Source of the DNA: Arbacia lixula
Taxonomy: Eukaryota > Echinodermata > Echinoidea > Arbacioida > Arbaciidae
DNA length: 64,000 nt
Direction of reading: 5' to 3'
Assembly: GCA_963669155.1 (NCBI GenBank)
Contig: OZ022597.1
Location: 9,375,250-9,439,249 of the forward strand
This document shows positions 1 through 64,000 of this stretch, piece by piece. A program made the translations under genes and the position numbers. A model generated the notes under the pieces. That model worked only from the letters and a program-made list of their open reading frames with translations. It was not told the origin of the DNA and did no database searches. Positions within the stretch are counted from its first letter, which is position 1. Each line of letters starts with the position of its first letter.

Positions 1-259
1 GGAAAATGAGAGCTCAAGTTTCAGCGAGGTTGGACTAGAAATGAAAGGAGGTCTCCTTTTCATGATAGCTCCTCCTCCACCCTCCACTCTTTAGGTCGTT
101 CTCCATTGTCTTTGACTCTGCATGTTTCTTTTTCTTCTTCAATTTCTGTTTATTACCGACTCCTTTCCTCCTATCTTTTCAACCCCAAACAAAATCCACT
201 CACTCTCCTTGTCAATTCTCATCTCTTTCTCTTTCTCCTCCTTTTTTCCTGTAATGTTT

Positions 260-960
260 TTTCTGTCCTTCGTTTTTCCTGTCACCTTCTTCTTCCCCTT
301 CTCAAGCATCTACAAAAGTAACAACAGCGTTTTGGTGTCAATATCATTTAGTTCGGTGGTGTGTATTTTTTCTGGCCTGTCAAGAAACCATAGAAGTAAA
401 GACAGCAACTTGGTGTCAGTATCTGTTAGTCCGGTGGTGATTTTTCTTCATCCTCTTTTCTTCTCCCTATCCTTCATATCCTCCTCCCTCCTCCTCCTCC
501 TCCTCCTCCTCCTCCTCCTCCTCCTCCTCCTCCTCCTCCTCCTCCACCTCCTCCCTCCTCCTCCTCCTCCTCCTCCTCCCCCGCCCCCTCCTCTTCCTCG
601 TCTTCTGCCCCCTCCTCTTCCTCGTCCTCCCCGTCCTCCTCCTCCTTCCCTTCCTTCTTCCTTCCTTCCCATCACCTTCATCTTCCCCTTCTCAAGCACG
701 TGCAAAAGTAACCACAGTGTTTGGTATCAGTATCTGTTAGTCCGGTGGTGTGTTTTCCTCTTCTTCTTCTCTCCTTCTGATCCTTCACTTCCTCTACCCC
801 CTCCTCCTCCTCCTCCTCCTCCTCCTCCTCCTCCTCCTCCTCTTCCTCCTCCCCTTCCTTCCCTTCTTCTTTCCCATCACCTCCTTCTTCCCCTTCTCAA
901 GCACGTACAAAAGTAACAACAGCGTTGTGGTGTCAATATCATTTAGTCCGGTGGCATGCG
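260..960 (+). repeat. Tandem unit with Lys-rich-like block and (CCT)n
   Basis: A block (CCTTCTCAAGCA ... CAAAAGTAACAACAGCG ... GTCCGGTGGTG) occurs near 295-360, 690-750 and 893-955, with a partial copy at 389-438. (CCT)n tracts at about 480-660 and 797-855 separate the copies. Long open frames here are artefacts of the triplet repeats. Confidence 0.7.
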
Positions 961-1270
961 TCCCCGTCGCTGAGTGATGCTGCGAGACTTCATCCAATAT
1001 TTAGACAAGTGGTTGAGCTTCGATCATTCTATCGGCCTTCCCAGATATTGGATGACAAAAATAGCGCGGGACGGTGCGTGGCGCGGAATTCTGCTCCACA
1101 CTATCCCATTGTCCTATCATGTTCTCTATTAAGTGTCTAGCGGGGGATCCGTAATGAATTTTTTATTCTGTTGGTATGCTTAGAGTGGGGGAATTTGTGG
1201 GCTGGTTTGTGTGGCTTGTAACACGTAGATGTACAACTGAGTGCAACCGGGGCAAATTAGATCCAGGGTA

Positions 1271-1650
1271 GAATTCGACAAATTGACAACAGAGGGAAAA
1301 TATTGCAAGGTAGGATTAATTGCATGATGGTGAATAATGAAATTCATCAGGTATTTGTATCAATATGAATTTTTGATGAATACAATTTCTTTTTAAAAAT
1401 TCGACAAATGAACAACAGAAGGAAAAAATTGCAAGGTAGGATTAATTGCATGATGGTGAATAATGAAATTCATCAGGTATTCGTATCAATATGAATTTTT
1501 CATGAATACAATTTCTTTTTAAAAATTTGACAAATTAACAACAGAAGGAAAAAATTACAAGGTAGGATTTATTGCATGATGGTGAATAATGAAATTCTTC
1601 AGGTATTCATATCAATATGAATTTTTGCTGAATACAATTTGTTTTTAAAG
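1271..1650. repeat. Three ~125-bp tandem units
   Basis: ATTCGACAAAT/ATTTGACAAAT starts recur at about 1273, 1399 and 1524. Each unit continues through TGCATGATGGTGAATAATG to CAATTTCTTTTTAAA. Units are well conserved and noncoding. From 1650 to 2090 I see nothing recognisable. Confidence 0.85.
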
Positions 1651-2086
1651 TGTATATTTTAATGATCTTGTTACCATTTAAATTGAAAGGATGTATTCAA
1701 ATAGTGGGATATAGTCTATTAACTATCCAGATCAACTTTGCCTGTCTTAAGGTTACCATTAATATCTTACGAAGTACTTCCCCAAAACATTAATAAACAA
1801 TGTATTCATCTTAAGGTCTGATTTCATCATATTTTAATAACCAACATTATTTATTTACAAGTACTAATCATTACGATCATACAATAAACAACGAGAGTAC
1901 ATATTCATATCTTTTGAGAGGATGAAAGTCTATGAATGTCAAACACATCTATGTAATGTTAATAAGATCTTTGACTACCAAATACTTGTGACACCTGTCT
2001 TGTGAGTTGTTCTCCCATAGTACATTTTTAGAGGAATCTGAAAGAAAGGCCATTGTATTTCTCTTGATTTTGTATTGTGTGATGAA

Positions 2087-2464
2087 TTATGTGTTTTTCC
2101 GCAAGAGGTCTTTTGGCAGGGAGACAATTTAGCTACGAGACGTTTTGACTCTCATGATGGTGTGTAGAAGATGAATATCTCCTGACAATTTTAAGGCAAA
2201 ACTTAAGGCCAAGGGAATATTGGAGGCAAAAATCATTGCCCTATTCTACTCCTGGCTACAGAGTGCTGGAAAAACCAAGTGTCATTGTGGTGCTATGATG
2301 AGGATGAGACTCCTATTAATTACAGGGAGAGAAAGAAAGAGAGAGAGGGAGAAGGAAAGAGAGAGAGAGAGAAAGAGAAAGAGAGAGGGAGAGAGAGAGA
2401 GAGAGAGGAGAAAGAGAAAGAGAAAGAGAAAGAGAAAGAGAAAGAGAGCGAGAGAGAGCGAGAG

Positions 2465-2515
<51 letters not shown>

Positions 2516-3300
2516 AAGAGAAAGAGAAAGAGAGAGAGGGACAATATGAAGTAGAAACTTCTGTATATACGCCATATATTTTGCGATTCTAATTTTTCGC
2601 AAATCGGGACTTCTCGTCAATTTCGCGATCGTGAGGTACTGATATGTGCTCGTGCATGTTGTATGCATAGTTCAGCGTCTTGTTAAATTTGTAAAAAGCA
2701 CCCGACTTGCGAAATTCGCTAAAATAATAACCCCGCAAAATATATGGTGTATACAGTGTTTGTTGAGCACTCCACTATCGATTGTGTCTCTTCTGAATGT
2801 GTGTTCTAAAATGAACATCTCCTGTGTTTTTTTCCCTCGGAGGTCTTTGGACTTGGAGACATTGAGTACAACAACTTATGTTTACAGCTGTATCTCGATT
2901 GTGGGTCCACATACTGGCAATAACTAGTGAATTTCTTCACCTTTGTTGACCCTGACCACACACACTGTCTCATCCGGTCATCTTTACTCTGTTGTATTGT
3001 GTCCTTTATTTGGTTATCCGTGTATTTTCTTGTAACAGTATGATGTTTTTATGTAATGTAATTGCATGGTCGAATAAATGATGATGATGATAATGATAAT
3101 GATATAAGATGAATATGTCATATGTTTTCTTCCAGAGGTTTTTGGGTGGGGCATCAATGGGTACAACACATTGCATCTCTCTTGAATGTGTGTGATACAA
3201 AGAACATCTCTTGTGTTTTTCCCTATTGCATCTTTCTTGAATATGTGTGATACAAAGAACATCTTTTGTGTTTTAGTGAAAGGGCTTTCTTAGGTAATTT
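2087..3300 (+). repeat. Degenerate copies of the exon 1 acceptor region
   Basis: Segments at about 2087-2150, 2782-2880, 3108-3172 and 3171-3275 resemble the junction at 3650-3720. Shared blocks are CTTGAATGTGTG, ACATCTCTTGTG, TTTTTCCCTC, GAGGTCTTTGG and GGGTACAACA. None keeps an open sialidase frame. A (GA)n tract interrupts the series at 2325-2540. Confidence 0.6.
2325..2545. repeat. (GA)n microsatellite
   Basis: Nearly pure purine GA/GAAA tract. Long frames in it are repeat artefacts. Confidence 0.95.
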
Positions 3301-3441
3301 CAATTTACAAAGAAATTTTAGGCATACACCCAGTAGACTACCTAGCAGACTACTCATGAATATTAATGAGTCAGATGAAATGAGACTCTTTTGTGTATTT
3401 GTTTCCATGTTGTCGTGTCTTGACCCGTGAACTAGAAATAG

Positions 3442-3510
3442 CTTGCGTGGTTAAGTCGCTGCCCGGTAAGTAGTAGACTGCAGGTTCAAATCGCGTCTGG
3501 TTCCAAGATT
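3442..3510 (+). other. tRNA-like fragment with B-box
   Basis: GCAGGTTCAAATCGCGTCT resembles a Pol III B box (GGTTCRAATCC), and TGGTTAAGTCGCTG about 35 bases upstream is weakly A-box-like. A cloverleaf does not close cleanly, so this is more likely a tRNA-derived SINE remnant than a functional tRNA. Confidence 0.3.
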
Positions 3511-3678
3511 TTTGCCTGACTTGTTTTTCGTTCATTTACAGGATGGAGCATACTATTCTTACTACTGGGTGTATGCCTGAAATTTCTTTGTTAATCTGTT
3601 GTGTTTTTCCTCCATTGTGTCTCTCTTGAATGTGTAAAATAGATGTACATCTACATGTCTGTTGTGTTTTTCCCTCAG

Positions 3679-3907
3679 AGGTCTTTGGGCAAGGAGACAG
3701 TGGGTACAACACGTTCCGCATCCCAGCCATGGTGCAGCACAGGGGAGTGTTTCTGGCCTTCTGTGAGGCGCGCCGCACCTCTTTCCGGGACTGGGGCGCC
3801 ACCATGGACCTGGTGCTACGTCGGGGGCGACTCTGCGAGGTGCGTGAGGATAACAAGGAGATAGAATGGGGCGACATCCAAGTGGTTGCTTCCATGCCAG
3901 GCAAACG
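3679..3907 (+). CDS. Sialidase (NEU2/3/4-like), exon 1 of those visible
   Basis: This exon encodes the start of the six-bladed beta-propeller of an exo-alpha-sialidase, which removes terminal sialic acid from glycans. The reading frame contains YNTFRIP, the family FRIP motif; its Arg (3717-3719) belongs to the triad that binds the substrate carboxylate. About 20 residues on, FRDWGATMDLVLRRG resembles the region carrying the catalytic Asp and the VLRRG strand of NEU2/NEU3. The 3' splice site is a pyrimidine tract ending TTTTTCCCTCAG; the donor is CG|GTAAGT. It opens with two bases of a split codon, so an upstream exon supplying the initiator Met and roughly 10-20 residues is needed; I could not find it in 1-3678. 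The exon is much richer in CpG and GC than its surroundings. Its last codon is completed by exon 2 as Arg, giving GKR-AMNP, like the RSMNP of vertebrate NEU3. Confidence 0.9.
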
Positions 3908-4008
3908 GTAAGTCAAGAACTAGGACTATAGTCTTTCAGGTACATACATCTGCTTTTCTCCATTTACCTACCTGCCATTTCTATCAAAATCAAATAATGA
4001 AACTGTAT

Positions 4009-4275
4009 GAGGTTTGAGATGATAACAAGGAGATGAAGAGTGGGGTAATATACATGTACAGGTGGTCGCTGCTTTGCCAGGCAAATGGTAAGTCAAGAAA
4101 TTGAGGTGTCTTTAACAGAATCAGCTGTACTCTTTTGAGCCACCTACTATTTGTAAATCAAAATCAAATAGATGTGTGAGGTGCAAGATGATGAACAGGA
4201 GATGTATACATGTCGAGTGGGTTGATAAATGAGTGGTCACTGCTATGACAGGCAAAGAGTAACTCAAAAACTCTA
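4009..4275 (+). repeat. Two decayed copies of exon 1 end plus donor
   Basis: The end of exon 1 and its donor (GATAACAAGGAGAT ... GCCAGGCAAACGGTAAGTC, to about 3915) recurs at 4009-4105 and 4178-4272. Spacing is about 180 and 171 bases, measured on GGCAAA. The first copy keeps GCCAGGCAAATGGTAAGTCA; the second has GACAGGCAAAGAGTAACTCA. Intron sequence (ATCAAAATCAAATA) is included in the unit. Confidence 0.75.
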
Positions 4276-4828
4276 GTAAAAAAGTAAGAAATGTTTTATT
4301 TATGATCAGGTTGTCTTTTTGTAAAGGTTTAAAGGGTTAAAGGAAGGTAATAGAATAAGAAACTGCTAGCTACAGTAATTAGTGTCAAATGCAAAACAAA
4401 GACATATTATATTTTACATTTTATAATGTAAAATAGTTTTAAACTGCCATTGAATGAGGAATAGTAGTGTGCTGGTTGTAGCATGGTATCATGGTGAGAA
4501 ATCACAACCGTCCTTGCCCCGGTCCTTGACAGATACCGTGACTTACTACATGTACATGTAGGTCAGCCATTTCTTAATCTCGGGATGAGACACACTCAAC
4601 CACTGGAATAATGGGGGATTGGCAGCTCATACGGTAGGAGCAATGCTGTAGCCCCATTAATCAAATCCAGTGCAACTTTCTTCCCCTCTCGGTCTTACTC
4701 CTTTCACACTACGTCTGACTGGCGAGAGATGTGTCTTCACGAGGCAGTAGCAGCCAATCAGATCAACCGGATTATCAAGAAGCGAGATGTTGCAAGCATA
4801 GGCCTGTATATTAGCACAAAAAATGTAC

Positions 4829-4987
4829 TGGGCCCTGTTGCATAAAACTTACCATTGATGGTAACTTTGCTACCATTGTCAACTTCCATGGAAACCTTTA
4901 ATTTGATTGGCTGTTGAGCGATGTTACCATGGTAGCTACCATTGATGGCAAAGTTGCCAATAATGGTTAGCTTTATGCAACGGGGTA
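4829..4987. mobile_element. Foldback MITE, GCATAAAACTTACCAT family, copy 1
   Basis: A palindromic ~155-bp element with ends CCCTGTTGCATAAAACTTAC and its near complement ending TTTATGCAACGGG. GTACTG borders both ends and could be a target duplication. Related copies are at 17605-17752 and 22898-23054. Confidence 0.7.
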
Positions 4988-5194
4988 CTGGTGTGCTTGG
5001 GGAGAAGCAATAATTTACAGCAGCTTTGTAGTAAACCTGATTATACGAAATGAAATACTGTAAGCCATGGGTGCACTATTGTACCCCATGCAGAAGAACA
5101 ATTTTTCAATTTTGTTTGGCATACAAAGGGTGAATATTATTCTTGAATGGCATCACAATCTTGTCTCTTCGGCTGAGAATGATGACACTGAAAG

Positions 5195-5455
5195 AGTATG
5201 AAAATGGGAGAAATGTGAAGAAAATTTTAGGTAGTTTCAGGATCTACCACTTCTGAAATAGTACGACAATGGGAGGAATGTGAAGAAAATTTTAGGTAGA
5301 TTCAGGATCTACCATTTCTGAAATGGTACGAAAATGTGAGAAATGTGAAGAAGATTTGAGGTAGTTTCAGGATCTATCATTTCTGAAATAGTACGAAAAT
5401 GGGAGAAATGTGAAGAAAATTTTAGGTAGTTTCAGGATCTACAATTTCCAGAGGT
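5195..5455. repeat. Four 65-bp tandem units
   Basis: GGGAGAAATGTGAAGAAAAT recurs at about 5206, 5271, 5336 and 5401, each followed by TTAGGTAGTTTCAGGATCTA. Noncoding. Confidence 0.88.
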
Positions 5456-5509
5456 GATACCTCTAGCTACTTCTGTTATATAATGCAGCGTGATATTCAT
5501 GTGGAGATA

Positions 5510-6065
5510 TCAGGAAAATTCCGAAATTCTAAAATATAGTGGGGTTTGTACACCATTGCTCAATATTGTTTCAGGAAGATTTCACATGCAAAATATTGAA
5601 GAATTTGCATCACTCTATCAAAGCAAAATTGAAAGTTATTTAGGGATGTGAGCAATTGCAATATTTGTGTGCAACATACATAGCAAAATATAGCAGGAAA
5701 ATTCCCTAATTCTAAAAATAGTGGGGTTTGTACACCATTGGCTCAATATTGTTTTAGGAAGATTTCACTTGCAAAATATTTAAGAATTTGCATCACTCTA
5801 TCAAAGCAAAATTGAAAGTTATTTAGGGATGTGAGCAATCGCAATATTTGTGTGCAACATACATAGCAAAATATAGCAGGAAAATTCCCTAATTCTAAAA
5901 ATAGTGGGGTTTGTACACCATTGCTCAATATTGTTTTAGGAAGATTTCACTTGCAAAATATTTTAGAATTTGCATCACTCTATCAAAGCAAAATTAAAAG
6001 TTACATATTTAGGGATGTGAGCAATGGCAATATTTGTGTGCAAGATATCCATAGCAAAATATTGC
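5510..6065. repeat. Three ~182-bp tandem units
   Basis: GTGGGGTTTGTACACCATTG recurs at about 5539, 5721 and 5904. Units are AT-rich and well conserved. Confidence 0.88.
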
Positions 6066-6109
6066 AAGAGTTTATTAGTTAATTCTGATTAAGGTTTTTG
6101 TGCCAATCT

Positions 6110-6385
6110 GGCATTAGTGTGCATGTGGGGTCTTGTTAAGAACTGGCATGTGTGCATGTTAAATAAAACTGGGAAAGGGAATTCACCCATCAGAAATAGC
6201 GCACATTTGAACAAGTGTGGTCTCATGAAGAACCGCTGTGTGTGAATGTCAGTATAACTGGAAAAGGGAGTTTTCCGATCAGAAATAGCGCACAATTGAA
6301 TGAGTGTGGTCTTGTGAAGACTCGCCACGTGTGAATGTCAATATAAACTGGGGGAAGGGAATTTGCGCGAGCAAACTCTGAGTAA
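6110..6385. repeat. Three ~93-bp tandem units
   Basis: GAGTGTGGTCTTGTGAAGA-type starts alternate with ATCAGAAATAGCGCACA blocks in three diverged copies. The minus-strand open frames here follow the repeat and are not supported as genes. Confidence 0.8.
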
Positions 6386-6791
6386 TTGGCTGAGTGGTCT
6401 TGAGACAGTGATAGAGCGAGATTTGACATTTCATTGCCAAACATTCCCTGATAAGACGGACAGACGGAGTCTCTGCAGGCAGCGTAAGCTGCGTTACAAT
6501 TAAGCCCAGCTCCGAACTTAATGCCGAAAATTATCGCGTGAAGACGGATATATGCACTTAGCCATGGGAGCGGGGATCTCCACAGTGACGTTAACCCTCT
6601 ATGTGCAACCGTGACTCCTTTAAACCGCTAATGCACTCGAACTTCCATAGAGCTGTCTTGTCTGTTGAGAGCGCGTGTTGATTTTAAAGCACTTTATTTT
6701 TAAGCGACAATGTTTGAAGTTGTTTGATATGCTTCTAAATGGGTATGAGGAATTTTAAATCACTTCATTTGTTACAGTAGTGATATCTCGA

Positions 6792-7535
6792 TTAACTCTT
6801 TACGCGGCTCGTTCGCACATTTGCACGATCGGTGGAACGGCGTATGCGCAAATCTGCACAGACCCACATATAAGTCTTTTATGTGCGAGCGTAGAGGAAA
6901 ATCAATGATAGAACAATAAGATAGATAGATCAACACAAGTGACCACCATTGAAAAAGAAGGATTACTGTCCCCAGAGCAGTCTTTTCCTGCTTAGTGTGA
7001 GCAAGCTCTTTATATTTATTGAGTAAAACACATCTTTACAAACTCAAGTTTGCTTCCCTTTTGTCTCAACAAGAATGGTGTTTCTGGTTTCAATAGAAAG
7101 CTTATATCATGACCTAAATGGCATTATTACAACTGGAACAGGTATGACAAATTATACTCCACAAAGTGAAGAATGATAAGACAATGTCAAAACGTAAACA
7201 TTTCCTATACAAGCAGTGATAAGCAACATCAATGATAGCTGGTTAATCGTTTCAACATTTAAAAGAAATTTCATGATCAGGAAGAAGATATATTTTTTGT
7301 TAAATTTTCTGCTTAGCATTTTCAGAAATAACAATCACATAGAAAGTTATAGCCATTCATATGCAACACATGTGCTCAGACCAGATAAAAACTGCACCCT
7401 CAAAATTAACACTTTGTGTGCCACATGTGGATTTATTCACAAGTATTACACACAAATCCCGTAGAGCAGCAGTTTATCTGGCACGCAGAGTGTTTATGCA
7501 CCTCGGGGTGTGCGGCCTACCGTATAAAGAGTTAA
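6792..7535. mobile_element. TTAA-flanked element, 744 bp (piggyBac-like ends)
   Basis: TTAACTCTTTACGCGG at the left and a right end whose complement is TTAACTCTTTATACGG, both bounded by TTAA. TTAA target sites and a TIR beginning C(T/C)CTTT are typical of piggyBac-type elements. No transposase is encoded. A 92-bp element is nested at 7406-7497. Confidence 0.65.
7406..7497. mobile_element. 92-bp TTAA element, copy 1
   Basis: TTAACACTTTGTGTGCCACA at the left and TCTGGCACGCAGAGTGTTTA at the right, with inner ACACAAATCCCGTAGAGCAG. Other copies are at 18910, 30577, 39950 and 53470. Confidence 0.65.
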
Positions 7536-8877
7536 TGGGTGTTCCTCTATGGACAGCAGACATGAAAAGAAGCAACCATTTATGAATAAATCTTTCATTT
7601 CCCAAGAGAAAATACTGAAAATTTTATGATTTTCCCCTTCAACATCCCTCATGTTTTTATTATTTTAAGCCATTCTTTACTGGGTCCGCGTATTTGTGGG
7701 CTGGCTTTCTTAAACTCAGATAAAGATCTGTGCGACTCCTGTGCAATCTGCTGTATGGAGAGTACACAATACGCTATGAATCAACTTAAATTTCATGTTG
7801 GGTGCAATTGAGCCACACCCCTTTGGTTACTGTAGTTACCGATTAGTATCATGTTTATGCAACTTCATTTGAAAATTGTTGTTTAAGTAGGAGTTTACCA
7901 AACATTGTACAGTATCTGTCGCTTCTTCTTCTTCTCGGGTCACTACACAAGTCCTGTCCAGTGGAGGATACACGATCTGGCTTTGGAGTTGAGTGACTCC
8001 AGATCATTGGTGGTGCAAAGGTTGTTGCATCGTCTGGTCCTCCCCACAGTCACAGGTTGTGTCTCCATCCCTGTTGTACCCCCTTTTCTGCATTTTAGTA
8101 AGGACTTTACACCGTCCTATTCTAGACCGCAGGCGATTGAGACATAGCCAGGATGGGTGAGGAAAGTTTTCATAGCACAGTACACATTGCATGCACTGCT
8201 GGCACATTTAAGCAACAATGCAAAATCTAGTGGACACAAAATGGCAAGGCTCAAAATGGGCAACCATTTATGATCGATATTCACCCTTTGTGTATTAATA
8301 TGGTACACAGGCACAGTGGCTAGGTAGCCCCAAGTAATCTTGTTTTAGACGACGAGCCGGTCTTAAGATGATATAGCGAAAGGGTTAATGTGGGGGGCTT
8401 AATTGTCGTGAACTTCAGTGTGCTTTTTCCCACTTATCCCTACCCATGTTCCCATACCAACAGGGAGAGAGGGAAGGGGGTGTATCCCCCCCCCCTCCTC
8501 CATCAAAAGCCCAGTCCTCCTTGCCTTGCTTGCACACACACTCCAGCCTTCCGCAAAGTCCCTCCTTGAAACGTACTGGAGTGTCCTGCCTTCTGTACGC
8601 CTCCCAACTAGCTTGTGTCGCACATCCTCAGAATGATAATGTCGCGCCTTTGTCTGCTTGTTAGGAACAAGTGTGAAGTTTAGTGGGGAGCCCTCCAAAA
8701 TGAAACCAGACCGGTGGCCGTTCCCTGCTCACACCTTCTGCTTGCAATAACGGCTCCTCCAGCCCACAGGCAGAGGCCGGAATATTGATTAAGCACCATT
8801 CTCTCAATGAGGTCTTATTTCATTCTTGATTCCCTTCTCTTCCTCGCCCTGTTTTTTTTTTTAGCTTTAGCTGTTTC

Positions 8878-8936
8878 CACTTTCTCTCTCTCCTATTCTC
8901 TCTCTCCCTCTCTCTTATACTCCCTCTTTCTTTCTC

Positions 8937-8993
<57 letters not shown>

Positions 8994-8995
8994 AT
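8878..8995. repeat. (CT)n microsatellite
   Basis: Tract of CT repeats with a few interruptions. Confidence 0.95.
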
Positions 8996-9044
8996 CCTTT
9001 GACTGTCTTTACTTTCTTGTATGTGTGTGTGTCTCTCTCCTTCA

Positions 9045-9153
9045 GGGGCCATATTCATGAAACCTTACAAAGCCAGTTACTTGCTAAAATGTATTCAGCT
9101 ACATACAGTTTTAGTAACCAACTAGACTAGTAATATTTCATGAATATAGCCCC
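9045..9153. mobile_element. Short foldback element, 109 bp
   Basis: GGGGCCATATTCATGAAAC at the left and TTTCATGAATATAGCCCC at the right are inverted copies. The middle is noncoding. Confidence 0.6.
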
Positions 9154-9413
9154 AGATGTTTTTCTTTTTTCTCTATTTCTAAGTCATCTCTCACTCTTCA
9201 GTACTATGATTTCCCTTTGATACAGGTATTATCATCCCCTCTCTTCTGTTCTGTTCTGTGTGTTTTTCTCATTGTTTATCTTCCTCCCCCACCTTTCATT
9301 CTATTACCTATATATTCTTTTACATACATTTATAGAGGTATACATGTTTTGAGCCTCCTAGGATAATTGAGTCTCTGTCTGAAGATTAACCTAAATGTAC
9401 CTGTATAATGTAG

Positions 9414-9634
9414 TACACTCCAGCTCAAAGGAATTGGCATAGGGAAAGGGAAAGGGAAGAAAGCGAAGGAGCTGCTGTTTTAAATTGTGGTTCAGCATGA
9501 AACATGATACTTTTCAGGCTAAAGCGTCGTGTTTCATGCTGACCTGGACAAAATATAACGCGGTTTAAAAATGCGGCTCCTTCCCTTTCTTCCCTTTCCC
9601 TTTCCCTATGCCAATTACTTTGAGCTGTAGTGTA
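9414..9634. mobile_element. TA-flanked foldback MITE, copy 1
   Basis: Left arm CACTCCAGCTCAAAGGAATT followed by GGGAAAGGGAAAGGG; right arm the complement, ending AGCTGTAGTG, bounded by TA. Inner arms hold TTCAGCATGAAACATGAT and its inverse, so almost the whole element folds back. TA duplication suggests Tc1/mariner mobilisation. Confidence 0.8.
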
Positions 9635-10191
9635 CATGTACATGTATGTACTAGTACAAGTACTTACTTACATGTACAGTGTACATCCTGTTCTGCAAAG
9701 CCACTGAAATAATCATCCCTCGCACCCTTCCTCTCCCCTCCCTCTTTGCCTATTCCATCAATCGAACTGAGACCCTCCTGCGCTCATCATGCCGCTCTTC
9801 GTATCTTTTTACAAATGTAATTCATCACCCCCAAGCCCCTTGATTGATCCAGTCCCTTCGCGACCCGAGCGCGCTCCGCGCCGCGCTGCGCAAACACGGG
9901 GCTAATCATGTATCCGCGCTTGCCCCCCACGTTCGGCACAACCATTCAGTGCGTGGGGTATGGAAGAGTGGACCTCTTGTAACTTAAACCTCAATGGAAG
10001 TGCCCACTTATAAAACAAGTGGTGGAGGGCTTAGGTTTATTGTATGTAGCTGTTTGGAATAAAACGTTAGTCGTGTGCTAGCGGGTGCTTGCATTTAATT
10101 TGCCTCAAAAATCATCGGGGGGAAATGAGGGTGGGGCACTGTCTTCGGCTACCCCCTTCCTCGTTCATACTTTATACTCTTGAATACACCG

Positions 10192-10396
10192 TACACTCCA
10201 GCTTAAAGGAGTTGGCACAGGGGAAGGGAAAGGGAAGAAAGGGAAGGAGCCGTAGCTTTAAACCGGCATGAAACATGATGCTGCAGCCTAAAAAGCATCA
10301 TGTTTCATGCTGAACTGGACAAAATATACCACGGTTTAAAACTGCGGCTCCTTCCCTTTCCCTTTCCCTATGCCAATTCCTTTGAGCTGTAGTGTA
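10192..10396. mobile_element. TA-flanked foldback MITE, copy 2
   Basis: Same arms as copy 1 (TACACTCCAGCTTAAAGGAG ... TTTGAGCTGTAGTGTA). Shorter by loss of part of the inner left arm. Confidence 0.8.
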
Positions 10397-10493
10397 CCTA
10401 TGAAGAAAGAAGATGGGACAAGATGAAAGAAGTGAGACAAATTAGAAGTGAAGGAATGTAAGGAAGATGGGAATAATGAATAAAAAAAATGGA

Positions 10494-10870
10494 TTCAATT
10501 CAATTCAAGTTTATTTCGCATAGATAATAAATTAAAGAATGAATGAAGGCAGAATGAAAAAAAAAGAAGAAATCCATGCCACAATTTTTCTGTTCATGTA
10601 CATGGACTTGTATATATTTAATTGTAAGTACTCAAATAAAAAAAAGGAATATAGAAATTTAGGACAAGTCAAAGCATAACAAACAAAAAATACAGACAAA
10701 TTATGTGAATTAATCAATTCTTTCTCAATACAGAATGCACAGAAATAACATTGTGTTATTGATATGTGCAGCTGTACATGTAATTGTAAATGCAAAAGTT
10801 GCAAAAGTGCATGTTGAGTATCATTATAATTGTGCATTATAAAAAAGACCCATGGGCACAATATATGTTG
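10494..10870 (-). mobile_element. Non-LTR retroelement 3' end, (TTGAA)n tail, minus strand
   Basis: GATTCAATTCAATTCAAG followed by TTTATTTCGCATAGATAATA, when complemented, reads as a LINE-like 3' end with a short pentanucleotide tail. A similar start occurs at 26470. No intact reading frame. Confidence 0.4.
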
Positions 10871-12092
10871 ATTTGCATGTTACATGTGCAAGGATGTGAT
10901 TTACATGTTTTGCGATGTGGGACAAAAAGTTGATTTTCTTTAATATTTGCACCTGTAAGGTGTTCATTGCACATGATATCAACTCTGGCAGGTGTGGCAT
11001 GTGTACTGCATGAAGTAGCATTCTTTGCATACTTCTCTATGACAACATTGCTGTTTTTTATATTTTATTCGGGCAAGCCCTATTGTATTACAATCAGCTT
11101 GTCTGGGCCGTGCTTGTATGCGTAAAGCGATGCTATCAATCATCATCATATGCAGAATTAATCTTCCCTTCGTAGTAGCAATGCAAAACCGTGGTGTTTC
11201 TGTTTTCGCTTGCAGGCTTGGAATAGGTATGAAGCTTCCATTTTATGTTGAAAAGATAACTTTAACAAATTAACCTCAGAGAAGAGGAACCTACTTTTTT
11301 GTGGGATTACTGTATCATATCATTGTTAACGGTTTAGATGTGAGATGATTTCTTGAGTAGACAAATCCTTAGATTTCTGAGTATACACCTAGGAGAGTAT
11401 GGTTATTTTGACTGTGGTTCATATGTTTTGGTAACATGGTCCCACAAGCTTTAAGTATGACATACTGCTAACAGAGCTACCAACTAGTACTGATTTTCAG
11501 TATTTCATACTGAATAAACTTGACATACCTTATAGGACAAAATTAAGCCCATACCCCTTTGGCTACTGCAGTTCCATGGCAAAGTAACATCCTTCCTTGA
11601 CCAGAATTCACAAAGCCAGGAAATCAAACCATGAGCAACAAGTTAACACACCACTAGCGTGGTTTGTTGTTTTGTTTGGCATAGTAAATGGTACTCGGGT
11701 TAATTTCTTAGTAATCACTTTTATTTGAAATATCTGACTTTGAATTAGTGTCAGCTTGATTGAGTGCATATATTTCAGCATGCTGCATTGTACAAACAGT
11801 GCCATAGTTTGGAGGAAGAGGTATAGGTCATTACCCCATGGGTACATATTCCCCATACATATTCCACCGGTGGAGGCCAACCGCACCCCCTACTTGCCCC
11901 TCTCCGGAAGACTTATTGATCTGCGATAAAACTCAGGGGAGTCTGGGATTTCAGCCGAGGTTTTGGTAGCACACTGTGGAACCATGGCGTGAAATCATTA
12001 TCCTGTCCTCCGTTCACATCAATCGCTTGATCTGTTGTGAGCCATACCGGTATGTTAAACACGCGTGTTGTGCTGGATTTGTGTGTATCACC

Positions 12093-12318
12093 TACACAAC
12101 AGCTCAAAGGAATTGGCATAGGGAAAGGGAACAGGAAGAAAGAGAAGGGGCAGCAGTTTTAAACCGTGGTATATTTTGTCTAGTTCAGCATGAAACATGA
12201 TGCCTTAGCCTAAAAAACATCATGTTTCATGCTGAACTCGACAAAATATACCGCGGTTTAAAACTGCGGCTCCTTCCCTTTCCCTTTCCCTTTGCCAATT
12301 CCTTTGAGCTGTAGTGTA
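12093..12318. mobile_element. TA-flanked foldback MITE, copy 3
   Basis: TACACAACAGCTCAAAGGAA at the left, GAGCTGTAGTGTA at the right, with the GGGAAAGGGAA arm and the ATGAAACATGAT inner stem. Confidence 0.8.
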
Positions 12319-12961
12319 GATGCAAACATGTGGATGTGGAACATCTAGGTTGAAATTAGGTGACCTGGATTAAACATCACAATAGCTTTCCTTGAATTTG
12401 TAGGATCTGTCAAATACGGTATGTTGCAATGAACTTTTGCTGAATTATTTAAAGTCAATTTGTTGTTATTGTTTAATTTTTGGCCTAGTTTAATCCATTG
12501 CTCTTCTTCAACCTTGCTCCAGTTTAGGTTTTGAAAATTTGCATTGGAAATACAGTAACCAAAGGGGTGTGGCTTAATTGCTCCCTGAACAAAATTTCAG
12601 TATATTCATATAATCTGTCATCAATTGCCCATATAGCAGATGATGCAGGAGTTGTGCTGCTCAGAATCTGAGTGGAGAAGAGTAAGCGAGCAAATATGCA
12701 GACTAAGAATAGTTACAGGTTAATATGATGGTATGTGGAGAAAAATAAGGCCTGATGTTATAAAACAAATGGTGAAATTATTTTTTGCTTTACACCCCTA
12801 GGAAGAAATTATTTTTAAGGGCTATTTTTAGCATTGCGGGGACTAATTACTTCATCGTCAGTGTCATTTCACCCCACTGTGTACAATGTGCACATGTGAA
12901 TAGGGCTTTGTCGTCTCCTGATTTAATTGAAATTTGCAGAGTGAATGGGAAAGTTGTGACA

Positions 12962-13045
12962 TCTAGAGAGAGATGGAGAGCAAGAGGGAGAGGAAGAGAG
13001 AGGAGAGGGGGAGATATAGAGAGAGAGTTGGAGGAGAGATAGTGA

Positions 13046-13086
<41 letters not shown>

Positions 13087-13570
13087 AGAGAGATATGGAG
13101 GAGAGATAGTGAGGGAGAGAGAGAGATAGAGAAAGAGAGAGAGAGAGAGATGGAGAAGGAGAGAGAGTGAGGGAGAGAGAGAGAGGGAGAGAGAGAGAGA
13201 GACAGAGAGAGAGAGAGAGGGGTAGAGAGAGATGGAGCATCTATAGTAAGGGGGAGAGAGAGAGTGAGGGGAGAGGATGAGGAAAGGGATGTAGAGAGAG
13301 AAAGACAGAAAGAGAGAAACTCACAAGGAGAAGGGGAGATAATGAGGGAGAGGCGGAGAGTGATGGAGAGGGGGAGAGTGAAGGAGAGGGAGAGGGAGAG
13401 AAAGTGAGAGGCAGACAGACAGACATGGAGGAAAAGAGATAGAGAGAGAAGGAGAGATAATGAGGGAGAGGGGGAGAGTGAGGGAGAGAGAGAGGGGGAG
13501 AAAGTGAGAGACAGAGAGACAGACAGGGAGGGAGAGAGAGAGGGAGAGAGAGAGAGAGAGAGAGGATGGT
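12962..13570. repeat. GA-rich purine tract
   Basis: About 600 bases of GAGAGA/GGGAGA with short interruptions. Overlapping open frames are artefacts. Confidence 0.95.
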
Positions 13571-13699
13571 ATGAGAGGTGTCAATGAGACCAAGAGCTCT
13601 TTCTAGTTTGCTAATGAAGCTTCGCAGCTGAGTGGGAAGCTTCTTTACTTTTTGATTTAATTTTTTAAGCACACCTGCTTGTTTGGATTGCAGTCCACA

Positions 13700-14500
13700 A
13701 CGGCTAAGGGTTAGCCTTTCCTCCAGACTCTGAAATATCTCATGTTTCTTTTATGTGTTGCAATCACAGCTACGTCTGAACACATAGACTAACCACCAGT
13801 CCCTCTTCCCACACAGACAGAGAGGGAGAGAGAATGAAGGATAGTCTATATGTCCAGACCCAATAAGCCAGTTCGTAATTACAATTTGCGCATGAGCAGA
13901 TGAAGGTCAAAGTGACCAAACCAGCTTGTTGGTTTTTAAATCACTGAGATAAGCATCATCATTAATAAGTTATTTTAGAATATGCTTGTTATCCAATTTA
14001 TAACAATTAGTTTACAATAAACAATGTAATAGAAGCTTTCCCAATTGTTCACAGACCGTAGCCTACTATTCTTGTCACCTGTTTTGAGATGGTTCCTTTA
14101 TTAGAGGTTGAATATCGCAAATTGCTATGTCGGGTAAGCACATTACGTAACATCTCCTTTTGAAATGATATATTAATCAACTGCTTATCCTAATGAAACA
14201 GGGAAAGGTCATAGTGACCAAACTTGCTCCAGAGCTAACTATGAACTGGTGTATTGTGATTGCAGCGTGAAGTAATAAAATAGCCTGCAGCCTGGATCTC
14301 AGACTAGCTGAGAATTTGAGTGACTTGTAATATGTGCAATGTAAAGTGGCAGACTGTTTAAATAAAGGCACAGTATTTCACACAAGATTGATACATTTCG
14401 CAAGTATTCTATTGCTTTTCAGTAAGTATCAATTTTCTGGTTATAACGATGTAACCAATACATCATTTCATTATGGTGAGTCTTCCATACAATATATTAC
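13700..14500. other. Intron stretch without recognised features
   Basis: AT-rich sequence; no supported gene or clear repeat seen. Confidence 0.4.
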
Positions 14501-14534
14501 CAATGCCATGGTAAATTGAGTCTCTTGCATATAA

Positions 14535-14956
14535 AGCATATTGCATATGGAGCAGAAACCTGGTCTACAACTAAAGAAATGGAACAGAAATTGAGAACAA
14601 CACAAAGAGCTATGGAGAGAAGAATGCTTAATTTAACATTACTTGACAGAGTGAAGCACACTGACATCCGGCAGAAAACGAAGTTCAATGATATCATACC
14701 CCTATAGTAAAAATTAAAGAGATGAAATGGAGATGGGCAGGACACACTTATATAGAACACAAGACAACAGATGGAAAAGAAACTCACAGAAAGGCAACCA
14801 AGAACGGGAAAGCGAAGAAGGGGTTGACAAAAGAGGAGGTGGAGAGACGAAATATCATCATACACAAACACAGCTACATGGAACAGAATGACAGCAAATA
14901 GAAGTAAATGGAAACTGATTGGGGAGGGCTTCATCCAACAATGGTTGAACAATACC

Positions 14957-14993
<37 letters not shown>

Positions 14994-14997
14994 CATG
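14535..14997 (+). mobile_element. RTE-clade LINE, 3' fragment
   Basis: The frame reads AYGAETWSTTKEMEQKLRTT then QRAMERRMLNLTLLDRVKH and IRQKTKFNDII, then, after stops and frame changes, MKWRWAGH and WLNNT. These are hallmark C-terminal segments of RTE-type reverse transcriptase proteins. The fragment ends in a (GAT)n tail at 14957-14996. It is 5' truncated and inactive. Confidence 0.75.
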
Positions 14998-15399
14998 ATG
15001 ACTTATTAAACCAATACTTTTTGACTAACTCCCACGTATTTAAATAATCATGATACACATTGTACAGTGCACTGTGTATTGTCATTCTGTTAACGAAGCA
15101 GATGTTCCAATGTATTTATATATTTTATAGGCACACGCCATCTCCTTTTGTTTGCGAAGCCATAGAGATACTGATAAATGATGCAAACACATATGGTGTT
15201 TACACTAGGTTCGGTATCTACCATTGTGAAACCCTCCACAGCATTGTATGTTTTTGGAACCCAGTCGCCGACATGCAGGAAATAATGATAATTTATTTTT
15301 TAAATCAGGTTATGTTCCAATGTCAGTGCAGTATCGCTCAGAGGTTCTATTCAGCAGTATAGTGTGTAGCAGAAGGGAAGGAGTTGCTAGCCAATGGCT

Positions 15400-15895
15400 T
15401 CTCTTTTGTTCCTTTTTCTCGCTTTCTCTCCCCTCTCTCTTCTCCCTATCTTTACCACCCCCAGTCTGTCTTGCCCCTTCATATTCACCCTCTATCTCCT
15501 TGTTTCTCCCCCTCTCCCCATTCTCTCTCCTCTCTCCCTATCACCACCTCCTTCTCCTTGTCTCCCCCCTCTTTCCCCTCCCCACACTCTCATTCCTCTC
15601 TCCATATCCCCCTTAATATCTCCTTATATCTTCCCCCTTTTCAACAATTTTTTCTCACTCCCTGTTCCCCTCTATATTTCATTGTCTTTACCCTCCTCCC
15701 CCCATCCTCTCGGTCTCCTCTCTCTCCCCTCTCTCTCTTCTCTCACTAATCCCCCTCTCTATCTCCTTGTCTTACTCCTCTTCCTTCTCTCCCTCTCCCT
15801 TCTCAATATCTCCTTCTCTCCCCCACTCTCTCTCGACTCTCCCTATTCCTCCTTTCCCCCTATCTCTCTCTCTCTCTATCTCTCTTTATATGAGA
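15400..15895. repeat. CT-rich pyrimidine tract
   Basis: About 500 bases of C/T-rich sequence with CTCTCC and CCCTAT variants. Three overlapping open frames are compositional artefacts. Confidence 0.9.
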
Positions 15896-15899
15896 GAAT

Positions 15900-17600
15900 T
15901 TCATGATAAGCTTAAAAGCAGTAATGAGCTCCAGAATTAGGACTGCATACTGTGCAATAACAACTGATTATTTTTTAAATGGTTTCAAGAAACCCTTAAA
16001 AAACTATTTATTCAAATACCTACTGTCAGACATAGTCATTAACTTCATGTATGCTTATGCAAAATATTTCAGTCAATAGCGAGGATTTAATGGTCTTTAA
16101 TCTTCTTCAGCCACTAATGATCACCCATAGAGATTTATGTGTAACTTTCATAATCCCTCATTATGTATTTCACTTTTGTGCCATTTCTTTGCTCATTTAT
16201 CCACAGTATTTTTTGAATTTTTCCTAGAGCTCTGTTAGAGACTTGCAAACCTGCATCGCTCATGTAAATCACCCGTTTATTTTTCCCCCGCCGAGCTCAT
16301 TTCAGGGATGATCAATGACTGATCGCACTTTTAAAGCTATTTGTGCTTTTCGACTACACGCTTTGATCGATGTCTTAATTCTAGTTGGATGAGTGATATG
16401 GCGAAGAAGGTGTCGTAGCTGCTCGCCTTGAAATGGACCAATATACATCTTTTCCACCGGCTTTCCTTACTCCCTATCACCTTATTGTGCTGGATGTTGT
16501 CTTGCTATGTCTCAGAAGGGTTTTTGAGATATGTTATTGTATTCTTCCATTTTTGGCTGTTTGTATTTAGGTAGCATTTGCAAACAAGATTTCTACTTGT
16601 AGGAAGCTCTGTGGGTGATGAAGATATATTATGATGATGGTGATGATGATGAAGAAGAAATATTGAGAAAAGGAAGAAAATGGAGAACGAAAAGAAGATG
16701 ATGAAGAAATAAGGTGAAAAAAGAAGAAAATAGGGAGGAAAAAAAGGGAAAAAAATATCTGAAGAAGAGGAAGGACTAGAGATGTGTGCTTGATAAATAT
16801 GAAAAAGTATGGAGAGAAGGAGGAAATAAGGAGGAAAGAGATGGGGAATAAGAAAGAAGGTTATTGATTAGAAAAAGGAGTTAGAAATAATAAGCATTAG
16901 AGCTTCTTTATGAATTTAGTAATAAGCTTGTAACTAAAGGAAATTGTAATATCTATGTTTTTCCCCCTGTTTAGTTTTTCTTCCGCTATATGAATTTCTT
17001 TCATATTTTTGTTGGTCCTTATTGTTTGTTCATTGGGACTTAAAGCGCACAATTTTCAATCCTGGAAAAGACCAAAATCAATTAATTAAAGTGATTAAAA
17101 TAAAATATTTCTGAGGCCTTTGTGAGTTGTATGAATGAAGACACTTTCCATTGGGTTTGTACACAACATCACAAAAATGAACAGAATTTGGTATGACGTC
17201 GTGACATCACCATGGAATACCCAGTAATTACAATTTTGGTCTCAAAAGTTGTGCGAGACTACAAAGACAAATCTTACACAATCTCGCAGCAATAACATGT
17301 CAGAATGATAATACAAAATGTTGGGGGGGGGGGGGGATGCCATTTACCCACCCCCCCCCTTGCCTGAGTAGAGTAAAGAAGGATTCACCACAACCAATAT
17401 TGTGACGGAGGGGTTAAACATTTGAGTTTATCCAGGAATATCCTTTTGGAATCACACATTCCCTTAAAGCATGTTGAACATGGTTGCAGAGATGTCCGGG
17501 ATCTCCCAGGCACTGGTATAGTTCAGCTGAATTATGCATCAAGTTTGTCCATAAAAGATTCACCTGCTCTGTAGCTTTATTTATACCGGTTTCAAACCAC
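15900..17600. other. Intron stretch; purine-rich block and G/C runs
   Basis: A GAAGAA/GGAAAA purine-rich block spans 16620-16870. A run of ~13 G at 17322 faces a run of ~10 C about 20 bases later. Otherwise nothing recognisable. Confidence 0.5.
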
Positions 17601-17604
17601 GGCA

Positions 17605-17752
17605 TCTATGCATAAAACTTACAATCAATGGTAACTCTGTCATCAATAACTACCTTGGTAAAATGCTCGACAGCCAATCAAATTCAAGATTTCCATAGAA
17701 GTTACCATTGATGGCAGAGTAATTATTAATGGTAATTTTAATGCAACGGGAC
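17605..17752. mobile_element. Foldback MITE, GCATAAAACTTACCAT family, copy 2
   Basis: Same arms as at 4829: TGCATAAAACTTACAATCAA on the left and TAATTTTAATGCAACGGG on the right, with the shared inner motifs ACAGCCAATCAAAT and GTTACCATTGATGGCAGAG. Confidence 0.65.
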
Positions 17753-18520
17753 CTAGGTCTCAACATTGGTAAATCCCCAATGAAGAAAGTTGTGAAATGA
17801 ACTCTAAAACACCTAGAATGAATTGGTTCACGTAGCCTTTCAGACAGAATGTGATAAACAGCGGAGAAAGCCCAACTGATTGCAAATAATCTTTACCACA
17901 ACAAGAAGTGAAGTATGCACATGCTATGTACTTCTACTCGGGTAGCTCCAGTACACTCGAGGACACACTGTGATTTTTTTTTCCGGTTTGGATGGGGTAC
18001 GAGACTCATTTCTGGGTTTCTGGGCTCAATTCTTATATTGCTGGGTTGCACACGCACGGACAGTCTGTCAGGCTTGCGTTGTATCTGCAGGCTTATCACA
18101 AATTCTGCCTCTATACAAAGAAGGCACAATCATGTTAAAAAATAAATTGGGAAAAATCATATTTAACAGATATTAAATTTCAGTGAAGAAATTTTCTAAG
18201 GTTATTTTAATGGAGATTTTATACATACATCCCCATAGAAAGGCTAGTGCACTCCAACCTGTAAATCAATAAAAAAAAATAAGGCAGATGAAACAAATCT
18301 TGGAATGGATTTTAACCTTGATCTGCTGCTTATTGGGCAGCACTTTAACTACATGTACATGTATAATTACATCATTTAATAATGGTGTCCTTAGTACTAA
18401 TACCTTCTACCTTTAACTCTGCATGTACAATGTCTGGCACTATTATGATTATACAACACATTGTCTTAGAATGAGTTAACCCGGTTAGTGCTACTGTGAC
18501 ATGATTGCGGTAGTGATATA

Positions 18521-18755
18521 TACACAACAGCACAAAGGAATTGGCATAGGGAAAGGGAAAGGGAAGAAAGGGAAGGACCCGCAGTTTTAAACCGTGGTAT
18601 ATTGTGCCCAGTTCAGCATTAAACATGATGGTTTTTAGGCTAAGGCATCGTGTTTCATGCTGAACTGGACAAAATATACTGCGGTTTAAAACTGCGGCTC
18701 CTTCCCTTTCTTCCCTTTCCCTTTCCCTATGCCAATTCCTTTGAGCTGTGGTGTA
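18521..18755. mobile_element. TA-flanked foldback MITE, copy 4
   Basis: The longest copy, with both inner arms complete. Ends TACACAACAGCACAAAGG and TTTGAGCTGTGGTGTA. Confidence 0.8.
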
Positions 18756-18909
18756 CAAATCCTATAGGCTGTATTTCATTTGGCCCAGAAAGAGTTAGTT
18801 TCAATCGATACCAGCTTGTTAACCCCGACAATGCCATAAAAGATGCTACTCTGTAGAATGTGTCTGTAAAGGAAGTAATGGGATATTGGCATTAAAAGTA
18901 ATGTAAAAT

Positions 18910-19001
18910 GTAACCTTTGATGTGCCATTGGTGGATAATTTCACCATTAAAACACAGAAATCCCATAGAGCAGAGTTTTTTTGTGGCACCTGAAGAGTTA
19001 A
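18910..19001. mobile_element. 92-bp TTAA element, copy 2
   Basis: Left TAACCTTTGATGTGCCA, right GTGGCACCTGAAGAGTTAA, inner AAATCCCATAGAGCAGAG as in copy 1. It lies directly beside the probable empty site of the TA foldback element. Confidence 0.6.
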
Positions 19002-19079
19002 AAAAACAAATGATGAGATGTTGCTTGTACTGATCCAGATCATGCCGATGTAGGGTCATGTTGTTTGCTTGCCCGCACA

Positions 19080-19360
19080 GCACCCCTCAGCGCCGCACGG
19101 TGGTGCATAATTCGCTTCACGCGTTTGTTCGACATCCCACGCCCCCGTCCTTCTGAAATAAACATAGCCCACACCACTGGCCCTCCTCCAACATTCATAC
19201 TCCCATCAGCTTAGTCCCTCCCTAGGGCATTCGTGTTGTCACTCCGTACCCCGCAACCAGCGCAGCTAACGACCGCCCGTGGAAATGCGCGTCGCCCGCC
19301 CTTCGTCGCGACATTTGAGTGGCTTAAACTTCCGCGAGCCGCCACGGAGGCATCCCTGGC
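19080..19360. other. CpG-rich patch in the intron
   Basis: CpG density is clearly higher than the surroundings. No open frame with convincing splice sites was found; it could be a regulatory region or a diverged exon. Confidence 0.3.
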
Positions 19361-19459
19361 TTGTAATCCTAGCTGGTTGGTTTTAGCTGGAAGGACTTGA
19401 GCCTGAGCAAATTATAATCTGAGGCAGATGTGAAATACGGCGGAGTGTTTGTTTGAAAA

Positions 19460-19680
19460 GGGATGATCGTGGATGTCAATTCATTTTCGAAACGAAAGAC
19501 AATGCAGGGTTTTTGGCTGATCCCACAGGGGCTTAGACAGGATTTGGAGATGTGGAGGGGAATTCCCCCCCCCCCCCCTCCCTCCCTCCATTCCTTCCCA
19601 AATAAAGGATTCATTTTTGTTGTAGGAAGTGTTTTCTTTGTTTGTCTCAAATGCAACATTACATGCTTAGAATGAAGCTC
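19460..19680 (-). repeat. Dispersed ~200-bp repeat with C/G run, copy 1 (inverted)
   Basis: Contains GATCCCACAGGGGCTTAGAC, poly-C and AGGAAGTGTTTTC, the inverse of parts of the pair at 21396-21840. Confidence 0.5.
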
Positions 19681-19814
19681 AGCCCCCCCCCCCTCCCAAA
19701 AAAAAAAGAAGCGAAAGAGAAAACGTAGATAGTGGAACATAAAGTGTTTTTTGTCTACTTGTACATTTGTGGAAAATAATTAAGGCCTCATTTGTTTACC
19801 TCCTTCCTCTATCA

Positions 19815-19839
19815 CCCTTGATACACCCACCCACACACA

Positions 19840-19873
<34 letters not shown>

Positions 19874-19925
19874 GAAACAAACACGCAAACACACGTACAC
19901 ACACGCACACACACACATAGTCAAA
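19815..19925. repeat. (CA)n microsatellite
   Basis: ACACAC repeats with CGCA and AAAC interruptions. Confidence 0.9.
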
Positions 19926-20293
19926 CACATGCACTGAATGCAATTGTCTACAAAAATGCGCAAACACACATCAAAAGAAGCAAACACACATGATTTTTTT
20001 CACCTCACCCTATGAACATCGTGTTTTGTTACACAGACAAAATATAAAAGGGACCCTTTGATATTTTGTCCACGTTGCAAAAGACCATGTTCATACATGT
20101 AGTGTCACATTTTTTGACAATCATTAACCTGTGTGCATAGATCATGGGAACTGAATTGCTTCTGTGTAAATTCGAAGAACAAAAGAGAATTCAGAAGCTA
20201 ATTGGTTTAATGAGTGAATACTTTATTGAGGAGCAGCATGGATATAAAAAAAGGGTGAGAAGATTTGTCTTTCTTTCCATCAATCTCCTTGAC

Positions 20294-20314
20294 AGAGAGA
20301 GAGAGAGAGCAAGG

Positions 20315-20373
<59 letters not shown>

Positions 20374-20445
20374 GAGGGGGGGGGGATAGAGAGAGGGGGA
20401 GAAAGAGAGAGAGAAAGAGAGAGAGAAAGGGGGGGGGGGGAGGAA
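20294..20445. repeat. (GA)n with G runs
   Basis: GAGAGA tract interrupted by two runs of 9-11 G. Confidence 0.95.
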
Positions 20446-21395
20446 ATGAGTGGTTCTGGACAGCTACGCACCATCGGCAGCCACATATATCACTGGTAAT
20501 GCCCTGTGACTGGTCTCTGGGAATGAGCTGGGACAATCATGGCTGGCAGAACCCGATCAAAGTTAGATGCAGAACCCGATGAAAGATAGATGAATGTGCT
20601 GTGGTGGTATCGCAGCGATAATTACCCCCCGCTTCCAGTGATTACGGGGTCTTTGACGGCTGCAGTCGGTGCCTTCCGTTAACCCCTGGTGCACCAGTGG
20701 CCCATTTGTGCACCAACAGTGTGTGTGTATCTCATGGCGTTGCATGATGTCTAGTATAGAAGGACTTAATCCGCTCTGCACCTTTAGTAACACTGCCTTG
20801 TTTAGATTGAAGTCTTTTAGATTGATCTATCGCAACTGCAAAGTTACGTGTACCCCAACTATATGTATGGAAACCAAAATTGGCACAAGTGCAATGCCCA
20901 GTGGGACAAATAAGGATATGGGTTAGTAAGTAAGATATGGAGTCGTGTTTATAGACATGTTTGACTATTAAACATGCAATGCAAAGTTCATTATGATAAA
21001 AAGGAGCTATTTTGATAATCGAATAGTTGTTTCTGCTGTCAGTGCTAAGGTCAGGTGACCTGGATATAAAGACTATTCAAGGGAGACCATGAATGTGTTT
21101 CACACAAGCAAACTGTGGTCTTTGCGTACAGGTTTAAATGATAAATACTGTTCAGGGGGAACAATGCTCTCTCTCTTTCTAATGATCTAATAATCAAATT
21201 GTCATGACTGTCTATGTTATGTTATGATTGTTATGTTTGCTGATCCATGTACCCAGGGGCCCCGTAGAGAACAGTGATTTGCTCGCTAATGGGGATAGCC
21301 TGGTTAAAGAAGATGGAATAAATGAATCAAAACATTAATTGATCGATACGTTTACAGTCTTTCTTTTAGGCCATCCCCCATTTTCTGGCTGTGCT

Positions 21396-21840
21396 CATTC
21401 TGAATATGTATTGCATTTGAATCATCCACAAAAAACACTTCCAAAAACAGAATGAATCGGTTCATTGGGGAGGATTGGTGGTGGTGGTGGTGGTGGGGGG
21501 GGGGGGGGGGTCCTCTCCACATCTATAAATCCTTTCTAAGCCCTTGTGGGATAAGGCAAAAACTCTGTGGTGTCATTTGTTTCAAATATGAACTACATGT
21601 ATATTTAATGAACTTCATTCAATTAATGAACTACATTCTGAATATGTATTGCATTTGATTCCATCCACGAAAACACTTCCTAAAACAAAATGACTCCATT
21701 CTTTGGGAAGGATTTGAGGTGGTGGTGGTGGTGGTGAGTGTGGGGGCGTCTCCTTCACTTCTCTAAATCCTGTCTAAGCCCTTGTGGGATAAGGCAAAAT
21801 CTCTGTCTTGTCTTTCGTTTCAAATATGAACTGACAGGTG
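21396..21840 (+). repeat. Direct pair of ~200-bp repeats
   Basis: ATTCTGAATATGTATTGCAT starts at about 21397 and 21636. Both continue through CACTTCC, a (GGT)n/G tract, TAAGCCCTTGTGGGATAAGG and TTTCAAATATGAACT. The first has a long poly-G run. Confidence 0.85.
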
Positions 21841-22159
21841 GTCACACTATACAGGTGGTTAGTAGTACAGGATTCACTTTACTGTATTATAAACAACATG
21901 ATGTAAACCAAATGTATCGTCGCACGGTCTGTAATTAGGGGTTGAGTTACATCTCTTTCAGGACGGGAGCGTCAGAGATAGTGTGTGGCCGACTGCTCAG
22001 AAGGATTTAATTTAATGAAATTACAGCATTGATTTACCTCCGAACATCACAGGGCACACACAGAAATTGATTTTAGGACACTGCTACTGCACAGCCCCCC
22101 ATTCCAAGCCCCTGACAGAAGGACGCAAGAGGCAGTATTGGTGTTGAGTGAAATCTTCT

Positions 22160-22525
22160 TTAAAGGGCATATACTGTACTGGGAAGACAAAAATACCTTC
22201 AAAAGGTGATCATGAGCAATCTTCTTACCAATGGTCTTAAATTCATGTATTGTCCATTTTAGAAACTTGCTGAAAGTTATTTGCCCTCAAATGATCCACA
22301 TTTTCAGTTACTAGTGATTAAATTATAAATCCTCTAAATGTTCGGGGCCAAACAATTTCAGGATTTGTGATTTAATCACTCAACATGTGGATCATTTGAG
22401 GGCAAATAACTTTCAGCAAGTTTCTAAAATAGACAATACATGAATTTAAGACCATTTGCAAGAAGAATGCTCATGATCACCCTTTGAAGGCTTTTTGTCT
22501 TCCCAGTACAGTATATACCCTTTAA
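22160..22525. mobile_element. 366-bp hairpin element with TTAA ends
   Basis: TTAAAGGGCATATACTGTAC at the left pairs with GTACAGTATATACCCTTTAA at the right, and the arms stay complementary for ~150 bases (for example TTTGCCCTCAAATGATCCAC and its inverse). Bounded by TTAA. Confidence 0.8.
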
Positions 22526-22897
22526 TGACCACCTGTACGGTAGAGACAAGTGTCTATAAAACCTCATTTTTTTGTTTCTATTGAAGAATGATTTATTTCA
22601 GAATTAAAACTTGCATTTACGTATGTGCATTTCTGTTTTCCCTTGAGTGGTGCGGGTTTTCATAGAGTAGAAGCAATTCTCAAGCAGTTTTAACCCATTG
22701 TGTACTGAGCCCCCATATATGCTGGCTGGGTTTTCTCCACTCAGATACTGCGCTGTGCGATTCCTGCATAATCTGCTGTAAAGACAATAGACTAAAGGCT
22801 ATGAATAAACTTTTCATTTCTTCTAGGGTGCAATTCAGCAACAACTCTTTGATTTCTGCAACTCCATGGCAAATGTTGACATTCTTACTAGACCTGA

Positions 22898-23054
22898 GCC
22901 CCATTGCATAAAACTTACCATTAATGGTAACTCTGCCATCAATGGCAACTACTATGATAACAGCACTCAACAGCCAAGCAAATGCAAGATATCCCTAAAA
23001 GTTGCCATTGATAGCAGAGTTACCATCAATGGTAAGTTTTATGCTACAGGGCCC
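22898..23054. mobile_element. Foldback MITE, GCATAAAACTTACCAT family, copy 3
   Basis: Arms CCCATTGCATAAAACTTACC and GGTAAGTTTTATGCTACAGG form a long stem. The inner part matches the copies at 4829 and 17605. Confidence 0.7.
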
Positions 23055-23262
23055 AGGGTTTGAGAAGTAAGAAGATCTAACCGTGAACAATGGGTAAATG
23101 ACTAGCTTTTCAGAATGTCTTTAAACCCTCATTTTTTATTTCCATTGAGAAATGATTCATTTTATAATTCAAAATTGCATCAGTAATCCTTTATATGAAC
23201 ATGAAGACCAAAGTTAAAAACGAATGATGAGATGTTGCTTGTACTGCTTCAAATCATGCTTA

Positions 23263-23491
23263 TCAGCTCAAAGGAATTGGTAAAGGGAAAGGGAAAGGGA
23301 AGAACGGGAAGGAGCCGCAGTTTAAAACCATGGTATATTTTGTCCAGTTGAGCATGAAACACGATGCTTTAGCCTAAAAACTATCATGTTTCATGCTGAA
23401 CTGGACAAAATATACCACAGTTTAAAACTGCGGCTCCTTCCCTTTCTTCCCTTTCCCTTTCCCTATACCAATTCCTTTGAGCTGTAGTGTA
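23263..23491. mobile_element. TA-flanked foldback MITE, copy 5 (left end clipped)
   Basis: Starts TCAGCTCAAAGGAATT, lacking the usual TACACTA, and ends GAGCTGTAGTGTA. Its flanks match the uninterrupted sequence at 19011-19085, which is a likely empty site. Confidence 0.8.
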
Positions 23492-24094
23492 GGGTCATGT
23501 TGTTTGCATACCTGCACAGCACTTCCCTTGGGAGGTTTTTATGTACAGGTTCCCATATCGAAGAAGCAATTGTCAAACACTTTTGATAAAGATTTTGTCC
23601 TTCATGTCTATACATGATACTGACATACATGTACTGTACATTCTTTTAATACATTAAAGTGCAGTTAAAGGTAGCCAGTCTAATTCTGAAAATTCCCTGA
23701 CTTTGTCATCATTTGAGAGAGAGAGTGGTTATTTAACCTTTCCATGGAATCAACAAAGCAAAATATTTGGTTTTGAGGAAATAATCATCAATAATTGATT
23801 GAGCTTTCTTTTTTCGTACCACAAAAATAGTCATATCTTTAGAAAGCTAGTTAGATTTTCATTTATTCTATGGGAGTTATAGTATCTCTGACCTTAAAAT
23901 TTCACAGTTGGTATCCCAAAGATACGTGCTAAATATGTGCCAACTTTCATGAAGTTTGCAGATGTTTGTAAAAGGGACGGGCCATCTTTAAACCACTCTA
24001 TATAAAGAACATCTGTCATAATAATTCCTTGTTCCTGTTTCCGTTTGGTTAGCATGGCTTCCCGGCTTTTGTAATGTACATGGCTAATTGAAAC

Positions 24095-24581
24095 TTAAAG
24101 GGATAGTTCACCCTGAAATTATTTTGGTGTCAATAAAAGGAGAGTGAAGGTGTGATGAAAATCCATCACGGAATAAGAAAGTTATGATCTCTTAAAGTTT
24201 TTATTTTTTGGCATCATGTGCGAGGTGCTCACCCATATATTGTGTACAATTTATTTTAAAAAATGTGCATTTTCTAAAAAAAATATGCACCCTTTTACTT
24301 TTGCATTTCATACATCATTAGAGATATGTTTTTCCAGACATATCTGTATGAAAAAGATATAATTCTGGTATCAAAAACAGATAAAGAGCAATTTATGATA
24401 TTATTCTGTACACAACATATGGGAGAGCACCTCGCATGTGACGTCTCAAAAATTGAAGTTTCCAAAGGATGTAACTTTCTTATCCTTTGACGGATTTTCG
24501 TCAAAACCTTCACCAATATGCTTCTGCCATATTTCTGCTCTTATTGATACCAAATAATTTCAGGGTGAACTATTCCTTTAA
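24095..24581. mobile_element. TTAAAGGGATAGTTCACC element, copy 1
   Basis: Ends TTAAAGGGATAGTTCACCCT and its inverse AGGGTGAACTATTCCTTTAA at TTAA sites. Similar TTAAAGGGATAGTTCACCC ends are known from DNA transposons in fish and other animals. Noncoding. Confidence 0.75.
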
Positions 24582-25029
24582 TGCTATGGGTTTAGTACTC
24601 ATGTGACTAGTCACACTTTCATTTTCTTTTCTCCCAAGCGGGAGAAGGAATTGAGAATGATTAGTCTACCACAGTTAGACCTGTTAATTGAATATTGTAG
24701 TGGGGATGGAAAATGCCCAACAGCCTGAAACCAGGCTAGTCTTTGTTGAGAGGAATGACATCTATGTTACATATTTTGGTCTCTACCAAGAAGTGCTTTC
24801 ATATTATCGTGTAATTTGCATGTAATGTTGAATTGTATGGACATGTGTATCTTATGACCTTTTGGTTCAGGAAGCTAATATGCACAGTGGATACCAGCCG
24901 CTTAATAACCACAATGCTGCATGCTACTTAACACTAATTTCTGGGCTAATTTTTGTATCTGCGTTATTGACTGGTGTGTAGGATCGATAGGAAGGCAATT
25001 TTGAGGGCTATAGGATGGGAGTGGAGAGT

Positions 25030-25137
25030 GTGTGTGTGTGTGTGTGTGGGAGGGGGGGGGGTGAGGGGAAGGAGTCCATGGAGTGATGTGGTTGTGGTAT
25101 GTTATAATGTCTGGAAGGGGCATGGGAACATGGCCAT

Positions 25138-25168
<31 letters not shown>

Positions 25169-25450
25169 AGCAAGGGTGATAGGGGCAGGGGGGGGGGGGG
25201 TAGGGGACTGGGGTCCCTGGGTTGATGGGGTTGTGGTGTGATGCGTGGAAGGGAGCATGGGATCATGGGCATTTGATTTTTTTTTTTTTGGGGGGGGGTG
25301 GGGGGTAGGGACAAGGGTGAGGGGGGAGGGGCAAGGGTGGGGGGGGAGGGGGTTAGGGGTGGGGGGTCCCTGGGGTGATTGTGGTGTGTGATGCCTGGAA
25401 GGGAGCATGGGATCATGGGTATTTGATGAAGGTGTTGGTACATGTAGGGC
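25030..25450. repeat. G-rich tandem array
   Basis: About three ~130-bp units share GGAAGGGAGCATGGGATCAT, a poly-T run, long G runs and GGGGTCCCTGG. The plus strand is extremely G-rich. Confidence 0.85.
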
Positions 25451-25614
25451 CAGGGGGCTCGTTCCATTTGGGGTGTCGGTCACATGGGACGTGGGGTATG
25501 AATGGGATGGCATTTGATAGGTGGGAACTTGTGTGAGGTTAGGGTAGAGGGAGATGGAGAATGGGGAGGAGAGACAGGGATATGGAGGGAGAGAGAGAAA
25601 TTTGTAAGCAGTGA

Positions 25615-25618
25615 GAGG

Positions 25619-25703
<85 letters not shown>

Positions 25704-25740
25704 GGAGATAGAGATAGAGAGAGAGATTGGAAGATAGAGA
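25615..25740. repeat. (GA)n microsatellite
   Basis: GAGAGA tract with GATA interruptions. Confidence 0.95.
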
Positions 25741-26220
25741 GACAGAAATACTGTAGAGAGAGAAGATAGATATTGATTAATAGAAAGGAACAGCTAGAGA
25801 GAGAAAGGTGAGAGATTAAGCAAAAGAAAGGGGGAGTGAGATGACATTTGTTTTTGAAGCAATGTTCTCCTGGAATTATGAAAAGGAAAAACATACAACA
25901 CAATTCTGGGTATGTTTAATTTGGCGGTTTCATGAACAAGTATATTGTATTTCAGTACAGGTGTCCATCATATAATCATCCCTCTCAAAGTAAACATATT
26001 TCAGCATTATACATTATCAATGAATTTCTGATATGATAATAATTACTACTCAGATGAATATCGTTGTTGTTACAATCATTTTTGTTGTTGTTGTCAGGGT
26101 GATCATTTGTAAACAAATAAAGTGTCTTCAACACTCTATTCATATCTTACTATTGTTTTGATCAAAATTAAATATTTTTTTTTGTTATTTTGATATTTTT
26201 ATTTATTTTATTGTTGCCAG

Positions 26221-26450
26221 GGCGATGAACCCTGTCCCAATCGTCGACGAGGACACAGACACCATCCTCCTTGTCTTCATCACGTTCCCCATCGAGCTTT
26301 CCGAGGCGGACCTCATCCTGGGCGACTCGTACCAGCAGAGTCTGCACGTCACCAAGAGCATTGACGACGGAGCGACGTGGACCGCTCCCATCGATATCAC
26401 CGCACAGACCCTGGGACGCATGCGCCCAGAACCACTCATATATGCACCAG
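26221..26450 (+). CDS. Sialidase exon 2 (first Asp box)
   Basis: This exon continues the sialidase propeller. It begins AMNPVPIVDEDTDTILLVF, matching the family segment after the first blade (MNPCPVYD in NEU3), and contains SIDDGATW, a canonical Asp box (S-x-D-x-G-x-T-W) that caps a propeller blade. The acceptor is a long T-rich tract ending TTGTTGCCAG; the donor is CACCAG|GTATGT. The exon takes one base to finish the split Arg codon and leaves one base, so it is compatible with exons 1 and 3. There are no in-frame stops. It lies more than 22 kb downstream of exon 1. Copies of its 3' boundary recur in the following intron. Confidence 0.9.
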
Positions 26451-26469
26451 GTATGTTATGCTTTTTTTT

Positions 26470-26570
26470 TTCAATTCGATTCAAAATGGGTTTTATTTCA
26501 TAATCATAAAATACAAAAAATTGTATAAACATTCACTGTAAATATAAAATAAAGAGACAATGAAAATGGA
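26470..26570 (-). mobile_element. Non-LTR 3' end fragment beside exon 2
   Basis: TTCAATTCGATTCAAAATGG then GTTTTATTTCATAATCATAAA, similar to 10494. Its insertion lies only ~20 bases past the exon 2 donor. Confidence 0.35.
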
Positions 26571-26933
26571 AGCTGCAAAAAACTTTACAGGTTTGAGGGT
26601 GCAGCTCCCTTACATATAAAATATAAATGAATGAAGATCGTTAAAAAATGTTACTTTCCTAATTGATTTCATATAAAAGACAACAAACAACCTATAAATA
26701 ATAGCAAGCATACACATAGTCATACAACAGCACACCCACACGTACATCCTATAATACATACATGTACAATAATACTAATTCGTTTGGACAATTTACATTC
26801 AGTTACGTAGAATATTTAGATACAAAAGTATTTTGAATAATTAATGTTAATCCATACATGCACCAGGTATGTTACGCTGGATTAATGTTAATCCATATAT
26901 GCACCAGGTATGTTATGCTGGATTAATATTACA

Positions 26934-27544
26934 TACAGTTGAGGCCAAAAGTTTACATACACTCATGGAATTCATTAAATTTGTTCGCTTGCCAAACATC
27001 GTAAGACTTACTACATCTTCAGATATATAAGTACTACCATGACGAATTTGGTATCAAATGAAAGAGCGTATTAAGCTCTTTCACATGATTGGAATGCTGT
27101 TGGGATTAAATTATATTTCAGGTGGACTTTTCTTTAAAGAAAAGCAAGTAATATTTGTGCCAAATGTATTTTATTGTGTGTTATTATATTTTCAAACATT
27201 GTTTCATAAAATATATTAATGCCAAATCTATGACTATATGTCATTTTCTACCATGATATGTCACCACTGAACAAAAAAAGTGTAATCTTAAATGTTTGTG
27301 TTGAGATGTAACTAGCACAAATGTTTTAGTCAAGTTTTTTTGGGGGGAAACATGACACCTAAATATTCTTCAGCTTCTGATGAAAAGCAATGAGATGAAG
27401 GGGCATGACATACTCATTTGTTTGATATGAAATTCGTCATGATAGCACAAATATTTTATAAGATACAGTAAATTTTATGATGTTTGGCAAGTGTCAACTT
27501 TTCTTTGAATTTCCTGGGTGTATGTAAACTTCTGGCCTCAACTA
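26934..27544. mobile_element. Tc1/mariner-type nonautonomous element, copy 1
   Basis: TA then CAGTTGAGGCCAAAAGTTTA on the left, and TGTAAACTTCTGGCCTCAACT then A on the right, where TA is expected. The TIR strongly resembles Tc1-type ends (CAGTTGAAGTCGGAAGTTTA in Sleeping Beauty). No transposase frame. Confidence 0.85.
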
Positions 27545-27612
27545 TTTGTGAACACACCTCCTGTTGCATGCATGTTGAATTACTCATCCCTTCACCAGGT
27601 TTTTCGCATTTG

Positions 27613-28838
27613 ATTTTTTATTGTGCCTACCGACCTCATCATAGTATTGACACTCCTCACTGATGTTTCCAGTTTCATCTTACAGAAAATGGACAGTGGA
27701 TCAGCAACAGCAATGGTGCGTTTAGATCTGTCGGCCGCATTCCACACCATAGACCACACTTTACTCATAAATACTCTGACTAGTTTAGGGGTTCAAGGCA
27801 AGGCTTTAGAATGGCTGATATCTTTCCTTGCAGTCACAGTCAGTCCTCCTGAATGGTGTTACCTCCTCATCTCGATCAATGGTCTGCGGTGTCCCCCAAG
27901 GTTCTGTTGGAGGGCCCATTTTGTTCTCCGTTTATATAACAGGGCTCAAAGATATTTTCCAACGTCACTCCGTTCATTATTATTTATATGCGGATGATAT
28001 TCAGATTTTTGTTTCTTTTTCACCCAATCAAACTAGTGCCACCCAAGCTATTTGTAATCTGTAAAGGTGTATAATGGACCGATACTTGGTTGAAGTCACA
28101 CTCGTTACTTTTGAACCAAAGTAAATGTGAGTTTTTACTTTTTGGCTCAAAATCTCAACTCAACAAATTAGACATTGATTCCATTTCCATCTCAGGCAAC
28201 AACATTCCCTTGTCAAAATCATGTCGCAACCTTGTTGTTGTTTTGGACTCACATTCACTCATTTCGTCGCGGCTCGATTTTGGTAATGGCCTCCTATACA
28301 ACTTACCAGAATCTCAAATTGGGAAAGTTACAAAATGCAGCTGCACGCATTGTAACTTTAACCGGCAAGCGCAGCCACATCACCCCTGTCTTGAAAAGTC
28401 TTCATTGGTTGCCCCTGAGGGAGTGCCTTGTCTTTAAAATACTTCTTTTAGTCTTTCATATTGTCAACGGAACTTCCCCCAGTTACAATAAATCTTTGAT
28501 TACAACTACCAATCATCACGAACCTTAAGATCCTCCACATCCGGTCTTCTGCAAGTTCCCGTTTAAAAAGAAATCGTGGGTAGAACGGGCCTTTGCACAT
28601 GCAGGGCCAACCCTCTGGAATTCTCTTCTACAGAGTTCGAAAACCCTGATGTCAGTGACTACCTTCAAGGGCAACCTAAAGACATTCCTGTATTATGGTG
28701 CTTTTTGACATACAACCATATATATTTTAATTCGTAAAGTTCATACCTGTATTGTATTGTATTTTTTTTTCTCTCTAATTTGCTCTGAAGTGCCTTGAAG
28801 CATCTAATTAAGATGGAAAGTGCACTATATAAATTCTA

Positions 28839-28934
<96 letters not shown>

Positions 28935-28935
28935 G
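27613..28935 (+). mobile_element. L2/CR1-like LINE, 5'-truncated and internally deleted
   Basis: Reverse-transcriptase pieces lie in order across frames: DLSAAFHTIDHTLLIN (about 27726), GVPQGS (about 27889), YLYADDIQIF (YADD 27987-27998), LKSHSLLLNQSKCEFLLFG, SRLDFGNGLLYNLPE (about 28270), AARIVTL and ITPVLKSLHWLPLRECLVFK. Frameshifts and stops make it a pseudogene. Between VVLDSH and ISSRLDFG the usual ~50 residues are missing. The tail is GCACTATATAAATTC followed by (ATT)n at 28840-28930, typical of L2/CR1 3' ends. Confidence 0.85.
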
Positions 28936-29339
28936 ATTAACGAACCCTGGGCACTTTATAAGGTGAACCACTTATTTGCACTACCTATGTTATGCTGGAT
29001 TAATTTTCAATGTGAACAGACCTTGGTCCAAATGTGAATGGAACCATTCATCAACACACCAAGTACATTACCTGTTTATTACATGTACAGGATATGCTTA
29101 AATAACTTGCAATGTGAATAGATCGATCCATACAGATGGACCATTCATCTATGTGACTTTGCACATACCAAGTTTGTTATGTCTACATGCTTGATTACAT
29201 TCAGATATGAAAAGCTCCATGCAGCTAGAACCATTCATCTATACATCCAGTATGCAATGCATGATTGTACATGTGATTACATCCCAAGATGAACAGAGCC
29301 AGATGCATTAATCTTATGCTCTGCTTAGTTCATTCTGTA

Positions 29340-30570
29340 GTTTTTTTTTGAATGACAATAGAACCAGGGCTCAATGCAGCCTGCTGTATTCATCCACGAA
29401 GCTGGTACGGTATGCTTGATTAACTTTTAATGTGATCACCCGGCTAATAGAGCTAGTCATCTACACATGACGTGTGTATTTTTGCTAAACTCTTGCTATG
29501 CCCAGTTCCCACCTTCACCTGGCCAAGCTATATCCTCAACTTTTCTTTCACCGTCGCAGTACCAAACTGTCAAAAACAAGTTGGTTTGATACACATGTAT
29601 GTGCCTCTGAGACTGACAAGATCAAAGACTTTTCTTGATTGATGGAGAACTGGCTAACAATGCACACATCTATGGTAGATGTGGAAAGAGGTTGGTTCCA
29701 ATGTATCAAGAATATTTTTAAAATCATTGCTGACTGTTTAGATTTTCTGGTTTTGTGAACCCTGGTTCAGTATAAGGGTGCCAAGATCTGCCAAAGAACT
29801 GCAGTAACAAAAAGATTGTGGCTTAATTGTGTCCCATAAGGAATTTAAAGTTTATTCATAGCCTGTTGTCTATTGTGTGAACAGCAGATTGTGTGGGAGT
29901 CGTGCTACTTAGTATCCAAGCAGAACAGAGTGATTAGTATAATCCTTTTTAAACATCTTTTCTACAAAGAAGTTCCAGAAATATGATCAAGAACTAGGCT
30001 AAACTATTAAGATACTGATTGAACATATCAACAGCATTCAAATACAGTGAAAAAGTAGTTAAAACATACTTAAAACAAGCCTAGGCCGGTACAGAACGGG
30101 TAAATGATCACCTTTTCTCCCCGCTTATCTCCCCCTCCATGTAACACCACAAATCAGAGTTGTAATCTCTTTGCTGTACTTTTCCAATCTAAGTTGATAA
30201 AAGCCATCACCGATCAGGGGTTGGGCGATCTACCGGTCCCATTGTGCCACTGACACCTGTACCCCACTACCGGTGTCAATAAAGCGCTCACACCATGCTT
30301 GTCACTTCAGATTGTGCATTGGGACATTGCTCCAAATTGTATAACATTGATTTTTGGTGCACTCTTAGGGGGAGGGGGGGGGGGGCACTCTATGCATGGT
30401 ACACCTACTACATGAGTACTAGAAAGCACTGTAGTTATAACTTCGTCAGCATCCATGTATAGGTGAACAGTATGCTCATGTTCATGTCTATCTTCACTTG
30501 GAAGCCCTATTGTATTGCACAGGAAATTTGAGAATTCAGGCGGCAGGTTGGAGCAATGTAGTGTGCATTA
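29340..30570. other. Intron stretch, no gene
   Basis: Contains a dispersed repeat segment near 29755-29935 (AACCCTGG, CTGCAGTAAC, TGGCTTAATTG) with relatives at 7680, 11530, 12553, 22700 and 35930, plus a short G run at 30370. No coding signal. Confidence 0.4.
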
Positions 30571-30576
30571 GAAATG

Positions 30577-30669
30577 ATAAACTTGTGGTGTGCCACATGT
30601 GAGTTATTTCACCATCAATTCACACAAATTCTCATAGAGCAGAATTATCCCTGGCACACACAAGGTTAA
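30577..30669. mobile_element. 92-bp TTAA element, copy 3
   Basis: GTGGTGTGCCACATGTGAGT at the left and CTGGCACACACAAGGTTAA at the right; inner CACAAATTCTCATAGAGCAG. Confidence 0.6.
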
Positions 30670-31194
30670 CAAAATTACTAAGATATTGATTTGCATGACA
30701 TTACCCCAGAAAAAATCAAATTCTCTTATAGCTCCTCGTATGACATTTTGTTGGAAGTATGTCACTCAGGAGGGATTGAAGAACACAGGAAATTTGATCA
30801 TTTACAGCAGAATTTGAAGTCAACTTTGGTGATCTGAATGTGATTAGAAACATGTAAACGTTAGAATAGGACATAAGGTATACAGTCATATTAATGTTGT
30901 TTGCTCGCATTACATGCACTTCAGACCCTAGAGTGTATTTTATAATATAGTTTGGCTATGTGTAGCTCTTTTTTTTAACATGATTTTGCAATGTCTTATG
31001 GGCTCTTGCTCACAGTCACAGCATATTTATTTACCAAAGGAATTATACATTAAATGATTATACATTAATAATCTCTGAGCGTAGGTGATTATGATTATCC
31101 TGCCCCGCCCCTCCCATTCCCCCTACCTCCTTCCCCTCCCCCTCGTGCCTCCAGAATATTTATTTACCAAAACTAATCACACAGTAGTATACAA

Positions 31195-31349
31195 ATGATG
31201 CACAGGTTTGAGTGGGTCAGTAGGAATTGTGTACACAAGGTAGCTCTGAATTGCCTGAACCCACGAGGCGAAGCCGAGTGGGTTTCGGGCAAAATTCAGA
31301 GCTACCGCGTGTACACAATCTTACTGACCCACTCAAACCTGTGCATCAT
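31195..31349. repeat. 155-bp near-perfect inverted repeat
   Basis: ATGATGCACAGGTTTGAGTG on the left pairs with CACTCAAACCTGTGCATCAT on the right, and GTGTACAC, GTAGCTCTGAATT and CCCAC pair inward. The loop is GAGGCGAAGCCGAG. Confidence 0.85.
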
Positions 31350-31354
31350 CTGTT

Positions 31355-32244
31355 TTATAGAATGGGCCCCAAAATCTAATAAAAAAGGGAAAAATCTCTG
31401 TCAACCTCATTTACCGGATGCATGTTAAAATCATGCGTCCGGTAATTACCGGATGCATGGTTATGACAAAATCATGCATCCGGTAATTACCGGATGCATG
31501 GTTATTGACCAATCAGATTGCAGAGATCCATCTTCAACATCAATGATCATCAATGATTGGAATCATCAAAATCTGCCAAGACTAAAAATTATTGACTTTT
31601 CACATAGAGAAGTGTCCAAATAACACAGCTAAAATATGAGATGATTTTCTCCATAGACCATGTCAGGTGGAGAAATAGAGTCTGCATGTATAGAACTACC
31701 AAGTTCATCACGCTTTAATTTGATAACAATCATTTAAACGACGTAGTCATATCAGAAAAGACAGATTTACTGCGAATGTCCAGGGTGGCATTGAGTGCAC
31801 AAATGAACGTATTCGCAATGCACGTTAGTGGGCAAATCACCGCAGCAATGTCTCACACAGTGCTGCGACAGCGTAGAATTCAGTCATGAGTTTGTCCTCT
31901 TCTCCGTTCGAAATATCGTCCAATTTTACGTGTTTCACCTCTGCAAAGCGTTTATATGTAGAAAATTAGTATTCGATTCTTCGAGTTAAATTTGTACTCA
32001 CTGAAAGCATCTGAATCGTCCAAAGTTTGTTTCAATTCTTCATGTCACTTTATCGGAGGTTCTCGTGATTCATGGGTGCCGCCATTAGCGTAAGCAACAT
32101 TGGTATCGATCATGTTAATTCTCGGTATCGCGATATTGTGTTGATATCGTGTTGATATCGCGTGCTGCCAGTAAAAAAAAATTACACGGCAATTACGGGT
32201 AATTAACCAATCAGATTGCAGAGATTCTGACACCCATTCTATAA
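31355..32244. mobile_element. TIR element with short inner repeats
   Basis: TTATAGAATGGG ends. Near the left end lie two tandem palindromic copies of TTACCGGATGCATG ... CATGCATCCGGTAA (31411-31505). CCAATCAGATTGCAGAGAT occurs at 31508 and 32206 as a direct repeat. Confidence 0.6.
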
Positions 32245-32612
32245 TACTCTCTGCATGTACATGTAAATTATCATAACTATCCTCCCCTGCCCGCCCCTTC
32301 CCCTGCCTCTTCCCCTGCCCCTTACATTACCCCTTCCCCCCTCCTCTGCCCCTGCCCCTGCCCCCCCCCCCCCCCCACCTCCCCACAGAAGCTTTCCATG
32401 ATTGATGTTTTCCTCTCTCAGGACCATGAGTGCATGTGCTAATCCAGTAATCTATAAGGAGTTAATAGAATGCCATTTGTGCAGACCTTGAGGTGTACAC
32501 TGTGTTCCCCCTTACTTGTGGAATGTGATGTTTGCATACTGTGCTCAGGTGCTTCTTAAAGGCCTGTTCACACGGCTGGAGTTTCCAGCTGCCCCACGCT
32601 GCACACACTTTT

Positions 32613-33071
32613 GGTGCGTCTTCATTAGCCCGATCGGACGAAATAGCGAGCTAGTTTGAGGATCGGGGGAACTAGCCTGAAGTTGCAATAGCGTCTTCAT
32701 AAGCTCGAAACTTGGGATGCATAAATTATCCCGATGTTTGCACATATGCAGTGTGCGACGGAAATAGGCCACGACTGCATGGCTTTGGTTGTGAGCTTGC
32801 CCTTCACGCACGTATAAACACCTAATGTAAGCAATGCCTCGTGTGCGCTGATGCATGGCAGGATCGAGAAATTTTCAGGCTAATGAAAACGCTCCGAGCT
32901 AGCTCCATCTAGCCCAAGATTTCTTGGGAAATTTTCTTGACCAAATAGCTAGCTATTTTGCCTGATCTGGCTAATGAAGACGCAAATAGCTAGCCATTTT
33001 GTGATCTGGCTAGGCTATCGTGATCAGAACTAGCTAGCTATTTCGACACATCGGGCTAATGAAGACGCACC
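32613..33071. mobile_element. 459-bp foldback element
   Basis: GGTGCGTCTTCATTAGCCCG at the left and CGGGCTAATGAAGACGCACC at the right, with TTTT on both sides. Inside, CTAGCTAGCTATTT motifs repeat. Confidence 0.75.
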
Positions 33072-33183
33072 TTTTGACATTTGTGGTCTGCGGCCTTGAC
33101 AGAGCAATAAGTGGGGTACATGTTCACATTTGTAAAAGTCAGGGCCGGACCACCATTTCGTGGGAGGGGATAAAACCTGTAAA

Positions 33184-33480
33184 CATTACCAAAAAGAAGA
33201 CATTGCATATGGGAGAGAATCTCGCATGTGACGTCACAAAATCAAAACTTCAAATAATCATAACTTTCACTAGTGATAATCATTTGTTTCGCAATGTATG
33301 GTCAACAGAATCCAAAATGTTTTGTGCGCCGCTGCAACACTTTGTCAGGTGTGATACAAAATTGTAGTACATGTAGGTAGGGGGTTTAACATATTTAGCA
33401 CTATTAATCATAACTTTCTTATTTTCTGACAGAATTTTATCAAAACCTTCACCATAAAAAATCTGGGATTATTGCACACA
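33184..33480. mobile_element. Partial TTAAAGGG-type element interrupted by insertion
   Basis: Matches the right half of the element at 24095 (CATATGGGAGAGAATCTCGC ... TAACTTTCTTATTTTCTGAC ... AAAACCTTCACCA) and is split by the 136-bp insertion at 33269-33404. Confidence 0.65.
33269..33404 (-). mobile_element. Penelope-like or other TPRT insertion with 14-bp TSD
   Basis: 136 bases flanked by TAATCATAACTTTC at 33255-33268 and 33405-33418. The insert shares GTGCGCCGCTGCAACACTT and GCAATGTATGGTCAAC with the foldback at 37123-37312. Confidence 0.65.
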
Positions 33481-33889
33481 CTCTCTAGTACATATACATT
33501 TATGCATGTATCTCATACTCTGGGTACATTCAATCAATGAAATTCAGTACAAAAAATCCTCAGCATTACTAACTACACTTGCCTTTAATTTTACCTTGAA
33601 AGACGTCATGGCGTGATTGACACATTCTAACTTCCTCTTTCAGGTGACAGTCCTCCAAGGCTTTTTATTTCCATGTGACCTTAATTTTATAGGAGGCCCT
33701 CTAGAGGTGACTTGTTAACTGAAAGTAATTTTGAATGATGTCCTTCGTTAGTAATTGGGTTTGGATTAGAGAATTATGGCGGTGTGGGTGAAGAAGTGAT
33801 AAAACACTGACTAGTGTGTTGGGATCTGCGATCCTTGAGTGTAGCATAGAGAAACGGGGGAATGGAGAGGGAAGATTATAGGAGAGGAA

Positions 33890-33938
<49 letters not shown>

Positions 33939-34115
33939 GTAGAGAGAGAGAGGGGAAGAGAGAGAGAGAGAAAGAGAGAGAGAGGGGGAGACAGAGAAAG
34001 AGAGAGAGAGGGGGTGGGAGAGAGAGAGAGAGAGAGAGAGTGGGAGAGAGAGAGAGAGGGGGAGAGAGAGGGAGGGATGGAGGGAGGTAGGGAAGGAGAG
34101 AGAGATAGAGAGTGG

Positions 34116-34150
<35 letters not shown>

Positions 34151-34215
34151 GATGAGAGAGAGAGGGGGGAGAGTGGGGGAGAGAGAGGGGGAGAGAGAGA
34201 GGCAGAGAGAGAGAG

Positions 34216-34263
<48 letters not shown>

Positions 34264-34265
34264 AA
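33890..34265. repeat. GA-rich purine tract
   Basis: GAGAGA tract with GGGGGA, GACAGA and GTGGGA interruptions. Confidence 0.95.
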
Positions 34266-34819
34266 ACTGTTTTTTCTAGGGGATGGCTGGGTGGGGGGGG
34301 GGGGGAGGTGCTGAACAGAATGAGAGTGAACAAGAGACAGACATACAGAGTGATACAAAGAGAAGTGAAGAACACATGAGAAAGAAAGAGAGGCAAAGAG
34401 ACAGAAGAAGAGAAGGGGAGGGAAATAGTTATAAATCCAAAGGTAACAAGACTCAGTGAAATGTATACAATCCAATACTCACAATACAATAAAAAGTCAA
34501 GAGAGGGAGGGAAAGATCTAGTGACCATTGAGAGGATTTATAGGAATATATAATGAAGTGTGGAATGAATGACTTAAGTGCAATTACAGACAATTAAAAG
34601 AACTTATTGAGCGTTTATTGCGCTTTTGCTCTCCAATCCTTGTGGACCTGGTATTTCTGTCCGCTAATGGCTAAATTGAACTTTAATGAATACTTGGCCT
34701 TCGTGTGTACACAGGTCATTACTTCTCCGTGTGTGCACAACATATGGGTGCATGTCCTATCCAAAGGGAAGGGATTTGGAAATTCCTACATAGACATTTC
34801 GATCTCTAGAAATCTTCCA

Positions 34820-35285
34820 ATAAGCCCCATTTACACTTGCTAAGATTAAGATTTTTAAAATCATGATTTTATGTCTCACGGTTTCAACTTGCCCCCCAAA
34901 ACCATGATCTGAAACATTGCGATTTTTGCTAGGTACTGCGCATGTTCACCGGTCATCCAAAGGAGACCGGCGCGGTGCATGGTTATTATGACGTCACAAG
35001 TGGAGCGCCTTTTGACAATGACAAAAATGCGTGCGTAATTTTACAGAGAAAGATCAAAGCTGCAAGTCATGTGGCAAAAAAATCATGATTTTTCACCCTC
35101 ACCATTTACACTGGCAAACTTCACGAATTTTCATGCGCCGTTTAAAAAAAATCACACTCTGGGAAGTGATTTTTTTTGGCGTGATGTTTTGGTTGTTTGG
35201 ATGTAAGTTGCCTAACAGCTTACACCCGAAGATCGCAATCTTAGAAAGATTGAAATTTTTGCTGGCCAGTGTAAATAGGCCTATA
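34820..35285. mobile_element. Probable foldback element
   Basis: CCCCATTTACACTTGC on the left is roughly inverse to CTGGCCAGTGTAAATAGGC on the right; AATCATGATTTT blocks also pair. Ends are less clear than in the other elements. Confidence 0.45.
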
Positions 35286-36085
35286 GATGTGTGTGTGTAT
35301 TCATCATATTTTCTTGGTTTGCTGAGACGTGTGTGCCTCCAAAACCTTTTTTGTGGAGTACTCTTCCCTTTTTTGCAAACGCATTGTGCATTAATCAATA
35401 CTATTTAGAAAATAGGAAAACTTTCGGTAACACCATGTGGTTGTGTTCTTTCGGATAATTGATCCACTTATGGGGTGAAGAAAGGTAAGGAAAGTGAAAA
35501 AGTGGAAAAAAGGAGAGGTGAATTTTTATATTTTATAGCACTTACACAAGACTATTTTTAGCTGTAGTTTTCGATGTTTCAAACCGAAAATAAATGGGAT
35601 GAAGTAGAGGTAGAAGAAGAGGGTGGGTGGTGATTAAGAGTTGTGAACTGGTCACAAAGTAATTATAAGGCTAAAAGAAAGAAAAAGAAATGAGAAAAGT
35701 GTAGACAAGTTATAGTAAAGTATAGTATAGTACTGTTATAGAAAAGTTATAGTAACTTTTGCAACTAACATTGTGCATTATCAAATAGGATTTTAATAGG
35801 GTGCTTAGTCCATGAAGAGAACTAGTGTTCAATAATTATCTTTTTTACATTTGTGCCCCAAACTGTATTTTTTTTTTTATATATTGTGTGCTTTGAAGGT
35901 TAAGTCATTGGTCTTGGTTAGAATTTTGGGGGTAATGAACCCTGGTCGGACTTGGATGTCAGCATTTGTCATTGAACTGTAGTAATCAAAGAGGCTTGGA
36001 AAAAATATGATGTACATTCCTAAGGATGTGCTTACTGCATATCTTGTATTATTGATGAATATTTTGTATGTATGTTTATTGGTAG

Positions 36086-36175
36086 GTCCTGGTCATGGAC
36101 TGCAACTCAAGTCCGGACGTCTCATCGTCCCTGGCAACATACACTGGAAAGAGAAACCCAATCCAGATTCAACAG
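36086..36175 (+). CDS. Sialidase exon 3 (GPGHG motif)
   Basis: This short 90-base exon encodes GPGHGLQLKSGRLIVPGNI followed by a hydrophilic stretch. GPGHG(I/V/L)QL-x-x-GRL(L/I)VP is one of the most conserved segments of cytosolic and plasma-membrane sialidases, where it forms a propeller strand and turn near the active site. The first Gly codon is split across the junction with exon 2. The acceptor is TTTATTGGTAG and the donor ACAG|GTAAAG. The exon leaves one base, completed by exon 4 to a Gly codon. The pyrimidine tract is weak, but frame and homology make the call secure. Confidence 0.88.
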
Positions 36176-36489
36176 GTAAAGTGTTCAGTGTATAGTGTCC
36201 ATTGTCCAGTGTTATTCTATTGCATCCAATGTTTTACATACATGTACACTATGAGTTATGGTTTGAAATGTTGAGGTGTAGTATAAATATTCTGATGAAA
36301 GGTGTTTGTTTTTGGTTGAAGCAAAATAAAACACTGATAATGAATAAAGATAAATAAACAAATTACATGTAAGGGATTGAACTTGCAATTGATTCTGATC
36401 AAAATAAGACAGGGCTCTGAACTTAATTTCTATTGGGAGACAAATCAATAATCTGGGAGTAACTTCAGTAAATCTCCCTTTTATCAGCA

Positions 36490-36810
36490 GTAGATGTGAA
36501 ACAAGTGGAACCCTTATTATTACCAGCCCTTGAAAAACTTTGTGACTCTTTTAAAACGTTTATTCCAATTGTAATGAGGGAGTCAAACCTTACATTAAAG
36601 GGCCTTGAAAACCTCATTGGCTTACTACACATCTTCATGCCAATGGTAGTTAGTGAATTAACCCTTACATTACCAGGCATTGAAAGCCCCATTGGCTCAC
36701 CACACATATTCATGCCAATGGTAATAATAGAGTTAACCCTTACATTACCAAGCCTTGAAAACCCATTGGCTTACTACACATCTTTATGCCAATGGTAATG
36801 AGGGAGATAA
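36490..36810. repeat. Four 75-bp tandem units
   Basis: CCTTGAAAA or a variant recurs at about 36528, 36603, 36679 and 36753, with CATTGGCTTACTACACATC and TTCATGCCAATGGTA. The 75-base period keeps one frame open by chance; there is no other coding evidence. Confidence 0.85.
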
Positions 36811-37122
36811 ATTAAATTGGTAGAAGTGGTAAATGATTACTGAATGTATTCTTGGCAGAACTGTTCAATCATCATCACATGCAGAATTTGTTGAATTTCA
36901 ACCCTTCTAAAGATAACTATTTGGTGCCCCCAAATCTTATTGGCATGCATGGCAGTATGGCACTCCATACTATACATTATAAATGTACACTACATGTGTT
37001 TGAGCCTTAGTAATAAAGAGCAAACACATTAGGCATGCAAATACAGTCTACTTCAGGCTAACCCTAGATTCACTGATATTCATATTGCTTAATTACAGAA
37101 AACAAACTATAATGTACTACAG

Positions 37123-37312
37123 TTCTCGTTTGTCTCGCAATGTATTGTCAACAAGGGATCTACATGTAAGATCACAACGTTTCGTGCGCCGCTGCAACAC
37201 TTCGTCAGGGGTGACAAAGTGACAAAGTGTTGTAGCGGCGCACGAAACGTCGTGATCTTAGATTCCCAGTTGACCATACATTGCGAGACAAACGATTATC
37301 ACTAGCGATTTA
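37123..37312. mobile_element. Foldback repeat with CTGACGA...GAAAC core
   Basis: Arms CGTTTGTCTCGCAATGTATT and its inverse flank an inner hairpin built on TTTCGTGCGCCGCTGCAACA. The minus strand has CTGACGA (37202-37208) and CGAAAC (37178-37183), spaced as in a hammerhead core. Confidence 0.6.
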
Positions 37313-38104
37313 TTCGCAATGGTTTGCATATTTAGCATTACAATGTATTTGTACATTACATGCCTCGACATGCTACACTCCTACCCTTTTCACCAGTTTA
37401 TTTTACACACAAATCGTATAATATATTACAGCATATTCCTGAGAAAGGAGTACACTGTACATGTATATTTTGAGTACATTTGAAAATTGTTTGCCTTTTT
37501 GATGGTTGCAATTTGTGAGGTGTGTTGGGAAAATTAATTTTGCCCACTCTGTGACCTTCCAAATTGAAAGGGGAAAACACGATGGTCTGGCTTTCAATGA
37601 ATTTGAGAGAAAGACTTGTAGAAACTGGAGCAATGGATACAATACTATTAACAGTGATTGAATATTTCTACTTTAATTGGGCCAGTGACAAGGTCTGTTT
37701 TATGTCTGCCAATTCCCTTTTCTTTTCACTATGGCGTTTCTTGGTGGTAACTTGCTCTTCATGTTGTATATAACTAGAGCAATTTCTTATTCGTCTTTCA
37801 AGTGGAGAAATTTCAGCCTGTTTTGTGCGATACTGCATGCATGCAGATGAAGCTTTCAGCCACCAATATGTAGGACAATGACATGTCTTTTTATTCAATA
37901 GCCATTTTTAAAACATTTTACCCTGGTAGGTTTTTTTTGAGTACCAAAGTGTGACATCTTATGAGCTTGTTGTCAAGACAACGAGTTCACCTGTATCTTG
38001 TCATTCAGATTCAATAGATGGAATGCACTTTGAATCTATTAGTTGTTGCTACTCGGACAAACCTCAGACAAGCTTTGGGGTTCCCATTGGTGACGTTTTG
38101 TTTG

Positions 38105-38138
38105 AAAGGCGTGAATAAAATATTTTATTCACGCCTTT
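38105..38138. repeat. Perfect 34-base palindrome
   Basis: AAAGGCGTGAATAAAAT is followed directly by its exact reverse complement with no spacer. Confidence 0.9.
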
Positions 38139-39026
38139 GGCATTTATGGCATGTTGACTTTTCTGACGTCAATGGAGGAGTGCATTTTTCTCACATTTTC
38201 GTCAAAATGAGACTTTATTGTAGCAAACGAATGTGAAAATTTGTTTTTAGTGGATAATTTTACATAGATTACTGAGAACTTATTTTTCTAATTTAGTAAC
38301 CATTTAAACATCCTTGGTATAATGGAACCTGTAGATAATAATTACTCGCAGGAGACAAGAAATGCTAGTGTTATGGGCAGGGCAGGTGGTCTTTATTTAC
38401 AGGGTAATTTAAACCTTGCCATCTAGCTTTGCTGCTCTGGAGAATACCGAAGTGTGACATCATTTGTGCATGTTGTCATGACAACTAGTTCTAAACTACC
38501 TGTATGTGGGTAGAGCAAGCAGCTGGGATCAACAGTGGGGACTGTCAAGGGGGAATAACAGACTCCAGCCCTGGAGACAATATCGGATCAGTGAAACTCT
38601 CACTTGTTAAGAAACAGCTGCATGCAATAACAATAGATATTTGACAACACCGCTTCAGTACTCTATAGATTTGTGTGTATTGAAAATCCATCAATAGCCC
38701 TGCATAAAGAGTTAATTCAGATTTGAATAAGAAATATCTTTAAGAGACAAATTGCAAAAAAATGTTGTCTTCATATGCAGGCATTTATCATACAGGTGGT
38801 TACTGTATTAAATTAAGATCTTAAAACTCCTTTCTGCCAGACCTAGCTTAGCACTGTATGATTCGCTTTTGTAAGGCTGACTGCTGTGAGCGTCAAAGTG
38901 AAAAGCCGTCAGCCACATGTGGCCAATCGCATAATTCGTCAACACCTCTCTAGGAAGCGGGAAGGTGCCGCGAGCCCGCCTCACGTTCTTCACCTCTTTC
39001 CTCTCCTTTTCATTCCCAAACCCAAG

Positions 39027-39202
39027 GCTGGCTGGCAGAGCTGAAATGGACCATCCTCGAATTCTTTGACAGTTTCCATGGCAGCAGGAATTGCTCCATC
39101 GTGCTCTTCAGTGATGACGGAGGCGACACATGGCAGGTTGGGGGGAAGATCCCACCTGCGAAGGACGAGAACGGAGAAGACATCCCAGCGAACGAGTGCC
39201 AG
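39027..39202 (+). CDS. Sialidase exon 4 (Asp box, catalytic Glu)
   Basis: The exon reads WLAELKWTILEFFDSFHGS and then SDDGGDTW, a canonical Asp box. It ends in ANECQ, whose Glu corresponds to the catalytic glutamate of the family motif ECQ (E218 of human NEU2, from family knowledge). That residue supports the nucleophilic Tyr. The acceptor is CCCAAACCCAAG and the donor GCCAG|GTAGGT. An alternative AG inside GGCTGGCAG would shift the start by ten bases; the upstream AG is preferred because it keeps phase with exon 3. The exon ends in phase 0, matching exon 5. The residues before the Asp box look longer than in vertebrate NEU2, possibly a lineage-specific loop. Confidence 0.87.
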
Positions 39203-39945
39203 GTAGGTTAAGCTGTCAGTTTTTCTATCAATCAGCTTATGTACACATGTACAATGTACCTTTAGTATTTGGTGTGCTCTCTTTGTGTTTCATAACTTCA
39301 ACATTTGAGCATAAAAATTCAGTTCTTCTGTCAATCCATCAGTTCATGTACACATGTACCTGTATGTGAAGTGCTCTTCTTGATCTTTTAGAGCTTCAAT
39401 ATTTGAGCTTGAAACTTCATTTCTTCTGTCAATTAATGCATGTACCTGTATGTGATATGCTTCCTTTTATTTTTCTTTCATAACTTTAAATATTTATAGC
39501 TTAAAACATTAATACTAAATTTCATGTACACATGTACCTGTAAATGGTGTGCCCTCTTAATATTATACAACTTTTAATATTTTAGCACAAAGTTGCAATG
39601 CTAAATTCAGGAAGGATAAGCAGTTAGCATGCAGTAATCTGTCACAGTGGGCCACATTTAAAATACATTCAATATTGAGCTCATACAGTATCTTAAATAT
39701 AAAGTTTAATTCTTTAGTTCAGTTCTCCAATTTATTTCTCCAATTTATCAGTGTGCAATTTGCTGAGTTGCACATTATGAATGCAAACACTATTTGAGCT
39801 ATAAATATTCGACACTAAAGTCAGTTCTTCTGTGAATCAGTGTGCAATATGCCGAGAAAGAATGCTTTTAATATTTTAGCTCAAAATATCTAGATTCAGG
39901 TGTGCTGTCAATCAGTATGCAGTTTGCTCTTTTCACATGAATCCT
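39203..39945 (+). repeat. Tandem repeat starting at the exon 4 donor
   Basis: Roughly 100-130 base units follow exon 4 directly. They share TTCTTCTGTCAAT, CATGTACACATGTACCTGTA, GGTGTGCTCTCTT and AATATTTGAGC. The first unit begins within the donor-proximal intron (GCTGTCAGTTTTTCTATCAA). I see no exon 4 coding sequence in the units. Confidence 0.6.
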
Positions 39946-39949
39946 TTGT

Positions 39950-40026
39950 GTGCCAGCCAAATGCTCCTCTATAGAATACCTGTATGTGTTTATTAATAGT
40001 GAAATAATCCACTAGGGGCATGTTAA
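39950..40026. mobile_element. 92-bp TTAA element, shortened copy 4
   Basis: In the opposite orientation, beginning TCCTTTGTGTGCCAGCC and ending at the TTAA at 40023-40026, which is also the left end of the next element. Confidence 0.5.
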
Positions 40027-40683
40027 CTCTCGTAGTGCCATAGAGCCGCATGCGCGCTTTTGTTATAGTGATTTATACACGTTAGCGCGCTATCGATTGG
40101 CTGCTTTGTACACACGAGCGAGCCACTGCTAAGCTGCCAGATGCATGCTTGCACGCATTCGTAACAGCAGTCATTGTTCATGCTTATTGCGCTGTTACTG
40201 AATGATTCACACGCGTTTTTGTTTATCGCTTTGCGTGCTCCAGATAATTGGCTTTCGGTCACTTGTCTTCGCATATACACCTGTCAGATTGGCTTTTCTC
40301 TAGTAATTTAGAGTTTCATATGTCATCAATATGCCTCCCTCTCGAGAAGAAACGAGAGTTGCTTCATCGACCATGATCTTGTGCCTAATCCTGTGCAACT
40401 TTACATTTATTATTAGTTTAAAATAGATAAAAAAATGTAACTCTGGCATAGATTCTTGATATCATGATAAAGCTGATACAATTTCCGACAACTTTTATAT
40501 ACAAATTTGTCTGTAAAAGTGTACAGGTTTCAAAATATAGTGGTTCGAAAATGCCAACACAGAAAATGAAGCGCAACTGAATAGGCTTCAAAATAAACTT
40601 GGCGCAGGGTGATTTGGGGCTGGCACAATGGGAATTAGCAGCATGGCACTGGGCTCTATTCATTGGGGCAGGCTAAGAGTTAA
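40023..40683. mobile_element. TTAA-flanked element, 661 bp
   Basis: Ends TTAACTCTCGTAGTGCCATA and, complemented, TTAACTCTTAGCCTGCCCCA, both at TTAA. Two GAGCC/TGCCA blocks near the ends also pair. No coding capacity seen. Same end structure as 6792-7535 and 53910-54612. Confidence 0.6.
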
Positions 40684-40689
40684 AAATGC

Positions 40690-42080
40690 TTTCAATATGT
40701 GGGCACAAAACTTCCAACACTACAATATCAATCAAGCTCTTCTGCTCATTCACGTGTGTGGAAAGCGCTTCTCTGGGACTGAAGCTTTGTGACACAATTA
40801 AGTGTATCAGTTAGGCATTGTCTGCTGTTATATGCAGTTTATAATTGTACTTAATTCTAAGTATTTCAATGTTAAAGTACAACTACATGTACATTATGGT
40901 AACTTAATCTATGAACATGAATTGATGTTGTGCATCAAATATTCTGTATGGAAGGAGAGACGCATCTGAATTTGCCCTTTTTTTCACATCCAAATAGCAA
41001 CTTTATATTCATTCAGCGGTGATAAAACATGCAGCTTTACAATTATTGGAGAGCAATCTATAATGAAGGTAATTTTCTCGGAACAGGTAGCAGTAGCTCA
41101 GCTGCGACTATTTGAACTGTTGAAACTTTGAATACCGTAAATTGTGTGATTATGCTAAGTGCAACGCTACACACGTCATTGCACAGCCTGCTAATGCTGA
41201 TAGATTTTTTGCCTGTACCGCTTTGTAATGAGATCCTTATTATGCCGATATCATCCCTGTGACATTTTACACTGACGTCAAACTATGTAAAACATTGCAA
41301 TGCTCCTCTGCGTTCCACGCTCAGTGAATGCCCTTTTTAGTGCTCATTTACACTCAGAGGTATTGATATCTTTTAAAGAGGGTAATTAGGCAGCAATTGT
41401 AGGGCGCACGAACCGTAGGTTGGTCTACGCTTTGATGTCTATGCATAGTGCATGGCTGGTAGGCTTGTCTATGCTCTGATGTATATGCACAATGCATTGG
41501 TGAATAGAGCTAAGAGAAAAACAAGCCACACTTTCTTGTAAAAGCTCTTTACCCTCTGTTAATGAATGGAAATGAAAAATGGACATTAATATCAGTTTTG
41601 AGGATTCCCTGGACTGAAGTTTTCTAGAAAAACAATGTGAAAAAAGGAGCTAATGTCTGAGAAAGTAGTACTCAAACTGAATGAGACAGATGAAATTTTA
41701 TGGGCATGTATTTCACAAAAAGGTGGCTTGAAAAAAATTGGCTATGTTGGGAAAGCTAATATGTTTGTCAGGAATGATTTAAATCCTACATCAAACTTCC
41801 AGCAGCACCAACGTGCACCAGAACCATCTATACAGAGTTTAGCCAACTCGGTTTTGGTAGGTAGCAACATGGGGCATATTCTTTTGTTATCTGCTTGCCC
41901 AACAAAGCAACACACGCCATGTTGAAATCAAGTTGGCCAAGCTGACATGGCATATGGCTCTGACATGCGCCATGGTCTAACACCAACACCATCTGTCGGT
42001 AGATTTCAAACATCAGCCGCATTTTTTGTTTAGATCACATTTAGAAAAATGTTGGGCTTCCTTACCACCACCACCGTCTC
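40690..42080. other. Intron stretch, no gene
   Basis: No supported exon. A short direct repeat lies at 41415-41510 (TGTCTATGC ... GATGT). The open frame at 41653-41925 shows no recognisable domain. Confidence 0.4.
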
Positions 42081-42083
42081 CCT

Positions 42084-42560
42084 TTAAAGGGAAAGTCCAC
42101 CCGGAAGTGTAGTTGATTTGAAGAAAAAAAAGCAGAAACACAAAAGCAACTTATAAGTGAAGATTTGATGAAAATCTGTCAAAGGATAAAAGAAAGTGAT
42201 GACTTTCTAAAGTTTAAACTTTGTGATATCACATTTGAATTGCTCTCACATATATGTTTTGTGCTATATTACTTCATGACTTGCCTTTTTCCTGTTTTTT
42301 GATGAAGGAATAAATCCTTTCCACAGACTTGTGCTTGGGAAAACATGTGTCTAATGATTAAATGCACATAAATTTTCAAACAAAAATAGTGCATAACTTA
42401 CAGCAGAGTATCTCACCATCGACGTAATGAAATAAAGAATCAGAAAGATCATAATTCTTTATCCTTTGATGGATTTTTGTAGGTGACATGCACAATTTTT
42501 TCTCTCATGGTTTTGTTCTTAATCAAATCAACTTGACTTTAGGTTGAGCTTTCCCTTTAA
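42084..42560. mobile_element. TTAAAGGGATAGTTCACC-type element, copy 2
   Basis: TTAAAGGGAAAGTCCACCC on the left and GTTGAGCTTTCCCTTTAA on the right, with shared interior GATGAAAATCTGTCAAAGGA and CTCTCACATAT. Confidence 0.7.
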
Positions 42561-42639
42561 AGACAGGCGTGTGTCATCTAATTGTGATCATCCCTCCTTG
42601 CACACCCACTGGGGTTATTGATCATCACGCTGTTTCCCC

Positions 42640-42740
42640 ATTCGTCTGACGGTCAGTGGTAGAGCACTGGACGCATGAGCCCAAGCCGTCAAGACGCCCT
42701 AGAACCAGCTGTGTGCGATTGATCGTACAATTGACATAAC
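42640..42740 (+). other. tRNA-like A-box fragment
   Basis: GGTCAGTGGTAGAGCACTGG resembles the 5' part of a tRNA or tRNA-derived SINE. No clear B box follows at normal distance. Confidence 0.25.
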
Positions 42741-42845
42741 CTTGGCAGCAGATTGTCTGGTGTGCTGGTGTGTAGTAGGAGGAGAGATGACAGCTAGCGA
42801 GATTAAAGGGACCCAATATATTTTCCCTTGAAATTTTCACAGATT

Positions 42846-44180
42846 AATTAGATAGATAGATAATGGTTTATGGGGATAAAAACAACAACAACAGAACAAA
42901 ACAGAAACACTTCGCGGCTCACAGGCCGAATTGCGTGTAACTTTACAATGTATACTGTACATAATCATCTATAAACATATATAAACATTAGAATGGGTGA
43001 CAGAGGTTCTGTACATTGTGCAGAATATGCACATACAATGCATTACATACATGTACATGTTTATATATACTGGTAGTGAATATATTGTTTATGTACACTG
43101 TATTCTTTTACTTTTATTAAAATTTGATTCTCATCACACCATGCCCTTTTAAATGATGAAATACATTTAAACACAGTAGGAAAAAAAAAAGTGTATAGAA
43201 AACATATTAGCTGAACAATACAGCATATGGAAATATAGTACAGTTTGTGTGATATACACATCATACACTGAATCAGTTTGAATATTTACAACAAAATCAA
43301 GATTAATATTTTGGTTGCTAGCAGGAATCATACATCAACACAATATGTGTGCTAGTCAAGCCTGATACTTCAATTTCTTTGGTAAAATAACTTAATATCT
43401 CTTTAAATTGCAAGTGACTGCTTTGTCCTTCCAATTTTATGATGCTGATATGTATAGATCCGTCTTAGATGTAAGAACTTATTTCAGCTGTCTATTTAAC
43501 TATCTACATGTAAAAGCACAATGACAGAAAGATAGCTTGTTGGTGAATTTGGCATGATATGCTGTCATACATGCTGCACTGCATTGCATACAATAAATGT
43601 TGTAACTTTAATCATAACTGGCTAACAGCTACAGAGAGCAGTTTCCATGGTAGTTACACATGAGCCCAGGGCCGTCATGCACCAAGGTTAAGATTAAACG
43701 CAAATCAGATTAAATGCAAAATTCAAACACAAGACGCATTTAATATTTGTCGCGCATTGCACAAAGAGAATTGTGATTATATTTGATTATATTCAAATTG
43801 CAAAGTTGCGTTTAATCCACATAGGTACAGCAAATCATTGCATTTAAAAACTCAACCCTTTGTGCAATGGAATACAGGTTAAATGAAATGCTATGTTTAA
43901 TTGAAATGAGTTGTGCTTAATTTTGGATTTACGTTTATCGTAACTTTTTAGAGCAAGATGGCCCAGGACTCCTTTTACATGCGCATGTAAAACATTGATT
44001 CATATGTACATCAATCTAGCAACGATATATTGCTGTCCTCTGCAATATAGCACTTTTCATGTAGTCCCATATATTGATTTATTGTGACTTTTATTTCCCC
44101 TCCATCATATTCTTGTATCCTGGGGTAGTTTCTATTGTGTGTAATTTATGGACGTTGCATAGTTCCTCCTTCTTTTAATT
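42846..44180. other. Intron stretch with retroelement-like start
   Basis: A (GATA)n tail followed by TGGTTTATGGGG and TTCGCGGCTCACAGGCCGAA resembles a minus-strand LINE 3' end. The remainder, including the CAAGGTTAAGATTAAACGC block at 43680-43970, is unassigned repeat-like DNA. Confidence 0.35.
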
Positions 44181-44269
44181 AATGAGCTTCATTTCTTTGC
44201 AAATTGATTGCTGTCAGTTGCATTCATTAAAGTGCGGTGATGCCCAATTGAGTAATTTGTCTTCTTGCT

Positions 44270-45090
44270 CTCTCAGTTCACTCTTTCTATCTCCCTCTGT
44301 CTCTCTCTGTCTCTCTCTGTCTCTCTGTCTCTCTCTCTGTCTCTTTATCTGTCACTGTCTATATCTCTGTCTTTAGCTCTATCCGTCTCTCTGTCTCTCT
44401 GTCTCTGCCTCTGTCTTTAACTCTATCTGTCTCTCTCTATTTTTCTGTCTCTGTCTCTGTCTTTATCTCTATCTGTCTCTCTATCTTTCTGTCTCTTTAT
44501 CTGTCTCTGTCTTCATCTCTATCTCTCTCCCTGTCTCTCTGTCATTCTGTCTCTGTCTCTGTCTTTATTTCTCCCTGTCTTACTGTCTCTCTGTCACTCT
44601 GTCTTTCTGTCTCTGTCTCTGCTTCTGTCTTTATCTCTATCTGTCTCTCTGTCTCTCTGTCTCTACCTGTCTGTCTCTGTCTCTATGTACCTGTCTCTGT
44701 TGCTGTCTTCTTTTTATCACCCTCTCTTTCAATATTCCACTCCCTCTCTCCCTGTATATGCATGCGCACGTACTTTGCTATATTGTATTATCACTCTCTT
44801 CCTCTGTCTTTCTGTATATATTATGTTTGTCTTGTTCTCTCTCCCGTCCTCTTTCGTTCTCTTATGACATGTTAACTGTCTCTCTCACTTTAGCTGTCTT
44901 TCTTTCTGCTCTGTCTCTGTCTCTCTGTCTCTCTATCTGTCTATCTACATGTATCTTTCTCTCCCTCTTTCTCCGTGTCTCTGTCTCTGTCTCGGGCTGT
45001 TTCTGGTCTCTTTTTGTATGTATGTCTATCTATCTCTCTGTCTCTGTCTCTTTCTGTCTCTCTCTGTCTCTCTATATGTATATATGTATC
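44270..45090. repeat. (CTGTCT)n-rich microsatellite
   Basis: About 800 bases of CTCTGTCT/CTGTCTTTAT units. All open frames here are artefacts. Confidence 0.93.
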
Positions 45091-45556
45091 TCTCAATCTT
45101 GCCCATTGAATACAGTATAATGTTACCACCATCTTAGGCCATTTTTTATTTTTTAATATTCTCTCTCTTTTATTTTCTCCCTTCCTCTCTTCCTTATTTT
45201 ATCTGAACTTTTCTTTATCCCTCAATTTCCCTGTACTTTTCTTCAATGTCTCACCTTCCAATTTCACACATTCATTTATTTACATGTACATGTTTATGTA
45301 AAGATAGGTCTTATCATATACACATGTACATGTACATGTATGCTGTTCAACATGACTGTATGGAGGGCTCATTAAAATCTGACTAAGTTGTGCTTACACA
45401 CACTTAAACATACATGTACATGACGCAGGACGGTATATGCCTCATCACTATGCTGCCAAAGTTACCTCAACATAGAGTGTAGAAACAAGTGTCCAGTTCA
45501 TCTACTTGAAAATTGGTTTATTATAATACACACAATAGATAAATATAGATAAATAT

Positions 45557-45664
45557 CACACCTCACAAGCCATCTGCTTTCTGGTGATGCCTTATATTCA
45601 TTGTTCATGAAAGTTGTTAATTCTTGTTTGTTAAATGAATAAATAATTGAATTGAATTGAATTA
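45557..45664 (+). mobile_element. Non-LTR 3' end with (GAATT)n tail, copy 1
   Basis: CTTTCTGGTGATGCCTTATA then ATTCATTGTTCATGAAAG and a tail of GAATTGAATTGAATT. A second copy is at 58686-58797. Confidence 0.65.
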
Positions 45665-46099
45665 AGCATGCCTGGGGGTGCAATTGCACAAGTTGATTGA
45701 TTATACTTGCCCAGCAGACTTGCATGTCATATACGATGCCACTACTTGTATTGGGCGAACCTACCATTTATTTCCATCTCCCCCTTTAACGATGTTAAGC
45801 CATGGGGCCTGTTACCTGAGCTATGAATGATGAATTATGCTCCCTCATTGAACCCCAGAGGGCGACATATAACCCCGCAAAGTGCACGCACCCTTGCCTC
45901 TGCCCATGCACTTCTGGTAATGAAATTCTAATGCTGCAGTAATGAAAGTTACGTACGGGAGCTTATTAAACGTATTATTTGAGATGAATGCCAGCACCAT
46001 TCAGGGAGAAGGGCAACCGTTGTGTAATATTTATGTTGATATTGTGTGTGTGGAGAAGTGTACAATGATGCATCTCATTTGATAGGATGCATGCAGATA

Positions 46100-46650
46100 A
46101 GAATGAGAGAGAGAGAAAGAGAGGGGGAAAGGTCGAGAGAGAGAGGTAGAGAGAGAGGGGTGGATTATGAATAGAAATGAAGGGTAGAGAGAGAGAGAGA
46201 GAGAGCAGGAGAGAGGGTAGTGGGGAGCATTGAGAGAGAAAGAGGGCGGAGTGGAAGGTAGAGAGAGAGAGAGAGAGAGAGAGAGGGGTGGATGGTGGAT
46301 AGAAATAAAGGAGATAGTGAGAAAAAAAACAAAGGAGAGAGAGAAAGAAGAGTGAGATGAAGACGGGGGGAGGGGGGAGGGGGGAGGGGGAGGCAAAGGT
46401 TGAGCGAGAAGTGAGATGGAGAGATGGAGAGAGAGAGTGAGACGGGTGTGTGGTGGATAGAAATTAATATTTGGAAGATAGAGGGAAACAAGACAAAGAA
46501 ATAAAGAGAGAAAGAGAGATACATGTAGGTGGGGGGGGGGATTGAGTAATGTAAGGGGTTGGGTAGAGATTAGGACAGGAAGATGAAGTGAGGGGAGGGG
46601 GGCCGAGGGGAGGGGAGGAGGCAGAGAGAGAGAGGGAGAGAGGAGGTAGA
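46100..46650. repeat. GA-rich purine tract
   Basis: GAGAGA with GGGG and GATAGA interruptions; internal ~95-bp near-repeats (GGTGGAT...AATAGAAAT...GGTAGAGA). Confidence 0.93.
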
Positions 46651-46830
46651 GATGTAGAGAAATAAAACGGGTGGTTAGAGAATAAAGGGTGGATAAAGAA
46701 GTGAAACAGAGAGACATGGTCACAGACAGATTCAGGTAGAGAAAGATGGAGGGGGGTGAAAGATAGAAAGTAATGCACAGAGGAAAATGCAGTGACAGCA
46801 GAGAGTATGTAAATCATCACTTTAATTATT

Positions 46831-47207
46831 GTGAATCTAAAGGGTTAATTATTCAACAAAATTGCACACTGTGTTCATGTAGCATAGACCCTACAATGGT
46901 TAGAGCCTTTATAGAGTTCTGAAGTGTGACGTCATATGAGCTAGTTGTCAAGACAACTGGTCCTAAACTATGAGGGTGGAGGTGAACATCAATGATCATA
47001 GTGAAGACTCTCAATGGGAGTGCCTGAGACTAGCCCGCTAGACAATGTCGAACCAGTGAAAGTCTCTCTTGAGGGATGTTGCTTAGAACGAGAAGCCGGT
47101 GTAAGAATGGGTATGAATCTAAAGGGTTAATTATTCAACAAAATTGCACACTGTGTTCATATAGCATAGACCCTACATTGGTTAGAACCTTTATAGAGTT
47201 CTGAAGA
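46831..47207. repeat. Direct repeat pair (~95 bp)
   Basis: GAATCTAAAGGGTTAATTAT begins at about 46832 and 47114 and runs through CATAGACCCTACA to TTTATAGAGTTCTGAAG. The pair lies just before exon 5. Confidence 0.85.
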
Positions 47208-47302
47208 ATGGGTGTAAATGGTGTAAAAAGTGTAAGAATGGGTATGACAACATCATTTTGGTAATTAGTTGCCCTCCTTTGTCTTCCCTCTCCTGACACC
47301 AG

Positions 47303-47494
47303 GCAGCGGAGCTTGAGGAGGGTCATGTGTATGTGAATAGCCGGACATGTCACCCTCAAACCTCGCGCCAGGAATCCTACAGCATCGATGGAGGAATCTC
47401 CTTCACCATGGGTGAACTCTCAGAAGAACTAGAGGAGCCGGGATACTTTCTCTCCAAGTGGATCCCCTCCATCAAAAACTTTGGTGGTTGCCAG
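47303..47494 (+). CDS. Sialidase exon 5 (catalytic Arg)
   Basis: This 64-codon phase-0 exon begins AAELEEGHVYVNSRT. Joined to exon 4 it gives NECQAAEL, equivalent to ECQVAEV in NEU2, and the Arg of VNSRT aligns with the second carboxylate-binding arginine (R237 in NEU2 numbering, from family knowledge). SIDGGISF is a degenerate Asp box lacking Thr and Trp. The exon ends FGGCQ before the donor CCAG|GTGAGA; the acceptor is CTCTCCTGACACCAG. No in-frame stop occurs. Decayed copies of the exon end plus donor follow in the next intron. Confidence 0.9.
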
Positions 47495-47549
47495 GTGAGA
47501 AAGTGCTTGTTGCTAGGGAAGAAGTCTTGAGGGTATCCATGCCAGAACT

Positions 47550-47900
47550 GGGTACTTTCTCTCCTAATAGATCCAGTCCATCAAAAACTTTGGTGTTGTC
47601 AGATAAGAATTTAAGTTTTTGCTAAGTAAAAACCTTGCTTGTTGCTAAGTAAGGAACTTTGAGGGTGTACATGCAAGAAATTAAATGATAATGATGATGA
47701 TAAGAAAAATACAATGCATAATCTTCAATAATTGCTAATGTTTCAAACTGAGTTAATTTCTCTTTAAGGGAATTTCGTCCATCACAAACTTTAGCAGTTG
47801 CTAGGTAAAACAATTTGCTTGTTGCTTAGGAAGAGAACTTGGCAGTTGCTATGTAATACTTCTTGATTGTTGCTGGGTAAGGACATATGAGTGTCATAAT
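47550..47900 (+). repeat. Decayed copies of exon 5 end plus donor
   Basis: The exon 5 end (CCATCAAAAACTTTGGTGG ... CCAGGTGAG ... CTTGTTGCTAGG) recurs at 47553-47665 and 47760-47830, with further GTTGCTAGGTAA-like pieces to about 47895. The first copy retains ACTTTCTCTCC and ATCAAAAACTTTGGTG 109 bases after the original. The copies contain stops or lost donors, so they are unlikely to be used exons. Confidence 0.7.
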
Positions 47901-48238
47901 TTAGATACTGGGTTATTTAAATTTTCGTTTTGTATTAAAACTTTATGCAAGTGGTTCAAACAATATGCTACTGATAGTAACTCCTAATCTTGTCTGAGGT
48001 GTGTCCAGGTAGCAACAACTAATAGATTCAGAATGTGTTCCATCCATTGAAAAGTAATAACGAAATACAGGTGAATGAAATAACATATTCATATGCAGTA
48101 AGGGGAATAGTTCAGAAAACATTACAAAAATGGCTTTTTGCATGATTTCCTTTATCCCGTGATAATCCAATATCTGTTCTTGAAAACAAAACCAATGCTT
48201 CTAGTTGTTCACCTCTCTTTGCCTTGTCCCACACCCAG

Positions 48239-48592
48239 GCGAGTGTGATCAGCTTTGAGCCTCCAGAGCATCTTCCCAAGCAAGACAAGGATGCAGAACG
48301 CTGGATTGTCTTCTCCAACCCCGCCAACCGCAACACGCGGGTCAATATGTCTGTGCGCTTCAGCCGCGATGCCTGCCAGTCTTGGAGCCCGCCGCTCACG
48401 CTCAACCCGGGTCCGAGCGCGTACTCGGACCTCACCGCTTACACCGTGAAGGGGTCCGGCGCGGAGCCGGGGGCCCCGCCCACGCTCAAGTTTGCGTGCC
48501 TGTACGAGTGCGGCAGCCTTCACCCCTACGAACGCATCGCCTTCCAGACGTTCTCGCTCGAGGAACTCAGTAATCAAGTCCGACACCCCTAG
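48239..48592 (+). CDS. Sialidase terminal exon (catalytic Tyr, stop)
   Basis: The last coding exon has 117 codons plus TAG at 48590-48592 and starts in phase 0 after the acceptor CACACCCAG. WIVFSNPANRNTRVNMSVR aligns with the family's third carboxylate-binding Arg region (R304 of NEU2). SRDACQSW is a degenerate Asp box. GPSAYSDLT holds the nucleophilic Tyr (Y334 in NEU2, normally G-x-x-AYSDL). LYECGSLHPYERIAF is the usual C-terminal strand. The C-terminus is soluble, with no transmembrane segment, lysosomal signal or GPI signal. The visible protein is 422 residues, so the full protein would be near NEU3 in length; paralogue assignment among NEU2/3/4 is not possible here. The exon is strikingly CpG-rich, especially 48310-48550. 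Confidence 0.92.
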   Translation, partial: ASVISFEPPEHLPKQDKDAERWIVFSNPANRNTRVNMSVRFSRDACQSWSPPLTLNPGPSAYSDLTAYTVKGSGAEPGAPPTLKFACLYECGSLHPYERIAFQTFSLEELSNQVRHP

Positions 48593-50090
48593 CAAAGACC
48601 CCCCCTTCCCTTTCTTCCCCGTCTCCCTCCCCCCTTGCCGTTCTTTTTACCAAGTGTCTCTCGATTGATCGATGAAGCGAGGAACTCAGCTCTCAATTTT
48701 TTTTTCATTTTAAGAGAAAACACCTGCTGAAATTTTTATTTGGTGTGTGTGTGTGATCTTGTAACTGGGCCATGCAGCTCTACAATAGACCATTTTTCTT
48801 ATGTACGGGATGCACATTTTAAGCACATAGTTTAAAAAATATGTTACCAATTCTAATGTAGTAGCTTGTTTGAGGTTTGTCCGACTAGCAACAAGAAATA
48901 TATTCTGAGTGCATTCCATCTATTGAAACTAAATCATTAGACACATGCGAATGTAATGCAATGGACACATTTTGCTTTGTAGTATGCACATGTTCTGCAC
49001 ATCGTTTATGTTACTAATGGTAGTCCCAGAGCTTCTTTGAGGTTTTTTCCGTCTAGCAAAAACAGATAGATTCTAAGTGCATTCCACCTATTAAAACTGA
49101 ATCACAAGATGAATACAGTGTGAGTGCAATAATATGCAGTAACGGGGAAATGTGTGTATACCAAACGGTTTATTGCAACTTGCAGTACGACATTGAGTAA
49201 TTGGAACAGTTGCAACGCATCAATCTTCTTTTTTTCTGTGGCTGTTGCAGTGATTGCAAAACTAATCAACTGTCTCATTGCAGCAAGAGAGTCTCCTCTC
49301 TTTAACCTTTAGTTGTAGATGTTATTATCCTTTGTGTATAGATTGAAGAATATAGTGCATTGAAATGATCCTAAAAATGTACAATGCATTCAGTCAGTTT
49401 TGTTTCTAATAGCAATTTTTCTTGTCTTCAATGGTCTTCAAAGTTAACATGATATCTGTTCTGGGAATGACAACAAATTAGGAAAGCAGCATAATCGGGA
49501 GTATTCTGTTGGCTTTTTAATTTTTTAAGGGTAAAGAACAAAGAGGAACTATGAGAAGATGGGTAACAATTTAACAGATAAAATTCACAAAAATCCTACC
49601 CTAAATTTGTCATGGAGTTAAATTTCTGCACAGAGTATTTCCTGTTTTAGAAATCAAGGCTTTCTTTGAAGCAGTGTTTTTAGAGATCTATTTGTTTGAT
49701 TTGGCAAATAAGAAATACAATTTTCTCTTTCATTTGAAAGCGTGTCTCCTATGTCTCAAATCTTAAACCATTTCACAAATTTGAGTATACTGTTGACATC
49801 AATGTTTGTTATCCAATATAGACAAAATGATACATTCAAATGATATGTTGAATTGGAAGCTTCTGCTTTAAATGCCTTATACCGTTAAGTCTTAAGCTAC
49901 CATATATAGCATGTTTGTAAGTCTTTGCATATTTATGGTAAATTCAAAATTAGATTACTGTGATTATAAGTTCTGTCTCTGCTTATTTGGGGCAACATGA
50001 AATTCCACACATGTTTACACTATGGCAGCAATAAATTAAGGTCATCTCTATTTTTATTGCAATCAGTAATCAAATGATTACTATGCATAT
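48593..50090 (+). other. 3' UTR and flank of the sialidase gene
   Basis: No coding signal is seen after the TAG. A C/T-rich stretch follows at once (48598-48650). Two diverged copies of a ~160-bp segment lie at about 48830-48950 and 48995-49110; a related piece occurs in reverse orientation near 48000 and in forward orientation near 38030. Candidate polyadenylation hexamers are AATAAA at about 50029 and, far downstream, at 54955-54960, the latter followed by a GT-rich element. Which is used cannot be decided from sequence. Confidence 0.45.
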
Positions 50091-50094
50091 CACT

Positions 50095-50214
50095 ACTGCT
50101 ACTGCTAGTACTACTTTTACTGCATAAACTTCTACTAGTGCAACACATGTATTACTACTACCTGTATTTAATGTAAGTATTACTATTACTACCATTACTA
50201 CTATTATTACAGGA

Positions 50215-50265
<51 letters not shown>

Positions 50266-50328
50266 GCTACTACTACTGTTACTACTACTACACTGTACAT
50301 GTATTCTTACTACTATTTTTAGTATTAT

Positions 50329-50373
<45 letters not shown>

Positions 50374-50390
50374 CACTACTACTACTACTA

Positions 50391-50442
<52 letters not shown>

Positions 50443-50626
50443 AACTATTACTACTACCATTTTCACTGCTGATACTGTAATTACCTCTACTACCAGTACT
50501 ACTTCTATAACTATAATTACTATCACTACTACTGTACCTCTACAACTGATACTATTTTTTAAAACTACTGCTACTGCTACTAGTAGTACTTCTTACACTT
50601 CTTAGGTGTATATTCTACTTCCACTG

Positions 50627-50677
<51 letters not shown>

Positions 50678-50742
50678 TTTCTTCAACTACTAATACTACT
50701 TCTTTTTTCAACTACTACATTAATAACTACTATTACTATTGT

Positions 50743-50784
<42 letters not shown>

Positions 50785-50862
50785 CACTACTACTACCACT
50801 ACTATTAATACTACTACTGCTACTACTGCTACTACCACTACTACTACTACTACTACTAGTAT

Positions 50863-50906
<44 letters not shown>

Positions 50907-51159
50907 TTACTACTACTACTACTACTTCTACTACTACTACTTTGACTATTACTACTACTACAACTACTACTTCGACTACTACTCCTACTCCTACATGTAT
51001 TAGTTCTGCTACCACTTTCACCACTACTACTTTTACCACGTCTACTACTACCACTACTACTATTACTACTATACTAATACAATGTACTATACTACTTCTA
51101 TAACCACTGCTCTAACCCTTACTACTACGCTTATAACTATAATTATTCTACTACCCCTG

Positions 51160-51202
<43 letters not shown>

Positions 51203-51465
51203 TGCTACTACAATTACTACTACTGCTACTACTACTACTACTGCTACTACTACTACTACTACTACTACCGGTACTATTACTACAACTACTAGTACTACTA
51301 GTACTACTTCTATGACTACTACTACTACTGCTACTACTACTGCTACTACTACTTCTACTTCTACTACTACTACTACTACTACTACTACCACTACTATTAT
51401 TATTACTACAACTACTAGTACTACTAGTATTACTACTATGACTACTACTACTACTACTCCTACTC

Positions 51466-51513
<48 letters not shown>

Positions 51514-51688
51514 CTAGTACTACTACTACTAGTAGTAGTACTAGTACTACTAGTACTACTACTAGTAGTAGTACTAGTACTACTATGACTGCTACTACTA
51601 CTTCTACGACTACTACTACTACTACTTCTACTACTACTACTATTATTATCACTACAACTACTAGTACTACTAGTATTACTACTATGAA

Positions 51689-51745
<57 letters not shown>

Positions 51746-51926
51746 ATGTAGTACTAGTACTAGTACTACTATGACTGCTACTACTACTTCTATGACTACT
51801 ACTACTACTTCAACTACTACTCCTCCTCCTACTACTACTACTTGTACTACTCTGACTGCTACTACTACTTCTACGACTACTACGACGACTACTACTCCTC
51901 CTCCTGACTTCTACTACAACTACTAG

Positions 51927-51957
<31 letters not shown>

Positions 51958-52065
51958 GCTACTACTACTACTACTACTTCTACTGCTGATACTACTACTA
52001 CTACTACTACTTCTACTACTACTACTACTAGTACTACTTCATATACTACTACTGCTAATACTTCA
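50095..52065. repeat. (ACT)n microsatellite array, ~2 kb
   Basis: Almost 2 kb of ACT/CTA triplets with sporadic substitutions, including blocks of (CTAGTAGTAGTACTAGT)-like inverted order near 51525-51590. No gene is supported despite long triplet frames. Confidence 0.95.
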
Positions 52066-52438
52066 ACTATTCCTGTCTCGTCTATTTCTATTGCTACTCC
52101 TGATGCAACTTATAAGATACGTAGTGGTATGGTACTTTTCCTTTAATTTGTGGTTTTACATGTTATTTCACTACCATGATTATGATGAGATTTGGTTCAA
52201 TAATGCAAATACATATTTATCAATTTGATACTCCTAGTGCATGCAAGTTTGCAATACAAGCACAGGGAAGTATATCATCATTGTGTGGTAGAAGTAGAAG
52301 TACTAGTTAGTACAACTACCACATCTAATACATTCTACTACTACAATACCATGACTACATCTACTTCTGCTGCCACAACAACAATTCCTACTGCTACTAT
52401 TACTTGTACTTCATTTCTGCTGCTGCTGCTACCCCATA

Positions 52439-53097
52439 TACAGTTGAGGCTAGAAGTTTACATGCACCTAGGAAATTCAAAGAACAGTCGACACTCGCCA
52501 AGCATCATAAAATTTACTGTATCTTACAAAATATTTCTGCTATCATGACGAATTTGATTTCAAACGAATGAGTATGTAATTCCCCTCAATCACATTGCCT
52601 TTTCATCAGGAACTGAAAAATGTTTATATATCATATTTCCCCCAAAAATCTTCATATTATAGACAAATTGAAAATAACAACTTGACAAAAACATATCATA
52701 TTTTTGATAATTACTTCTCAACATAAACATTTCAGATTACGCTTTTTTGTTCAGTTGTGACATAATTATCATGATAGAAATTATGATATAAATCAAAGAT
52801 TTGACATTTATGTATTTCTAAAACGATGTTTCAAAATATAATAACAATCAATAGAATACATTCGGCACGAATATTGCTTCTTTTTCTTAAAAGAAAATTC
52901 CATCTGAAATATGATTTAATCCCAACGGCTTTCCAATCATGTGAAAGAGCATAATACACTCTTTTATTTCATCCTAAACTCGTCATGGTAGTATTTATAT
53001 TTCTGAAGATATAGTACATTTTACGATGTTTGGCAAGTGAACAAATTTCACTGAATTCCATGGGTGTACTGTATGTAAACTTTTGGCCTCAACTGTA
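52439..53097. mobile_element. Tc1/mariner-type nonautonomous element, copy 2
   Basis: TA then CAGTTGAGGCTAGAAGTTTA; right end TGTAAACTTTTGGCCTCAACTG then TA. The interior matches copy 1 in inverse orientation. It is inserted at the end of the (ACT)n region. Confidence 0.85.
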
Positions 53098-53469
53098 CAT
53101 GTCCACTACTGGTACTTTATGACAAAATTTGTTGTATCAAAAGTACATATTTTGATGAAATGTGCTGTGCTAAAGTACCCATTACAAGCTAAGCACAGAA
53201 GAAAGAAAGCAATAACTACAAGATGTATATGTGAGAGATTTGTATATTTAGCTCGGAATGCCATTGCTTACTCTGCAACAAGTACTGTAGTATTAAAAGC
53301 TAAAAGTGTTTTTATTTTGTACAACTCATAATTTGTTTTCTCCTCCCTGTTCCTCCTTTTCATTTCAATTTTTCTTATTTGCAACTTCCTTCTCTTTTTA
53401 TCTAATGCTCATTGCCCCTTTTCAGTTTGCCCCTCTCTCGAGTTTGGATGTTTTGTGTCTACCCTAGCA

Positions 53470-53563
53470 TTAACTTTTTGATTGCCTGCCAACCCAAATC
53501 TTAATGGAATTTCTGTACATTAATGGTGAAAAAATAATCAAGTCATGGCACACAAAGAGTGAA
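53470..53563. mobile_element. 92-bp TTAA element, copy 5
   Basis: TTAACTTTTTGATTGCCTGCC at the left; CATGGCACACAAAGAGTGAA at the right, with one TTAA mutated to TGAA. Inner TTAATGGTGAAAAAATAATC is shared in reverse with other copies. Confidence 0.55.
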
Positions 53564-53909
53564 ATAAAGGGGTAGTCTTGGGAAGGACTTTCTACTTTTC
53601 TATAAATTGATAGAATTTGCCCAGGAATAAAAAAATTTACTTATTATTAAGATCTGTTAGTTGGAAGAAGTTCGCACTGCTCTGAATGCAATACTACATC
53701 ATAGCTCTGTCACTATCTAGCGCTGTATCATCTGCCCTTCAGTGCTTATACAGATTGTAATCAATTTTTCAGATCGCAGTTATGACAGGATTATATCATT
53801 TTCAGGCTATTATTTCACATGAAAAGTAGGATAGTAGTACTATAGAGGAAGTATGTAATAGAAAGTTCTTGCGACAGATTTTGGACATGCTGCTAGTATC
53901 CTTTACCTT

Positions 53910-54612
53910 TTAACTCTTAGCCCGCTTCGTTCGACTCGCGGCACATACAGCGGGCTGCCAAGTTCGACTCAAGTCACATTTCGCGCACAATGCATACGGA
54001 ACGCATTTAATTGTATTGTGCGCACACACATACAATAGCGACAAACTGCTACCTCCCTATATAACAATAAGAGGATCAGAGTATCAATAGGCAGGAAGTC
54101 TCCCAGGACAGGAAGTCTATTGAGAAGTACCCAGGGTCAATTTCAATAGAGGAGTTTAGTTCATTGTTACCTTATTCTTTTTTAATGCCCCATTTAAATC
54201 TAAATCTAAATTGCTTGGCTCATTATTCCCATAAAGACATGGGTTTGGTATGTAATGAAAGCTAAAGAACACATCTTTTCTATGAACTAACTGAAGAGAA
54301 TAACCTTCATTAGGAAATATTGAGCATAAGAGGTATAAGTTAGCCTCCAAAACGATAATTTGGAGACAGAATATAAAGTTATAATTCTCAGAATCTATGA
54401 TATTATACATGTACATGAAAAAAATGATACTATTGGCAAGAGTATTGATTTCTCTTAGACTTTGCTACACATTTTTTTTTTTTCATCATGACAAGCCAAT
54501 AAAAAGTTATTGCAATTTGAGTAAGACAGTGCATGCAAAGCCCCTATGAATGTGGCATCCTGAAATTAATGTGGCGCAGGGGAGATAGTGTGCGTGGCGG
54601 GCAAAGAGTTAA
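53910..54612. mobile_element. TTAA-flanked element, 703 bp
   Basis: TTAACTCTTAGCCCGC at the left and a right end complementing to TTAACTCTTTGCCCGCCACG. Bounded by TTAA and noncoding. Confidence 0.65.
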
Positions 54613-54954
54613 GGGAATATGTCAGCAAAAATAATTATTATTTTGTAGTTGGTTGATATTGAAGTCTTAACTTGTTTCCACATGTATGTATATATTTTCA
54701 TTTGTCTTTTTGGGAGATGGGGTTGTGAAAATATTTTCATTATTTTATATTGAAAGTGTTGATTGAATTCAAAAAAGTTTGCCTACCATACCCGTATGTG
54801 ATAAACCATGTATAATACTAAATATAATTATTCTGTAGCTTATTGATAAATTGTACATCAAAAGCAATATTTTGAATGCAAACTTGTAGCTTAATCCTGA
54901 AATGTATAAGAACAGTTTGTACCCTGTAGGTGGCCGATTGTTCTCTCTTTTTGA

Positions 54955-54960
54955 AATAAA
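54955..54960 (+). promoter_or_regulatory. Candidate polyadenylation signal AATAAA
   Basis: AATAAA occurs here about 25 bases before a GTGTGTCCTTG stretch, a plausible GU-rich downstream element. It could be the distal end of the sialidase transcript, which would put the (ACT)n array in the 3' UTR, or belong to no gene. Confidence 0.3.
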
Positions 54961-55049
54961 AAGAAAATCAACTGTGTAAAATTAGTGTGTCCTTGTATTG
55001 TGATTTTCTATTTATAAACAGTGGAGTCTCCTTTCGTACTTAAGTAACT

Positions 55050-55320
55050 TGTTCACATACACACATACATTCATTCACACAGACACACTAAAAGCATACA
55101 GTTTTATGTATACACACAGACAAGCACACACACATACATACACACATACACACATTCACACTCAAAAGCATACTGTATACATTATTTGTCCATACACACA
55201 AACGAGCACACATGTACACACATACACACAGACATACTAAAGAAATTTTACATTATTTGTATGTGTACACACAAACACGCATGTACACATACATACATGT
55301 ACACACATCAGTATACACAT
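55050..55320. repeat. (CA)-rich imperfect repeat
   Basis: ACACATACA-type units with three diverged ~80-bp subunits. Confidence 0.85.
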
Positions 55321-55329
55321 TGTCATCAT

Positions 55330-56500
55330 TTTACAGTAAAAAGTAAACAACTGCAAGTAAAAAAGAAATAAGGGCAAAAAATCAGCCTCTTTCAGTTTTC
55401 ATCATTTTTTAATGTGACTGGGAGGAGAAAATTACACTTTTCAGCAAAAAGTAAGAATAAATACTAACTTTACACATTCCAGGAAAACACCTATCATTCA
55501 GTTCTTAGAAAATCACAATCAATATACAGTCATACAAGTCTCATAAAACATATAGCATTTGTTGAACTTTATACTTTTCATCTTTTATACAATATCAATT
55601 CTCTCTGAACTTTAATTACACTACATATTCTTGCACTATTTTCATTATCTGTACATTTTAATGAGAGAATACAAATTATATGCATTCTATTGCAGGCAAT
55701 TTTCCTTGCTGTACTGGTGTTTTTTAGTGTTGTATTTATATCTCATTGTACACATTTTTGTACAATGCATTACATTCAAAAGATAACAGTATCAAAGCGA
55801 CATTCAACTGCAAACTATATGTTGCATCCGCTTGTTCACCCCCGTATTACCATGGACACGTGAACCATGGACACGTAAGCCAATGGTCGATTCATGACTG
55901 GGTAGTCAGAAGGTTAATTACGACCGGTAGATATTTTTATTGTAACTGAGAGCGCTCTGTATCTGAGAAATGCTTTCTTCATCGGTTCAGTCAAAAATAG
56001 GAATAAAGCAACATGGTCAGTGATACGCATACAAGTATTATGCCAGGCTTTGCACTGACATCGATCATGCAGATGGGATTAACACCCATAGTCCCATAGC
56101 TGAAAAAACTATGTTGTGATTGACACAAGTCTATGATTGGTCACAACTGAGAGGGTTTAACTGTGATCTTTTGCACTTTAGTTGCAGTAAAGCTCCTTAG
56201 TACATATGTTCTTGCACCACAACAATTTACATCAATGCAAAAAAAAAACATTAAAAAAAAACCAGTTGTTACACTTTTATGTGCGCACAAACCATCCAAA
56301 TCATGTAGCTCCTTCAGAATTGTTAAATATACAACACTCAATTCAGTGACGTCCCAAGATCATTTTCAGTTGTATAATCACTGAAGTACAGTCTAGTAAT
56401 AGTCTATGCATGTACATGTTCATTAATATTTCATTTAAAAACATAGCGCATCATAATGTGTGAAACAATCATAGCATTGGAATATTTTCTTCTTTGCTGT
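55330..56500. other. Stretch without recognised gene
   Basis: AT-rich; the short direct repeat CCATGGACACGT...CATGGACACGT is at 55850-55876. No exon found. Confidence 0.4.
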
Positions 56501-56532
56501 AGCATACTCTGGGCTCTGTGGCAAAGGAAAAA

Positions 56533-56922
56533 CAATTCTCCCTATCGCATATAGCCCTCCGAATCTGAACGTGTGTGGCGCTCTAATTATTTTACCTTTA
56601 ATTCTTGGGATACGAACTTCCGGTCCACGTACATCCCGTACAATAGGGACCACGGTTTCCCACTAATTTTATGAATTTGAACTCTAAAGCTAACCCTGAC
56701 CCTTACCCTAACCCTAAACCCAATTCTATACCTAACCCTGACCATAACCTTAACCCTAGATAAATTGTTCACTGATCAATTCATCAAAAAAAGCGATTTC
56801 TAGATCACTTTGCGCCGACAACAAACTCTTACCGGAAGTATATGTTCCAAGAGCAATCGATCAGATATCGGTATCGCGAGGTGATATCGCTGGATATCGG
56901 CTATATGCGATAGGGAGAATTG
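56533..56922. mobile_element. TIR element with telomere-like centre
   Basis: CAATTCTCCCTATCGCATAT at the left and ATATGCGATAGGGAGAATTG at the right form perfect 24-base inverted ends. The centre (56688-56760) holds about ten CCCTAA/CCCTGA-like units. Confidence 0.7.
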
Positions 56923-56999
56923 CAAAGTTTTGTTTGTTTAGCTTTGCGTTGGAACTATTGCTGGCTTCTTTTCAAGCTTGACATCAAGACACAAACAAA

Positions 57000-58680
57000 C
57001 TGAATCATGCTTTGCATCATACATGTACATGTACCCGAGAGCACACCCCCTCCCCTAACATAATTTTAAAGTTTTGTTTCTGACAAGCAGTTATGAGACA
57101 CTGCAACATTCAATGGCACCATGTATAATGAAAATGAATGTTACTTTTGTGGCAAAACAAATTATGTTCTGTTTGAATTCAGTGTACTACTGGTGTAAAA
57201 GAGATTAATGCAATTAAAAGAGGATTTATCCTAGAAACTCTCCTCATCTTTGCATAGTTTCATGCACAAAAGATGCTGCACCAGCAATAACAAATGAAAA
57301 GTAAGCAATACATGTTTCGCTGCATTGTCACTTGTGCACCATCTCCCAAATCATGACAAAGACTTGTAATGTAAAGTCATCTGTTTGGAATGATAACCAA
57401 AATGTACTTTATTTCCTTACTATCGTTTTACTTTTCCTTGGTCAACAAAAGTTTTTCTTCCGGGATACACACAGACATCTACTGGTATTAAACATTTTTG
57501 TCGAAGTGCTGTTTTTTTTTAAACAATCATCAAATTTTCTGCAATATTAGTACTAGTATGTCATAATAGACGTGTATGATGTACTGTTTTGGTATGTGTA
57601 CTACCATAATCTAGTTAACCAGTAAATACATCTGGTATTGTTTGGCAGTCATAATATTGAAGGTACAAATGTACACCTACCAAAATATTGTCAATATAAA
57701 TTAGTAGTACTTGTTATATGGTCAAAAGGTTCTGTATGTTAGTTTTATATTTAGAGTCAAACCATTACTACATGTAGTACTTAAATTCAGTTTGTTAGTA
57801 CTTGCACATATTTGTTGAAAACATAACTTTATGGTTTAATCTTTACTAGACTCCTAAAAGGAAGCCTCAGCTATATAAAGTACATTAGTATCAGCTTGTG
57901 AAAGTCTGGTAACAAATATAAAGTCATAAATGTACATGGTATATGAGGTCAAGCTAGTATACTCAGGTGGATATTAAGTCTAATGTAATGTCAGAACGTT
58001 TGATAACTGTATATATTGCAAAACAGTTGTAAATTAATATTTATATACTGTAAACAATGTTGCTGATAGCACCATACACACTATGCAGGAAACAAAGAAG
58101 AAGGGAAAAGGTATTAACTTTGATTAAGATAAAACATTCAAAACTATATAATAAAAGTGACATAACATTTCTTTCAATTACATAGTTATTGTCACAAATT
58201 GCACTAAAGTGATTGTACTTACTTGGTTAAGGTCTACACTTGCTAAATACTTGGAGCAATTAGATTCAAGAATTGCTCAAGTCAAAAACAACATTAATAA
58301 AATGAAGGAAACAGGTTTTATTTCTAAGAATACACTGTTTGTATCATTACTTCATTTTAAAATTCACCTTAAGTGGTGTGTAAGTACAAAATTGTAAATG
58401 TCTCTCCATAGAGAGTCTCTCCAAAAGAAAATTTCAATTGAACAGTATTTGATTACATGAACACACAAATGGTCAAAGGGTAAATAAATTCCTACCAAAA
58501 TAGCAGCAGGAATAATTAAAAAGCAACATGAATACAGTAACAATTCTGTTGAGAAACCTAAGAAACAAATTTCACACTTGAAATCAGGGTGGTACATGTA
58601 TGCAAGTTGTCCCAAATTATGAAAGTGCTACAACTGATTAAATATCATGTTTCCTTTCAAAGGGAGATAAAATAGTAACA
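57000..58680. other. Stretch without recognised gene
   Basis: AT-rich intergenic or 3'-flank sequence. No repeat family or open frame that I can support. Confidence 0.4.
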
Positions 58681-58685
58681 GTGCT

Positions 58686-58797
58686 TCACATATCACACCT
58701 CGCAAGCCATCAGCTTTCTGGTGATGCCTTGTATTCATTGTTCATGAAAATTGTTTATTTTTGTTTGTTAAATTAATAAAGAATTGAATTGAATTGA
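58686..58797 (+). mobile_element. Non-LTR 3' end with (GAATT)n tail, copy 2
   Basis: Nearly identical to 45557-45664 (GCTTTCTGGTGATGCCTTGT ... AAAGAATTGAATTGAATTG). Confidence 0.65.
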
Positions 58798-58799
58798 TA

Positions 58800-60500
58800 A
58801 GCAAAGACGAACACACAATTGCATAATCATTCAGTAAACCTCAATTATAAGCAAGTACAGTGTACATTAAAAAGAAATAGTTGCACAGATCCGCAGAAGA
58901 AACGGGGAAAATATCGATTTTCTCCCACAGTATCGTGAAGCTTGTTATCAAATTCGTATCTGACTGCGATTCATTGCTATCAACTGCAGACAATCACTAG
59001 ACACATGTATGGAGCTGACTCATTGACCGCACTCGAATTGCAAACAAACTGGGAGTTAGATAACAGGCTTCACAATAATATACCACATTGGCTTTCAAAT
59101 TAATTGCAGAAATAAATAATCATAAGTACATGTACTTCTATACATGTACGTTGTACAGTTTACATGTAAACATACTTTGCATGCATATAAATAAAGGATA
59201 CATTTCAGACCATTTTCACAAAACTGTTAATATGCAATATGACATTGTCAATCATCTACTTGTAAGTAGCGGAACATTTTGCACAAACTATATGTCACAA
59301 ACTTATAGCATTATAGCATAGTTTTTACAGAGATATTTCACGAGGGAATAATGATATATGTGAAGCAATGGCAGCAAATGAAAACATGTTTAAACCATCT
59401 ATGCATACATGCATGTATCAGTGCATGTACTTATACACTACCAATATAATTGCGTAAAACACATAATCATTGCAACTTATGACATTTTGCAATTCTTGTA
59501 GGTATCACAAGTTCCTTTCTCACTCTCATTGGAAATTATCCCAAATTAGGCATATTAGCGAGCCCAAATTAGGCATATTAATTAGTCACTCTTAGTCTGC
59601 TCAGCAAAATAAAACCATTTATCAAATACAAGATATGCTCTTTTCTCTTTACAAATTCAATCCTTGCTATAGGCTCCTTTGTAAATGAACTGTGCTGCAA
59701 GGTCACTGGTCAGTTTTATAGACACTGGCTTCAGCGGTGATCAACCAATTCACGATTCGCCGTTACATTTCACAAAAATCCTTGCTCTTCGATCGGAATA
59801 TGATTGTCACAAAGGCAAAGTCAGTTCAGTTCAAATTAATACGTCATATAATGCCATGATCAGACAGCACTGTTTTACGCTCGTCAAGTCATAAGATGGC
59901 TGAGATTCTTCTCTGTTGCTGATTGGTTAATAGGTCTAACCTGTAGGCCAGTTTGGTCCAACGATGAAGAAGAATAAAAATAATGCAATCACTCTGAAGT
60001 CCATGTTTGTGGAGGCCCTGCTCCTGAAGTATTGCTTAGTTGCTTGTTCGGCACTTGAATTGACAATGCTATAAAATAGTCATTCTCATTGTCTCCTACA
60101 CACTGTGTAATAATACACCAGATACACAGACATTCCTTCAATCTCTCGCTTGATCATTTTTACAGTTCTCCATGGCAACAAATGATCAGTTCCTTCATAA
60201 TATGCCGCTTCTCACATTATTTCCGTCTCTCAGCATGAATGCTTGGAGGAGAGAGCGCTATAGTACTCAAACTTTGAAAGGCAGAATTTTGACCTCGCGG
60301 ATTATCATGGTTTCTCTTAGTGAAAGAGGCAGATATTTCTTTCCAACTCTTGTTGTTATCAAAATGAAGACCCATATTATCTCTGTTAGCATGAAGATAC
60401 TAAAAAATTGTTGCATATTGATGTGTAAATTCACTCTAAAATCTGCACCACAGTGTGAGAAACCATTGACAATATGATGCATAATTGTAACATTGGGTTA
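58800..60500. other. Stretch without recognised gene
   Basis: AT-rich. GTACATGTACAT palindromes and a short direct repeat (CCCAAATTAGGCATATTA at 59550 and 59564) are the only structures noted. Confidence 0.4.
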
Positions 60501-60838
60501 CACATTTTCTGAACTTAATGTAATCTTACCACTGATTGGCCGATGTAATTTAAATACTGACAGGCGATTGGACAGTTTTCAATCTCACTGTGGTATTCAC
60601 GGCAATACATTTGTATCATCTGCGGTTTGATTTCCCATAGACATGTATTAACCATCTTATATATCTGATTGGTGGGTGTGACAGTTAGAGTCGCGTCATT
60701 GGTGGAATTCAAACAGCTACTCCTCTCAAAGCCTGTATACACAGTGATCTCAACATCTATCTTTATTCCAATGTGTGTGGATTAGGCCTTCATGCCCATT
60801 GGCTGGCTGGTTACTCTGTGGAGTGTGATTGGTCAGAT

Positions 60839-60919
60839 TCAAATGGTTATCTCCATACCCTGCTGTTCGCTGGCCACACCAACAGAAATCCAAACTCTTG
60901 TACATGACATACAGCATTC
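60839..60919 (-). pseudogene. Decayed copy of terminal exon B (copy 3)
   Basis: The minus strand reads RMLYVMYK at the start and, after a +1 frame change, SVGVASEQQGMEITI followed by TGA. Both pieces match exon B (NMLMRLQE and SVGMSSEDVSVEITV). The frame disruption and lack of a clean acceptor mark it as a relic. A fourth end, reading IDVEITV but running on without a stop, lies at about 60740-60775. Confidence 0.45.
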
Positions 60920-60991
60920 TTTCCGGCAGGCTTTTTTTTGATTGGTTAATCCACACGTGGTGGTCACTCCGAGGTGCACGATTGGTCAGAT

Positions 60992-61069
60992 TCAAATGCT
61001 GATCTCAGCAGCCTTTGGTTGGCATACCCACACTGAAGTTATTTTGTATCCAACCTTTGCATACAGCAG
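60992..61069 (-). pseudogene. Decayed or cryptic copy of terminal exon B (copy 2)
   Basis: On the minus strand, immediately after a CAG at 61070-61072, an open frame in phase 0 runs 25 codons: it starts LLYAKVGYK, continues TSVWVCQ and ends KAAEISI before TGA. The order resembles exon B (MLMRLQE ... SVGM ... EITV stop), and the DNA after the stop (TTTGAATCTGACCAATC) closely matches that after exon B. The acceptor lacks a good pyrimidine tract, so it may be a relic. Confidence 0.45.
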
Positions 61070-61120
61070 CTGGTCAATTTCATGCATGCTGGTCACTCCG
61101 ATGGTCGTGATTGGTCGGAT

Positions 61121-61249
61121 TCAAACGGTAATCTCCACAGAGACGTCCTCGCTGCTCATGCCGACCGAGTCGATGCTGTTTGTGTCGCTGTCGCAGGAGT
61201 ACGAGTTGGAACAGTTCGCTGCTTCCTGAAGCCTCATCAGCATGTTGTT
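61121..61249 (-). CDS. Terminal exon B of an unidentified gene
   Basis: On the minus strand a strong polypyrimidine tract ending CTTCTTCCTCCACGATAG precedes a phase-0 exon of 42 codons plus TGA. The peptide opens NNMLMRLQEAANCSNSYSC, has an acidic Ser/Asp-rich middle (DSDTNSIDS) and ends SVEITV. That end fits a class II PDZ-domain ligand (hydrophobic-x-hydrophobic), suggesting an intracellular tail of a membrane or scaffold-bound protein; this is inference. The exon is GC-rich relative to its flanks. Its opening matches exon A, 1.7 kb upstream in transcription. Downstream copies of its end recur at 60740-61069. The family is not recognised. Confidence 0.65.
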   Translation of the reverse strand, partial: NNMLMRLQEAANCSNSYSCDSDTNSIDSVGMSSEDVSVEITV

Positions 61250-61832
61250 CTATCGTGGAGGAAGAAGAGAGCAGCGAAAAAAATAAATTAATAAACAGGC
61301 TTCTCATGAAACCATATACACACAGTAAAAGAAAGCAACTCTTAGACAAAAGCATGTGAGGCCGAAACACAAATCACAGCCCCCTTGTAAGAATTGAATA
61401 CTTTGCGTGAGATAATAGATGATATACATGTGCATGTAGTCTTTGATTTATTGTTGTTCTCCAAAATGAATAAAAAAATCCAGGCAAGTAGCAGATACAG
61501 GTTCAAGTCCACGCATGGTCTTCTTTTTCTCGGCTTACTTTTTGTTGCAGATTATTTTTTGGAGAAATCATTCAGTACTTTGGAGAAAAACGGCAAAACA
61601 AATATTGAATATGAAGAAAAGAGTACCTACAGTACATGTATGGAAAGAAGATCTGTTTCACAGTGAAGGGTAACATACGGTATGGTTTAGAGTGCTTGTT
61701 CTATGATGTCACAAAAGTGTTCCTTGCATAGGATTTCACATTGTCCCATGATGCCGAGTGCATACATGTACCAATTGCAAGACGTGCTTAAAATGCAACA
61801 TATGAAACTTTGAGTAACACTTCTTACATGTA

Positions 61833-61847
61833 TGAGAGAGAGAGAGA

Positions 61848-61901
<54 letters not shown>

Positions 61902-61902
61902 A
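61833..61902. repeat. (GA)n microsatellite
   Basis: Pure GA repeat with one GTGA interruption, between terminal exons A and B. Confidence 0.95.
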
Positions 61903-61909
61903 AGAAGGA

Positions 61910-62920
61910 CACACATGACACATTTGAAAATGAATGCATTCAAAACATGGTCACAAAATACTTATACTTTTTGCACTAACACACAGTTTGTATACATAAA
62001 TGTATGTTTTTGGCCTGGTCTACATGTAATGTACGTTCTGCAATGTCTCAGGGAATCACATTCTTGTACCATTCAAATGAGTGAGTTTTCACACTGTACA
62101 TATTACACATCTTTCAGAATTTGGTATATGATTTCCACAATACATGCATTTATTATCTCTTTATAAGTTTTGAAGATATGTTTTTGTGAATGTCTATCAG
62201 TTATACACAATTGTGTTCACACTTATTGTGTATAAGTGTATGCTTTACTGATTGTGAGACTTGAAATTCAGAGAGGTCATTAAAAAAAACTTTGGAGCAA
62301 ATTTAGTGAGAACCTCATTTACATGCAAACGTACAGCACAGACACTGAAACCATTTGCAATATTTTCACCAGGCAGGAAAGACACAAGAATAGAATAAAC
62401 AAAATAAAAAATAAATAACCCTCCAAAAAATACAAAAATGCAGTGGTACAGATAAAGAGAGAGATATACAATAGTAAGAGTAATAATCAAGAAGAAGGTC
62501 AGAAAGAATAGAGCATGCGCGAAGTACAGACATTGAAACAGTATATAATACACAAATAAAGAAAGGAAAAGAAGTACCAAATAGATAAAAGTATAAATGT
62601 TATAATACAGAGACAATTCTGTACATGCTTGCTCGAAGTTATTTCACTTCTTATGGCACTTTTAAATGGGTGCATGTACACGTACAGGGTAACAGCACTG
62701 TGGAAATGGATGCTCAGAAAAATATCTGAAAACACTCACATTACTGTGAGAAATTACTGATAAATGAATTAAATAAATAAATAGTTCACTGGCGACAGGA
62801 AACAGTCAACTAAAAAGAACAGCCACAGACTTTTCAGCACACTGCATCACTTCAAGTTCTAAAGCACTGCTACAATATTTAACACCAAACAAGTCCCTCC
62901 AGACATAGGGACCTACCCCG
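61910..62920. other. Interval between terminal exons A and B
   Basis: Would be the 3' UTR of exon A and/or intron before exon B on the minus strand. AT-rich with a candidate minus-strand AATAAA near 62150. Confidence 0.45.
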
Positions 62921-62924
62921 TGAG

Positions 62925-62999
62925 CTACATGGTAGGGCTCTCACAACTACGTGGGCTCGAGTAGCCCGATGCCTCCTGCAGATGCATGAGCATGCTCAA
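62925..62999 (-). CDS. Terminal exon A of an unidentified gene
   Basis: Read on the minus strand, a good 3' splice site (CCTATTCTCACCGACAG) is followed in phase 0 by a 24-residue peptide beginning LSMLMHLQEASGYSSPRSCE and ending SPTM before TAG. I do not recognise the protein. The peptide is Ser-rich after an amphipathic start. The opening matches terminal exon B (61249-61121), which starts NNMLMRLQEA, with the same phase and position relative to the AG. The natural reading is two alternative last exons of one gene whose body lies beyond 64 kb. A candidate polyadenylation signal (AATAAA on the minus strand) lies near 62150. The call rests on the shared motif and two well-formed acceptors, not on an identified family. 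Confidence 0.6.
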   Translation of the reverse strand: MSMLMHLQEASGYSSPRSCESPTM

Positions 63000-63752
63000 C
63001 TGTCGGTGAGAATAGGGGTGGGCAGAGTAAAGAAAAGTGGAGGGATTATAAACTGGTATATAAAGTGGAATTCATAGTTGACAAGCCCATATATTCCAGA
63101 TCATACTCAGATGAGAGAGCATACTCAAAGTGTATAATTCTAAAAGAAAATGGCATTCCTCCTCTTTGTTAGTTTCCCCGGCTATATTTGCAAGAAGAAG
63201 GATAAATATCATGCAGTACAAGTTCATGAAGTCATTCTGTTTGTTACTGCAAAGTTTAAATCAAAACTCTCTCAGTAGTTACACGCATTTGTCTGCAATT
63301 ACTGACAAGATAATATTTTGGGGGAAGAGAACACACATATTCTGTCAAACAGTGTTCCCTACAAAGTAAAGAGATTCACTCTTCAGATGACTGTTATTTC
63401 TTGCAACTAATTAAATGCAGATAGCTATTGGACAAATGGCAAGGAGTTGACTGCATTTGACTCCAATGGAGTAAAATTAAGTCCACTTGTAGGCTATCAT
63501 ATCCACAAAATACTAAATAACAATCATGATTATTAAAGAGTGAATTAGAAAGTAAATGAGTTAGTAGATGGTGAAATATGATGGGATAACCTCAATAGTG
63601 TGTGTACATTGGCATACAGAAAAGTCTAGAATGTTTTTTGCTTCTATAGTCTCTGAAATTCGAATTACCCATGCACAGGCATGTATATGGTGCATACAAT
63701 GCATGTACATGTACGACATATCTCCTGTAACAAGACTATTATAATCAATAAC

Positions 63753-63753
<1 letters not shown>

Positions 63754-63822
<69 letters not shown>
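63754..63822. repeat. (ATC)n microsatellite
   Basis: About 21 uninterrupted ATC units. Confidence 0.95.
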
Positions 63823-63824
<2 letters not shown>

Positions 63825-64000
63825 CTCTTATGTTATATGGACCGGACATTTGCAACAATGGCTATCGACCTTATTTAGTCAAAACATGCATGGATAAAAT
63901 TATAGTGAAGGTAGGATGAAAGTTGAAAGTTACATGTATGGTTATTGGTAAGATAGATCTTAAGTTTTTCCAAAGTTGGAGTTAGTGGTAGTTGACTTAA

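Follow-up and report, generated by a model that had tools for sequence, protein, structure and literature searches.

Decayed tandem copies of exon edges beside the exons of a sialidase gene of Arbacia lixula

Several exons of a sialidase gene of Arbacia lixula are accompanied by short, decayed copies of their own edges, which raises the question of whether a process aimed at splice junctions or ordinary local tandem duplication explains them. We analyzed a 64,000-nucleotide stretch of contig OZ022597.1 (assembly GCA_963669155.1), hereafter referred to as the window; all coordinates are positions within it, unless given as C22:. In the window, a sea-urchin-like sialidase is encoded by six exons, which are in frame, have GT/AG splice sites and all lie on the plus strand: E1 (3679-3907, the real copy with respect to the duplicates described below), E2 (26221-26450), E3 (36086-36175), E4 (39027-39202), E5 (47303-47494) and the last coding exon, E6 (48239-48592), which ends in TAG. 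An additional 5′ exon lies ~20 kb upstream of the window (C22:9355238-9355330). The best protein match of the gene model was S. purpuratus sialidase-3. A search with ARAGORN found no tRNA.

Of the 11 splice junctions, 4 are spanned by a direct copy located nearby, namely the E1 acceptor, the E1 donor, the E2 donor and the E5 donor, with scores of 201, 169, 136 and 227, respectively. These are the cases that the original prediction had listed as clear, and all four sets of copies scored above the maximum of the shuffled-sequence control (130). The copies reside in the same gene as their source exon, close to it and in direct orientation, and coding sequence of that exon is present in them. The duplicated units were 41, about 95, about 110 and 172 bp in size.

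On the acceptor side of E1, the intron end and the exon start recur in three decayed plus-strand copies that include the exon edge, at about 2051-2144 (c1), about 2778-2877 (c2) and about 3110-3172 (c3), while the copies c4 and c5 (3170-3275, plus strand) consist of the intronic part only, with a period of 55. An insertion having 34-bp inverted repeats at its ends (3303-3595) separates the decayed copies from the real E1 acceptor. On the donor side, the exon end, the donor and adjacent intron sequence recur with a period of 172 bp in two decayed plus-strand copies, B (about 4002-4168) and C (about 4180-4310).

At the E2 donor, a 41-bp unit is present in two copies (26840-26931, plus strand), one of which matches exactly over 26 bases that straddle the junction. 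Between them and the real donor lies a dispersed element (26470-26834), of which 39 other copies were scored, with 79-95% identity. The possibility that the E2 donor copies are target-site duplications of this element was rejected, because the right end of the element does not adjoin a copy and two tandem copies then follow. The element interrupts the E2 donor array. The E5 donor is followed by two decayed plus-strand copies, B (about 47545-47655) and C (about 47752-47850).

Two junctions that had been put forward as weaker cases turned out differently. The E4 donor is adjoined by an array of about 103-bp units (39217-39634, plus strand), which starts past the donor and contains no exon sequence or exon edge, and the best junction match there does not straddle the junction. 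One of the three 80-base windows over this junction scored 133, because it extends into the adjoining array. We reclassified the E4 donor accordingly, as having an array next to the exon but no copy of its edge. The E2 acceptor, with a score of 87, was at the level of the background, as this score was equalled or exceeded at 18% of 5,986 intronic positions. The scan of the E3 junctions gave no spanning copy. The prediction of duplicated junctions was thus upheld in part, for both sides of E1 and the donors of E2 and E5, and had to be given up for the E4 donor and the E2 acceptor.

We then compared the divergence of the exonic and the intronic parts of the copies. Mismatches between the real exon and the decayed copies amounted to 26/126, 18/130 and 46/130 at codon positions 1, 2 and 3, respectively, and to 132/390 in the intronic part. 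Since the sets comprise only nine copies and non-independent pairs with common members, the P values of this comparison are optimistic, including that for positions 1 and 2 together (44/256) versus position 3 (46/130; Fisher P=1.2e-4). When decayed copies were compared with each other, the corresponding values were 27/79, 20/82 and 28/81, with 80/220 in the intronic part (P=0.46). Identity to the real copy was 296/386 for exonic versus 258/390 for intronic sequence (P=0.0015), and identity among the decayed copies was 167/242 versus 144/224 (P=0.33). The JC distance at positions 1 and 2 was 0.195 to the real exon versus 0.370 among the decayed copies; the former is about half the latter, which would be expected of a real exon that does not change. 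Judged from these sequence comparisons, the copies appear to be relics of a constrained sequence that have since evolved neutrally, without coding constraint.

To what extent are junctions preferred as sites of duplication? For the window gene alone, the excess over intronic positions depended on the threshold, with binomial P values of 0.018-0.26 over 21 settings (0.019 at threshold 120), nominal values to be read with the fact that this gene was chosen because arrays had been seen in it. A rank test over all 11 of its junctions gave no significant difference (P=0.38). In a pooled sample made up of the window gene, two paralogues, CCT chaperonins and myosins, a spanning local copy was found at 9 of 95 junctions (9.5%) versus 875 of 10,631 intronic positions (8.2%; P=0.38), with 37 candidate exon edges of weak splice-site score omitted and 2 of the 97 accepted junctions masked. 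Restoration of the weak edges of the other genes (88, 100 and 120 edges) left the outcome unchanged; with every candidate edge of these genes retained, copies were found at 10 of 120 junctions versus 9.1% of intronic positions. The first-round control, in which 52 of the 54 accepted edges were scanned, gave 2/52 versus 9.9%. The exon edges of the control genes were defined by the ends of Pfam or tblastn matches together with a rough splice-site score, not by annotation. The myosin controls were 20 exons of the analyst's choice out of the 73 matches listed, and the CCT controls were the first 30 of 60 matches. A sialidase-like locus on C15 was aligned but left out of the counts, because no exons could be made out from its matches.

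Similar junction copies were clear in myosin, CCT and one sialidase paralogue. Arrays distant from exons were numerous and equally clear, as exemplified by those in intron 1 (5188-6363), which have units of 65, 183 and 89 bp and lie at least 1.3 kb from an exon. Equal abundance of arrays away from junctions had been named in advance as the outcome that would refute the pattern, and it was largely what we found, the excess at junctions being marginal when they are taken as a set.

Ordinary short local tandem duplication, without any junction-aimed process, very probably explains the exon-edge copies. One of the two explanations offered at the outset, local tandem duplication of a general kind accompanied by relaxed coding constraint, gains support from the divergence patterns, from the background-rate arrays in other genes and from the many arrays off exons. 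According to this explanation, short tandem duplications would arise repeatedly in the intron-rich sialidase gene, as they do elsewhere among the genes of this genome, and some of them would span a splice junction by chance. We infer from the geometry that such a duplication would be tolerated because the unit joined to the remaining exon is still spliced, so that the message would be unchanged and the extra unit turned into intron; the molecular cause of the duplications we infer likewise. The extra units would decay neutrally and could later be re-duplicated or split by insertions. Since selection preserves the real exon edge from which they were copied, junction copies should remain recognizable for longer than duplicates lying wholly within an intron. 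When half or 70% of one copy in a simulated pair was kept frozen, the pair stayed detectable 1.35-1.68 times longer than one in which both copies were neutral throughout. The visibility advantage predicted in this way was absent from the pooled data (9.5% versus 8.2%), a sample too small to exclude it.

Short tandem duplications might also arise somewhat more often in this genome close to exon edges, at distances of up to about 100 bp, than in the rest of the introns, so that introns would grow partly outward from their own junctions and about one-tenth of the sampled junctions would bear a relic within 600 bp; we regard this as quite improbable. The local process acting at junctions that had been proposed originally would make tandem copies there more often than at other places, for example through a link to transcription or splicing, and we hold it to be quite improbable. 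It is favored by the 4 of 11 junctions in the window gene, with nominal P values as low as 0.018 at some settings, and by a slight surplus of local copies near the exon edges of other genes, where they were found at 13.2% of the positions 60-120 bp from an edge versus 5.6-10.4% in farther bins (a descriptive comparison, as positions are correlated). The pooled, all-edge and first-round counts and the rank test do not support it, however, and arrays off exons are just as clear.

It is very unlikely that the copies are functional, retained to regulate splicing by serving as decoy sites or as alternative edges of exons. While E1 donor copy B and both E2 donor copies reached rough donor scores of 10.5 and 9.7, respectively, and E1 acceptor copy c3 a rough acceptor score of 7.8, the site has been lost in E5 donor copy B (1.1) and E1 donor copy C (2.8), and the comparison among decayed copies gave no significant codon-position pattern. 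It is scarcely credible that fragments of dispersed repeats, or target-site duplications left by inserted elements, make up the arrays and resemble exon edges by chance: dispersed or inverted-repeat elements do occur within two of the arrays, those of the E1 acceptor and the E2 donor, but the copies contain the coding sequence of their own exons, the arrangement of the element at E2 is at odds with this origin, and the sole match of the E1 region in the 607-Mb genome was itself, which at the sensitivity of the search tool refutes this reading for E1 and bears out, for that region, the original statement that no single dispersed repeat can account for the arrays.

Frequent intronic tandem duplication, together with a copy that selection keeps unchanged, can mimic a junction-aimed process. 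The relics left by ordinary tandem duplication are paired copies of one exon edge, one constrained and the other free, and from such pairs one can gauge locally how far neutral sequence has diverged and how strongly codon positions and splice sites are constrained.

A literature search gave no paper recognizable from its title or the start of its abstract as describing this exact pattern, which may still be in print; the closest were papers on exon duplication. In the human gene IFI6/6-16, a minisatellite at an exon-intron boundary supplies several splice donors. Its tandem unit, like those of the sialidase gene, includes the donor site at the exon edge; the IFI6/6-16 repeats are used in splicing, whereas the sialidase copies are decayed. 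Intron gain by tandem genomic duplication is reportedly treated in Hellsten 2011 and Gao & Lynch 2009.

A review (PMC3443670) describes the gain of introns when exon segments that contain AGGT undergo tandem genomic duplication. The process described there resembles ours in that a short tandem duplication contains exon sequence and the extra copy would be hidden by splicing, but in the sialidase gene existing introns appear to be lengthened, and the segment includes an existing splice site and intron. A paper on a tool for classifying exon duplications reports more genes with partial, inter-boundary and intronic events than with full-exon duplications. Common to these events and the sialidase copies are same-gene copies of coding exons that lie over exon-intron boundaries or in introns, some of them degenerate. 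The classes of the tool refer to the fraction of the whole exon covered, whereas the sialidase units are shorter, centered on a single junction and arranged in tandem. Tandem exon duplications (PMC9013439) likewise involve exon sequence duplicated locally within a gene; in that paper these are duplicated exons, some of which are expressed. The sialidase copies differ from such duplications, including those that yield mutually exclusive exons, in that they are decayed and hold exon edges only, never whole exons.

Most of one sialidase gene lies inside the window (C22:9375250-9439249, where C22 is a contig of the 607-Mb genome). Its top relatives are two proteins of Strongylocentrotus purpuratus (S. 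purpuratus), sialidase-3 and NEU5.2, and after them come sialidases of other echinoderms and of hemichordates. A tblastn search with the protein of S. purpuratus, combined with inspection of the splice sites, yielded a model of six coding exons, E1 (3679-3907), E2 (26221-26450), E3 (36086-36175), E4 (39027-39202), E5 (47303-47494) and E6 (48239-48592, running to the stop), which are in frame through to the stop codon; a 5′ exon lies outside the window, about 20 kb upstream.

The original prediction was that exon-junction segments had been repeatedly duplicated into the neighbouring introns of this gene. Self-comparison and alignments bore out its clear cases: direct local copies that take in the exon edge, its splice site and part of the intron are present at the E1 acceptor (three copies including exon sequence and two intron-only), the E1 donor (two copies with a period of 172), the E2 donor (a 41-bp unit in two copies) and the E5 donor (two copies). 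The two cases put forward as weaker did not hold up, as the array near the E4 donor (39217-39634) begins past the donor and contains no exon sequence, and the match score at the E2 acceptor was equalled or exceeded by 18% of intronic positions. The E1 donor copies B and C (about 4002-4168 and 4180-4310) have common states that are absent from the real exon, which suggests, at few sites, that one of them was made from the other.

Within the gene, at a permissive threshold, local copies spanned 4 of 11 junctions and 23.6% of intronic positions (binomial P 0.25; rigid-shift P 0.19). Across 21 settings, 2-4 junctions were spanned, with binomial P values of 0.018-0.26 and shift P values of 0.027-0.21. 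With fixed 50-base windows and a threshold of 120, 4/11 junctions were spanned against 10.1% of positions (P 0.019), and P lay between 0.034 and 0.33 at the remaining thresholds. When the 11 junctions were compared by rank, no significant excess was seen (P 0.38). Because the gene had been chosen for its noticed arrays, the low P values are not to be trusted as they stand. Comparable arrays occur away from exons, at 1272-1649, 5188-6363, 21396-21832 and 36565-36799 (TRF alone).

The scan was extended elsewhere in the genome, to exons of CCT chaperonins (PF00118) and of myosin heads (PF00063) and to two paralogues of the sialidase, both on C22. In a first round with the paralogues and CCT (1-kb flanks, threshold 120), a spanning local copy was found at 2 of 52 junctions, as against 9.9% of 9,841 background positions. 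A pooled round (600-bp flanks, threshold 120, with 37 edges of weak splice score left out and two junctions masked) showed no significant junction excess, at 9/95 (9.5%) versus 875/10,631 background positions (8.2%; P 0.38); in the other genes, with their weak edges restored, the figures were 10/120 versus 9.1%. By gene, the pooled counts were 3/12 for the window gene including its upstream exon, 1/21 for the paralogues, 1/31 for CCT and 4/31 for myosin; the window gene alone gave P values of 0.09, 0.046 and 0.45 at thresholds of 100, 120 and 140. Clear spanning copies exist outside the window gene, at myosin acceptors in the stretches L067 (144/160 identical), L073 (98/117) and L074 (131/152), at a CCT acceptor in L033 (146/172) and at the donor of the penultimate exon of one paralogue (283/315). 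More than one decayed upstream copy, each with intron end and exon start, is readable in L073 (about 690-930) and L074 (about 700-950). Given the pooled and other-gene counts and these examples, exon-edge relics in this sample are not rare, and their frequency is about that of local copies at intronic positions. In the other-gene sample, local copies were found at 13.2% of positions 60-120 bp from exon edges and at 5.6-10.4% in farther bins, an apparent weak rise among neighbouring positions that are correlated.

A neutral copy compared with a constrained exon is expected to differ little at codon positions 1 and 2, and at position 3 about as much as in its intronic part. No codon-position pattern is expected between two decayed copies. 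Between real and decayed copies, mismatches at the three codon positions were 26/126, 18/130 and 46/130, with 132/390 in intronic sequence (position 3 versus 1+2, P 1.2e-4). Between decayed copies they were 27/79, 20/82 and 28/81, with 80/220 intronic, and no pattern was seen (P 0.46). Corrected distances at positions 1+2 were 0.370 between decayed copies and about half of that, 0.195, to the real exon. Identity to the real copy was higher in exonic than in intronic sequence (296/386 versus 258/390, P 0.0015), and decayed pairs showed no such difference (167/242 versus 144/224, P 0.33). All these sets come from nine copies whose pairs share members, so that the P values are optimistic. The mismatch counts fit neutral copies beside a constrained real exon. 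Scored alone, the intronic part fell under the threshold of 118 used in the initial 11-junction scan in 7 of 9 copies, two of which (E2) had just 12 intronic bases in the test. In simulations, the detectable lifetime increased 1.35-1.49-fold with half of one copy frozen and 1.48-1.68-fold with 70% frozen.

A tandem duplication spanning an acceptor would set two units of intron end plus exon start in a row ahead of the remaining exon; splicing at the second acceptor would leave the message unchanged, and donors would be the mirror image. For each of the best junction matches, the top 12 of the pooled round and the top 10 with weak edges restored (overlapping lists), the copy is on the intron side of its real junction, as splicing from the exon-joined unit requires. 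The duplications themselves may have arisen by slippage, unequal exchange or end joining. Intron gain by tandem genomic duplication (review PMC3443670) is a cousin of the present case, differing in that a new intron is created there.

The E2 donor array is split by a dispersed element (26470-26834), for which 39 other genome copies, 79-95% identical, were scored (40 of 134 candidates scored). The E1 acceptor array contains an insertion (3303-3595) flanked by 34-bp inverted repeats; the E1 region had no second match in the genome at the sensitivity of a search that skips very common words. Another element, with inverted ends, occurs twice in opposite orientations, next to the E2 donor array (26931-27549) and downstream of the gene (52438-53101); across 659 aligned bases the two copies are 80% identical. 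Intron 1 holds five copies of a self-complementary, MITE-like element of ~230 bp (9413-9635, 10191-10397, 12089-12322, 18515-18761 and 23264-23491), and intron 2 an RVT_1-like reverse transcriptase fragment (27614-27997; E=9.8e-6, 25.9 bits, under the Pfam cut-off of 29.6). One diverged repeat flanks the last exon on both sides (47942-48107, 48783-48957 and 48959-49149) and recurs inverted in intron 3 (37986-38119). A 1.9-kb array of TAC-type trinucleotides lies downstream of the gene (50181-52062).

Elsewhere in the assembly, tRNA-synthetase frames (PF00133) have internal TGA codons, 17 in C208:17800-19512 and 11 and 5 in C360:8349-9917, with neither TAA nor TAG reported. From these frames, the two contigs look like those of a bacterium reading TGA as Trp, possibly a symbiont or contaminant resembling Mollicutes.
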